DNA of 64,000 nucleotides from the NCBI RefSeq assembly GCF_040712315.1, contig NC_134013.1:82094001-82158000 (forward strand). The letters are read 5' to 3'. Every line of letters starts with the position of its first letter. Position 1 is the first letter of the stretch. Of this stretch, positions 1 through 64,000 are shown one piece after another. The position numbers and the translations under genes were made by a program. The notes beneath the pieces are model-generated. The model ran no database searches, was not told where the DNA came from, and saw only the letters and a program-made list of their open reading frames with translations. This DNA comes from Castanea sativa (taxonomy: Eukaryota; Streptophyta; Magnoliopsida; Fagales; Fagaceae).

Positions 1-963
1 AAAATCTAGAGAAAAAAAATAAAAAAATAAAAAAGGATGCAGTGCTTCATGGCCTTGCAACGATAGAGAAATTCAGAATTTTTTACTCAAGTCACAAACA
101 AATACGAGGCTCCAACTTCTTCAAACATTTATTTTTCATTAGGTTTCAGACCTCATACACTGTTGCCCACAAGGAAATGAATTTTGGGTGGACAAAATGA
201 TGCAGCCAGCAAAGCGCTCTAGAAAAAGTGAAAATCAAGATTAACTACCACAAGATTCAAGAATTGTGGTCTAGTTTCAATGTGGGTCCCTTTTGGCAGC
301 TTTCATATGCTACTTTAGTTATTATTGAGTCTGAAAAGTGTTAAAGTTCTTTAGATTAGAACGTTGCAGGTTCAGATTTAATTAGGTGTCCTAAAATCAG
401 CGGTATTTTGATCGTCTTCAGATTTTCTAGAAGGGATTATGATTGGCTGTGCCACAGACCTATATATACGTTTCGGTCCCAATGGAAGAGATGCCCATGG
501 GGCTAATTTTATGTTTTTCTATTTCTATTAGGTTTAGAAGTTCTTAAATACTCTTTTTTTTCTTGTTTCCCCTTTTTTTTGTTTTTTTGTGATTAGGAGT
601 CCGAGACTTTATGAGAAAAGGTTATTTCGGAGTCCTAATTCTAAGAAAGGGTTTAGCACTAGCCTATATAAAGGCTTTTATGTAGTCAATAATGGAGACG
701 GATAGATTGGATTCAATAAAATCAATGCAAGTTAAGGGTGTGATTGCCTAAGGTTTATCTTTCTTTGTTTCTTGTTCTATTTACTGTCTTGACTCCAAAC
801 ATCCATCAAATTCATTCAATATCCAATCTTTTTACTACCTAACCCTACCTAAATCCTTAAATGTAAACCCTATTCAAGAACCCTACAAGATCTAATCAAA
901 AATCCTAATTTAATAGTATTGAATTTATAAGGATACCATATCAAAATTGGTATCAAAGCCCAT
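1..963 (+). mobile_element. LTR-retrotransposon fragment: 5' LTR end plus primer-binding site
   Basis: The stretch has LTR-like signals in order: a TATA-like box (tatataaagg, near 664), an AATAAA-type signal (caataaaatc, near 715) and, at 949-963, ttggtatcaaagccc. That last motif resembles the initiator tRNA-Met primer-binding site (TGGTATCAGAGC) of plant LTR retrotransposons. The LTR would end just before the primer-binding site; its left boundary is not clear and may lie outside the window. After the site only a few hundred bases could be internal sequence and no gag or pol frame is visible, so this is a remnant. It lies downstream (minus-strand sense) of exon 2 of the STIC2-like gene. Confidence 0.5.
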
Positions 964-1296
964 TGAAGCTCTATCTTGCATCACAAAACTTAAAACCCAT
1001 GACATGGACAAACAGCAACTCTCCAAAATCTAGACACAGGCATGGTAGATAAGCTCATGGTTGTGATTTTATTCCAGTGCACATCTTTTGTATGTCTCTA
1101 TAGATGTGTGTTTATATGCAAGTGAAAAGGCTCGTGTAAAACAGTTATGGAACTTAAAAAAAATAAAGGAACACAGTTCCACCAGTTCCAAAATAGGGAT
1201 CAGATAAAGCCTGAAGTGCCATGTCATCAAACACCCAATAACCACTTTTGTTAGGGACTAATGTCCTACATACCATAGCATCAAATGAGGGTCAGG

Positions 1297-1298
<2 letters not shown>

Positions 1299-1354
<56 letters not shown>
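1299..1354. repeat. Compound microsatellite (AC)n(AT)n
   Basis: About 17 AC units are followed directly by about 11 AT units. It would lie inside intron 2 of the STIC2-like gene if that gene continues leftward. Confidence 0.95.
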
Positions 1355-1839
1355 TACTTTTGGATTTCTCATTGGCACGCAACAGAGAAACTTCTTACTA
1401 CATCAAAATATCATCAAATTTGGTTAAGACGTTTCTCAAGAACTTCAAGATGCACCTAAAATAAATTAAAAAATAAAAAGTTCCTCCAAATGTTCATCAT
1501 TAATACTTATGTTCAAACAAATTTTGATCCTTGATAGTTTGTGTTCTAATATTGACATGAATTGAACTAGGAGTAGCAGTTCATATGAAGGAATGGAAAT
1601 ACAAAGAATCAGAAATACATTAAAATATGGTCAATCAAAGAAGCTTTACAAAAAATGTAACTATATGAATATTTTAGGCATAAACAAGGCATATTGAACT
1701 AGTATAAAAAATGGATACGACATCTGTCTAAACATGCAAAATGCAAACTTGAATCTCTAAAACTGTCTATATAGAAAAAAGCAAACAATTAAAACCTACG
1801 AATACTTCAGGACCAGAAGAAAAAGTTAATTTCATCAAC

Positions 1840-4114
1840 CTTTGAAGGAGCATCTTCACTCTTCTCATTGTTTTCCTTTTTTCCTCCAAATAGACCACAT
1901 ACACGAAGAGATCTATGATTATGGCCATATTTTCCCCGACCACACCGAGAAAACATCTGCATACCCACTGAATTTGAGCTTGAAGTTAGGTTACCTGTAA
2001 TGAGCAGGACAAGAGTCAGTTACCACCAACTCTTTTACTATCATAAATGATTCAGGTACATGCTTCAGAGATCTAGAATCCTTGCAAAATAACTAGAAAA
2101 GCCAAAATTAAAGAATGAATTGTTATAGGCATGAATAATTACAGAGAATTTGAATACCAAACTTCTCTTGGCATAGTTTCCTAAGCCACAATACCACATT
2201 CTACAAACATATAAGAAACTCAAGAAAGCATCATATATCCAATTAGTTATAACAAAAGTAAGATCCATATTTACTTTTCATCTTCTAAATCCCATCTTCC
2301 TATTGTTTTTCCTTTTTCCTTTGGGGCCGAGAAGGGAGGGGGGGAGGTGATTTTTTTCATCACAATGTTAAATTTTTAACCCTTTTTTTATGAATGAGCT
2401 GATTTTATTAGACAAACAAGACTATAAAAAATCCTAATAGCTATCATAATACACTTTTCAGAAAGTATTCCACTCCATAAAATCTGCCATTTCTTTGGAT
2501 CCACAAACGATAGATGGTAGAAGCAAAGACCACTTTACTGATAGTTTGCAATCCTCCCTTTCAAGTTATGCAGTCCCCACTACAAAATATTATTCCAGCT
2601 GAAGATCAACCTCCTACAGAGACGCATTTTCATCAAATACAGCCAGATTCTCCTAAAAAGGACATTCAAAGTGATATGATCCCTACACTCAATTGTCCCC
2701 CTGAAAAAGAGACACAATGAGTCACCTTGATAACTCCAAGAAACCAATTTTTCATGAGTGGTTAAAGGATTCTTAACGGTCAACCAAGATATACATGCAT
2801 GCTTTGGCATAGAACCCAAGAACCAAATTAGTTTGCTCCATTCCACTTTTTACTGCCCAGCCCTGAAAGCAGATCTACAAGTGAACTGGGAGGGAACCAT
2901 TGAACTCCATCTGTATCACCAAAATCAACTTGAAAATTTCTTGAACAGTGATTAACTCATATGATATAACTGGAACCCCCCCCCCCCCCCAAAAAAAAAC
3001 TCCAATAACCATTCTGCAAAACATTTGAAACCCAAGCATTAACATTGCCAGCAGCATCATATACAACACCATAGCCAAATCTCTCATAAAGATTTCCCTC
3101 ATGGGTGCCAGTTATTCAGCCGTAAAATCGAATCTCCTTTGCCAACCTCATTAATAATTAAAGGTCTAATAGCATACCTTAATTTTAATATCTTTCTCCA
3201 AAGTAAAAGCCAAGTTTTTCACTTGCTTCTAATCTTAAGTTGTCCATCTTCTCCAGCATCCAGTTCATCCGTGTTACTAAGTGTTCCAACTTACAAATCT
3301 AAGGTAGCATGTCCTAAAAATTAATACCTACACATATGGTAGATTTCCTCTTCTCATTTCAAAGATTGTTAGGTCATCCTCGTCCGACATTCTTTGTGCA
3401 AAGGTAATTTTATTCTCAAAGACACTATTGTAGAGACATTAGCTGTTCTGTGAAACTATAATGTCCCATTTCATTGTGCAAGTAATAACCCTGGACAAAA
3501 CTTAGATAGTACTTAGCTGTTGTTCCTTAAGTTCCCCTCTTAAGATTCAACCATGTGGCTTTTTTTCTCATTGATGGAAGTGCATTTAAGTTAAGTACAC
3601 ATGGCTGAATCTTAAGAGATGGAAACCAAAGAACAGCACCTAATGTTCCTAAGTTTTGTCCTAACCCATTTCTGTCAGTGTAAAAGCTTTAATCTACCAA
3701 AACAAGACACTCCCTAGACCCATAATGGCTCAATTTAATAACTTTGGACTAAAAAAAAGTACCCAAAATCATAAAAATCTCAACTTGAACTAGCTATCAA
3801 ATTCATAGAAGTGCAATTACATACTCTAAAAACAATCCCAGAAAACAAATGCAAAATGAGCAATACATGATTGATCTTAACTAAAACCCACTACACAAAA
3901 GAAACCCATATCCCAGAAATACTGATATCAATATATTTTGTTTCCCATTTGAAAGCATTATTCCCTAATATCCTAAGTTTTCTCAGCAAACAAACAGGTA
4001 ATAAAGAGAGGAAAGAGAGATACAGAGTGAGAGTGATGAAGGGCAAGGCTTTCTCCAGTCATTTACTCCTTGTAGGTTCGATATCTGACCAACCAGAGAC
4101 ATCGTCGACGCCAT
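1840..4114 (-). CDS. STIC2: STIC2-like plastid nucleoid-associated protein (YbaB/EbfC family), first two exons only
   Basis: Exon 1 coding runs 4114 to 4024 and begins MASTMSLVGQISNLQG, a typical serine-rich plastid transit peptide. It ends at a GTATCT donor. Exon 2 runs 1994 to 1840, after a TTACAG acceptor, and contains HRSLRVCGLFGGKKENNEK before an AAG|GTTGAT donor. The exon phases fit: one base from exon 1 plus two from exon 2 gives a Cys codon. The LRV-x-GLFGGKK-N motif just before the core domain is what I know from plant YbaB/EbfC-family proteins such as Arabidopsis STIC2, which act in the chloroplast stroma in thylakoid protein biogenesis. The following conserved core (GNMQNL...VKKAQ, residues from about 85 onward) should be the next exon toward position 1, but I cannot find it in 1-1839. 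Either it lies beyond the window edge past the LTR fragment, or the gene is truncated. Intron 1 holds a LINE fragment and a MITE. Identification is by recalled family similarity. Confidence 0.72.
2514..3110 (-). mobile_element. Degenerate L1-type LINE fragment (reverse-transcriptase zinc-binding region)
   Basis: Minus-strand translation around 2580-2846 gives W-KLIWF-G-MPKHACISWL followed by a C-x-D-H block, the pattern of the zf-RVT domain found downstream of the reverse transcriptase in plant L1 elements and derived genes. Sequence at 2875-3102 reads like the preceding VLQNGYW region. The frame is broken by stops and by a C/A homopolymer near 2977-3000. It lies in intron 1 of the STIC2-like gene, on the same strand as the gene. 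Confidence 0.7.
3491..3660. mobile_element. MITE with terminal inverted repeats
   Basis: The left end GGACAAAACTTAG is the exact reverse complement of the right end CTAAGTTTTGTCC. Internal pairs (aagattcaaccatgtg and cacatggctgaatctt) also fold back. Both flanks carry TAACCC, consistent with a target-site duplication. There is no coding capacity. It lies in intron 1 of the STIC2-like gene. Confidence 0.75.
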
Positions 4115-4545
4115 TGCTCAACACTGTGAAAAAAGTGAGAGAGTTACTTGGTTTTTGCTTCGAGAGGATAATGTATAGGTTTTTATTTCTTTGCTTCGTT
4201 TTTTTTTTTTTTTTTTTTCCTTTCTTTTTTTGAGTGTTGAGAATCACTGTCACTTGCAGTTCAGCTGACACAAAGAACAGGCAAATTATAGTTGAACACG
4301 TGGACTGAAATTCTTAAAGGTTAGGTTATTTTATTTGGGCAAAGTAATCTGACACGTTGCGATAGTGACACGTTGCGATAGTAACACATTGTTGAGAGTG
4401 AATCACAATGGTAACTAATTCAATGTACTACTCAAGGAGACTAGAACCAAACTAAGTCCACTTTATTACAATCCTTTGGATATATATATAAACACAATCA
4501 CGATAAAATTTTTACTCTAACTTAATCTAAGTATATGTGTGTGTG

Positions 4546-4710
4546 CGTAGGTTCTAGTTAACTCAATAAATAAAGTATCTGACGATTGTATAAGAGACCT
4601 GAGGTTCAATTATCACCTACACCAAAAACTGATTGGTGTCTTGGTCTGGTGATAAAGAGTTGTCATCATAAACGAACGTCATAAGTTAAAACTCTCTCCA
4701 AAAAAAAAAA
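4546..4710 (+). mobile_element. SINE with A-tail and 15-bp target-site duplication
   Basis: A 165-bp unit ends in a run of A and is bracketed by identical 15-mers, gtatatgtgtgtgtg, at 4531-4545 and 4711-4725. Within it are sequences reminiscent of tRNA-like internal promoter boxes (tggtctggtgataaagag and agttaaaactc). A-tail plus direct flanking duplication is the hallmark of LINE-mediated retroposition. The flanking repeat is GT-rich, so some of the identity could be low complexity. Confidence 0.65.
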
Positions 4711-5135
4711 GTATATGTGTGTGTGAATCTCACTCTTAGACACTTGAACCTTGACCCTGACCCTTACCCCTTACACCCACAAACACTTATACTTATAAAG
4801 TAACCATTGCACTAAAAATATACGGTGATTTGAGGATTTTTACCTAGGCCAACTCAACACAATTGGGGGCTAAAACCCTAAAAGTGAACACCAATATCTT
4901 AAATGAACTCTTTTATATTTAAATATCATTTAAATGATATTTATATTTATTATTTAGTTAATATTTTATATTATAATTTTTAATTCATTATTCTTACTTT
5001 TTAATATAAGTGAATCATTTAATGGTGACCGTTTTGATATACGATTTATATTAATCCATACTTTTTTATTTTTTTGAATATAAATATATTTGTTGGCATT
5101 TCAACAAGATAATATAAAATGAGTATATGGTCTTA

Positions 5136-5864
5136 GAGCAATTGTATCAGTTAGTGTATAAGTGTGTATAATAAAAAAAATGCTTAAATTTACACATTTT
5201 TGATAAAAAAACAACCCACATCAGTCCATGCATAACTGTTTATATTTTACATTTCGTTCAAAATCGCTACAGTACCGTGTAAATATACACGGTTACTGTA
5301 GCGGTGTAAAATATTATTTTATATTTTTTTCTCTCACCTCTCTTCTTTCTCCATCTGTTCTCTCTCTCTCTGCCTCTCTCTCTCTCTCCCTCTCCCTCTT
5401 CCTCTGAACGGACCCGCTTTGCCCCAACCCAAAATAATAAATAAATAAAAACAGAAACAGAGGACGGAGCTTTGCCTCAACAAAAAAACTAAAATCAACA
5501 AAAAATTCAACCCAAAATAAACAAAAACAGAAACCAAATTCAAAGAAACCCAGAAAACCCGCTTTGCCTCAACCCAGAAACAGAGGACGGAGCTCGGATC
5601 GGATCGGAGCGGAGCTGGATCGGATCGAGAAACAGAGGACGGAGCTGGATCGGCTTGAGAAACAGAGGACGGAGATGGATCGGAGCTGGATCGGGTCGCG
5701 AAACAGAGGACGGAGCTGGATCGGAGCTGGATCGGGTCGCGAAACAGAGGACGGAGTTGGATCGGGTCGAGAAACAGAGGATCGAAGCTCGGTCAGATTG
5801 AGAAATGGAGGACGGCGCTCGTGGATCGGAGAGTTGATCGAGATGGACGGTTGATCTGAAATGG

Positions 5865-5906
<42 letters not shown>

Positions 5907-6125
5907 ATCAGAAATGAACAGAAGGAACAGATAGTGCGCGGGTATAAGATTAGGCCGTTGAGATAAATAATAAAAAATGGTGAAAAAAGTGATTATTTAA
6001 TTAATAGATGTTGTAGAATAAATGAACTGATGTGGGTGATTTGTAAAAGTGAATGTGTAAAATTTTAGAAGGAGGTTTTTTGTGTAAAATAGACGGAATT
6101 TTTAACCGAACTGACGTGGTTGCTC
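5136..6125. mobile_element. Harbinger/Tourist-type non-autonomous DNA transposon, copy 1
   Basis: The ends are inverted: GAGCAATTGTATCAGTT on the left, and GAGCAACCACGTCAGTT as the reverse complement of the right. Each is flanked by the trinucleotide TTA (5133-5135 and 6126-6128), the usual PIF/Harbinger target duplication. Near the left end is a palindrome, CTACAGTACCGTGTA then TACACGGTTACTGTAG (about 5269-5304). The centre (about 5573-5850) is a degenerate minisatellite of gagaaacagaggacggagctggatcgg-like units, followed by an (AG)n run at about 5870-5902. No transposase frame is seen. The apparent protein frames inside are products of the minisatellite. Confidence 0.8.
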
Positions 6126-6538
6126 TTAATATGGTCAAATTGAAGGGCCAAGTGTTATTCAAGCATGATTTGGGCATTGGGCTGATCCCAAGTAAGCATG
6201 CACACCGATAGCCATTGGACTTTTCCTTTGGTCCCAACATTGAATTCTGGGCTAGCCCCAAAAATCATCTTTGCACAGAATCTAAAAAGACACCAATTAA
6301 TAAATAGCTCAATTCGGCTTAGCACTGTCACCCCTAAATTGAATTCTAAATATAATAATTGAGTAAAATAAAAGATATTTAATGATTAAATTAATAAATT
6401 CTTCATTAAAACTCTTAAAAGTCCTTTAACCCTTTTATGTAAAACAAAAGGGGAAAAAGCCTCTTTTCGCTTTATTTTTAAAAAATTTATGTATTAAATG
6501 AGGTGAAATAGGTTATGTTGTGTCAATCTACTTATTAG

Positions 6539-6910
6539 AGTATGTTTGGTATAGTGTAATAGTTCCTGTAATGGAATAAATATTTATGTGTAATAGCAAT
6601 TCAGTCATTTGGTTGTATTTTTATTACATGAATTAGTTATTACAAATGAATAACTTTTCTTTAAATTGAAGAATAGATATTCCACTTTAAAACGGATATA
6701 ATAATTATTCCTTAGTACATATAATAGGTCTTAAAATTAATATATTTTCAAACATATAAATTTTCCTTATACATTATCTTTTACAAACTTATTATATATA
6801 ACAACCAAACTTATGAGTAGTAATAATTATTCCACTATAATATCTTCTATTCCTAATAATAAATATTACTATTCCTAATATAATCTTCATTCAGTATACC
6901 AGACTTGTCC
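6539..6910. mobile_element. AT-rich MITE-like element
   Basis: The left part begins tatgtttggtatagtgtaatag and the right part ends ttcagtataccagactt, an imperfect inverted pair typical of plant MITEs of the type TGTTTGGTAYA. The interior is very AT-rich with repeated attcctaata motifs. A target duplication is not clear. Confidence 0.45.
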
Positions 6911-7250
6911 TTAATAAATAGGTTATGTTAGAGTTGAGAGGTTTTAACACGATTATTAAATGAATTGGGTTAGGGTTGAGCTATATATTTCCAACTCACC
7001 TTACCATGACGCAAGAGGAACACCTGCTAACAAATTGCCACCTTATTCAAATTTCCCCCACCCTCACTTGTAATAAGCCGAAGAGAGAAAAACAAAATCC
7101 ACATGTTTGGTCTCACTTTCATCTAAGCCAATAATTTTATTATACTCATCTTGAATCTACCGTTGACGTTACAAAATGCGTTGCATGAATCAACCATCAA
7201 AAGATTCTAACAATGCGTTAACACAATAATACAAGAGGGATTTAGAATAA

Positions 7251-7402
7251 GGGCTACTACACCATGCAATTACCACACTATGTTATATATAAAAGTTGAT
7301 GGAATTTTGTTATTAAAAAAATAATAATAATAACTTTTTTACTGTATTATCTTTTACATCTCATATGAGTGTAGTAATTTCATGGTGTAACTTACTACTG
7401 CC
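7251..7402. mobile_element. Small Tourist-like MITE
   Basis: A 152-bp unit starts GGGCTACTACACCATG and the reverse complement of its right end reads GGCAGTAGTAAGTTACACC; inner parts (ccatgcaattaccacac and gtgtagtaatttcatgg) also pair. TAA flanks both ends (7248-7250 and 7403-7405), the expected Harbinger-type target duplication. Confidence 0.7.
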
Positions 7403-7835
7403 TAAGGCATTATACATTCAATTTTTCAAAAAGTCTTTTGATATATAGGGCAAGCAAGCATGTATTTAAATTGAAATTTTTCATCGAGGATTGAGCAAGA
7501 TTTTCTAAACCACATTAATTTAGCAGATGACATTCAGAACTGCATTACAATATTTTCATTTTTCTCTTTAATTATGGCTTTAAAAGACCAATCTGTATGT
7601 AGCTCAACATCATAGGTTTGTTGAAACTTCTGTGTTGGCCAATCTGTATGCAGCTCAACATCTTGTTCATAAAAAAAAGTCTAGCACAATCCATGTGTAT
7701 TTAGGAACTATGTCTATGTGTGACTAAATAATTAATTGAAAAAAAATCATAATTCCCATATAATTATAGTCTTAAGTAGTCCTAGCTCTCTTAACAAGAG
7801 GTGGCTTTAGATTATTTTATTTTTTTAAAGCAAGT

Positions 7836-8412
7836 CATTTGAAAATTCTCAAACACTATTGCTCCACAAAGTCATTGTTGCGAATTATCTTCTTTTGATA
7901 AGCAGTGTTTGATTAGGCAAAAGAAAATTTAGCCAATGAAACGTCCTGCGTCCTTATTAGCTTGAGGGAGTTGTCAACTCTTACAGACGGCTACTTTCTT
8001 GACTTGTTCCTACACAAAGTTACGGTCATTTTGGAGTTTTACTTTTCTTTACAAAAAACGACATGACAAAGTATTCTTTGCAATCATTTTGATCACACAC
8101 TACATGGTTGGAGTAGCAGCTAAAACTGCAAATGCAATTAAATACAATGATAAAATAGCATATCATTAGCCATTAGGTATAAACCATGGTTGTTTCAAAT
8201 AGTATTGCACCTTGTTTAGTGCGTTGTTGAATGCATCAGCGTGGGGAGATGGTACCCCATGATGCCTGTGGGGGAGGGCTGCTTTGTCATTTTCCTTAAA
8301 ATTTTCCTTACAAGTCATAATTAAACATTAATACCATTTCTCATACTTGACCTTGCTCATTTAAGAATTAGTGCTTGCGGTGCCTCCAATAGTGTTTGAG
8401 AATTTTCAAATG
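7836..8412. repeat. Perfect 26-bp inverted repeat bracketing about 525 bp
   Basis: The 26 bases at 7836-7861 (starting catttgaaaattctcaaaca) occur as an exact reverse complement at 8387-8412. A third, imperfect copy of the motif lies at about 8450-8466. The interval has no coding frame. It may be a decayed TIR element or a dispersed motif; no target duplication is clear. Confidence 0.6.
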
Positions 8413-11204
8413 ATCCAGCGGATCAATAATATTTGATCCACAATTGATCCAAAATTCTCAAACCCTATTTCTCATACTTTTAAGTCTTTTATTTATTTAT
8501 TTTTTTTGCAATACGTTGTGTGTTTAATTTTTTTTTCTCATTTTTAAATTTGGTTACTTTATTAAGAATTTTTTTTTGCTCCTTGAGTATTGCGTAATTA
8601 CTCATAATTATATTAACATAATATCAAAGCTGCTATAATAAACACAAAATTAAAAAAATTTGTTCCACTTCATACTCTATCAACTACAATATGACATATT
8701 TGGTTTTATTTCATTAAACTTTGGTTACTTTATAAGAAATAAAAAAGGACATGTAATAGACTACGATTAATAGAGCATAAAGTGGAACACTCAAAAATGA
8801 ACAAGGTTTTATTCTTAAACACGTCTAATAAAATAAAAAAAAATTATTTATCCCACTAAAATTGTTCCACTTATACTCCCATAGTTGCAATATAACATAT
8901 GTCCTAATTTTTTCTTCTTTAAACTTCAGTTACTTTGAAAAGAAAAAAAAAACATGACAAGATTACAATTAATGAAGCATACAATGGAAAACCCAGACAT
9001 TATTTTTATCAGTTTGGCAATGATAAGAAGTGTATAATGAATATATAAATTGTGTCCACTTTAAGTTTTACATTTTATCTTCTAAAAAAAAGTAATACCT
9101 TTTATGCTCTATCAATTGATTTGTCATGAGTGGGGATGACAATTAATATTAAGAGCTGTTATGTTTGTGTTGTATCAAGGTAAGGATATAAAATATATGG
9201 CTCAACACTTACTCAACCCATTTGATAAATGTGTCAAATCGTCTCAACCTCAATCCTAACACAACCTATTTATTAAGCGGCTCGACACAAAACAACTTAT
9301 TTCAACTCATATAATTAACATGTGTTGGATGAACATAGACTTAACCTATTTCTTCCCTTATAAAAAATAAGCCAAAATTATTAATATATTTTTATATTTA
9401 GTCAACACATAGTTATAATAATTATTTACAAATTATTTTTTATAACAGCACCAATTAAAGTATAATAGCATTTCAAAATTTTCTTATTACAACCCAATTG
9501 AGTTCCACTCATATTCAGAAACACGTAACCTAAAAATTAAATGAAAAGATTTTTTTAAATATAGTTATGGGCAAATCACCTTAGGCACTTTGGAGTTTCA
9601 ATTAAGAATTTAGCAATATAACCATTAAAATTATTTTAATTACTTAATTTTATGTTTAAAATTTAAATTTATGTTGGATAAAATAATATTTATTTATATG
9701 AATTATGTCATTTTGAATTGATTGTGACTTACATGAATTGACAAATTTATTAATTGTATCAAAGCAAGTCATATTGCATTTGACATGAACTCATTTATAC
9801 TCAACACTAAACCACAAAAGAGTCATGTTATGCTCTAGGGCCGTGTTACACCGGACACTTTATTCAAGTCTTTTTTTTTTTTTGTCACGTTAAACTTTGA
9901 TGCTTTCTTTGGTTAGGAGAATGAAAAATTAGAAAAATCAAAATGTTAGTGTATTTATTTTTTTATTTTCCTTTTCTCTTTTCTTCTCAATTTGGTAAGT
10001 AAAAAAATGGTGAGCCGAGTGTAACCTCATTTTCTTTTCTCTCCTCCTTTCACACCAACCAAACAATTAATAATGTATGATTTAAGCATGCATATCATCT
10101 TTCATGCTCTCTCTAACGGATAAAGATCTACTATTAATTACCAGTTACCGCCTATCTTCTGTATCACACTCACATGTCCACGTCACACAACGCGCGTCTG
10201 TACCTTCTAGCAAATGAAAAATAACTTCGAAATACAGCCAAACATACAAGTCCTTTCTCTCTAAAAGAATCATAATAAGGCCAAGGATCAAGGACTAAGG
10301 AGTGGTCACCCACAACATTGTTACATAAATTGAGAGACCCATCAGCTTTTTTTTTCCTTATCTTTCACCTTCTTCTCAGCTTCTATGAAGGCTCCTTCCA
10401 AGGTTCTGTGACATTATATATGTTACATACTTATAATAAAGCTCCTACCATGGTGGGTATTCACAGTGTTTACCACTATGGCAGTGGCACAAGACAACTA
10501 CTTCATGTAAAATGGTAATGGTTCCTGATTTCTTTTGGGTTTAAATGACTATTTTTGGTTGAAAGGATGTGAACTTTGTAAAATCTGGTAGAATCTTTCA
10601 GCTTTAGTTGGCCCCAACAAGAGGCTATGAAAAGCTTTTTCCATCATCTATTATTCCTAGTGGTTAGGCAGGTAGAGTGGTGTCACACAAAGTCCAGAAG
10701 GTAGGTGTAGATATGGGAAACCTTTCTATTCAATAGGAACAGCGACACAAAACTTAATTAGTTTACCCCCTAGAAAGAGAAATTGTAAATGTCAAAGGGA
10801 TACCCTTTCCCAATCCCAAACTACTCAATGAATTTAATTAGGCAAAGGACAACTTTGTATAGGTTTTTGGCTGGAACCAGAAATTGGGTATTGTTCTTAC
10901 CTTTATCTGCTGAGTGCTGGAAAAGCTTATTGGGTGTAAAAACAGAAAAGAGACAGACAGCATCCTTGACATCAAAGCAAGACCAAAAACAAGGGGCACA
11001 AAAGTAAATTCACATTCATTGACCTGGTATAATTATAATAATGTGAAAAGGAAAAGAGGAACCCATTGAGAAAAAACACCACCATCACAAAACCAAACCC
11101 AAAGCCTAAAAATAGGGGGTACTACCAAAAAAACAAAAGAGCAACTGCAACAGCACACATCAGATACATATATCATTAACAGGCTATCATTCATACCCAT
11201 TTAA
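8413..11204. other. Intergenic AT-rich stretch without a recognised gene
   Basis: Both strands carry frequent stops and long A/T runs. The only structure seen is a probable MITE at about 9908-10063, with ends TTTGGTTAGGAGAATG and (reverse complement of the right end) TTTGGTTGGTGTG; it resembles the element at 22185-22557. The last kilobase probably holds the upstream promoter of the gene starting at 11970, but no convincing TATA box or start site can be fixed. Confidence 0.5.
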
Positions 11205-11969
11205 CTCTCTCTGCTTTTTTTCAGCCAAGTCCTCAACTTTCTCTCTCTAAAAGGCTCTATCTCTCTCTCTCTCTCTCTTACACAGGCCAACAACACATAC
11301 AAAGAAAGAAGAAACATGGAAACTCCACGCACCCTCACCTCCCTATCAAAAAACAAAGGAAGAGTCCACACCACCCAACTCTCTCTCTCTCTTCAATGGC
11401 CCAGCTGGACCAAAATTTATGTAGAAGAAAAACAAAAAAGAAAGAAAGAAAGAATGGGAAAGAAAAGAAAGAGAAGATAGATTTAGATGTCTTCAAATGT
11501 CCTCCAACCAAACCCACCTCACATACTCACTCTCTTTCATAAAAATAAAAAAAAACCATGTTGCCAACAATACCCTTCTGCAACCCCCCAAAAAATCCCC
11601 ATCTTCATCACTGTCTCTCAAAAGAACATTATTTTTCACCGAGTTATGTGGGCTTTTTTGGGTTTCTTTGTCTAGGTCAGAGTTTTCACAGAGAAAACAG
11701 GGAAAGCAAGAACCTTCTCACCTCTTCCCATCTTTCTATATCTTTACTCTTTCTTATTTCTCTTTCTTGTTTCTTTCTCTCATCTTTCTTCCTCTCCTTC
11801 TCTGCCTCTCTCTCTTTCAAAGTTTCATTCTTTATCACCTATCTCTCTCTCTCTCTCTCTCTCTGTCCCTCTTTATTTTTTTTCATTACCCATCTTCTCT
11901 CTGTGTTTCTCTCTCCCTCTCTGTTTTCTTTCTCTTTAGTTTTTAGTTCTTGGCTTCTGGGTTGATCTG
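11205..11969 (+). promoter_or_regulatory. Pyrimidine-rich promoter/5' leader with CT repeats
   Basis: The stretch before the ATG at 11970 is strongly CT-biased on the plus strand, with (CT)n runs near 11262-11279 and 11840-11865. CT/GA tracts like these are common in plant core promoters and 5' leaders and are bound by BBR/BPC GAGA-binding proteins. The exact transcription start cannot be seen. Several upstream ATGs exist, so start-codon choice rests on the conserved-looking exon that follows. Long frames here are low-complexity artefacts. Confidence 0.5.
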
Positions 11970-13971
11970 ATGAAGAAGATGAAGATGAAGATGAAAGGGG
12001 TTGTTCCTAAGGAGTCTTCTCCATATGTTGTGGGTGAAGACCCAAGAACCAGGTTGAGGCATCAGAGTCTCTTACTGGACTTTGAAGAGCTACAGAAGGT
12101 AATTTCTTTTGTGGGTTTCCATGGATTTGTAATTTCTTTTGTGGGTTTCAACAGATCTGATGTTTTGTTTGATGTTCTGGAGGTTTAGTGTTTTCTTCTT
12201 CTTCTTCTGGTTTTATGGTTCTCTTTGATTAGGCTTTTTTTTTAATGTTGTTTGGTTGCTTAGAAAATCGAGTGCTTGAAAGAGAAAATTAATATTTTGG
12301 ATCTTATTTTTGATTTTGTAGTTTTAAACTTTTGATTCCAGGAAGCAAAAGATCCTGACTAAGCAAAGCCAAAAAAATTGATTCTTTTTGTGTGTTAAAA
12401 CTATTGGTTTCAAAATTTTATTTGCTTGATTTTCTTACCCTATCCTTTGTTTAATTGCTAAGAAAATTTGATAAAGAAGAAGTGGAATTGAAGTTTTATA
12501 TAACATTTTTCCTGTTGGTATGTCTGGTTTTTTTCAAATATAATGAGCACCCATCAACATTCCTAATACAATTTTCTTTTCTCGGGTGTTCATATTGCTA
12601 TCTTCTTTGTATTCCAATCTTTCCCATCATCCTAACTGATCAAAGGGGAGGTTTTTGTTTTTAGTATTCAGTACTCACGTGAGTTCAATCTGTTATTCCC
12701 TGGCTTGGCACCTTTGTTGTTGTTGTTGCTGACTTTTTGTTCTTTTTTATTTTTGATGAATGAGTTTTGGCTGAGGGGAGGGATAGATTCTATCTTCTGG
12801 TTATTGTATTTGTTTATTGGCAGTCCTTTTACATTGATTATATGCTTTAGATTCCCGTAAAATTCTTATATGGTGTAGAAGGTTCAACTTTATTTTGTAG
12901 GTTTTTCTTTGTAGTTTCTGAGAAAATTGCCTTTGGGTTTTCCTTAAAAATTTTTTTTGCCCCTACATCTGCTTGTGTTTTCCTCTTGCTAACTTGATTA
13001 GATATTTCTTGTTGGGTTTATGAGCTCTTGGCTACTGTGAATTATGTATGGCTTTTATTTTCTTGAGATAGCCAGATATGGGGATATATATAATATTGAA
13101 GCATATTTCAGGAAACGGAAGCCATGAAGAATAAACTGCAGATGATGAAACAGAAAAAATTGACTCTCTCAACGGAAGTCCGGTATGAATTGTGCCTTTT
13201 CAAATTTGGTAAATTGGGATAATGTACAGTCATTTATCCAAGAAGGTAATAACTGGGGCCACATTTTAATATCTCTTTAATTGCAGATTTTTGAGGAAAC
13301 GATACAAATACTTGATTACAAACCAGTCTCCAAAACCACAGCCAAAGCAAGATTTTGTGCAACCACAGAAGTTTGATACACGAAATAATGGTGCTACAAA
13401 GGGAAAGAAATACAGTAAAAAAGAAGGGGCATTGCGACACCCAGTTCTAGTTTCTAATTTAAACCGAAAGGAAAGGATTTACAATGGAGGAGAAGCCACC
13501 TTGAGGAAACCTGCTTCAATTTTTGACTTAAACCAGAAGGCTAGGGCTTTCAATGGAAAGGAAGCTGCCTTACCAACTTCTGTCCCAAAATTTGACCTGA
13601 ACCAGAAGGAAAGGATCTATAGTGGAAAAGATGCCGCTAAGCGAAACAGTACTCCAGTTTTTGACTTGAACCAGATTTCGGTAACTACTTAGCAACCATT
13701 GTGAATGATTAGCTTAAGTTATAGCATTTGCTATTTCTGTGAGCTAATGGTCTCTGTTGATTTTGTTTTACTGTAGACAGAGGAAGAGGAAATACAGGCT
13801 GATTGTGAGCCATTGAGAACAGAGGAGTCAAAGAAAAGTTTGCTTAGAGGTGGAAGTGATGAGCAACTCAATGATATGAAGATATCAATTTGTAGGAATG
13901 TTGGAAGTGGGTCAAATCGAGCAGGAAAACGGAAGATTTCATGGCAAGATCAGGTGGCTTTAAGAGTTTGA
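11970..13971 (+). CDS. Plant-specific protein with repeated DLN motifs (four exons, 262 aa)
   Basis: Exons are 11970-12098, 13112-13182, 13287-13680 and 13777-13971. All introns have GT/AG ends and phases join without a stop (129+71+394+195 nt). The protein starts with a Lys/Met-rich run, then an R-T-R-L-R-H-Q-S-L-LLDFEELQK segment and a helical, lysine-rich exon 2 (ETEAMKNKLQMMKQKKLTL). From about residue 115 there are about four imperfect repeats of 25-27 residues, each around (F/S)(D/N)LNQK-x-R-(I/A)-(Y/F)-x-G-(K/G)-(E/D)-A. The C-terminus is basic and ends GKRKISWQDQVALRV. I recall uncharacterised plant proteins with this ending but no established function. DLN cores resemble the DLNxxP type of EAR repression motif, which could suggest a nuclear regulatory role, though the Pro position is not conserved. 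Basic clusters would fit nuclear import. A 3' untranslated region probably extends to about 14.2 kb. Confidence 0.85.
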
Positions 13972-14909
13972 GATGTTTCTTCAATTGCAATTGAAGATCC
14001 TATACTTTCTTGGGGGTAAAAAAGAAAATGTTGCCATATCTTGTTGTGTACTTAAAAATCTTATTTTTTCTTTTGTAGTTTTGTTGGGGTTCTTCCCTCC
14101 AGTGTAAAGTCGAAATAGTTTTATATATATTGAACGTATAGATGAAACAATGGAATTTGATGCTCAGGAATCAAATAGGTGTTGATATATCTTTGAAACA
14201 TCTCTTTTATGATTCTTTTCCTCCAATTAGTTTATGAATGCATGTGGCTTCAAAAAGGAACTTGCAACTCTATTCATTCTGAGAGGGTGGGCTTTGGGTA
14301 TTTGCAGCTGCTCTCAGGTCTCAACATCCATGTCACAACAAATAATAATATGACGTGAAACCTGGACAGAATTTCTTAGGTGTTGTATTGTAGGTTGCTG
14401 TATTGTAGGTTCTTAATTAAATTCATCGATGTGACTACATTGGCTAATGTATTAGGAAAGATGTTTTCCTCACCAACAACAATAATTAAATTCAAGTCGT
14501 AAGGTTGAATTTAATTGTGAAACTTAAGGGGTAACATATTAGAAAAAGTTTTATCCATTTATGTTGAAACAATGTCTACACCCTTTGTTTAACCTCCGTA
14601 ATCATGATCATGTAACATGAATATTCTCTCCTTTGCTGTTAAAATACAACTATAATTTTGTGTTGACTGAGGGGTATTTCTTTTTTATTCTATCTAAAAC
14701 ATAAAACCCCTCTGCCAATTATGGCTGTGACAAAATAATCTCTTACCTCCCCAAGAAACAAAGATGATTAATTTGGGCTTGGGTGGGAACTGCTACATTT
14801 TTTTTTTTTTTTTTGGGCTGTTACATTTCCAACTATTTCTGGAGTATCCTAGTAGTATTGTATAAAGTAATTGATATTGTTAGTCGTCGGTTTGAAAGGA
14901 AGGAAAGCA

Positions 14910-15223
14910 ATGGCCACTAAGCAGATGAATGTTTGTTTTCTTGGTGGAAACAAATGGAGTAATAATGTTTTCTTGGTGGAAACAAATGGAGTAATAATGT
15001 TGCTTCTTCTTATTCTTTGGCTACTCCTAGTAACGTTGTTTTCAGCTTACGTAGGGAACTACCACTGTTATGTTACTTCGCTGTTAAGCGATTGGAAATT
15101 GTTTTGTGGAAAAAGGATGGGAAAGCAAAGGCCACTACAACCAGGTCGACGTTATTAAGTCTTGCGGTGGAAAATGAATCGGGGAATATTAATATTGGTA
15201 GTTATGGTTCAATTGATATCTAA
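14910..15223 (+). pseudogene. Unrecognised frame broken by a 32-bp tandem duplication
   Basis: A frame from the ATG at 14910 (MATKQMNVCFLGGNKW...) is interrupted by a 32-bp direct repeat: 14935-14966 is repeated exactly at 14967-14998. Since 32 is not a multiple of three, the repeat shifts the frame. With a single copy the frame would run on to the TAA at 15221. I do not recognise the product, and the open frame may be fortuitous. Confidence 0.3.
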
Positions 15224-15649
15224 CTTATCAATAACAGTTGACGCTGTAGATTGTAATCGATATATACAGTATACTAAAAGCAGTGTTAATGATGATTTTT
15301 ATAAGTTAATGATGATTTTTATAAGAAAATAAAGTTACTTTAATCACAATTTCATGCTTATAAAATTTGTTAGGTTAGTATATTATTATGTGTCTATTTA
15401 ATATCAACTTATAAGCTCGGTTTTTTATTTTTTTTAGTCTTTTTAGGTTATTTTTATTTTTATTTTTTAACTTTTACGTACAATTTTCTAAAATCTCACT
15501 TTTTTTTTTTTATAGCATTTTTTCACTTTTTCAAATTTTTTTTTTTAAAATACAAGCATACCTTAGCAAACAGATTTTAGCAAAAATTTAAATAAACTAT
15601 CCCAAACGGACACCCATATGAACTTACAGCAGAGGTAATGAACCACCCT

Positions 15650-15680
<31 letters not shown>

Positions 15681-16848
15681 GTCCTTCTAATTTTGCAAAA
15701 AGACCCCAAACCTATCTCTTGTGATCCTATTTGCAGTCTAATGATAATGATATGTCATATGGGGCCAAGTAATATTTACTTTGTGCCATTAAGAAATTGA
15801 TGAACTTTGACAAGTCACATTAGTGGCCTTGACTATAGTGGACAGAAGACTTCACAACATCCTCATTGCCGGCAACTAAATTCAGCTCTGTCTATTGGGA
15901 AATACATTATTAACCAAAAAAAATCCAAGTTTACAGCCTCATAACGTTGAGCAGCTAATTGTAAACAAACAAAAAGACTAACCAGAAAACAATTAGGACT
16001 TTTTCATTACAAAACAACTGTAGGGCTATAACATTTTTCATAACTGTTTTCCATGCAATTATGTGTAAAGAAAGTGGCATTAATGATAGACTTAAGCCAA
16101 AGTAATGTTCCAATTACAATAGGTCATGTCAATAATGGTGAAAAATGTTATATCCCTAGCATTACTTTTGTCTATTTTATGCATTCGGATCCCTGATCCC
16201 ACAGGTTGGCTACCAATTGAAGCAAGCTTGTCAGCAAATCAACTAGCCTGATTTTAGAGTAATATCCTACAATCCCCTCCAGTCAAAGTAATATCCTACC
16301 AAGTATTGTAACAAGTAGTACAGTAATGAGGAATTGACGCGGAGATAGAAGGAATTTATAAACTACAATTGAATCAACTACCAATATGAAGTTGAAGTCT
16401 GCAAAACCTAATAACGATGCTAATCTGAGAGCTTCGGGAACCGCCTACAATTCAACTAGGCAATTGGAAGTAAATACAACTTTAAATTAAAAACTCACCA
16501 GCCAGGTGCCATTGGGATCACATATAATACCTCTTGCTCTAGACAAGCCTGAATTACCTTTAGAGCCATCATATATGCTTAACTTGACCTGAACAAATTC
16601 TGGAGGGGTCCATGAAATCTAAGTAGGAATTTGACTTACTAAGAGAGTAGAGAGAGTCAGAAACAATGTAATCATCATTTAGTCTGTCAGGTTAACAAAT
16701 GACAGTTGTCCTAAATGGAAACTGACCAAACTTAGGGACTACCAAATAAAATACAGGGTCTAAATAGAACAGTCATATTTTTCACAAGTTAAACAGACAA
16801 CCATAGTCGCAACCCCAAACCTGAATCTCATACTGGATATGAACCTGA
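15224..16848. other. Intergenic stretch downstream of zinc-finger gene A
   Basis: No gene is seen. It contains long T runs (about 15650-15680), a short direct repeat (gttaatgatgatttttataag twice near 15286-15323) and AT-rich sequence. The part nearest 16849 should hold the 3' untranslated region of the minus-strand zinc-finger gene. Confidence 0.5.
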
Positions 16849-18624
16849 TTAATCTGCATCTACAATAACAATTACAGGTGTCTTCTTAATTGCTTCTTTG
16901 GCCATAACATCTGCTACACCTTTTGCCTTTTGAGTAGCATTTGACTGACTTGTTTTTTCAGCTACCAAATTTGTATCTTGTGCCTTTTGAGCAGAGCCAG
17001 ATGATGATGTACTGACAACTCCAACTTTTTGACCACGTTTCTGAAGCCGAGCCCGGTGCTTCTTCCCCTTTATATGAGTCTCCATCACTACTCGAGAGTA
17101 AGCACCTTTTTGACACATTTCACACCAAAACTTAAACATCTTGTCCCTTTCAAACCCTTCTGTTTTGGCAGATCCCTGCTCTGCTTTTGTGCTGTTTGTC
17201 TTCTCAGAATCTTCTGCAGTTTGATTTTCTGCCAGTGTAACTCGCTGATTTTTACTCTTCAAAGATCCTGTCATCTCCATTTTCTGGCCTGAACCACCCC
17301 CAGTTTCATTCTGCTTAAGTGATTTCCCTACTAATTTTGCTTCCTGTCCTGAGGACCCAAAATCAGTGCTCTCTATAAGCTTTGAAGGCATTGTAGTTTT
17401 TTTTGTTGATGGTGTAGAGCTGGTACTCCTGCCCGTTCTCTGAGCTCTAAGCCCTGCTTCCTTGGCCTTGTGCTTCCTACCTTGAAGGTGCTCATTCAAA
17501 GCTCTCTCACTTAAGGCACAAACCTGACAGATAGCACAACTCCACTCCTCCTTGGGTCGCTTCTTTAAACCAAAAGGTGGGAGCTCACTAGTGCCCCCTG
17601 CAGATGCTGTTTCAGCTTTCCGCTTTGCTCCAGAAATATTTGGAGTCGGCTTAGCCTGCAATAGAATACTCAAACACAATACATAAGAGGAAACTCTTGT
17701 ATATAATCACCTGGTGAATAGTGAAACCTCAAGCATCATTTCTCATGTAAATCCCACCCTCCACATTTAACAGTATAGGATAAATCTAACTTCCAATTAC
17801 CTTATTTTAAGCAATTTAACAAGAAATAGAATGTTTTGGAAATTTGACCAGATCTGAACATTGGAAAGGAGAACTAAGGATTTAGCATGAAGTATTTTTT
17901 ATTATAGAGTTGGGGAATGTTGCTATATGTCATTTCTCAAGGGGGAAATCCAGGTCCTACCCATAACACTTTCATCAACCACACCCAATTCAACATTAAC
18001 CAAGCCTTAGTCCCAAAATTTTGGGACCGGCTATGAATTCTCTACAGACTAGTCAAGATCAGCCACGTGTATTGTTTTCAGCCATTCTATTCTATTTTGG
18101 AGTTATTCTATCTATTACTTCCTTAATTGATACGTCATTTTCACTCACTTTAACGAAACTTTTGGTATTTCAATAACAATTTCGTTCCCTCAACTTAAAT
18201 TAACTTACTCTTTATCATTGTCACATTAATCACTCTCCCCTAAACATAACCAAACTATCTCAAGCGACTCTCCCTTAACAAGGGACTCCCTATCTTCAAC
18301 ATTGTGTTTGAATGAAGAAATTGTCAAATAAACAAAATTTTACAAATGACAGGGTTTACATCTCCATCATTTACAAATTTCATTATTTGGATGTAATGTG
18401 AGACTAATACTTCATATACTACAGAGACATTGCTTTGCACATGCCATCATTTTGCATAAACCACCATAAAGGAACAAAACCAAATCGTCTTTGATCAGAT
18501 TTAAACCCATCATTTTTACAACCCTTCTCTCATGGTTGTGCTCCAATCTGTTCTGCACTAGATCTTCCTTCTCCCCCTTCCTCTTTTTCTAATCTTCTCT
18601 CTCACTTGACTTCCATGGCCAAAA

Positions 18625-18657
<33 letters not shown>

Positions 18658-21600
18658 TACTTGATTGATGGTGGTGGCACAGGGTGGTTTGGCAGTAGCT
18701 CTTGGCTATAGCTGTAAGTAGGTTCGGGTTGGGGAGGGCTTATTCTAGGATTTGGGCTTTCACAACCACATTCAACGGTCATGGGTGATGGTTTTGCAAT
18801 GGGTTCTGTTAAGGAAACTTACAAAAGTCAGTAATATGCCGGAGGCAGCGGTTTTGATTTGTTCCTTGAACAATCATGGTTTTACCGTTGTGGGTGTTTA
18901 GGATGGGATTTGCCTGATTGAGGTGGAATTTGTGGTTGGGATTTTGGCCTTACAAATTTTGGCCAAAGTTTTTAGGAAATTTTAATTTTCCACCTTTACA
19001 GCCAATCTCAGAATTTAAAATGCTGGCTTAACCTCAAATTCTAGGCTTCTAGCTACAAATACCTTGCCCAAACACATCGTAAGTGGATTTCCTCATTTTG
19101 AATGGTATGTTTTCTTTTATTTACTTATCATCTGAACACTTTCAATTCAGCTACACTCATTTTATGAATATGTTACTTCTTAACAACCAACATTCAATAC
19201 ACTTGAGCATAGCTTATCTAGATTCTAGTAACATTCTTATAAAAATTTTCTAACTTAATATTTTTTACTACACAATACTCCCTATATGCTTCTCTACTTC
19301 ATCCACCTTGCTGTTATTCTATAATTCACATTTTCTTAAATCCCTGTATCTTTATAAATTATTTATCCAAGATATCAAAATCTTTCGCTCTTAGGTATCT
19401 CTTGGCCATATTAATCAAAAGTCCAGGTACACCGAGGGTGTACATGGATAACAGTGCATCAAACACATAAATTACGACGATCAAGCATTTCTAAAAAATT
19501 AGAACTAGGAAAGAGATTAAAGGAAGAACTTCACTCCAGCAAGGTGTGAAGAAGAAGAGATTTAAATTATGAAATAGACCATTCCTTCCCTTCGAAACAT
19601 CTTGAGTTTTGTTTTCACCAAATACACCATAGGACACAATGTGGGACAACCCTCCATAAATCAATGCTCCGAAATTCCAAAGTGTCTCACCAGAATTCTA
19701 ACTTGACAATAATTCCACATCTAGTTTGATGCACAAACTATATCATTTACAAAGGGCATATACACCAAGTGACTTCCTCTTGAATTGACTCAGTGAGCTT
19801 ATCCATCACTAATGCAAAGAAATATTGACTTAATGATGATTCTTGGTGCAAACCTAAAGTCATAGGAAACTCATTTGCTATGAGCACGGGTGCGTTTCGG
19901 GATTCAGGTGCGGGTGCGGGAGCGGGAGCGGGAGCGGGAGCGGGTGCAGGACTCGGCAATTTTTGAAAAAGTAGGGTGCGGGTGCGGCGATTAAAAAATT
20001 ATTAAAAATATTTTTATTTATATTTTTAATATATTGCTAAACATACTTTTTTCACATTATATAAACATATACCAAATTTAAGAGCAATAGTAAATAATAA
20101 CTAGAATACAGAGAATGGAAGAGAGCTTAGCTGAAGAGTGAAGGCAGAGAGGCGCAAGAAAAATGAAGAGGGAGAGGGCTGGGTCTTGGTTTTTTTCCAA
20201 ACGGTGCGTTCGCACTCTTTTTTTTTTTTTTCCAGCCAAGTTAAACGGTGCGTTTCGCACCTGTTGTTTTTTTTTTTTTTTTTTGAATTTCGGCTGGTAT
20301 CGGTGTTGCGCCCAATATAGACCGATTCTGGCCGAATCGGCGCGTATCGCGCCGAAAATAATATTTTTTTAATGTTCGACGCGGCACGGACGCGCAGGCA
20401 GCGGAGTCGCCTGCGCGTCCCCGTGTCGCGCCACGTTGGACGCGGGTGCGGCAGCCCAAACGCCGCACCCGTGCTTCCCAGCTCATTTGTGATGCCTCCT
20501 TTTGTTACCACACAAGTTACAGCTACGTCATACATATTCTTAATCAACTTAATACATAAAGATCTTTACTTTTTATATTTTTCCATTAGGAGTCTAAATA
20601 TGAAAATTGCTTCCGTGGTAGATAGCCCTAGTATTAAACCAAATTAATTCTCCGTTGTTCAATGTCTTAACCTATATTCAATCACTATCCCAAATTTTTA
20701 TAATGTAACTCATTAGTTTAATTCCTCAGTAATTTGCAAGTTTTGAATATCTTCCTTGCTCTCGTAAATAGGTATTAGACTACTTTGCCTCCACTCACAA
20801 GGCATTTTTGTTTACACATAAGATCTCATTGAAATTGTTTGTCAATTAGCATACATCCAAGCATTTCCAATCTTTAATAAAATTTCATATGGTCCCATGA
20901 CCTTTCATATTTTCATTCTCCTCAATGCGTCCTTTACTTGCTCATCAAAATTCTTTGAACAAACCTATGATTCATATCCTCAATTGGGTTACTCAATTCG
21001 CGCTAATCTTTTGTATTGCTTCCATTAAAAAGTTTATTACTATACTCTTTTTAAAAAGCTCTTTAATGCAATTGAAACCGTTCAAGTCTCTTCTTTTCAT
21101 TTCCCTTGTTTTAGCATGGTTATAAATGTTCTTTTCTTCATCATTCATCCCCAACTTGCTATACAACTTACTATATAATTTGCTTAGCCTCTTGGACAAC
21201 TTTTTATGCTTTACTCTTCACCACTATATTATTTTCACAACCCAAATTTTCTCTACATCTAGGAAGGCTTCCATAACTCCTTTTTAATCTAATTGGTGCT
21301 TGAACCTCCTTACTCCACCCCAAAGTCTCCTTAGTTGATCGCCCAAATCCTTTAGATTCTCCAAAAATTTCTTTAGCCACCCCTTTAATACAATTAGACA
21401 TGTCATTCCATCTTATCATCATCTTTGTCTAAATTCCACTTTCCTTCTTTGATCATTTTATCTTTAAACACATTTTATTTCTTCCCCTTCAAACCCCACC
21501 ATCTCATCTTTGGGGTTCTTTGTCTTTTCCTTCTTCTAATGCAAATATTACCACCAACCTATGGTATCTATTCTGGTATACCTTACAATCGTTACAACAT

Positions 21601-24600
21601 CTACTACAACATCAATCCTTAGTTCCAAATTTTTGGAGTTGGCTATGGGACTAAGCCTTAAACCTAAACCATTACAACATCTCAAGATGAAATTTATTTG
21701 ACTAATGATTGTCCCGCTTTTGAAGATAATTAAGTGTGATTCCCTCTTCCTGAACCAAGTGTTAGTCAATATCCAATCAAACTCTGTTACAAAAATATTT
21801 AGGTCTCCTCCAATAAAAATCTTTTTCACATTTGGTAACCCTTAAATCAATTCATCCATATCCTCCCCAAATTTTTGCTTTATGTATTCTTCCAATCTTA
21901 TTTGAGGAGCATAAGCACTAATTAGGTTAATGGTCTCTTCTCCTAGGATAAGTTTTATTAACATAATTCTATCTCTTATCTCCTAACCTCAACAAGTTCT
22001 TTTTTAAGACTTTTACCTATGATTATATATACCACATTTTCAACCTTATCTTGTACGTTCACAAAATCTGTAGATTTCTCACCTACCCATTCAATCTCCA
22101 AAAGACATTATATTTCTTCTCCAACTAGTCATTGTATATACTATTTCCATTAGTTTCCCTTATAAAAGACCCTATATTCTAAGGCTATGGTTGGCTGGGA
22201 GAATGGAAAATGTTAGGAGGATAGAAAAGTGAAAGAATAAAAAATATTTGTGTTTGGTAGAGAAGATGGATAAGTTGAAGGATTGAGAGTAAATTACTAT
22301 TATGCCTTCATTATAAAAAGTAGAAGGATGGAAAGTGGGGATAATTTTCCATTTTTCTTCTCAACAACATTTTCCTAGCTCTTTTTCCCCCAATTTGGAA
22401 GGAAAAAAACAGATGAGCCTAGGTGGAAAAATCCATCCACCCCATTTTCTTTCCTCTCCTTTTTTCACTCCAACCAAACAATAGAAAATCACATTTTTAT
22501 CTCCTTTTTCCTTCCCCCTTTATCCATCCTCCCCCTTTTCACCCCAACCAAACATAGCATAAGTGCATACATCCTATTTTCTTGGACTAAATTATTTACC
22601 CGCATCTGTTCATCAACGTGCGGTCACTTTTGACCCATCTTTTACTAACTACATCCGGGGTTCAGTAAATGACGCCCTAACATGTATCTGTAATGCATTC
22701 ATAATAGAGTGACTATATTTAATGATGAACATCAACCTAAGGCAACCTATATCCATTTTAAAGCTTAAGACCAGTTGTGAACCAAATATATGACACAAAA
22801 CACATACATAGACAGTGTTATCACCTACAAAAAATAACAGGTAAAAGTAGATTTCACAGATTTTATTCTAGAAAATATGCTCATTGACTGCCTACATTTA
22901 AAACAAAGGAGTGCATTTGAGGGATTGCTTGGAAAAAGAATATGGAAAATGTCAATGACTCTGACAGTGGGTTCCTCTAACATCTAGCACTATAACTGTG
23001 TCAGGCCTAAAATGACAACAGATAATTTTCATTAATCACTTCCATGTACTTCGAAGCAAATAAGGTAAAAGTTTCATCAAAATCAACTAGTAATGTCATA
23101 AAGTGAATTCAAATCAAATTGTGATTCAAGTTGTAGTTAGGAGGATACTTTAAAATGTTCAATCTATTAAAATAGGACATTAGATGCACATAAAAATAGA
23201 TTGTTGACTGTTTAAATTCATACAATTACCCTAAAATTTAAAATAAGCCTTAAGATTTATTAGGTTATACCATATCTTGTTCATTTCATAATCTATGGAG
23301 CCTGAAAATGTCACTCACATGTGGAATTTGACGCATGACACACATAAGCAAATTAATTTTTTTAGAAATTTTTTTTTTTTAATAAGCAAGCGCGCACGCG
23401 CACACACACGCATACATACATACATACATACATACATGTATGTATGTGTGCATTTTTATAAGTAGACACTCATATATGAATTGATAAGATAGGGGATTAA
23501 TTACACGACAATGAATAAGTTACACTTCCTCAAATTAACTTCTTAGGAAAAATTTGTAAAATAATACTTTTTTAATATTAATTACTTAAATTGCCATTGT
23601 TTTGAAGTTATTTGGGGATTTAGCCTTTTTCCTAAAATCATGTTTGAAAACACAATTTCACAGCTGATCCAATTGAGGATAATTTTAAGTGAAAATGTGT
23701 TTTGAAAACATGATTTTATAAATTTTTTAAAAAAAACTACGTCCCCAAATAACTTCAAAGCAGTGTTAATTTAGATAATTATTATTAAAATAATATTATT
23801 TTACAAATTTCGACTAACCTATTACATATACAAAACAAAACAAAAAGGAAAAAAAAGAAAAAAAAAAAAGAAGAAGCAATTACATTTATCCATACTTCTT
23901 GTTAACATAGGATTGGAGGGTGTCAATTTTTTTGACAGCATTAAGGATTTCTTGTTTTGATAAGTAATAAGTTTTATTGATATAAAAAATGAATACCCTA
24001 GTACACAAGGAGTGTACAAGGGGTCAACAAATCAAATACAAAAATTGCAAGAATCTAGTAAATCAATAAAAGAAGGAATTCAAATCATAAATCTTAAGAT
24101 CTTTGAGACAATCGTAGACTTCTATCAGAAAGGATTCATGACTAAGATTCTTCCCATCCGACTTGCACGTGTTAAGCATGCAGCCAGCGCTCATCCTGAG
24201 CCAAAGGGTTCATGACTAAGATTCTAATCATTTTGGTTAAGTTATTTGATTCAATTTGTAAATCATAGGATTTTGACAACTATAATTTATAATCATATTT
24301 GTCAAAATCTTATGATTTGCAAAAAGAATTCTTTCAACTTTAGCCAAAATAATTTGAACAACAGTTATAAATCCGTCGTAGGAGAATCCTTCAGTTTTCT
24401 CTTTGAACTTAAGATAACTTGAATTTTGAATACCATTAAAGTCTTTTTTTTATATATATAAATTTTAAAAAGACAAAATTGCAGTTTCTACCTTTCTGTT
24501 TATTAGGGAGGCTGAAAAGGTGAAATGATGGAAAAGACAGAAAAGATAGAAAGAAGGGTGGGTGGAGTAGATACCAATTTTTCATTTTATGTGTTTGGTA

Positions 24601-27600
24601 GGAAGGATGGAATGTTTTTTTTTAATTAGCTAAGAAAGTGAAATGACAGGAACATTATACTTGAACATAAAATTGAAAGGCTAAATTTAAACTTACTTAA
24701 TTATGTACAAAGGAGACTTGTTCGAAGTACGCCTTTACATGGTTCAATGTAGTCAAATTTTGCAGAGGTTTTTTCACCACAACGGCCTCATTGGTTTCCC
24801 AAAATAGGGAAATGAGCTGCACCAGTGCATTGGGGGTGCATGGGGGGTGCCGAGCTGCACCAGACTCAGTTTTTTGACTCAGTTCTACAGTTCTACTGAT
24901 TTTGTCAGTTGACTCAGTTACAAAACAGAAGTCCAGAAAATTACAACCTCACAAATATCACCAGAAATATAGTGGTGTGAAAAACTGAGGAAACAAAAAC
25001 GGAGGACTCACTGCCAAAAATGGCTTTTATGGGTGGCAATGTTGGAAACAATCAATGATAGCAAAGCAACGATGACTGTGCACAGCATCACCACAACCAC
25101 AAGGCCAGATTGGCAGATCACATTTTCATCTCTCTATCTTAGTTGAGAATTGAGATCAGGTGCAAGATTTGGCAGGAGAAGGGGGACTTGGGAAAAAATA
25201 TATATGAGAAGGCCGGTCAGCGAAATTTTAGGCAGTTTTCTTGATCTCTTGCCAACCACTGCATCGACCTAGTTGGTTTTGGCAAATTTGTGACTGATCA
25301 CCACCACCGACTCGTCGGAAACTTTTGTTTGCCGATCAGTTTGGTTCTGCAAGAAGATCAATGCCGGTTGGTGTATTTGGTGACCTGAAGGTCCTGAACA
25401 GCTCTAGTAAAGTACTAAAAATGTATGGACAAAGGTAGGACAGCAACCAGTAGAGCCTACTGCATATGCACATGGTAGCTTTCTCCAAGTGAACCCACAC
25501 ATGAAAAATCAATAACCAAGGATCATCAGAGGCATCAATCTAGATTATTTTGTGCCTAGATCACAATAACATCTCTATAAAAAATGTTACAGCAAACATC
25601 CGTAGCTGCAGTGATCTAGTAATATAATCTACCTAATCAATGACTATGATGCCCCTTTAGGACTGACTTTTAAAGTGATGTTCCAAAGTAGAAGGGCTAC
25701 CAGATGCATATTTATCAAGCCTAAATACATGTGATGCAATTCTAAATTAGAATGAGAAAAAAAAAAAAAGCTATTATTTTCCTCTAAAGCTCATTCTTTT
25801 TATCTCTCATTCATATTCAGTTTCACATCACATGTATTTAGGCTTGCTACATATGTTGCTGCTCTAGCTATCAAACTAGTTAGTTCAAACAAGAAAAGGA
25901 AAATCATATAGCTAGTTCAAGCTATCAGATTAGCAAGAACACACAAACTCAATTCCTAATTGAAAGGGAGCGAAAAACCACAAAAGTTCGTTAACAATTC
26001 TTTCGTTTCTCAAGAACAAGTTGCCATTACAACTACAGAAAACTCTTAAATAAGACAATAGGATGCTGCTCTAGCTAAAACGAGATCATAACCACTAATT
26101 CAAATCATCTGTGCAACTATCTGTCCTGCAGTTGCACACTCAAACACATACAGATAGCATGCATTAAAACATGGATACATTATGGAAATGTGCACACAAA
26201 CATGCATGCAAACACACATGTTTATGTCATGCTAGTATAATTTTATACATATTTAGATATATCTATGTACAAATTAACCAAGGAAAAAAGTAAAGAAAAA
26301 AATTATAACAAACTTCCAATGAATATATCCCCTAGGTACACATTTGTTTGCATTTATTGGCCTCAATGCTTTTGAAGTGGAGGCCTTTTACAATTAAGTT
26401 TGAAAAGAGTGTTTGTCAACCTAGAGCAAAAGGTAATTTTGGATCCATTTATTTGACAAGAACCTCATTATGTATAAGTGAAAATTTGACACCTTTCTTT
26501 TATACAACCTAAATCTAGCAATATTTTCCTAATATTAGGAAAAGCTTTACGTCACAGCTACATTGACAAACTTTATAACTTCAAGAGTTGAATATAGCAA
26601 TTTCAAATTGGACAAAAGTTTTCTCCATACCAATTTGGAGGAATTTCCTCTAATCCATTACATGGTGATTCATAAAATCGCACACATTATTTAAATAAGT
26701 CACACAACTCACTTAATTATTCATGTGACTAAAAGTATATGTGGATGGTTTTATCAATTGCCACATGGTGGGTTAGAGGAAAACTTTTTCCTTTCAATTT
26801 AAGATCCCCAAGAGTTCTGAGAGTAACTACACCATAAAGTTTATAAAATCATATCCATTCACTTTGAATGGTTGGATCGAATTTTGATACATTATCAATA
26901 ATTTAAATAAATACCAAAATGGAATAGTTAAAGTTTATTTAAACTTTTGATGAAGTGTCAAAATCCAATCTTTCAAAAATGAATGGATATGATTTTAGGA
27001 ACTCCAAGGTGGAGTCACAAAGGAACTCTGGAGGATCTCAACCCTAGTAGTTTCACCAAAACTATTTGAAAACACATTGAGACAGCATATAACATAACAT
27101 CAACAATAAGGTGAGATGTAAGATTGGTAACTAACCAGTACAATCAACTTATCCTTGTTGGTCTCCAATGGGGGCCTGACATCGACTCGCATAGCTTCCG
27201 GTAACCTCGGCAGTGGCAGCATTGGAAACATATCGAATGTGTTGATACAACTGGGAAATGCAAAGCCACCATCAAATGTGTGCATTGACAGTCCATACTC
27301 GAAAGAAATCCTGCCCTCGGCTGAGAGCCTCCGCAATGCCATCTCTCGCTCTATCATCAGCTCCCTCCTCACCTCCGCTTCGAGCAGTCTACGCCGAGTT
27401 ATCTCGGCTGCAATTATTTCCTCCCTAATCCGTGCCTTCTCCAGCTCACGCTGTACTATTGCTTCACGGGTGTCATTAGGGTTTTGAATTTGCTCCAAGT
27501 TTGGTCTCGGACTGGTGGTTGAAAATCCAGCTGATACTGATATAGGATTTGCCAAAAAAATTCAGTCAATTACATTAAGGAGAAAGTTGTGCTCTGTTTG

Positions 27601-28276
27601 CTAAGAAAGTTATGCTTTCAGTAACTGGGCCTAATCAACATTTTATAAATTTCCTTTCCTTTCTTTTCCTTGGTTTTCTTAGCAGACAAACAGAAGAGAC
27701 AAGCATTATATATATACATACATATATATATATATATATATAAAAGAAAACAAAAAAGATCATTTTATAGTAAAAAGGCTCTCTGAAAGCTTTATAAAAT
27801 TAGCTAAAAATAAAATCATTCAATCACATGCAAGAGAAAGTTATACTCTGTTAGCTAAAAAGTTATGCTTTTTCAGTAATTGAACCTCATCTAAATTTCA
27901 GGTATTTAAGTTCCTTTATTTTCCTAGGTTTTCTTAGCAACCAAACGGAAAGAGAGAAGCACTTGATAAATCTTTCATAATAAACCCAAAAAAAAAAAAA
28001 AACAGTTACATTCACAGGGAAAAGCAATTCTGAAGCTCAAACTTGGAAAAATATTCTTTTTATCATTATTTGTTTTGGGATATTGAAATATAAAACAGAA
28101 AAAAAAAGAAAGAAAGAAAAAAAAAGAAGAAGATAAAGGTATAGAGGAGGAATAGATAGAGAAAAGAAGAGACCTCTCAAAGCTTGCTTGGAGACGTAGT
28201 TGAAAGTGGAAGGAGCGGTGGGACGCGGTGGTGGTGGTGGTGGTCGGTCATCAACAGCTCTAAACTTGAACTCCAT
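16849..28276 (-). CDS. U1-type (JAZ/zf-met-like) C2H2 zinc-finger protein, copy A (three exons, 436 aa)
   Basis: Exon 1 is 28276-28174 (MEFKFRAVDDRPPPPPP..., residues 1-34). Exon 2 is 27536-27136 (residues 35-168). Exon 3 is 17655-16849 (residues 169-436, ending VIVIVDAD). Splice sites are GT/AG and phases join cleanly; an alternative exon 2 acceptor 6 bases downstream also keeps frame. Exon 2 encodes a charged helix rich in E and R (about residues 55-105). Exon 3 carries two fingers of the form C-x2-C-x12-H-x5-H: C208, C211, H224, H230, and C346, C349, H362, H368. Each ends in G(R/K)KH(K/R)A, the U1-like fold known in proteins that bind double-stranded RNA or RNA-DNA hybrids. The linker is Ser/Thr/Lys-rich and probably disordered. 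Intron 2 is about 9.5 kb and full of old transposons shared with copy B. A nuclear RNA-binding role is inferred; I know no assigned function. Confidence 0.82.
18003..18085. mobile_element. RTE/SINE-type 3'-end remnant
   Basis: Contains aagccttagtcccaaaattttgggaccggctatgaattc-like sequence, a motif common at the 3' ends of plant RTE LINEs and their SINEs. At the corresponding site copy B instead carries the 1 kb element at 38402-39464. It lies in intron 2 of zinc-finger gene A. Confidence 0.45.
19430..22150 (-). mobile_element. Decayed LINE block in copy A: L1 fragment joined to RTE-type LINE
   Basis: About 19430-19690 is a short L1-type remnant with sequence related to the L1 block at 40806-41690. 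About 19690-22150 reads on the minus strand as an RTE-clade LINE. Near 19747-19870 is a reverse-transcriptase segment (FPMTLGLHQ-SSLSQYFFALVMDKLT), and near 21700-21790 an endonuclease segment (NTWFRKRESHLIIFKSGT). Frameshifts and stops are frequent. The same block occurs in copy B at 41690-43860, so it predates the duplication. A hAT-like element (19878-20481) is nested in it. Confidence 0.7.
19878..20481. mobile_element. hAT-like non-autonomous element, specific to copy A
   Basis: An exact 8-bp duplication CTCATTTG flanks the insertion (19870-19877 and 20482-20489). The terminal repeats are CTATGAGCACGGGTGCG and (reverse complement of the right) CTGGGAAGCACGGGTGCG. Copy B has a single CTCATTTG and no insert (about 41970), a clean empty site. 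The left end carries a short (GCGGGA)n run, which creates a spurious proline-alanine frame. The interior includes an unusually GC-rich block at 20330-20470. No transposase is present. Confidence 0.85.
22185..22557. mobile_element. MITE shared by both duplicate copies (copy A)
   Basis: Ends are CTATGGTTGGCTGGG and, as reverse complement of the right, CTATGTTTGGTTGGGG. The purine-rich left half pairs loosely with the pyrimidine-rich right half. The equivalent in copy B is at 43876-44239, so insertion predates the duplication. Confidence 0.6.
23952..24072 (-). mobile_element. 121-bp L1 3'-end insertion, specific to copy A
   Basis: Flanked by aaggatttc (23943-23951) and aaggaattc (24073-24081), a 9-bp duplication with one mismatch. 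On the minus strand the insert ends with an AATAAAA signal and an A-rich tail. Copy B has a single aaggatttc at about 47332-47340 followed directly by aaatcataaatc: an empty site. The sequence matches the 3' end of the L1 block at 40820-40900. Confidence 0.75.
25716..25846. mobile_element. Hairpin MITE with perfect 21-bp terminal repeats
   Basis: caagcctaaatacatgtgat(g) at 25716-25736 is exactly inverted at 25826-25846, and inner sequence also pairs partly. The duplicate at 54379-54507 keeps the same perfect 21-bp ends. Confidence 0.65.
26802..27038. mobile_element. MITE just downstream of exon 2 of zinc-finger gene A
   Basis: Ends are AGATCCCCAAGAGTTC and its loose complement GAACTCTGGAGGATCT. 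Inner arms (aaaatcatatccattcac and gaatggatatgatttt) fold back strongly. It begins about 100 bp into the 9.5 kb intron. The same element is near 55480-55715 in copy B. Confidence 0.55.
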
Positions 28277-29009
28277 CACAGACACAGATCTACACACTCT
28301 GAGAGAGAGAATTTGAAATTTTGAGAGTGTGGGTAGTACTGGAATCAATGAAGGATGTGTGACTGTGAGTACAGGAGCGGGGAAGATAAAGTAGGCGCGT
28401 GACTGGAGATGCCAAGGATGTGCGTGGTGGGAAGGTTAAAAAGTTGGGTCAAAGAGAGAGAGAAAGAGAGTGGCGTATCTTCGTGCATATGTATGAAATT
28501 GTGAAAATAAGGTGTCGTGTCGGAAGTCAAATCTGTACTCTTGGGTATTTGTGTGTGAGTGTCCCAAGTCCCAACCCGGGAACTAGTTTGAGTTCTAGTG
28601 GGTGCGTCCACACCACAGAGAAGCGTGATAACAAATTCCGCCACTTATTCACGAGTCTCACGTGTGCCCCCTCTACCTCATCTTACTTGCATTTTTTTTT
28701 TTTTTTTTGATTGTCCCTCGTCTTACTTGTATACTTCATACTAGTAAACTCACTTGAATTTGAATTTGATAAAAATGTTACAAAAACCCTCACCTGTACA
28801 TCTCATAACCATGAATAGGATTGCACAGAAGTTATTTCCCACCAACATTCCAATCGGGTTTCACATAGCTCAAATTGCTAAAGGAGGCGGTTGATAGGGG
28901 CGAAGGTGGTGATTGATGTAATCCTTTTCAATGTCGGTCAGCTAGTATGTCAATCATATGTTTTGGATCTCAACAATCATCAAACCGATTGTCAACCTTA
29001 TATATATAA

Positions 29010-29871
29010 GAGCATCCACATCAGTGTATCTAAAATCATGTATAATGTAAAAATTTTTTTCAATTTTACACATTTTGAGCTACATCAGTGTATCTAAAAC
29101 TGGATAAAATAGTGTAAAACCATCCCCGAGCTACAGTACCGTGTATATTTACACGGTTACTGTAGCTCGTTTATACAATATTTTATCATTTCTCCTTCGC
29201 TCCTTTTTTTCTCTCTCTGATCCGTTTTCAACAGACTCATTCTCTCATCTTTTTCTCAACACAGAATATACAGAGATATACTTTATTAAAAAAAAAAAAA
29301 CACAGACATACACAAACAAACATGGATCGGTGCTTGACTGGTCAGAGCTCGTGGGTCTTGCCGTGGATCGGAGCTCGCGGACGCTGGATCGGAGCTGGCA
29401 GATCGGCGATCAGAGCTGGCGGATCGCGATCGGAGCTGGCGGATCGCTATCGGAGCTCGCGGATCGGCTATCGGAGCTCGCGGATCGCAATCGGAGCTCG
29501 CAGATCGGCAATCGGAGCTCGCGAATGGCGATCGGAGCTCGCAGATCGCGATCGGAGCTCGCAGATGGTGATCTGAGCTGGGATCAGAGAAGGAGTTGAT
29601 GGAGAGGGAGAGGGAGAGGGAGAGTCTGAGAGATGAGTTGAGAGAGAGAGAGCAAAAGTGAGAAATGAGCTGGGAGTGAGAGAGAGCGGAATTTAAGAGG
29701 TAGTTGGGTTTAATAATAAAATATTAAAGAAAATTAATTATTTAATTAAAAAGGGTGGTAGGATAGATGAACTGATATGGTGGTTTTGTAAAATTAAATG
29801 TGTAAAATAGAAAAAGTGAGTTTTTAGTGTAAAAGTGAATGTGTAAAATGGAGGAGCTGGTGTGGATGCTC
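29010..29871. mobile_element. Harbinger/Tourist-type non-autonomous DNA transposon, copy 2
   Basis: Ends are GAGCATCCACATCAG and (reverse complement of the right) GAGCATCCACACCAGC, with TAA on both sides (29007-29009 and 29872-29874). It shares with the element at 5136-6125 the palindrome CTACAGTACCGTGTA...TACACGGTTACTGTAG (29131-29166), the terminal tgtgtaaaatgg-like sequence and the plan of a central minisatellite. Here the unit is about ggatcggagctcgcagatcg, repeated roughly ten times at 29370-29580. Copy B lacks it (about 63558), so it inserted into A after the duplication or was lost from B. Confidence 0.85.
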
Positions 29872-30950
29872 TAACTATATATTTTACAAAATACTTTAAA
29901 AAATACCCAAAAACCAAGTTCAAATTTGTGTTACGAAATTTCCACACCAACCCAAGTCAAATTTGAGACTTCCTCCCTCACACCCACAACAAAACCAACT
30001 ACCATTTCATATGTTGTCTTCGATCTTCAAGCAAAAGTTGGAGTCGTCATATCTTCCACTATTTCTTCCTTTGCCTACCCTTTTTCTTAGATTCAATTAC
30101 TTGGATCGAGCCCAAAAAACTCGCTCAACCAAGACCAACAAATCGACACCTAATAGGGTTGATCAGTACGGTTCAAGCCTAACTAACTAGAATGGTTCAA
30201 CTACATAAACCCAAAAAAATCTAACCATTTTAACCAATGAACAATGCTAATTATGACCATAGCAAGCAAAGTAAAAGATATTTGAATTATACAAAAAAAG
30301 GGATTAAAAAAGAAGAAGAAAAAAAGTAGAGATTGAGTACAATGCCTTAAGTGCATTGGACCAGTTGCAATAATACACATAATCAAAAGTGAGCACATGT
30401 CATCATCAAAATGAATCTAGTATATTGGAGTGCACTAGACTCAAGTCAAGTCAAGTCCTCAAATCAAAATCCTAGAGATTTCAACCCTTCACAAGATTTT
30501 ATCTTACACACTGTCGCTCTTTATTATCAACCTTGAAATTAAAACGGATTGGCACCAATATTGGATGTTATAGTGGATGGTTTCCCATGAACTCATGAAT
30601 AACAAGATTAGAAGAAGATAAGGAGGAAGAGTCAAATGAGGTTGCCCAAGCCTACTCGCATAGCCTTTTCACTTCCAATTTGATCCGGTAATCGAGATCG
30701 CAATGGCAAGATATAAGGATTGACTGATTTGTAAGATCGTGAGTTCTATTATGGTAACTATTGTACCAAGAATATCTTAAAAGGAAACACATTGAATTCA
30801 AAAGGAATGCATATTTCATTGTTCATTAATCCATAAAAATATAATTTTACAACAACCTTCTCCAATACAATGTAATTTGGGATGGGGCAGGGGCGCCCGA
30901 TGCCAGACAAAATTGTCACCTCAATGTACTTATGCTAATAAGTATTACAC

Positions 30951-31355
30951 TAGGAACAAAGTTTAGTTACAAAATTAGTTGTAACCTAAGGCTACAACCT
31001 TACTTAATATTTTTTTATTAGATATGAATTTTGGTAAATCTACTGTTGGATTAGTTATTCTTTATATGTCCCCATACTTGTAAAATTTCTAAAAAAATTA
31101 AAAATCAATATTTATGTCATCCATAAATTGTTTAAATTGCAAGTTTTTGTAATTTAAAATTATGCATAAAATATAAAATTGTAAATTATATAGTAAATAA
31201 CATCCGATTAACACAAAAGTTGACATATGTATTAAGAGTGTAAAAAAAATGCAACTCACCAGTTAGATTTTCAAAATATGCAAAAATGTTTATTTTATTG
31301 AGTAAGATTATATCCTTATACTATAACTAATTTTGTAACTAAACTTTATCCTTAC
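30951..31355. mobile_element. TIR MITE with long terminal repeats
   Basis: The left end has aaagtttagttacaaaatta (from about 30958) and the right end carries its reverse complement, taattttgtaactaaacttt (about 31326-31345), so the arms exceed 25 bp. The interior is AT-rich without a frame. Its right end abuts the poly(T) of the LINE at 31357. Confidence 0.7.
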
Positions 31356-31356
31356 A

Positions 31357-32340
31357 TTTTTTTTTTTTTGTTGCTGAATAAGTACTTTATTGCTCAATCC
31401 GAAGGAGGGGAGAAACAAAAGAACTAGACCAAATTCCATCTCTATCCAAAGCCTACAAAATTGAAGAAGACAGAATTGAGATGGAAACTGGCCCAGTCCA
31501 ATTTACAAGAGCTACCCAATGCGCCAAAAGATGGGCAGAGACATTGCCTTTTCTACAAACAAAAGAAAATGTTACATTTTAAAAGTACTTTACATAATAA
31601 AAAATATCATCACATAAATTTTTAATACTCCAGTGGAGATCCACACCAGCATTACGAATAGACTCAATAACATTCCAAGCATCTCCCTCTAGAATAATGT
31701 TCTCATAGCCTTCACTAGCAACAAGCCTAATGACACTTCATGCTGTTCTAGCTTCCCCCACCAAAGGACTAATAGGAACAAACTGGTCAGACCAAGCTTT
31801 CAAGGGATTACCCATAGAATCTCTACTTACCACTGCTATTGTGGTTTTTTCCTCCCTTATTGCAGCATCAAAGTTTAGTTTAATCCAACTAGAAGGAGGC
31901 AGTGACCAAGACACATCTTTATTCGGCCTTATGGATTGCTCATTCCAAGCTTGCTTGTGTTCTTGAAAAACTCTTAGGATCTGTCTAGCAAGCTCTGTTG
32001 GATTACTCTTATTCCCTTCCATTCTAGCTTTATTTCTGCCCCACCATAATTGGTCACAAAATATTGCTGCATACAGCTGAAAATCCTTGGCCAATTCATC
32101 ATCTAGACCAAGTTTAGAGCTTGGGTATAGAATAGATTTAATCCAGTCCACAATCGAAATATTTGCTAAATTGTGGGCAACTAGAGGCCAGGGAGCCATA
32201 AGCCAAATCTGGGCAGCCCACTCACAATGCAGAAAAAGATGCTCCCATGTTTCATTGGCATTATTACATAAAGGGCAGTCCAAAGAATGAAGGGGAAAAC
32301 GGTTATTAAGGATAGAGCAAGTAGGGAGGAACTAAGTGTA
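31357..32340 (-). mobile_element. 5'-truncated L1 LINE: zf-RVT plus RNase H domain
   Basis: The minus-strand frame 32283-31738 starts MDCPLCNNANETWEHLFLHC, a zinc-binding zf-RVT motif (C-x2-C...H-x4-C). It then runs into WIKLNFDAAIREE, the start of the RVT_3 RNase H domain typical of plant L1-derived proteins. The frame continues with substitutions toward 31380, where an AATAAAG signal precedes an A-tail (seen as T11 at about 31359-31370 on the plus strand). It is cut off at the 5' side near 32340. It lies just downstream of the eIFiso4G-like gene. Confidence 0.8.
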
Positions 32341-32801
32341 ACCATATATTACACCTTTAGAATTGCTTATTTTATTTTATTTTGAATATGAGTTAAACTC
32401 AAGTTAATTACCAAACTAAATATATAAAATGTTTAAGCTTGATTCATTTTTTTGACGGAACAAGTTTGAGCTTGTTTATGAGCTACATAATTAACTTATT
32501 ATTTTTTCATATAAAATGAACACTACAACTACATTTTTTTTATCACTCCACAAACCTATACTAATAATTTATAAAAATTAAATTCATCAACCTTATATTA
32601 TTAAAAATTATATACAATTTTTTACCACAAATTAAACTATCTGTATTATCTATAAATAACAATTAATAAGTTGATAGTTTATCAACCTATTATAAACTTA
32701 CAGTTTACACAGTTCAATCTTAAGTTTACACACTTCAAGCTTGGTATAACATCTCGAGTCATTTAGCATTCTGCTAAATATCATTCATCATCAGATGCTT
32801 G

Positions 32802-35800
32802 TTATTCCAAAACACTCTGTCCAGAAGTGGAATTAGCAATCCGCACTGCTGCACCAGATATAGTTTTTTGCAACCGCTCATCTTCCACCTTCATAACCAC
32901 CTTATTCACCACCGTAAAATCCAAGACCCCAGCCAAAACTAGTTTCCCAATAATTTTACCAAAACCATTTGGTGCTTTGGGTACGTCAAGACTAACATCA
33001 TCCAACATTGAGCCATAAAGTAAACACCCAAGCTCTATGTCTCCATCTGCAAGAACTTTCTCAGCAAACAAATACTCAAGAAGCTTCGCAACTGGTTCAG
33101 AACATGGTGGACTTTTCTCCAGTCCAAGGGAAATAGCTTCCTTGACGACCTCGGGGTGGTAAGCTGGAGAATTTAGTTCCTTCACACACTTAAGCGCTTT
33201 GTCCAAAAGCCTGACAATGAAATATTCCTCAACAAGAGAGACTGTTTTTCTCTGAAGACTATTCAACCTGGCAATTGTTTTGGTCACGGGGAGGAAGCCA
33301 CCTGGGCTGCTATCCCCTAGATTCTGTGATTCTGAGTATTTTTCAGTGATATTTTTGGCTTTTACCTGCAAAAAATAAACAGAAAAGGGATAGTTACACA
33401 TTTACAAATCAGTACAACAAGAAGCAAATCGAAAGTTTATGGACACAACTTTTGTATAAGAAATTAGCTATGTATACCTCTTCAGGCCTGGCAACCCAAT
33501 TGTTTGATCTCAAATCGAGCAGATAACGAATCATGAACCTCAGAAGTGGGGCCAGTTGCGTGCTGGTGCTCATATCATTCAACTGCCTAAAGTACTCATC
33601 ATTTTTACAGCGTGATGTTGGGCTCTCATCAAACTGCTTACCAACAGTGATTAATAACTGGCATAAGGCTTTAACATTTTCATTGGGTTGAAACTTGCTA
33701 TCAGCTGGTCCAAGAAGCTCCTGTTCACGTACACAAGTAACCACGAGCCATATAAATAACAATCAATATATTTACAATATATTTGAACAATATATGGCAC
33801 AAGCCTATTGTATAGAAAAATATTACATTTAGAAAGAAAATAAAGAAGGCAAAGAGAAAACACATAATGGATTTAACATGGTTCAGCCTACATCCATGAC
33901 AATTTTTTTAACAATTACATTTTTAATATATATTTGTTGGCTTGATGATAATGAGCAATCAACATGAAGTAAGTTGAAATTTTATCTTATCTATAAAGTT
34001 TATATTAAAAAATGTATATATAGTAAACTCTTGAAAATTCTATCTTATCATAAAATAAAATTCATCCTTTATCAAATTCCATAATGGAACCTTAAAATTT
34101 TCATTTTACCAATTCGGACAATTCTTTTTTGACGGTACCATTGGACTAATCCAAATATTTGGTTCCTATATATTTTGTAGGCCAAGTTACTAAAATGTTC
34201 CTGCCCCCCGGTTTAGACGTCTTAATGGACTTGGATCTTGACTAATATCGGGTCCAATTATTCCAAATTCCATAATGGAACCTTAAAATTTTCATTTTAC
34301 CAATTTGGACAATTCTTTTTTGAGAGTACCATTGGACTAATCCAAATATTTGGTTCCTATATATTTTGTAGGCCATGTTACTAAAATGTTCCCCCCCACC
34401 CCCCGGTTTAGAAGTCTTAATGGACTTGGACCTTGACTAATATCGGGTCCAATTATTTCTAACAAGATAGAGGGAGTCGGAATGAGAACCTGAACAACAT
34501 GATGAACAATCCTTTCATTCATTATCTTCTGCTTCATGAGCTCTCCGATTAACTGAATGTTTCCAAGAAAACGACGCTTGAGCATTCTTTCTCTAACCCA
34601 AAGGTCCATTGTTTGCTCTGGAGCAGTCATACGCCGTATTTCTTTTGTCAGTTCGTCAACACCCTCAAATGTCTCCTGGCATTTATTCAATAGGACTCGC
34701 GTGACAGTTATGTTTCTACCACCAGGAACATCAGATGGGAAACTCGGGAGCTTTTGATTAAGATCAGAACACAGGAGAGCGTACATGGGACAATATGCAG
34801 GTTCTGTTACAGCCTTGTTATATATCAGTGAGACAGTCCCCTGTATTGCAAGTCACAGGGAAATTTTCACATAAAGGTAAACAGGAACAATGTTTCTAAA
34901 ATGTGGCATTTGGATGTGTTAATTAATGAAACATAAGAAAAAAAAAAAAGCTTAACCACTAAGGTTTCAGCTGAATTAATTGCACTGTAAACTGGGTGAT
35001 CCTGTGGCCGATCAAACTTAGCTGGGGTATGCTTGTTCAGTATCCTGCAAAGGAATAGAAATTAGTATTCAGCATCACCTGCATCTTTTATAACTAAATG
35101 CTTTAAAACCAAGGCTATGCATTTGGGTTGGGGTTTTTCTTTGGTGGGTGATGTGCAAGTCACTGATAATAAAAAGGAACTACCGTATGACATTAAACAA
35201 TGCTGTCATTAGGTTCCAGATTAATAGGTTATTATGATATACGTTATCTTTACTGTTTTGAAACAAGTGTCAAGGTCAACAGTCGCAGCTAACAAAAAGT
35301 AAAAATATAAGAATGCAACGATTCGTTTAATCATATAGGCAATAGCAAATGCATCATCAACATCAATTTTATCCTATCTAAGTAAAGGTTACTGTTAGAA
35401 TTGTGCGGTTAAATGATTAAATTTACCATATCTCAAGAGCTTTTGGGACAATTGGTAATTTAATAGTTACAATCATTTAAAACTTACCCTGTACATCGCA
35501 TCTTTTGTTAAGGACAGTACTAGTAAAGAGTCTTTACAAAAGACGATTCAAGGGATGGAGGTGGAGATTTGTTGAGTGTAATCCATGAAAGGAATAAATT
35601 TGGAGGTTTTCTAGTTAGTTTTGCAACCCCACATTAGCTAAAAGAATAATATGGAGGTGCAATATTCCTATATATTAAGAATTTAAGAGTACTGTTAATC
35701 CCACATTGATAATAATAAGGTAGAGAGGTTGGATAATCCTTATAAATAGAGTGATGGTTTAGTCTGATGGAGCATTTTTCTGACAACGTCTAGAAATTTC

Positions 35801-36074
35801 AAGATTTGGATTGTTGTTAAAACTTGAAAAGGATAACAAGGTTCAGAGTAAACAATCCATGTTAACTATTGATCTATTCATAATTTCATATAACACATGG
35901 AAATCAAAGAGTTAATCAGCACATGAGGTAAGAATCATATATCCTGCAGAAGCTGCACAACTATGATAATTTAATATATTACCTATCTGCGGCTGTTTTC
36001 AAGATACGTTCGTTTTCAGAGAGATTTTCCCTTCTAGCTGACCATGGTAAGTCAGATTTTTGTTGAGGTCCTCC
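32802..36074 (-). CDS. eIFiso4G-like MIF4G-MA3 module (five exons); probable 3' part of a zinc-finger/eIFiso4G chimera
   Basis: Exons on the minus strand: 36074-35983, 35044-34957, 34840-34490, 33720-33478 and 33365-32802 (TAA stop). All have GT/AG boundaries and compatible phases. The first exon reads PWSARRENLSENERILKT, matching the PWSARRGTLSEK region at the start of the plant eIFiso4G MIF4G domain. Exon 3 has CPMYALLCSDLNQKLP and LGNIQLIGELMKQKI; exon 4 has FMIRYLLDLRSNNWV. Exon 5 has the MA3 domain (TVSLVEEYFIVRLLDKAL..., LLYGSMLDDVSLD). In the family, MIF4G and MA3 are platforms for the helicase eIF4A. Differences from normal eIFiso4G: the linker between MIF4G and MA3 is only about 40 residues, exon 2 is strongly diverged at equal length, and no N-terminal eIF4E-binding exons are found in 36075-37666. 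The reading frame is intact despite divergence. The nearest upstream coding exon on this strand is the zinc-finger exon ending at 37667, in matching phase 0. Confidence 0.85.
34073..34458. repeat. 191-bp tandem duplication inside an intron of the eIFiso4G-like gene
   Basis: 34073-34263 and 34264-34458 are near-identical consecutive copies, both running from caaattccataatggaacc to gggtccaattatt, with a C-rich tract of different length in each. It lies between the third and fourth MIF4G/MA3 exons and does not touch the splice sites. Confidence 0.9.
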
Positions 36075-37666
36075 CTGATAATTAAAACAACAGAAACAAT
36101 TAAACTCAAGTATTCGAAGTAAAGCCAAGGGAAAGCTACAAATACACAAAGGCATAATTTTGATGTAAAAATTGCCCAGAAAAAGAGGCAAAGGGTAAAT
36201 TGCTAATTCTGACATTCATACATACTTTCGAAATTAAATGTTGAAATTTCATTTAGACACAAGACCAAAAGTATCCATTCTAAAGCTATTTTATATACAG
36301 TATAACAGAGTCCATTTCCTATCAGAAGTAAGGGAAGGATGTAAGCAAAGTTAAAAAGATCCAATTAATCATGCTTATATTCATGCATGTTTACAGCATT
36401 ACCTACATACATACATGCTTAGTCTCAATTCAGCCAATCAAAGAAGAGAAAGTGAATCTATGATAATATATCTTTCTTTTAAATCTTGGCACTTGAGAGG
36501 TTGCCCAATCTCAAAATAGACTTTGTGACTGCTACAATGTTATACTTTTGACTTCAGGGTATAAAAGTAGTAATTTTATGAGTGTGTTTAGATTTTGCTT
36601 ATTTTCGACAACTTATTTGCATAGTGTTTATAAAAAAAAATATGATTTTTGATAATTTTTATTTTAAATGTATTACACAAAAAGTTAAAATTTAGATTGT
36701 TTGCAAAAAAAATAAAAATAAAATTTAACAAAAGGCAAATTTTTTTTTTTTTTTTTAAAGCAATTCCCCAACACACAATCACACATTAATCCGTTTACCT
36801 CTAGTGACATACTTTTAGCTTTTATGTACAACTTTTTAAAATATTTTTCTTTCTAATTTTCCAAAGTACAAGAATATTTTAGCGCATTTTCAATAAAAGC
36901 AATCAACAAAAAACTAAATAAACTGATAATAAAGTAAAGTGCTGAAAGTTTATTTACTTTTTTTCTTCTAGGCAACAATCGGTTTCTGGTCTCTGGATTA
37001 TTTGTCAAATGCTGATTAAATTGTACCTAAAAAAATGAGAATATATGTAAGTCAATAAGATTTTTCTTTTGTTGAGAAGTGCAAGTAAGAAAGTTACGGA
37101 ATTAACCAACCGACACTATAGTGTGTCCGATCGTGACAGTAAACCCATTAACAAAAAGTAACAGATTCCTAGAACGTAAATTTCCTATTTAAAAGACCCA
37201 ACCGACCAATACACCAATTTAACACTAAATTTTATAGCTTGGTAAACTGGTGGATCATGTAAGTTGTGAGGAAAAAAAAAAGCCCTGTTCATGAAATCTA
37301 ATATAAGACATGGCAAGTGGTTTCATATTGGGTCTAGTATACTGGATACTAAATCCAAGCCATGTTCGAGAAAAAAAATAATAGGTCCATATAAAGAGTG
37401 GCGGGCAGAAAGCATTAATATGAGCATGTGTGCTATTTTTATCACATGTCTGCATCGTGTTGGCTCTAGCGCATTGGAGCTAAGCCTTACTCTTATGAAA
37501 TGGGGTATGAAAGCTTAGGGGCTTGTTTTTTTAAAGGGTATTCTTAGGGACCTGATCACAAAATCCTGCAGAGTTTCACTATTTAAGAGTATATAATCTA
37601 AAAGACTCACTAATAATAGTTATGTAATAATACAAGTTAGCATGAGATTTGATGATGAGTACTGAC

Positions 37667-40600
37667 CATCTTATTCTTAGTAACATCCGAGTGAGGCTCA
37701 ACATCAGATGCCACTAATTCTGGAAACATATCTAGCTCTCGCTGCTGCGTTGTTGCTTCTTGGATGTCGTTTGGATTTTGCTTTGAAGGCATTGTAGTTT
37801 TTTTTGTCAATGGTGTAGAGCTGGTACTCCTGCCTGTTCTCTGAGCTCTAAGCCCTGCTTCCTTGGCCTTGTGCTTTCTACCTTGAAGGTGCTCATTCAA
37901 AGCTCTCTCACTTGAGACACTAACCTGACAGATAGCACAACTCCACTCCTCCTTGGGTCTCTTCTTTAAACCAAATGGTGGGAGCTCACTAGTGCCGCCT
38001 GCAGATGCTGTTTCAGCTTTCCGCTTTGCTCCAGAAACATTTGGAGTGGGCTTAGCCTGCGATAGAATACTCAAACACATTACATAAGAGGAAATTCTTG
38101 TATATAATCACCCGGTGAATAGTGAAACCTCAAGCATCATTTCTCATGTAAATCCCACCCTCCACATTTAACAGTATAGGATAAATCTAACTTCCAATTA
38201 CCTTATTTTTAGTAATTTAACAAGAAATATAATGTTTTGGAAATTTGACCAGATCTGAACATTGGAAAGGAGAACTAAGGATTTAGCATGAAGTATTTTT
38301 TATTATAGAGTTGGGGAATGTTGCTATATGTCATTTCTCAAGGGGGAAATCCAGGTCCTACCCATAACACTTTCATCAACCACACCCAATTCAACAATAA
38401 GAGCATCAACATTGATTTCTCTTAATTCTATCTTATTTTACCTTCCAAAAAGCCACTTTATCAATTATACAATACAATTTTACAATACTTCCAGCATCCA
38501 AACTTTTATTTTCCTATCCTACTCATTAAAATAATATTTTTACACAATAAAATAATATATCCCACAATCACCCTCATTTACAATACAACACATTATTTAT
38601 TCTCTTTCTTTCTGTTCAAGAACCACAATCACCACCACCGCTTCACCACAGACACCTAACACCACCTCTACCACCGGCAACCCATAATCTACAGTCAACA
38701 CCAAAAAAAAAAAAAAAAAAAACCCAGACCATCAACACCACACTCTCCAACCATCAACACCACAAAAAAAAAAAAACACAGCAACACACAGTCACACACA
38801 ACAAACCATCGGAGCCATCACCAGCAAACCCATGCTGCTGCACCACCAGACTCACACAACCCACGCGACCCAACACTAACCCACCGCGATCTCCATCGCT
38901 AACCACTGCAAAGCCACACAATCTTCACCCACAAACACAACAAAAATTTATGAAAACCGGATTGCTCAATTTGCCGCTGGGTAGCTCGATTTTGTTCAAG
39001 CTCGAAGGAAGCGGACTCACCGCTGGGAAGCTTGAAGGAAGTTGATTTTGTTGACCCACGCGGAGAAGGAAAAATGAAAGAGATAGAGAGTTGCCGGAGA
39101 AGGAAAAACGCGGAGACCCACCATTGCCGATCTTGCCGATCTAGAAACCCACCACGCGGAGAAGGAAAAATGAAAGAGAGACAGAGTTGCTGGAGAAGGA
39201 AAAACGCATGGACCATAACCGCCGATCTCGCCGATCTAGAAACCCACCACGCCAATCTAGAGAGGGCAGACCAAGAACAAGAACAAGGGAGAGAGAAGAG
39301 ATGGAAGACGGAGAGAGAAAGAGAGAGAGAAGAATGAATAAAATAGACTAAAATTTATACCATTTGAGCTACAGTGCGGTTCTACATTTAGAACTGCACT
39401 GTAGCTCAATTGTAATTTTTTTTAAAAAATAGTTGTAGTTTACCACTTTCATTTGAGCATTCTATTCTATTTTGGAGTTATACTATCTATTACTTCCTTA
39501 ACTGATATGTCATTTTCACTCACTTTAAAAGAACTTTTGGTATTTCAATAACTATTTTGTTCCCTCAACTTAAATTAACCTACTCTTTCTCATTGTCACA
39601 TTAATCACTCTCCTCTAAACATAACCAAACTATCTCAAGCGACTCTCCCTTAACAGGGGATTGCCCATCTTTAACGTTGTGTTTGAATGAAGGAATTGTT
39701 AAATACACAGAATTTTACAAATGACAGGATTTGCGTCTCCATCATTTACAAATTTCATTATTTGGATGTTATGTGAGAATAATACTTCATATACTACAGA
39801 GTCATCATTTTGCACATGCCATCATTTTTCATAAACCACCATTAAGGAAAAAAACCAAATCGTCTTTGATCATATTTAAACCCATCATTTTTACAACCAC
39901 CCTTCTCTCATGGTTGTGCTCCAATCTGTTCTGCACCAAATCTTCCTTCTCCCCCTTCCTCTTTTTCTAATCTTCTCTCTCACTTGACTTCCATGGCCAA
40001 AAACCTCTCTCTCTCTCTTACTTGATTGATGGTGGTGGCACAGGGTGGTTTGGCAGTAGCTCCTAGCTATAGCTGTAAGTAGGTTTGGGTTGGGGAGGGC
40101 TTATTCTAGGATTTGGGCTTTCACAACCGCATTCAACGGTCATGAGTGATGTTTTGTGATGGGTTCTGTTAATCAAACTTACAACAGTCAGTAATATGAG
40201 TGGTTCTAATTTGTTCCTTGAACAATCATGATTTTATTGTTGTGGGTGTTTAGGCTGGGATTTCCCTGACTAAGGTGGAATTTGTGGTTGGGATTTTGGC
40301 CTTACAAATTTTGGTCAAAAGTTTTTGAGGAAATTTTAATTTTCCACCTTTACAGCTAATCTTAGAATTTTCAGTTAACAGAATTTAAAATGTTGGCTTA
40401 ACCTCAAATTCTAGGCTTCTAGCTACATATACCTTGCCCAAATACGCAGTAAGTGGATTTCCTCATTTTGAATCATATGTTTACTTTTATTTACTTATCA
40501 TCTGAACACTTTCAATTCAACTACACTCATTTATGAATATGTTACTTCTTAACAACCAACATTCAATATACTTGAGCATAGCTTATCTAGATTCTAGTAA

Positions 40601-43600
40601 CATTCTTATAAAAATTTTCCAACTTAATAGGTTTTTTACTACACAATACTCCCTATATGCTTCTCTACTTTATCCACCTTGCTGTTACTCTATAATTCAC
40701 ATTGTCTTAAATCCTTGTATCTTTATAAATTATTTATCCAAGATATCAAAATCTTTCGCTCTTAGGTATCTCTTGGTCATCAAGTCTTACAGCCTCTTCA
40801 TCTTTTTTCTACTTTTTTTTTTTGATAAGTAATCAAGATTTATCGATATCAAAAAGAGAGAAACACCCAAGTATAGGGAGTATACAGGAGCGTACAAATC
40901 AAATACAAAAATTACATAAATCAAGTAAATCTAAAATTGAAGAAAATGGTTGGTTTCTCCACACAGATAACTAGTCCAATAAGGTTCTGAAAAATAGAAG
41001 CTTGAGATTAGACATAGAACACTCATTGTCTTCAAAACACCTACTATTTCTTTCCTTCCAAATACACCACATCAAACAATGAGGAACAACCATCCATATA
41101 TCTCCATTATGATGACGACCAAATTGACCTTGCCAGCAAGCAAGTAGCTCAACAACAGACATTGGCATAACCCAACAAACTCCAAATAAACTAAAAATCA
41201 TATCCCACAACTCCAAAGCAACCGGACAATGAAGGAATAGATGGTCAACAGTTTCACTTTTACACTTGCACATGTAACACCAATCCAAAATGCATACCTT
41301 TCTTTTCCTTAAATTGTCAATTGTCAGACATTTCTTCAAGGCAGCAGTCCACACAAAGAAAGCCACTCTAGAAGGAATTTTCTGCTTCCAAATGCTTTTC
41401 CAAGAGAAAAACTGCTCATGATGGCCAACTAGAAGATGGTAGAACGCACTAACCATGAACCCCTTACTCTTACAAGGTAGCCAACATCTCTTATCCGCCC
41501 CAATCCCCCTTACAGTAGTGCTATAAATGGTATTTATGAGGCTCCATTTACATAGATAACAGTACATCAAACACATAAATTACAAAGATAAAACATTTCT
41601 AAAAAATTAGAACAAGGAAAGAGATTAAAGGAAGAACTCCACTCCAGCAAGGTGTGAAGAAGAAGAGATGTGAATTCTGAAATAGATCGTTCCTTCACTT
41701 TGAAACGTCTTGAGTTCCCTTCTCACCAAATACACCATAGGACACAATTAGGACAGCGCTCCATAAATCAATGCTCCAAAATTCTAAAGTGTCTCACCAA
41801 AATTCTAACTTGAGATTAATTCCCATCTATTTTTATGCACTAAACTACATCATCTACAAAGGGCATATACACCAAGCAACTTCCTCTTGAATTGATTTAG
41901 TGAGCTTATCCATCACTAATGCAAAGAAATATTGACTTAATGATGATTCTTGGTGCAACCTAAAGTCATAGGAAACTCATTTGTGATGCCTCCCTTTGTT
42001 ATCACACAAGTTACAGCTTTGTCATACATTTTTAATTAACTTAATATATATATATAGATCTTTACTTTTTATATTTTTCCCTTAGGAGTTTAAATACGAA
42101 AATTGCTTCCGTGGTAGATAGCCCTAGTATTAAACCAAATTGATTCTCCGTTGTTCGGTGTCTTAACCTATATTCAATCACTGCCCCAAATTTTTATAAC
42201 ATAACTCATTAGTTTAATTCCTCGGTAGTTTGCAAGTTTTGAATATCTTCCTTGCTCTCGTAAATAGGCATTAGACTACTTGCTCATCAAAATTCTTTGA
42301 ACAAACCTATGATTTATATTCTCAATTGGGTTACTCAATTCGCGCTAATATTTTGTATTGCTTCAATTAAAAAGTTTATTACAATAACTTTTTATCTCTT
42401 TTTAAAAAGCTCTTTTATGCAATTGAAACCATTCAAGTCTCTTCTTTTCATTTCCCTTGTTTTGGCATGGTTATAAATGTTCTTTTCTTAATCATTCATC
42501 CCCAACTTGCTATACAACTTACTATATAATTTGCTTAGCCTCTTAGACAACTTTTTTTGCTTTACTCTTCACCACTATATTATTTTCACAACCCAAATTT
42601 TCTCTACATCTAGGTAGGCTTCCATGGCTCCTTTTTAATCTAATTGGTGCTTGAACCTCCTTACTCCACCCCAAAGTCTCCTTAGTTGCTCACCCAAATC
42701 CTTTAGATTCTCCAAAAATTTCTTTAGCCACTCTTTTAATACAATTAGACATGTCATTCCATCTTATCATCATCTTTGTCTAAATTTCACTTTCCTTCTT
42801 TGATCATCTTATCTTTAAACACATTTTGTTTCTTCCCCTTCAAACCCCACCATCTCATCCTTGGGTTTCTTTGTGTTTTCCTTCTTCTAATGCAAATATT
42901 ACCGCCAACCTTGTTGGGCTTTTGTGGAGCCTAATTATCTTTGATTCGATTGACGACCTGACCCGACCCGACCCGACCCGAATAATGTTGTGTGATTTTT
43001 TAATGGGAGATTTTCTGAGGCTTAGTCCATGGAGCAGAGGCTTGGGCCAACAGGCTATGTGTGAGAGAGAAAAAGACTGTAACTGCACTTTGTATTTTTC
43101 CTGATAATAGTGAAATCCCTGCAACTCCGTGGACGTAAGCAAATTGCCGAACCACGTATGTACTGTCTTGTGCGTGTGATTATTTTTCTTTGGCGTTTGT
43201 TTTCTCTATTTTTGTTTCTCACAAGTTTAGGAATTCTTGAAAATTCCCTACAAACCTTTGGTAAGTAATTATCTATTCTGGTATACCTTTCAATTGTTAC
43301 AACATCAATCTTTAGTTCCAGATTCTTAGAGTTGGCTATAGGACTAAGCCTTAGACCTAAATCATTACAACATCTCATGATGAAATATATTTGACGAATG
43401 ATTGTCGCATTTTTGAAGATAATTAAATGTGATTCCCTCTTCTTGAACCAAGTGTTAGTTAATATCCAATTATACACTGTTACAAAAATATTTAGGTCTC
43501 CTCCAATAAAAATCTTTTTCACATTTGGTAAACCTTAAATCAATTCGTCCATATCCTCCCCAAATTTGTTCTTTATGTATTCTTCCAATCTTATTTGAGG

Positions 43601-46600
43601 AGCATAAGCACTAATTAGGTTCATGGTCTCTTCTCCTAGGATAAGTTTTATTAACATAATTCTATCTCTTATCTCCTAACCTGAACAAGTTCTTTTTTAA
43701 GACTTTTACCTATGATTATATATACCACATTTTCAACCTTATCTTGTATGTTCAAAATCTGTAGATTTCTCACCTACCCATTCAATCTCCAAAAGACATT
43801 ATATTTCTTCTCCACCTAGTCATTGTTTATACTATCTCCATTAGTTTCCCTTATAAAAGACCCTATATTCTAAGGCTCTAGTTGGTAGGGAGAATGGGAA
43901 ATGTTAGAAGGATAGAAAAGTGGAAGAACAAAAATTATTTGTGTTTGGTAGAGAGGATGGAAAAGTCGAAAGATTGAGAGTAAATTACTATTATGCCCTC
44001 ATTATAAAAAGTAGAAGGATGGAAAGTGGGAATAATTTTCCATTTTTCTTCTCAACAACATTTTCCTAGCTCTTTTTCCCCCAATTTGGAAGGAAATGAG
44101 CCTAGGTGGAAAAGTCCATCCACCCCATTTTCTTTCCTCTCATTTTTTCACTCTAACCAAACAATAGAAAATCACATTTTTATCTCCTTTTTCCTTTTCC
44201 CTTTATCCATCCTCACCCTTTTCACCCCAACCAAACATAACATAAGTGCATACATCCTATTTTTTTGGACTAAATTACTTACCCACATCTATTCATCAAA
44301 GTGCAGTCACTCTGGCCCGTCTTTTACTAACCCTTGCTTGTTTTTCACTACATCCGGGGTTCAGTAAAAGACACCCTAACATGTATCTGTAATGCATTCA
44401 TAATAGAGTGACTACATTTTATGACGAACATCAACCTATGGCAACCTTTATCCTTTTTAAAGCTAAAGACCAACTGTGAACCAAATATATGACACAAAAC
44501 ACATATGCAGACAGAGTTATCACCAATAAAAAATAACAGGTAAAAGTGAAGAAACAGTGGATTTCACAGGTTTTATTGTAGAAAATATGATCATTGACTG
44601 CCTACATTTAAAACTAAGGAATGCATTTGAGGGATTGCTTGGAAAAAGAATATGGAAAATGTCAATGACTCTTACAGTGGGTTCCTCTATCATCTAGCAC
44701 TATAACTGTGTCAGGCCTAAAATGACAACAGATAATTTTCATTAATCACTTCCATGTACTACGAAGCAAATACAGTAACAGTTCCATCAATATCAACTTT
44801 TAATGTCATAAAGTGAATTCAAATCAAATTGTGATTCAAGTTGTAGTTAGGAGGATACTTTAAAATGTTCAATCTATTAAAATAGAACATTATGCACATA
44901 AAAATAGATTGTTGATTGTTTAAATTCATATAATTACCCTAAAATTTAAAATAAGCCTTAAGATTTATTAAGTTATATTATATCTTGTTCATTTCATAAT
45001 CTATAGAGCCTGAAAATGTCACTCACATTTGGAATTTGACACATGACACACATAAGCGAATTAATTTTTTTGGAATTTTTTTTAAGGAGCTAGCGCACAC
45101 ACTGATGCGGGAGACGCAAGAATATTTTTATTTAGTATTATTTATATTTGCAAGTCAATTGTATTTTTATGTTTTAGGTCCTAGTAGTTTATTAAACTAT
45201 TAGTATTTTAATTTGGATGCAAGGTTATTTTTGTAATAAGGCAATTAGGGTTTCCTAGTCGATTAGAACCAAGGTTTAGCAATCCTTTATAAACAATTTA
45301 TTATACTTCTCAAGAAAATAGTTGATATTTTGATGAATGAAAAAATAGCCGTTTGGTTTCTTTTGATATGGTGCTGACTCCAGGTTCACCCTAGGTGCTG
45401 ACTCCTAAGTTATATCCCTTTATTTTATTGTTATTTCAATTTTGTTCTGGTTGTCTTGCGTGTGTGTATGTATGTATGTATGTATTTTTATAAGTAGACA
45501 CTTGTTGAGATCTAAAAAATCATGACACAAGGCCCAAAGAAATAGCGCATTGGGCCAACCCATAGAAAGTAAAATTGAAAAAAAAAAAAAGGGATTAGGC
45601 TCACAAAAAGGAAAAGGATGGTAGGCCCGATGGATTTGAGGCCCAAAATCCATGAAGGGGCAAGTTTTAGGATCCATGAAACAAAGAAAAAAAAAGGGGC
45701 TCAGCCTGTCAGGATCAGAAGACCAAGGAGAGTCCAGTAGAAGGAGCTGGGCCGGGATCCCAGAGACTACCAAGGGCCTGGGATCTCTGGGCGTGTAGCA
45801 CAGCCAAAGTGGGATTAAGACAGCTCAAAAAGGGGAACCAAAAGGCATAAGGAATGAAGGACAGATATGTCCTTCTCGAGCACTCAGTGATGCAGCACGG
45901 AGCCAAAGGGCTTGGAGAGCAACAACTCATGAGCAAAAGGCCAGTACCTCAGGAAACCCAGAAGGAAGAGCCATAAAGGGAAGTAGCTGGGAAAACCTTC
46001 GACTTGGCAGAGAAGGACGTGACTCACTGGGGAAAATAACAAAAAAAAAGGGTGGCCAAAAAAGCTAGGTCTGAAAAAGGGAAGATAGAGAAACCTTGGA
46101 GGAAGCGAAGTTGAAGGTTAGCTCTCCCGAAGACACTTTAGAATGGAAGGTCAGCAAGGGGCTTTTGAAGGAAAGGCACCAAAAGAAGAGAATTATGAGA
46201 AACAAGGAATGGGTCGGCAACCAAAGTTGCTGGCACATTACAGGCTCTGTTATCCAAGAAAGCAAAGAGAGGGAACCAGTGGTACCCCAAAGCCCTAAGG
46301 TGACGCTATAAAAGGAAGAAGCAGCAACAGTGAAGGACACGATTCAGCAATAGTGAAATCATAATAGAATCACAAAACTCTGTCAAAAACTCTAAGAAAA
46401 TAAAGAAATATCTCCTGGTATCCCAAAATCAGCCACTATAGTACATACTTGGATTCAAAAAAATTCAAACTTTGCAAATCTTAGAGGCTAAGACAGCCAT
46501 CTAAGTCTATAATTTTTAAGCTTATTTGGACCTTGTATCACGTTTTAGTGAGCGCATTGTAATCCATAATTAAGAAAACTAATGGAGTATTTCTTATTGA

Positions 46601-47701
46601 TTTGAGGATTCCTAAAACTTATTTTACGTGTTTCTTTATTACATTGCCTTCCTTTGTTGTTTTCTTGTCATTCAATACATATATTCTTGCTTGCCAGCGT
46701 ATACGTATTGTAGGAACCTTACCCTGTGCACCACTTGGTTTGTAAACAGCCCATTTAGCTGCGGTAAACCAAGTCCAGTCCCTTCAAATTATAATAAGGG
46801 GGCCCCAGGGTCCTTGCTCGAGCTTAGGCTTGGACACTGTCCAAAACTAACTCTCACAACATTTACATATGAATTGATAAGATAAGGGATTTATTACACA
46901 ACAATGAATAAGTTACACTTCCTCAAATTAACTTCTTAGGAAAAATTTGTAAAATAATACTTTTTTAATATTAATTACTTAAATTGCCATTGTTTTGAAG
47001 TTATTTAGGAATTTAGCCTTTTTCCTAAAATCATGTTTGGAAACACAATTTCACATAAGCTCATCCAATTGAGGACAATTTTAAGTGAAAATGTGTTTTG
47101 AAAACATTATTTTATAAATTAAAAAAAACCTACGTCTCCGAATAACTTCAAAGCAATGTTAATTTAGATTTATATTATTAAAATAATATTATTTTACGAA
47201 TTTCGTCTTTATTACATATACAAAACAAAACAAAAAGGGGGAAAAAAAAAGAAAGAAAAAAGAAGCAATTACTTTTATACATACTTCTTGTTCACATAGG
47301 ATTTGAGGGTGTCAGTTTTTTTGACAGCATTAAGGATTTCAAATCATAAATCTTAACATCTTTGCGACAACCGCAGACTTCTATTAGAAAGGATTCATGA
47401 CTAAGATTCTTTGCGTCCGACTTGCATGTGTTAAGCATGCCACCAGCGTTCATCTTGAGCCAAAGGATTCATGACTAAGATTCTAATAATTTTGGTTAAG
47501 TTATTTGATTCAATTTGTAAATCATAGGATTTTGACAATTATAATTTTATAATCATATTTGTCAAAATCTTATGATTTGCAAAAAGAATTCTTTCAACTT
47601 TAGCCAAAATAATTTGAACAACAGTTATAAATCCGTTGTAGGAGAATCCTTCAGTTTTCTCTTTGAACTTAAGCTAGCTTGAATTTTGAATACCATTAAA
47701 G

Positions 47702-47736
<35 letters not shown>

Positions 47737-50700
47737 TTTAAGAAGACAAAATTGCAGTTTCTACCTTTCTGTTTAGTAAGGAGAATGAAAATGTGAAATG
47801 ATGGAAAAGACAGAGAGGATAGAAAGAAGAGAGAGTGGAGTAGATACTAATTTTTCATTTTATGTGTTTTGTAGGAAGGATAGATTGTTTTTTCTTTTTG
47901 ATTAGCTAGGAAAGTGTAATGACAGGAGCATTCTACTTTAACAGAAAATTGAAAGGCTAAATTTAAACTTAATTACGTACAAAAGAGACTTGTTCGAAGA
48001 GGCCTCTACATGGTTCAATGCAGTCAAATTTTGCCGAGGTTTTTTCACCACAACGGCCTCATTGATTTCCCAAAATTGGGAAATGAGCTGCACCAGTGCA
48101 TGGCGGGTGCCAAGCTGCACCAGACTCAGTTCTATAGTTCTACTGATTTTGTCAGTTGACTCAGTTACAAAACAGAAGTCCAGCAAATTAGAACCTCACA
48201 AACATCACTTGAAATATGGTGGTGTAAAAAACTAAGGAAACAAGAACGAAGGGCTCACTGCCAAAAATGGCTTTTATGGGTGGCAATGTTGAAAACAATC
48301 AACGATAGCAAAGCAACGACGACTGTGCACAGCATCACCACAACAACAAGGCCAGATTGGCAGATCACATTTACCTCTCTCTATCCTAGTTGAAAATTGA
48401 GACCGAGTGCAAGATTTGACAGAAAAGAAGGGGACTTGGGAAAAATTATATGTGAGAAGGCCGGTCAGTGAAATTTTAGGCAGTTTTCTTGATCTCTTGC
48501 CAACCACTGCATCGACCTAGTTGGTTTTGGAAAATTTGTGACTGATCACCGCCACCAACTTGTCGAAAACTGTTGTTTGCCGATCAGTTTTGGTTCTGCA
48601 AGAAGGTCAATGCCGGTTGGTTTGTTTGCTGACCTGAAGGTCCTGAATAGCCCTAGTAAAGTACTTAAAAATGTATGGACGAAGGTAGGACAGCAACCAA
48701 TAGAGCCTACTACATATGCACATGGTAGCTTTTTCCATGTTAGAAATACTGAACTCAATAGTATTGTATTTCACAGTAAAAGAATATACATGAGTGCCTT
48801 TAAATAAGAGACAGATGTGTGCAATACAAGTAAGAGTGTAGTACAAGTATGTGTATTATACAAGTAATCTAGGTAGGCCTAAAGCCCATAACACTAAAAC
48901 ACATTAACAGCCCCCTCAAACTCAAGGTAGGTGTGAGACCAACTTGAGGTTGTCAACCAAAGCTATCTGCAAGTTGATCTTTCGAGGAGACAGAGAAGAG
49001 CTTGAGAGCACCATGGATAAGATGATAATGGGTAAAATGACAATCAATCTTGATGTGTTTAGTCCATTCATGGAAGACATCATTGTGAGCAATATGAATG
49101 ATACTTTGGCTGTCATAATAAAAAGAAGTAGCAGATGATGTGGACATACCTAAGTTCTTAAGAAGCCATCGTAGCCAAAGGAGCTCAAATGTGGTATCAG
49201 CAAGGGCATGATATTTTGCTTCAATATTGGAGCGGGCCATAAGGGTTTGTTTCTTACTTCATTAAGAAATCAAAGAAGAACTAAGTAGAAAGCAATAACC
49301 AGTGGTGGACCTGTGATCAATGAGATCTCCTGCCCAATCAGCATTAGAGAATGCACGGAGAACAAGAGGAGACTGAGCTGAGTAGCAAAGACCATGGAAG
49401 AGAGTGCCCTTCTAGTATCGATGAATGCGCAAGACAAAAATAGTGAGTCGATCATGGAGTAGACAGATACAGACTTACCCGATAAACAACATAGGAGATG
49501 TCTGGACGAGTAACAGTGAGATAAACTAGGCTGCCAACCAATCGTCTGTAAAGAGAGGGATTAGACAATGGTTTCCCCCTCGAGGAAGTCAGATGCGCAT
49601 TAAGTTCAACTGGAGTGTCAACAATCTTGCTATCAATGAGTCTAGCTTGAGACAAAAGTTCAGGAGTATACTTGGCTTAAGTAATTTAAAGACCATCTGT
49701 GGAATGAGTGATTTCAAGACCCAAGAAATAGCTGAGATGTCCAAGATCTTTCATCTTAAACTGCTGACTGAGAAAATCGTTGAGTTCTTGAATGCTACTG
49801 AGGTCATCACCAGTTATGATAACATCGTCCACATATAGGAGAAGCAAAATGTTGCCTTTGTCAGTGCGACAAAGAACTAAGGCAGATGGCAGTGTAACCC
49901 AAGAACTCAACGAAGGAAGGCATTTTGAAGGCCACAAATCCCCATATAAACTTCTTCACTCAAATCCCCATTAAGGAAGGCATTTTTAACATCTGTCTGA
50001 AAAATGTCCCCTTTACTAGCAGCGGCAACAGCTAAGAGAGCACAAATTGATGAGATACGAGCAACCGGAGCAAAGGTATCTTCATAATCAATCTCATACT
50101 CCTGTGTAAAACCTTTTGCAACAAGACGAACCTTATAGCCCTCAATGGACCCATCAGAGTGAGTCCTGATCTTGTAGATCCACTCACAACCAACCACAAA
50201 CTGTCTAGGAGGGAGAGTAACCAAATCTCAAGTATGGTTTTTGGATAATGCATCAAGTTCATTTTTCATCGCAATCTGCCATAACGGGTTAGTGGAGTGG
50301 AGGCCTCACGATAGGTGTGAGGCTTGTGGAGTGTAGCAAGGGCAGTGTAACAATGATAGTCAAGTAAATGTGCACGAATGAATCTTACTCGGGTTGAGTG
50401 ACGAGGTGGAATGTCTTGTGGCAGATCTTTAGGTGGAGCAGGAATAGGGGACCTAAGCTCAAAGTGGGGTAGTTCGTCATCAACCTATTCATCTTTCACC
50501 TGTTTAGAAGAAGCATAAAAAATATTTGGAGGTTAGATAGAGAAGTCCAAAGGAGGATCAAGAGTATTTGTAGAAGGAACACGAGACTCGTTTGGAAAGA
50601 TTTCTAAAACAGAGGAGGTAGCTAGGGAAGAGCGAAAGTGAGAGAGTTCAACAAACAAGCGGTGACCCAAAAAGGCGCTCATATGGAGTTTGATTGTGGA

Positions 50701-51662
50701 TGACAGTGCTCGAAATGCAATTAATAGTATAAACAACATGGAGAGTAGCTCCACCCCAAAATGGAGTAGGAACTTTGACAGAGAGAAGAAGAGTGAACAG
50801 TGTCAAGAATATGACGAAATTTTTGTTCGACTCGACCATTTTGTTGAGAGGTACTTGGACAAGTTAGTTGATGTATAGTACCATAGGAATGCAACAAAAC
50901 TTGAAAAACATATTGAGTATATTCAAAAATATTATCAGTTCGAAAAATCTTGATATGTTTGGAGAATTGTGTTTCAACCATTTTTGCAAAGTTACTGTAG
51001 ATTGGTAAAATTTCAGAACGAGATTTTATAGGAAAAATCCAACTATAACAAGAATAATAATCAATAAAAACGAAATATTGAGATCCACCAATACTAGCAA
51101 CAGGAGAAGGTCCCTAAACATCAAAATGAATTAACTCAAAATTACTATTAGAGATAAATTCACTATTATTGAAAGGTAAAACTGGTTGTTTTCCTAACTA
51201 GCATGAAAGACAATCATAATTGTCTTTGAACACATAACTTAATAGACCATTAGAAGCAAACTGTTGTACCCGAGAAGAGGGTGCATGACGAGAATGAGAA
51301 TGCCAAAGTGAGGTGTAATGTGATTGCAACAAGCAGAATCAAAAAGCCAAGTGTGAGCTATGATGCACGGACACGCCGATACAGCAATTTTAGAAAAATA
51401 AGGACACGACACGGTGTGGACACGACAATTAAATAATTAATTAAAATATTATATTTAGGCATATTTTTTTAATATTTTTAGACAAAATACGTTTATGTCT
51501 AGAATTTAAATTATGTAAAAATTACAAATAAATAAACTAACACCCAAAATAGTACAATAATGCACATAAAATATTTAGAGTACAAACCAAAAGTTTAAAT
51601 AGTCTATATTCAACACCAAACTAAAAACATAAAAGGAAAACAAGCTTTAAACTTTTGGGATT

Positions 51663-51724
<62 letters not shown>

Positions 51725-54700
51725 AGAGAGGGATTAAGAAAAAAAAAAAAGCTATAACTTAAGTGATATAATTTTGCTAAGTCACTAACAATACACTAAG
51801 TCACTATCTTTTTATATCATGGGCTAAGTCACTGTCTTTTTGGGGCTAACAGTGACTTAGCCCCAAAAAGTCACTAACAATATACACGCGTTATCTAAAA
51901 GATAGCATATTTGAAAGAAAGAAGAAGGAAAAAAAAAAACAGAGGGAGAGAGGAGAAGAGGTCAGACTCGGACCTGTCCACGCCGAGAGAGAGAGAGAGA
52001 TCGGAAGGGATAGAGGGCACGACGTCGACGGCGACTGTCTATGGAGCTCGCTGACTCACCAATTGGCCCGATCTAGCACTAGCGACTGTCTATGGGTTTC
52101 AACTTTCACCGGCAATTGTCAAAGTCGGTGATTTTCTCTTTTTTTTTTCATTGCTAGCGTGTCTACTGTGTCAGAGAAGCGGGGAAAAAAGAAAAAAGAA
52201 AAAAGAAAAAAAGGGACACCGCTTGGATACCAGAGTCTGACGAGTTGTGCCGGTATTCGTGTCTAACACGTGTCACGTATCGGACACCAGTACGTCGCCA
52301 AAAATGGTGTGTCGGTGCAACCTAGAGTGTGAGATTTACCAGGTAAAACTGAGAGAGCAGTGGAAAGAGATGCATTACCAGCCATACGAACAGCCTAAGC
52401 TATGATGTCCTGTAGTTCAGTAGGGGAGAGGTTGATAATGGATCTAGAAGATTGGGACTCAGCTGAAATGGAAGGCATCGGCAGAGTAGACTCAGTATTA
52501 GCAACAGCAACAGTAGATTTGTTGCAACAGTAACAAGTCTCAAAAGTGTGGCCAAGACACTTGTAATAGTTGCAAAACTTTTTGTTGGTTTGCTTACAAC
52601 GATTGCTAGAGCCAGAGGAATCAAACCCTAATTGCGAAGGTTGCACTATGGGTGGAGTAGAAGGAGCAATTGCCAGAACATTAAGCTTATTTAGGGCTTG
52701 AAGGGTTGCAAGACGAGCTTCTTCTCCAACCAACTCGTTTACAACAGTATCAAGAGAGGGAGGAGGACTGCGATTAAGAATTTAACCTCGGATGGGCTCA
52801 TAGTCCTTGTGAAGTGACATCAGGAATTCATAGAGACGAAATTCATCTCTAACGGTGGCATATTGCTGAGCATCCTTTGAGCATGCCCAAGTTGGATCAA
52901 AAAGGTCAATTTGGTCCCAAATGAAGCGAAGCTAATCATAATAGTCATTTATGGATTGCCCTAGTTCTTGCCTGAGTTGATGCAATTCAACCACTAACTA
53001 ATATTTCATGGATCCGTGACTAGTGGAGTATCTTTTGGCCAACATATCCCATGCAGATTTTTACATCATCAAAGCTGCCCAACAAATTGGAGATGAAGGA
53101 AATGGAAGTGTTCCGAATCCATGTGAGGATCATGTGGTTGTGACTATCCTATTCAATCATACAACTGAGGAAGTCAGCATCTTCTTCACTTGCCCCTTGA
53201 TAGGAATAGTGATTGCACCAGTACAATATTACCAGAGCATGCGGCCCTTAAGAAAACTGCGCATAGCTTGAGACCAAGATAAGTAATTCTTATTCTCCTC
53301 CAATATAGTATTAATGGGGGAAGGATGAAAAATATCCTTTTTATCCATTTAGAGACATAATATGCAAAAACAGACTGCAAAAATGAAATCTACGCAAAGA
53401 ACTGGGTAAGGAGAACCTAAACTGCAAAAAGTCAACTCTGGAGAAAAGTCAACGGTTCAGTCAAAGTCAACGGTCCCCTCAGTCAACGGTCAAAGGTGAT
53501 GATGTCAGCAAGATGACGTGGTGCAGACATCAACAGATGACTGGATGCTGACGTAAACTAGGGCTGACGTGGCACTGCTGACCTCATGGGTGACGTCAGC
53601 CTGGAGCAGTTGAATGTGCGTGGGGCGCTTAAGCTGCAACCTAGATCCTTTGAGCGGCGCATGCAGTCTCCGATGGCTTTGAGGCTTCCACGAGTGTGTA
53701 GATCGGCACAAAACGATCTTAGTGGTACCTGCAGAAAATTAATCGGAGCAATATTCGCAGTGGTGATGAAAAGAGCAGTGGTCTTTGCAGTGTGGAACTC
53801 CTCAACGGCGGTAGCTGCAAGTTCAAAACCCAAGGACAATAGCTTGAAGACGTAGGAGGTTCAACAGCGAAAGGCTGCGGTGGTTGCTGTGATAGCGGAA
53901 GCGATATTAAGAATAGAGTAACACCAATAAAAACAAGACTGCTAAGAAAAGGTCAAAGCAATGACTCTGATACCTCGTTAGAAATACCAAATTCAATAGT
54001 ATTGTATTCACAGTAAAAGAATATACATGAGTGCCTTTATATAGGAGGCAGATGTGTGCAGTACAAGTAAGAGTGTAGTACAAGTGTGTGCTATACAAGT
54101 AATTTAAGTGGGCCTAAAGCCCACAACACTAAAACACATTAACACTCCAAGTGAACCCACACATGAAAAATCAATAACCAAGGATCATCAGAGGCATCAA
54201 TCTAGATTATTTTGTGTCTAGATCACAATAACATCTTTATAAAAAAAATTTATAGCAAACATTCATAGATGCAAAGATCTAGTAATATAATCTACCTAAT
54301 CAATGACTACGATGCCCCTTTAGGACTGACTTTTAAAGTGATGTTCCAAAGTAGAAGGGCTACAAGAAGCATATTTAGCAAGCCTAAATACATGTGATGC
54401 AATTCTAAATATGAATGAGAAAAAAAAAACTATTATTTTCCTCTTAAGCCCATTCTTTTTTTTTCTCTCATTCATATTCAGTTTCGCATCACATGTATTT
54501 AGGCTTGCTACATATGTCATTGCTCTAGAATTAGTTAGTTCAAACAAAAAAAGGAAAATCATATAGCTAGTTCAAGCTATCAAATTAGCAAGAACACCCA
54601 AACTCAATCCCTTATTGAAAGGGAGCGAAAAACCACAAAAGTTCGCTAACAATTCTTTCATTTCTCAAGAACAAGTTGCCATTTCAAGTTTTCAACTACA

Positions 54701-57700
54701 GAAAACTCTTAAATAAGACAACATGATGCTGCTCTAGCTAAAACGAGATCATAACCACTAATTCAAGTCTAACTAACGATCTACATCTGTGCAACTATCT
54801 GTCCTGCAGTTGCAGACTCAAACACGTACATATAGCATGCATTAAAACATGGATACATTATGCAAATGTGCACACAAACATGCATGCAAACACACATGTT
54901 TACGTAATGTTAGTATACTTTTATATATATTTAGATACATCTACGTACATATTAGCCAAGGAAAATGTAAAGAAAAAAATTATAACAAACTTCCTATGAA
55001 TATATCCCCTAGGTACGCATTTGTTTGCATTTATTGGCCTCAAAATGTTTTTGAAGTGGAGGCCTTTTACAATTAAGTTTGAAAAGATTGTTTGTCAACC
55101 TAGAGCAAAAGGTAATTTTGGATCCATTTATTTGACAAGAACCTCGTTATGTATAAGTGAAAATTTGACACTCTTTATACGACCTAAATCTAGCAATATT
55201 TTCCTCATATTAGGAAAAGCTTTACGTCACAGCTACATTGACAAACTTTCTAATTTCAAGAGGTGAATATAGCAATTTCAAATTGTACAAAAGTTTTCTC
55301 CATACCAACTTGGAGGAATTTCCTTTAATCCATTACATGGTGATTCATAAAACTATCACACACTTTATTTAAATAAGTCACACAACTCATTTAATAAGTC
55401 ATGTGACTAAAAGTATATGTGGATGGTTTTATTAATTGCCATGTCGTGGGTTAGAGGAAAACTTTTTCCTTTCAATTGAAGATCCCCTTGAGTTCTTAGA
55501 GTAACTACACCAAAAAGTTTATAAAATCATATCCATTCACTTTGAATGAATGGATTGAATTTTGATACATTATCAATAATTTAAATGGATACCATAGTGG
55601 AATAGTTAAAGTTTATTTAAACTTTTGATGATGTGTCAAAATCCAATCTTTTAAAATGAATGGATAAGATTTTAGGAACTCCAAGGTGGAGTCACATGGG
55701 AACTCTGGAGGATTTCAACTCAACCCTAGTAGTTTCACCGAAACTAGTTGTAAACACATTAAGACAACATCTAACATAACATCAACAATAAGGCGAGATG
55801 TAAGATTGGTAACTAACCAGTACGATCAACTTATCCTTGTTGGTCTCCGATGGGGGCCTGACATCAACTGGCATAGCTTCTGGTAACCTCAGTAGTGGCA
55901 GCATTGGAAACATATCGAATGCATTGATACAACTGGGAAATGCAAAGCCACCATCAAACGTGTGCATTGACAATCCATACTCAAAAGAAATCCTGCCCTC
56001 GGCTGAGAGCCTCCGCAATGCCATCTCTCGCTCTATCATAAGCTCCCTCCTCACCTCTGCTTCGAGCAGTCTACGCCGGGTTATCTCGGCTGCAATTATT
56101 TCCTCTCTAATCTGCGCCTTCTCCAACTCACGTTGTACTATTGCTTCCTGGGTGTCATTAGGGATTTGAATTTGCTCCAAGTTTGGTCTCGGACTGGTGG
56201 TTGAAAATCCAGCTGATACTGATATAGGATTTGTTAAAAAAATTCAGTCAATTACATTAAGGAGAAAGTTGTGCTCTGTTTGCTAAGAAAGTTATGCTTT
56301 CAGTACGTGATTGGGCCTAATCAAAATTTCATAAATTTCCTTTCATTTCTTTTTCCTTGGTTTTCTTAGCAAACAAACAGATGAGACAAGCAGTGGTGAC
56401 GCCACGTGCAACTCAGGGTGTTCCCAAGAACACCATGACCTGAAAAAAAAAACAAAACAAAACAAAACAAAAAAAAACCTGAAGAAAAAAAAAAATTACA
56501 AAATTTTTTATATTTGCTCTGTATTAGGAACACCCTCAATCACAAAATTAGGAACACCCTCAATTTAAAAAAAATTTATTTGTTATACTTTCAAGCAAAA
56601 AAAAAGAAAGAAAGCCCAAAAATAAATATGAACTAAAATTTGAAGAAAAAAAAATTGTAACAGAGCGCTTGGCAACTCGGCAAGCAAGCCCAACAGATTA
56701 CAGGTAGCAATCCCACGGATTCTCAACCAAAAAAAAAAAAAAAAACCAAAACCCAATACAGAGCTGCAGAGCAAATCAAATCAAAAATCACTTCTAAATC
56801 AGAAATCCCTAAAGGCCTAAAGTAAACCTAAAGAGTAAAGACAGAGCAAGCAACGCCTCAGTCCCTCAGAGCAACGCCTCAGGCTCAAGCCAACTGGCAA
56901 CAAACGGAGTCATGGAGATCGAATAGGTCACGTCGTTTGCAGCTTGCTCATCGTCGAAGATCGGTCTAGTCTAGATCATCATCGTCGCTCGGCTCGCTCG
57001 CCACTACCCTCATCGGAGATCGCTCGTTGCCTCGTCATTGCCTCAGAGGCCTCAGCCTTCAGGCCTCCCTGCTCGGCTGCTCCGGTGTGGCGGTGCTCCC
57101 TCCCTCAAGGTATTTTATTTTACTAAACTAACTTCTCTCTCTTTTTCTCTCTCTCTCTCTCTCTATTTGAATCACTGAAATGAAAATTATGAGTCTCTCT
57201 CTGTCTTTATTCTTTAAGTCTAATTTTAATACTTTGTCTTTATCTGATTTTGTGATTGGGCCGCTGAACTGCAGAAGCTTTAACTTTATCTTTATTAATA
57301 TTTGGCTGTTTTTTGATTTTTTGAATTTGGCTTTATCTTAATATCTTGTCAGTTGGTGTTGGTGGGTGTTGTTGGTGTGTGTGTGTTTGTGTTTGTGTTG
57401 GTGAGATATTAAATTATTAATTGTTTTTTTTGTAATGTGTATTGTGATTTGTGATTGTGAAATTTTCTGATTGGCAGCTAGCTCTTGTGATTGGGGAAAT
57501 TTTCTTGAGGCTTGACTGGCTTGTCTATTGAGTAGGGTGGGGGTGGATGAACACATAGGGCCGGGTAAACAATAATTAAATCGGTGTAATGTGCACATCA
57601 GCCCATGGGATATGTAATGTGCACATCAGCCCATGGGATATGTAATGTGCACATGGCTGGCTCTTTTAGTATAGTGTGCACATAGATGTGTGCTAGTGCA

Positions 57701-59064
57701 ACTAATAAACAATAATTTAATTAACCAATAATTAATTGAGAAAAGCAACTAATAAATAATAATTAATAATTTAATTAACCAATACATTATAAAAGACAAA
57801 CAAATTAAATTATGTTAGGCTAAACAACAATTAATAATTTAATAATTAATGAAATAATAATACAACAAATTATAGTTTATAAAACACAAACAAATTAATG
57901 AAACAACTAAACAATAATAATTAATAATTTTATTACTATTTCAAATGAACTTATAGTTTATTGTATAGGTACCTTTGTTCATTTCTTTTCTTTTCATTTT
58001 TTTTTCCTTCTAAGGTTTTTCAGTGTACAGAATGCAAATTTGTTTTGGTTTTAAGAATATTTTTTTTTAAGCACAAACTTCATGCCGGCCAAATTTTGAA
58101 TTTCAGCCGGTATTTTCCGAAACACAGACCGAAATAACCCGAATTTTTTCAAAGTAGAATAGGAACACCCTAGAAAAAATTCTTGGAGTCCCCACTGGAA
58201 ACAAACATTATACATACACATGTATATAAGAGAAAACAAAAAACAGATCATTTTATAGGAAAAAGGTTCTCTTAAAGCTTTATAAAATTAGCTAAAAATA
58301 AAATCATTCAATTAAAGTTATGCTCTGTTGGCTAAAAAGTAATGCTTTTTCAGTAATTGGACCTCATCTAAATTTCAGGTATTTAAGTTCCTTTATTTTC
58401 CGAGGTTTCCTTAGCAACCAAACGGAAAGAGAGAAGCACTTGATAAATTTTTCATAATAAACAAAAAATTAAAAAATTAAAAAAAAAAAACAGTTCCATT
58501 CACAGGGAAAAGCTATTCTCTGAAGCATTATACATACACATATAAGAGAAAACAAAAAACAGATCATTTTATAGGAAAAAGGTTCTCTTAAAGCTTTATA
58601 AAATTAGCTAAAAATAAAATCATTCAATTAAAGTTATGCTCTGTTAGCTAAAAAGTAATGCTTTTTCAGTAATTGGACCTCATCTAAATTTCAGGTATTT
58701 AAGTTCCTTTATTTTTCGAGGTTTTCTTAGCAACCAAACGGAAAGAGAGAAGCACTTGATAAATTTTTCATAATAAACAAAAAATAAAAATAAATAAACA
58801 GTTCCATTCACAGGGAAAAGCTATTCTCTGAAGCTTAAACTTGGAAAAACATTCTTTTTATTATTATTATTTTTTGGATATTGAAATATAAAACAGAAAA
58901 AAAAAAAAAAAAAGATAAAAAGATAAAAGGTACAGAGGAACATATAAAGAAAAGAGGAGACCTCTCAAAGCTTGTTTGGAGACGTAGTTGGAGGTGGAAG
59001 GAGCAGTGGGATGCGGTGGTGGTGGTGGTGGTCGGTCATCAACAGCTCTAAACTTGAACTCCAT
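37667..59064 (-). CDS. U1-type zinc-finger protein, copy B: rearranged, probable 5' part of a zinc-finger/eIFiso4G chimera
   Basis: Exon 1 is 59064-58962 (residues 1-34) and exon 2 is 56218-55818 (35-168). Both are nearly identical to copy A: two changes in exon 1 and about seven in exon 2. Exon 3 is 38056-37667. Its first 92 codons match copy A (five changes) and contain finger 1 intact (C-x2-C-x12-H-x5-H at 208-230). After TTMPSK it departs from A and continues QNPNDIQEATTQQREL-DMFPELVASDVEP...KNKM, then an ATG|GTCAGT donor in phase 0. That tail resembles exon 2 of the same gene family (QNPNDTREAIVQREL...DMFP...NKDK) with the helical middle deleted. The second finger and the original C-terminus are lost. 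If the donor is unused, translation stops nine codons later. If spliced to 36074, the frame continues into MIF4G-MA3 for 743 residues in all. Intron 1 holds a hAT element and a tandem duplication; intron 2 is about 17.8 kb and holds a full copia element. Confidence 0.78.
38402..39464. mobile_element. Harbinger-like non-autonomous element, specific to copy B
   Basis: The left end is TAA followed by GAGCATCAACATTG, like the other two elements of this type. Near the right end is a palindrome, GAGCTACAGTGCGGTTCTA...TAGAACTGCACTGTAGCTC (about 39365-39406). The middle is a mix of AAACCAC-rich and GC-rich blocks. The right terminus (...tttgagcattc) is not a clean inverted copy, so the boundary is approximate. 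Copy A has a different short insert at this place. Frames inside (for example 39032-39337) come from repeated gagaaggaaaaa motifs. Confidence 0.6.
40806..41690 (-). mobile_element. L1 LINE 3' fragment (zf-RVT region), copy B
   Basis: The minus-strand frame 41576-40971 contains FYHLLVGHHEQFFSWKSIWK, PSRVAFFVWTAA, CYMCKCKSETVDHLFLHCP and WCIWKERNSRCFED: the zf-RVT domain of plant L1 elements (C-x2-C...H-x4-H-x-C). The 3' end has an A-tail (T run at 40812-40823 on the plus strand). Most of it is absent from copy A, where only a short remnant (19430-19690) exists. Confidence 0.8.
41690..43860 (-). mobile_element. Decayed RTE-type LINE, copy B
   Basis: Collinear with 19690-22150 of copy A but without the hAT insert. 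The endonuclease-like segment (NTWFKKRESHLIIFKNAT) is read at about 43380-43470 on the minus strand. It carries a private 341-bp solo LTR at 42912-43252. Confidence 0.7.
42912..43252. mobile_element. Solo LTR (341 bp) with AACCT duplication
   Basis: Begins TGTTGGGCTT and ends TTCCCTACA, flanked by AACCT on both sides (42907-42911 and 43253-43257). The uninterrupted sequence is in copy A near 21560. It contains a (GACCC)n run and sequence resembling a copia-type LTR 3' part (gcaactccgtggacgtaagc...). A solo LTR arises when the two LTRs of an element recombine. Confidence 0.85.
45099..45462. mobile_element. Probable solo LTR or LTR fragment, specific to copy B
   Basis: Inserted within the CA/TG-rich microsatellite that is uninterrupted in copy A (about 23390-23440). 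It begins TGATGCGGGAGACGC and has a tttataaacaattt TATA-like box and polyadenylation-like sequence. Terminal CA and target duplication are blurred by the flanking dinucleotide repeat. Confidence 0.5.
45503..46861. mobile_element. Solo-LTR-like insertion (1.36 kb), specific to copy B
   Basis: Starts TGTTGAGA and ends TCTCACAACA, the short inverted TG...CA ends of an LTR. Near 46308 is a strong TATA box (gctataaaagg), with A-rich sequence and a downstream region like R-U5. Copy A has continuous sequence here (about 23473). A 5-bp target duplication is not evident. The frames inside do not look like genes. Confidence 0.65.
48738..54144 (-). mobile_element. Full-length but inactive Ty1/copia retrotransposon
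   Basis: LTRs are at 48738-48909 and 53976-54144 (172 and 169 bp), with about 13 substitutions and two small gaps between them. Flanks are TTCCA and CTCCA, while copy A has a single CTCCA. On the minus strand the primer-binding site GGTATCAGAGTC follows the 5' LTR (about 53965-53975) and the polypurine tract TTTGAGGGGGC precedes the 3' LTR (48910-48920). Coding order is copia: gag with a zinc knuckle in which one Cys is Tyr (about 52550); integrase (HQLTCPSTSQQNGRVE, about 50870); reverse transcriptase (TDVKNAFLNGDL and YVDDVIITGDD, 50224-49690); RNase H (SNIEAKYHALADTTFELLWL, about 49230). Stops and frameshifts break all of these. It sits in intron 2 of zinc-finger gene B and carries a nested hAT-like element. 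Confidence 0.93.
51358..52325. mobile_element. hAT-like non-autonomous element nested in the copia element
   Basis: An exact 8-bp duplication AGTGTGAG flanks it (51350-51357 and 52326-52333). Ends are CTATGATGCACGGACACG and, as reverse complement of the right, CTAGGTTGCACCGACACAC. They resemble the ends of the element at 19878-20481, so both belong to one family. The interior has an (AT)n tract (about 51677-51718) and no transposase. It separates gag from integrase of the host copia element. Confidence 0.85.
56391..58197. mobile_element. hAT-type element (1.8 kb) in intron 1 of zinc-finger gene B
   Basis: Ends are CAGTGGTGACGCCA and (reverse complement of the right) CAGTGGGGACTCC, flanked by GAGACAAG and GAAACAAA, an 8-bp duplication with two mismatches. 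The empty site is in copy A (about 27690). The left part has a GC-rich block (56840-57110); the right part is AT-rich with a short tandem repeat at 57585-57655 (tgtaatgtgcacatcagccc). No transposase frame remains. Confidence 0.85.
58206..58833. repeat. About 310-bp tandem duplication in intron 1 of zinc-finger gene B
   Basis: 58206-58525 and 58526-58833 are consecutive near-identical copies starting cattatacatacacat and ending ctattctctgaag. Copy A has a single unit (about 27700-28040). Confidence 0.9.
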
Positions 59065-59269
59065 CACAGACACAGATCGAGAGAGAGAGAATTTGAAATT
59101 TTGAGTGTGTGGGTAGTACTGGAATCAATGAAGGATGGGACTGTGAGTAGTGGAGTAGGGAAGATAAAGTAGGCGCGTGACTGGAGATGCCAAGGATGTG
59201 CGTATCGGTATCTCCGTACATATGTATGAAATAGTGTCGTGTCGGAAGTCAAATCTGTACTCTTGCACT

Positions 59270-59950
59270 CAGGGACGGAGTTAAGACTTAAAACTAAGGG
59301 TAAAAGTATAAACAAATTTTTTTTTTGAAACTCCAAGTAAGCATTTATTTAGAAGAGAAATGTTATGTCCACAATATTTTCACTATATTTTCACAATAAA
59401 TCATAAGTGATAGGTTATTATTGGTTGTTATGAGTGAGCAAAAAAGTAATTTAAGTTGTGGATTCAAATTAGAACCAATAATAATTTACCGCATGTGATT
59501 TGTTGTGAAAATGTTGTAGACGTAGCATTTCTCAATTTAGAAAGTTAAGTTTTTTTTTTTTTTACATTTTTTTTGGTGTCTTGTGTGTTGTCAAATGTGT
59601 GTGGGTGTTCACTTGGACTAGTTTAAATTGGCTTATGAATTTTTTATTTTATTTTTTTTTTTGTTTGTGACTTGTGTGAGTTTGTTTTGGGATGTTGTTT
59701 GGGGTTAAGTTTGTTATTGGTAAATTTTGTTGTTAAGCTTATTAAATTTATTTCAAATTTTAGATCAATAAAATTTGTTATAGCCTTTAAAAATATCAAT
59801 AATATTGTTGAGAGGGCAAAGTGCAAATTTATTGAAACAAATTGCTAAAATTAATACACACGCATATATATATATATACACACTAAAAAAAATTTGAAAA
59901 AATTTAGGGGGGCCACTGCCTCCCTTAGTCCAACTATAGTTCCGTCACTG
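59270..59950. mobile_element. hAT-type element in the promoter of zinc-finger gene B
   Basis: Ends are CAGGGACGGAGTTAAG and (reverse complement of the right) CAGTGACGGAAC, flanked by CTTGCACT (59262-59269) and CTTGTACT (59951-59958). Copy A has an empty site near 28545. The interior is 681 bp, AT-rich, without a transposase. It begins about 205 bp upstream of the start codon at 59064. Confidence 0.85.
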
Positions 59951-60050
59951 CTTGTACTTGTGTGTGAGTGTCCCAACTCCCAACCCGGGAACTAGTGAGA
60001 GTACTAGTGAGAGTTCTAGTGGTGAGTCTACACCGCAGAGAAATTCCACT

Positions 60051-61918
60051 GGGCGTTTGGTTACGTGGTTTAATAATATGTTCTCACTTTTAAATAATAC
60101 TAGTTGCGGACTCACGTTGTGCGTGATTATTTTTTAAGGTTATTTTATTATTATTATTATTATTATTATTTTGTAATTTGAACTAATTTAATGAAAATTA
60201 ATGTATTTTATAATCATATTTATCATAAAATAATTTTTTATTATTGTAGAATTGTTTTTGTTTAAAATTTGGAATCTTAATTTTACCATAGTCGGTTGAC
60301 TAATTTTTACATCTCTAAATCAATTAAACATGTTTTACATGCTATATTTAAACCTTCTTTTCCATAAGGGATGAAATAATGTGGGTAATATGTTTTCTAT
60401 GGAAGCTAAAAAAATTAAAATTCACCTTGTCTTGATGTTTTCTAAAAACTAAATTTGTTGATTCTCTTTCAATAATTGTGAAAATTCCAATCAATAATTT
60501 AGAAGATTCATGTTACATGTTCATGCTTTGATTGTATAATTGTATGATTGATTTGAGTTGTAATTTATAAGTTGAATATGGTGGTGTATATCCTAGAGGA
60601 CCTAACTCTGTTGTTTAGGAAAATGAATAAAGTGTTGTGTGTGATTTATAAAGTAGCGACGGTTGTAGTAATTAAAATTGGTTTTTCATTATCTTTTAAG
60701 TAAATAAAAACCTTACATATACTTTTTTTTTTTTCAAAAAAACCTTTACATATTTTTTTAATGTGAATCTTTACACATACCTTAATTAGTAAACTCTATA
60801 CATTTCATTTTCTTAGATGCATAAAAAAAGACATTAATTCCATAACAATAGTGACTAATTAGTTTTTTCATGATCTCATTTATAACGTTTCTTACTATTA
60901 TCATATTTTATTGGCTGGTGATTTTCATAATAGAGGCATTAAATGAGTGTTAAATTCGTAGAACTTTTCATTAGATTTTAAAAGTCGTGGTGTATGAAGA
61001 ATATAAGTATTTAAGGAATTTTTTATATAATTTATTATTTATAAGTAATGTTAAATGAAATGTCAAAAAAAGGATTTTGAAATTTTTCATTTTTATTTCT
61101 TATATATTTCTATTATTACTGAAGAACGTCTTCCTTTTTAGTTTTGATAATAAATATGATTTTCTAGATTAGAGTTTGATTAGTTTCAAGTTTAAATTTT
61201 GTATGATTGTATTTAATTGTTGATAATATGATTTAATTAAGTGAATTTAACGATTTATTTATTTGCATTGTAAAGTTTTTAATAGCATTCGTGAGGCCAT
61301 TTTAATTAATTTTTTCTCCTTTAGCCATCAGCCTCTTTGTTTTCTAATTAACAATTACTAATTTATTTATTTAATTGACATTTGATTTCTTTTACTACTC
61401 TCTCTTCATTAACATCCTATTGTTTCCCCAAATTTGATGATAATTCTAATGTACTAAATATGCATATTGTATCATTTATTTTTATTTTATTCCATTTTGC
61501 TGCTGTGAGGATACTTCCCCAATTAATCGGATTTATCCGCTTTGGGGAGCCAGTCCCTCACGGTTTATCGGCTCAAGCGACGAAGGAGCGTACGGATCTT
61601 CACCCTCTGGGGGCTTTACACCGCAGTCCCACATCGGCAAGAGTTCCCTCCCACACATGGTTTATAAGCTTCTAGAGCGACCATGTGTGTACCACCACTA
61701 CACATGTGTGGGAGGGAACTCTTGCCGATGTGGGACTGCGGTGTAAAGCCCCCAGAGGGTGAAGATCCGTACGCTCCTTCGTCGCTTGAGCCGATAAACC
61801 GTGAGGGACTGGCTCCCCAAAGCGGATAAATCCGATTAATTGGGAAAGTATCCTCACAGCTGCCATGAAGTTAGTATATCCATAACTATTAGTTTATTTT
61901 ATGATATGCTTGGTTTGA

Positions 61919-61954
<36 letters not shown>

Positions 61955-62602
61955 CAATATTAAAATAGCATGTGTTTTGTATTCTCTTTTTCTATTGATG
62001 CATTGTAATGTTTTATGGGAATACATTATAAGAATTTTTTTTATCTATTTTTTTAATTGAGTGCTTCTAAATTGATATTTTTTTTGTATTTCATTTTTCC
62101 ATTGATGCATTGTAACATTTCATGGGAAGACTTTATGAGAACAATTTTTATTTATTGAAGTTAAATAAAATATTATACGTTTAATTTTAAAAAAATGACA
62201 CAAAATATAAATAATTATGATATGGAGGATGTTACTAAATTTAAATGTTGAATCAAATAAGATGAGAAGAAAAATAGTAAAAATGAAATGCATAGCAATA
62301 AACGCCATATTATTTTAGTTATGCTAAATATTATATTTTTATATACTATCTTTATAATTCAATAATATAACTGTTAACAACCAATGAAAATAAAAAAGAT
62401 AACAACATAAAACACAAAACTAAATTGTATCAAGCTGGATTACTAGTCAATTCCAATTTTAGCAAACTGATTGACTTCTAGTAGTCTAAAACCGATTTCT
62501 GCGATACATTTGGTGGAGCTTTCAATACTGCATCAGTATGTTTTGAAGATCAACTTGTTACACTAAAATAAAAAATATATATACCAAAAACTAAAGAAAA
62601 TC

Positions 62603-62675
<73 letters not shown>

Positions 62676-63195
62676 TTTTGTGTGTGGAAAGATAGAAATT
62701 ATGCATCGAATAAGAGAGGGAATGACAATTTTATAGTATGAGGATAAGAATAAGAAGAGTAAAAAATAAAGGAAGATAAAAAAAAAATAATAATAATAGT
62801 AATATTGAGAGTAGTGGGGATATGAAAAGTCAAAATGGAATGAGAAGGGTTGAAAAAAGTTAAGTTAGAGAGTAGTGAAAATATGAAAAGTTAAAATGGA
62901 ATTGAAAATTTAATAATAAATAAGAATAGTTAAAAATAAGATAAATTAAATATGATATTTTGATTGTAATATAATAGAGTTTTTTAATTCACTTTAAATG
63001 TTAAAAAATTGGGAAAAAATTCATAATGACATGGCTGCTAACGTGGCTCAACGTGAACATAGCAATATTAAATGTTACGCTTCAACTTTTAGTAATATAT
63101 AAATATAGATTACACGTATTTTTATAATTTTTTCACTCATACTTATTTTCAAAAAATATAAATAACGTTATTAGAACAACATTACCAAACGGCCC
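60051..63195. mobile_element. Non-autonomous TIR element (3.1 kb), specific to copy B
   Basis: Left end GGGCGTTTGGTTACG and right end (reverse complement) GGGCCGTTTGGTAATG form imperfect terminal repeats. Flanking trinucleotides ACT and ATT may be a decayed duplication. Copy A is continuous here (about 28640). The interior is very AT-rich with (ATT)n at about 61921-61954 and (GA)n at about 62619-62673. It has no transposase and contains the inverted-repeat unit at 61504-61858. Confidence 0.65.
61504..61858. repeat. Near-perfect 156-bp inverted repeat with 43-bp loop
   Basis: The arms 61504-61659 and 61703-61858 are reverse complements with one mismatch seen (ttcccc against tttccc). The unit begins TGTGAGGATAC, ends GTATCCTCACA and is flanked by GCTGC on both sides (61499-61503 and 61859-61863), a likely 5-bp target duplication. 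The arms are GC-rich in an AT-rich surrounding and contain GTCCCACATCGG, a match to the plant snRNA upstream sequence element (consensus RTCCCACATCG). On the left arm this is followed about 24 bases later by TTTATAAG. The two opposite-strand open frames here are mirror images of one another and not evidence of a gene. Confidence 0.9.
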
Positions 63196-64000
63196 ATTAT
63201 TCACAAATCTCACTTTGTCCCTCTGGCCTCTACCTCCACCTTACTTGTAATTTTTTTTTTTTTTCCTGATAATCCCTCGTCTTACTTGTATAGTTCATAC
63301 TAGTAAACTCACATTTGAATTTGAATTTGAAAAAAATATTAAAAAAACCTCATTTGTACATCTCATATTCGTGACTAGGATTGCGTAGAAGGTATTTTGC
63401 ACCAACATTTCAATCGGGTTTCACACAGCTCGAATTGCTAAAGGAGGTGATTGATAGGGGGTGAAGGTGGTGATTGATGCACTCCTTTTCAATGTTGGTC
63501 AACCAGTATGTTAGTCCTATGTTTTGGATCTCGACAATCATTGAACCAATTGTCAACTATATATACCTATATATTTTACAAAATACTTTAAAAAATACCC
63601 AAAAACCAAAGTTCAAATTTGTGTTACGAGATTTCCACACCAACCCAAGTCAAATTTGAGACTTCCTCCCTCACACCCACAACAAAACCAACCACCACTT
63701 CATATGTTGTCTTCGATCTTCAAGCAAAAGTTAGAGTCATCATATCTTCCACTGTTTCTACCTTCACCTACCCTTTTTCTTAGATTCAATTACTTAGACT
63801 TGCGCCCAAAAAACTCGCCTGACCAAGACCAACAAGCCGACACCTAATGGAATTGGCACGGTTCGGGCCTAACCAACTAGAACGGTTCAACTACATAAAC
63901 CCAAAAAAATCCGACTGTTTTAACCAATGAACAATGCTAATTGTGACCATATCAAACAAAGTAAAAGATATTTGAATTAAAAAAAAAAAAAAAAGTAAAG
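63196..64000. other. Upstream flank of zinc-finger gene B, collinear with copy A
   Basis: Matches about 28650-30300 of copy A without the Harbinger-type insert. It shows that the duplicated block reaches the right edge of the window and probably continues past it. No gene is recognised in it. Confidence 0.7.

Follow-up and report, generated by a model that had tools for sequence, protein, structure and literature searches.

A fusion gene in Castanea, probably long kept, joins a zinc finger to a short eIFiso4G-like MIF4G and MA3 core

The window analyzed here, a stretch of 64,000 nucleotides from the Castanea sativa genome, carries on its minus strand a gene (hereafter the chimera) in which exons derived from a zinc-finger gene are joined to eIFiso4G-like exons. 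When the gene model was checked against the window sequence, 8 of 8 exons were found at the coordinates given in a preliminary description of this DNA, and 7 of 7 introns had GT/AG ends. The resulting frame of 2232 nt corresponds to 744 codons, the last of them the only stop, and encodes 743 amino acids, so the exon count, splice boundaries, length and single stop reported earlier were all reproduced. The exons are listed below, together with one that had been skipped and a transposable element lying in intron 2.

58962..59064, minus strand: chimera exon 1, with the ATG, derived from the zinc-finger gene and matching parent exon 28276-28174
55818..56218, minus strand: chimera exon 2, derived from the zinc-finger gene, with a long helix predicted
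48738..54144, minus strand: Copia-type LTR retrotransposon of 5.4 kb in chimera intron 2, with RVT_2 and TG..CA ends, missing in the parent copy
37667..38056, minus strand: chimera exon 3, composite, with a zf-met part (38056-37780) and an eIFiso4G-like first-exon part (37779-37667)
36958..37026, minus strand: exon skipped in the preliminary description, 69 nt, 23 aa, phase 0, with splice sites and 100% identity to P0001 residues 300-322
35983..36074, minus strand: eIFiso4G-like exon in which the conserved GGP..PWSARR block begins
34957..35044, minus strand: MIF4G exon
34490..34840, minus strand: MIF4G exon
33478..33720, minus strand: MIF4G exon
32802..33365, minus strand: MA3 exon including the stop codon

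The joined product was used as the query in a protein search (proteins clustered at 90% identity) in which 7990 candidates were scored and the best 120 of 333 matches were listed. Two matches covered 100% of the query: P0001 (CMV_017027, Castanea mollissima, 95% identity) and P0002 (RGQ29_013030, Quercus rubra, 91% identity), both named only "hypothetical protein". A search of related genomes for the same arrangement had been suggested in the preliminary description, and these two protein records carry the same chimera, with the same domain order and junction. Using the junction region (residues 200-345) as query returned 59 proteins, and both halves were joined only in P0001 and P0002. Because full-length matches come from records of two other genomes, a chance origin of the open joined frame is unlikely; being annotated proteins, P0001 and P0002 are open by construction. 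P0002 differs from the window chimera in lacking the 23-aa exon, in carrying seven extra residues at its end and in its exon 2 start. Among the other matches, two MIF4G-like stretches were seen by eye in P0010 (Corylus avellana LOC132183681 isoform X2) and three in P0005 (Syzygium grande); these eIFiso4G-like gene models may reflect either genuine tandem fusions or genes merged in annotation.

The 69-nt exon (37026-36958) lies in the splice context TTTTTTTAG/GTACAA..AAAAAA/GTAAAT, with a T-rich acceptor and phase 0 on both sides. Its inclusion yields a fuller chimera model of 766 aa, whose zinc-finger half is 98.5% and whose eIF half is 97.8% identical to P0001, and the forms with and without the exon are both in frame. 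The 23-aa sequence was found in P0001 and in the zinc-finger-less proteins P0003 and P0004. It is missing in the Q. rubra chimera P0002, so exon skipping may also happen, or its absence may be an annotation choice.

Intron 2 extends over 17.8 kb and contains retrotransposon insertions, among them the Copia element, whose LTRs (48739-48909 and 53977-54144) are 90.6% alike. A direct repeat of ~320 bases (58203-58530 and 58523-58837, 94.5%) was observed in intron 1. Scans of the window for tRNA genes and Rfam families returned no matches. Elsewhere on the minus strand, three open frames with zf-RVT matches (40974-41579, 31741-32331 and 2583-2849) are presumably remnants of LINE-type elements. On the plus strand, an open frame of 140 aa (13270-13689) has no significant Pfam match and is perhaps an exon of another gene; it contains repeated FDLNQK/FDLNQI stretches, which we take to be an EAR-like motif.

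Three Pfam families matched the 743-aa product above their cut-offs: zf-met at residues 206-230 (32.3 bits, cut-off 21.2), MIF4G at 329-549 (112.4 bits, cut-off 30.8) and MA3 at 593-705 (84.1 bits, cut-off 23.2). The finger has the form CX2C..HX5H of the U1/zf-met, dsRNA-binding-type class, and zf-C2H2_jaz scored 22.5 bits, just below its cut-off of 22.6. By sequence, the finger found weak matches alone in the PDB, RNA-binding fingers among them (Star-PAP, E 0.031; ZFa, E 0.15). For P0002, zf-met scored 22.0 bits, and MIF4G and MA3 exceeded the Pfam cut-offs in both P0001 and P0002. The latter two domains were also detected by Pfam in P0003, P0004 and P0007, and P0006 and P0009 bear both in a precomputed list. 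The chimera keeps one finger, and P0057 (437 aa, zinc-finger only), a Q. suber relative of the zinc-finger parent gene's product, has two zf-met stretches; the second finger is missing in the chimera because it lies beyond the breakpoint. A W2 domain gave no Pfam match in the window protein (E up to 0.1) or in P0001 and P0002 (E up to 0.01).

The structural model of P0001, computed with 45 sequences, is of modest quality (mean pLDDT 64, pTM 0.46). A confident helix spans residues 58-109 and the finger lies near 205-243; the MIF4G and MA3 regions are helical, with low-confidence stretches between them. Its best PDB matches were the HEAT1 domain of eIF4G (8huj, E 1.3e-9) and the MIF4G domain of DAP5 (4iul, E 2.3e-8), followed by weaker matches to the MA3 domain of Pdcd4 alone (2rg8, E 9.7e-4; 2iol, E 1.8e-3).

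Hallmarks of eIFiso4G set out in the consulted part of PMC3352336 are the eIF4E-binding site RYTR(D/E)QLL, an N-terminal SLRPGG and an H1-CT motif after MIF4G. The eIF4E pattern Y[TS]R[DE][QV]L[LI] was not found in the window protein or in P0001-P0004, P0006, P0007 and P0009; among the matches listed, it occurs in 79 of the 110 rows from P0011 to P0120, a set that includes P0057, which is zinc-finger only. SLRPGG was not found in P0001-P0004, P0006, P0007 or P0009, and the window protein was seen by eye to lack RPGG; among the matches listed, 78 of the 79 canonical proteins contain LRPGG. An H1-CT-like sequence, ARPEEVKAKNITEKYSESQNLG, is present in the chimera and is similar to the motif, with several conserved positions altered. 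At the 230 columns that are at least 97% conserved among the 79 canonical rows, the window protein keeps 140 residues, changes 56 and has gaps at 34, part of these gaps corresponding to the lost N-terminus and linker. With 56 columns changed and 34 gapped, eIF4A binding by the chimera may differ. That the chimera is itself a canonical eIFiso4G is ruled out, as the eIF4E site and SLRPGG are missing.

Closer to the chimera is a family of short eIFiso4G-like proteins (P0003, P0004, P0006, P0007 and P0009), limited in our searches to Quercus and Castanea, which have MIF4G and MA3 and no zinc finger; P0003 and P0004, from Quercus lobata and Q. rubra, are 535 aa long and have these two domains only. 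Both the family and the chimera have a short linker and neither the eIF4E site nor SLRPGG, and they differ in the finger. The preliminary reading of an in-frame chimera of a U1-type finger with a MIF4G-MA3 core therefore stands, with its partner revised from canonical eIFiso4G to a short paralogue without the eIF4E site.

Comparison of the window with itself revealed a second copy of the zinc-finger part of the gene and placed the fusion point within the following features.

37779..37780, no strand: DNA-level fusion breakpoint, at the low-coordinate edge of the parent match; the parent's own edge is at 17379
16849..28276, minus strand: intact zinc-finger parent gene, with exons 28276-28174, 27536-27136 and 17655-16849, encoding 436 aa with no internal stop
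17379..30299, no strand: left tandem copy, as far as alignable in the self-comparison
37780..63989, no strand: right tandem copy, enlarged by insertions, aligned to 11 bases before the window end and possibly extending further

The self-comparison block 17379-17999/37780-38400 starts at the fusion point, and base-level alignment agrees. Exon 3 is nearly identical to the intact zinc-finger gene through ..ACAATGCCTTCAAAGC and then diverges. The short-family proteins P0003 and P0004 start with 'MEQALIAGLSS..L.PNS.LKQN.NDIREATTQQRELDMFPELVASDVK.HSDVTKNKM' and continue straight into the sequence of the 69-nt exon; in the chimera, a start sequence of this kind begins within exon 3, directly after the zinc-finger codons '..TTMPSK'. 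Because homology to the parent breaks at the codon where similarity to P0003 and P0004 begins, the breakpoint is placed at about 37780, in coding exon 3. The preliminary description had set the join of zinc finger and MIF4G at the intron 37667/36074, across which the frame is indeed open and kept. This position is ruled out, since the exon 5' of that intron already holds eIFiso4G-like first-exon residues; the intron is internal to the eIFiso4G-like part. With the junction inside an exon, the eIF part is left without its former start and leader. The window protein shares the junction sequence 'PSKQNPN' with P0001 and P0002. That sequence is missing between the zinc-finger and eIF parts, a concern raised earlier, is unlikely, as the junction is a continuous exon that recurs in two other records.

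The two copies are collinear and in direct orientation, with most aligned pieces at ~85-97% identity; of the 9576 noncoding sites that could be aligned, 612 (6.4%) differ between them. Their low-coordinate edges fall at 17379, within exon 3 of the parent, and at 37780, the chimera junction. Upstream of the ATG, the copies are closely alike for ~140-150 bases only, with short matching pieces beyond, and ~4 kb upstream of the chimera (59200-63200) stand where the parent copy has ~0.2 kb; this insertion-like difference could alter expression of the chimera. Since 17379-30299 and 37780-63989 are tandem copies whose edges fit two coding-exon breakpoints, the gene is most simply explained by a tandem duplication that broke within a coding exon at either end, an origin that the layout of the window largely shows. 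One end of the duplicated segment would have lain in the first coding exon of a short eIFiso4G-like gene, and the other in the last coding exon of a zinc-finger gene next to it. At the seam between the copies, the zinc-finger upstream region, exons 1 and 2 and the first-finger part of exon 3 would have been joined to the eIFiso4G-like remainder, in frame and within an exon. An intact zinc-finger gene would stay on the left; on the right, beyond base 64000 and thus outside the window, the model predicts an eIFiso4G-like gene that is likewise intact. No such second parent was found within the 64-kb window. In Q. rubra, the chimera RGQ29_013030 and the zinc-finger-less, eIFiso4G-like RGQ29_013031 have consecutive locus tags and come from contigs of equal length, an arrangement that fits the prediction of the tandem-duplication model. 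The earlier proposal that neighboring genes had fused is supported by the tandem copies and by the intact zinc-finger parent in the same window.

Comparison of the chimera's zinc-finger half with the corresponding part of the intact parent gave a dS of 0.155 and a dN of 0.025, hence a dN/dS of 0.16 (bootstrap range, 0.07-0.31). With Q. suber as outgroup, 9 of the 14 amino acid differences were derived on the chimera side and 5 on the parent side. Without constraint, and with divergence shared equally between chimera and parent, half of dS would predict 46 changes on the chimera side and half of the noncoding divergence would predict 20; the 9 changes counted there are fewer than either (P = 2.5e-11 and P = 0.005, respectively). 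Under simulated neutral evolution, the joined frame would be expected to acquire 9.6 disabling changes, and it stayed intact in 2 of 4000 runs (P = 0.0005), or in 5 of 4000 at half the indel rate. When only stop codons were counted, 7.8% of neutral copies stayed open (P = 0.078), so this version is not decisive by itself. As read from substitution patterns, the zinc-finger half of the chimera shows purifying selection.

A change of F to S at residue 25 is common to all three chimeras and is in neither of the parental proteins compared. In trees of either half, the Q. rubra chimera did not group with the Castanea chimeras, and the forks are open; since its position is left unsettled by the trees, the case for a single origin depends on residue 25 and on the junction that the chimeras have in common. 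On these grounds, a single origin before the Castanea-Quercus split is likely. The clade with Castanea and Quercus is dated as splitting at 64.5 Ma, with Quercus separating at ~56 Ma, in the part of PMC8921187 consulted. If the origin was indeed single, the chimera would be older than the split dated to 64.5 or ~56 Ma and would have been retained as one protein-coding gene from before the separation of the two genera.

Overall, we conclude that the window holds a real fusion gene at the DNA level, one that has probably long been kept. For the explanation as a whole, in which a tandem duplication gave rise to a retained fusion gene for a putative RNA-targeted eIF4G-type adaptor, we estimate a probability of roughly 0.72.

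What the protein does is a more tentative matter. At odds somewhat short of even, we propose a putative RNA-targeted, eIF4E-independent adaptor of the eIF4G type, in which the zf-met finger would bring the protein to certain RNAs, MIF4G and MA3 would hold eIF4A, and the cap complex, with the eIF4E site missing, would be unneeded or competed with. The chimera places a finger of RNA-binding type on a scaffold of eIF4A-binding type that lost its eIF4E site and, if expressed, provides a natural setting in which to ask whether translation factors that are RNA-selected and independent of eIF4E evolved in plants. DAP5 acts as an activator of translation and Pdcd4 as a repressor. In mammals, DAP5 is reportedly a non-canonical initiation factor on which selected transcripts depend. 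Whether the chimera would raise or lower translation is a question that sequence cannot decide. A repressing role, in which the protein without an eIF4E site would tie up eIF4A on finger-bound RNAs in the manner of Pdcd4 or truncated eIF4G, appears unlikely, although the eIF4E motif is gone while MIF4G and MA3 persist and the MA3 part of the P0001 model matches Pdcd4 MA3 structures. Activation and repression are not separable on such evidence, MIF4G has diverged, and eIF4A binding is only predicted.

The fusion could also be a decaying by-product of duplication, real as DNA and open in frame but yielding little or no stable protein. The large, retrotransposon-bearing intron 2, the upstream region altered relative to the parent copy, the 7.8% of neutral copies left open in the stop-only simulation and the annotated status of both outside records would all agree with such decay. 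Against this stand the low dN/dS of 0.16 with too few amino acid changes on the chimera side, the full neutral simulation (P = 0.0005) and the same full-length product being annotatable in two other genomes, and we regard a by-product as decidedly unlikely. Still less probable is that the locus comprises two genes, one giving a truncated zinc-finger transcript and the other an eIFiso4G-like transcript that starts independently. Retention of intron 3 would stop the zinc-finger protein nine residues past exon 3, and related short eIFiso4G-like proteins do exist as single genes; however, the junction lies within an exon, the eIF part no longer has the start and leader that it once had, and the halves are joined in both outside records. 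An assembly or annotation artefact is scarcely credible even though tandem copies can be misassembled, for the records from C. mollissima and Q. rubra show the same junction, and copies that differ at 6.4% of noncoding sites make a misjoin of near-identical reads unlikely.

Beyond the fusion gene itself, its short eIFiso4G-like partner may carry a trace of an earlier fusion. A search with the short-family N-terminus returned 8 proteins, all from Quercus or Castanea, 2 of which are the chimeras. When the N-terminal stretches (78-86 residues) of five short-family proteins were aligned to the first 200 residues of P0057, they scored 78-83, a level reached by 0 of 2000 shuffles for each of the five (shuffle maximum against P0057, 55-64). 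The other 111 MIF4G rows listed, mostly canonical eIFiso4G, scored no more than 51 against the short-family N-terminus, and ten other zinc-finger proteins scored 33-75, many within the shuffle range. The matching stretch corresponds to zinc-finger exon 2, and in P0003 and P0004 it also takes in the last part of exon 1. Support is weaker at the DNA level, where the short-family N-terminus scored 48.5 against parent exon 2 (27536-27136), with 37 as the best of 300 shuffles; against chimera exon 2, it scored 43, with 45 as the best of 300 shuffles, in an alignment that pairs a different stretch. Most short-family members have 'SLRPN' in the N-terminus, which recalls the canonical SLRPGG. Canonical eIFiso4G is nevertheless not preferred as the source, because P0057 outscores the canonical rows (78-83 versus at most 51), and a zinc-finger origin of the short-family N-terminus is preferred instead. 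The alignments suggest that the zinc-finger gene was probably the source of the short family's N-terminus, that the eIF4E site was lost in the exchange and that the finger was added later, in the chimera.

Linkage was read by eye in 11 non-Fagaceae species that had both row types among the matches listed. Zinc-finger and eIFiso4G-type rows were on equal-sized contigs in five (Corylus, Juglans, Actinidia, Dovyalis and Durio) and on contigs of unequal size in six (Carya, Bauhinia, Diplodiscus, Shorea, Malania and Corchorus capsularis); the two rows of Carya have different tag series, both naming chromosome 15. The two types of gene may therefore be old neighbors. In its fullest form, this history would have one zinc-finger gene fused twice with a neighboring eIFiso4G relative, supplying first a new N-terminus and then a finger, to give a cap-independent, RNA-targeted and lineage-specific factor kept for >55 million years; we consider this extended history speculative and rather unlikely as a whole.

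Among known systems, canonical eIFiso4G (P0014 in Castanea, P0039 in Fagus) has MIF4G and MA3 in common with the chimera, in which an H1-CT region is recognizable though altered. It also has a long linker together with SLRPGG and the eIF4E site, whereas the chimera has a short linker and neither motif. Animal DAP5/eIF4G2, which we take to combine eIF4G-type MIF4G and MA3 without an eIF4E site, is matched in MIF4G fold by the P0001 model; its identity with the chimera was rejected, as the chimera has a zinc finger and no reported W2. No account of this particular fusion was found among the literature titles listed, in a coverage that leaves most subscription journals outside. Chimeric genes born by tandem duplication are described in Drosophila yakuba (PMC5460883), and among Oryza fusion genes, Type I fusions with parents in the same region number 2 of 35 (PMC9199173). 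The consulted parts of these two articles make no mention of this gene or domain pair; the chimeras that they describe were likewise formed by segmental or tandem duplication, with one parent kept. By origin, the Castanea fusion gene is thus of a known kind, a duplication chimera, with a domain combination that is new as far as our searches reach, and its breakpoint, one parent and both copies can all be read in a single window.
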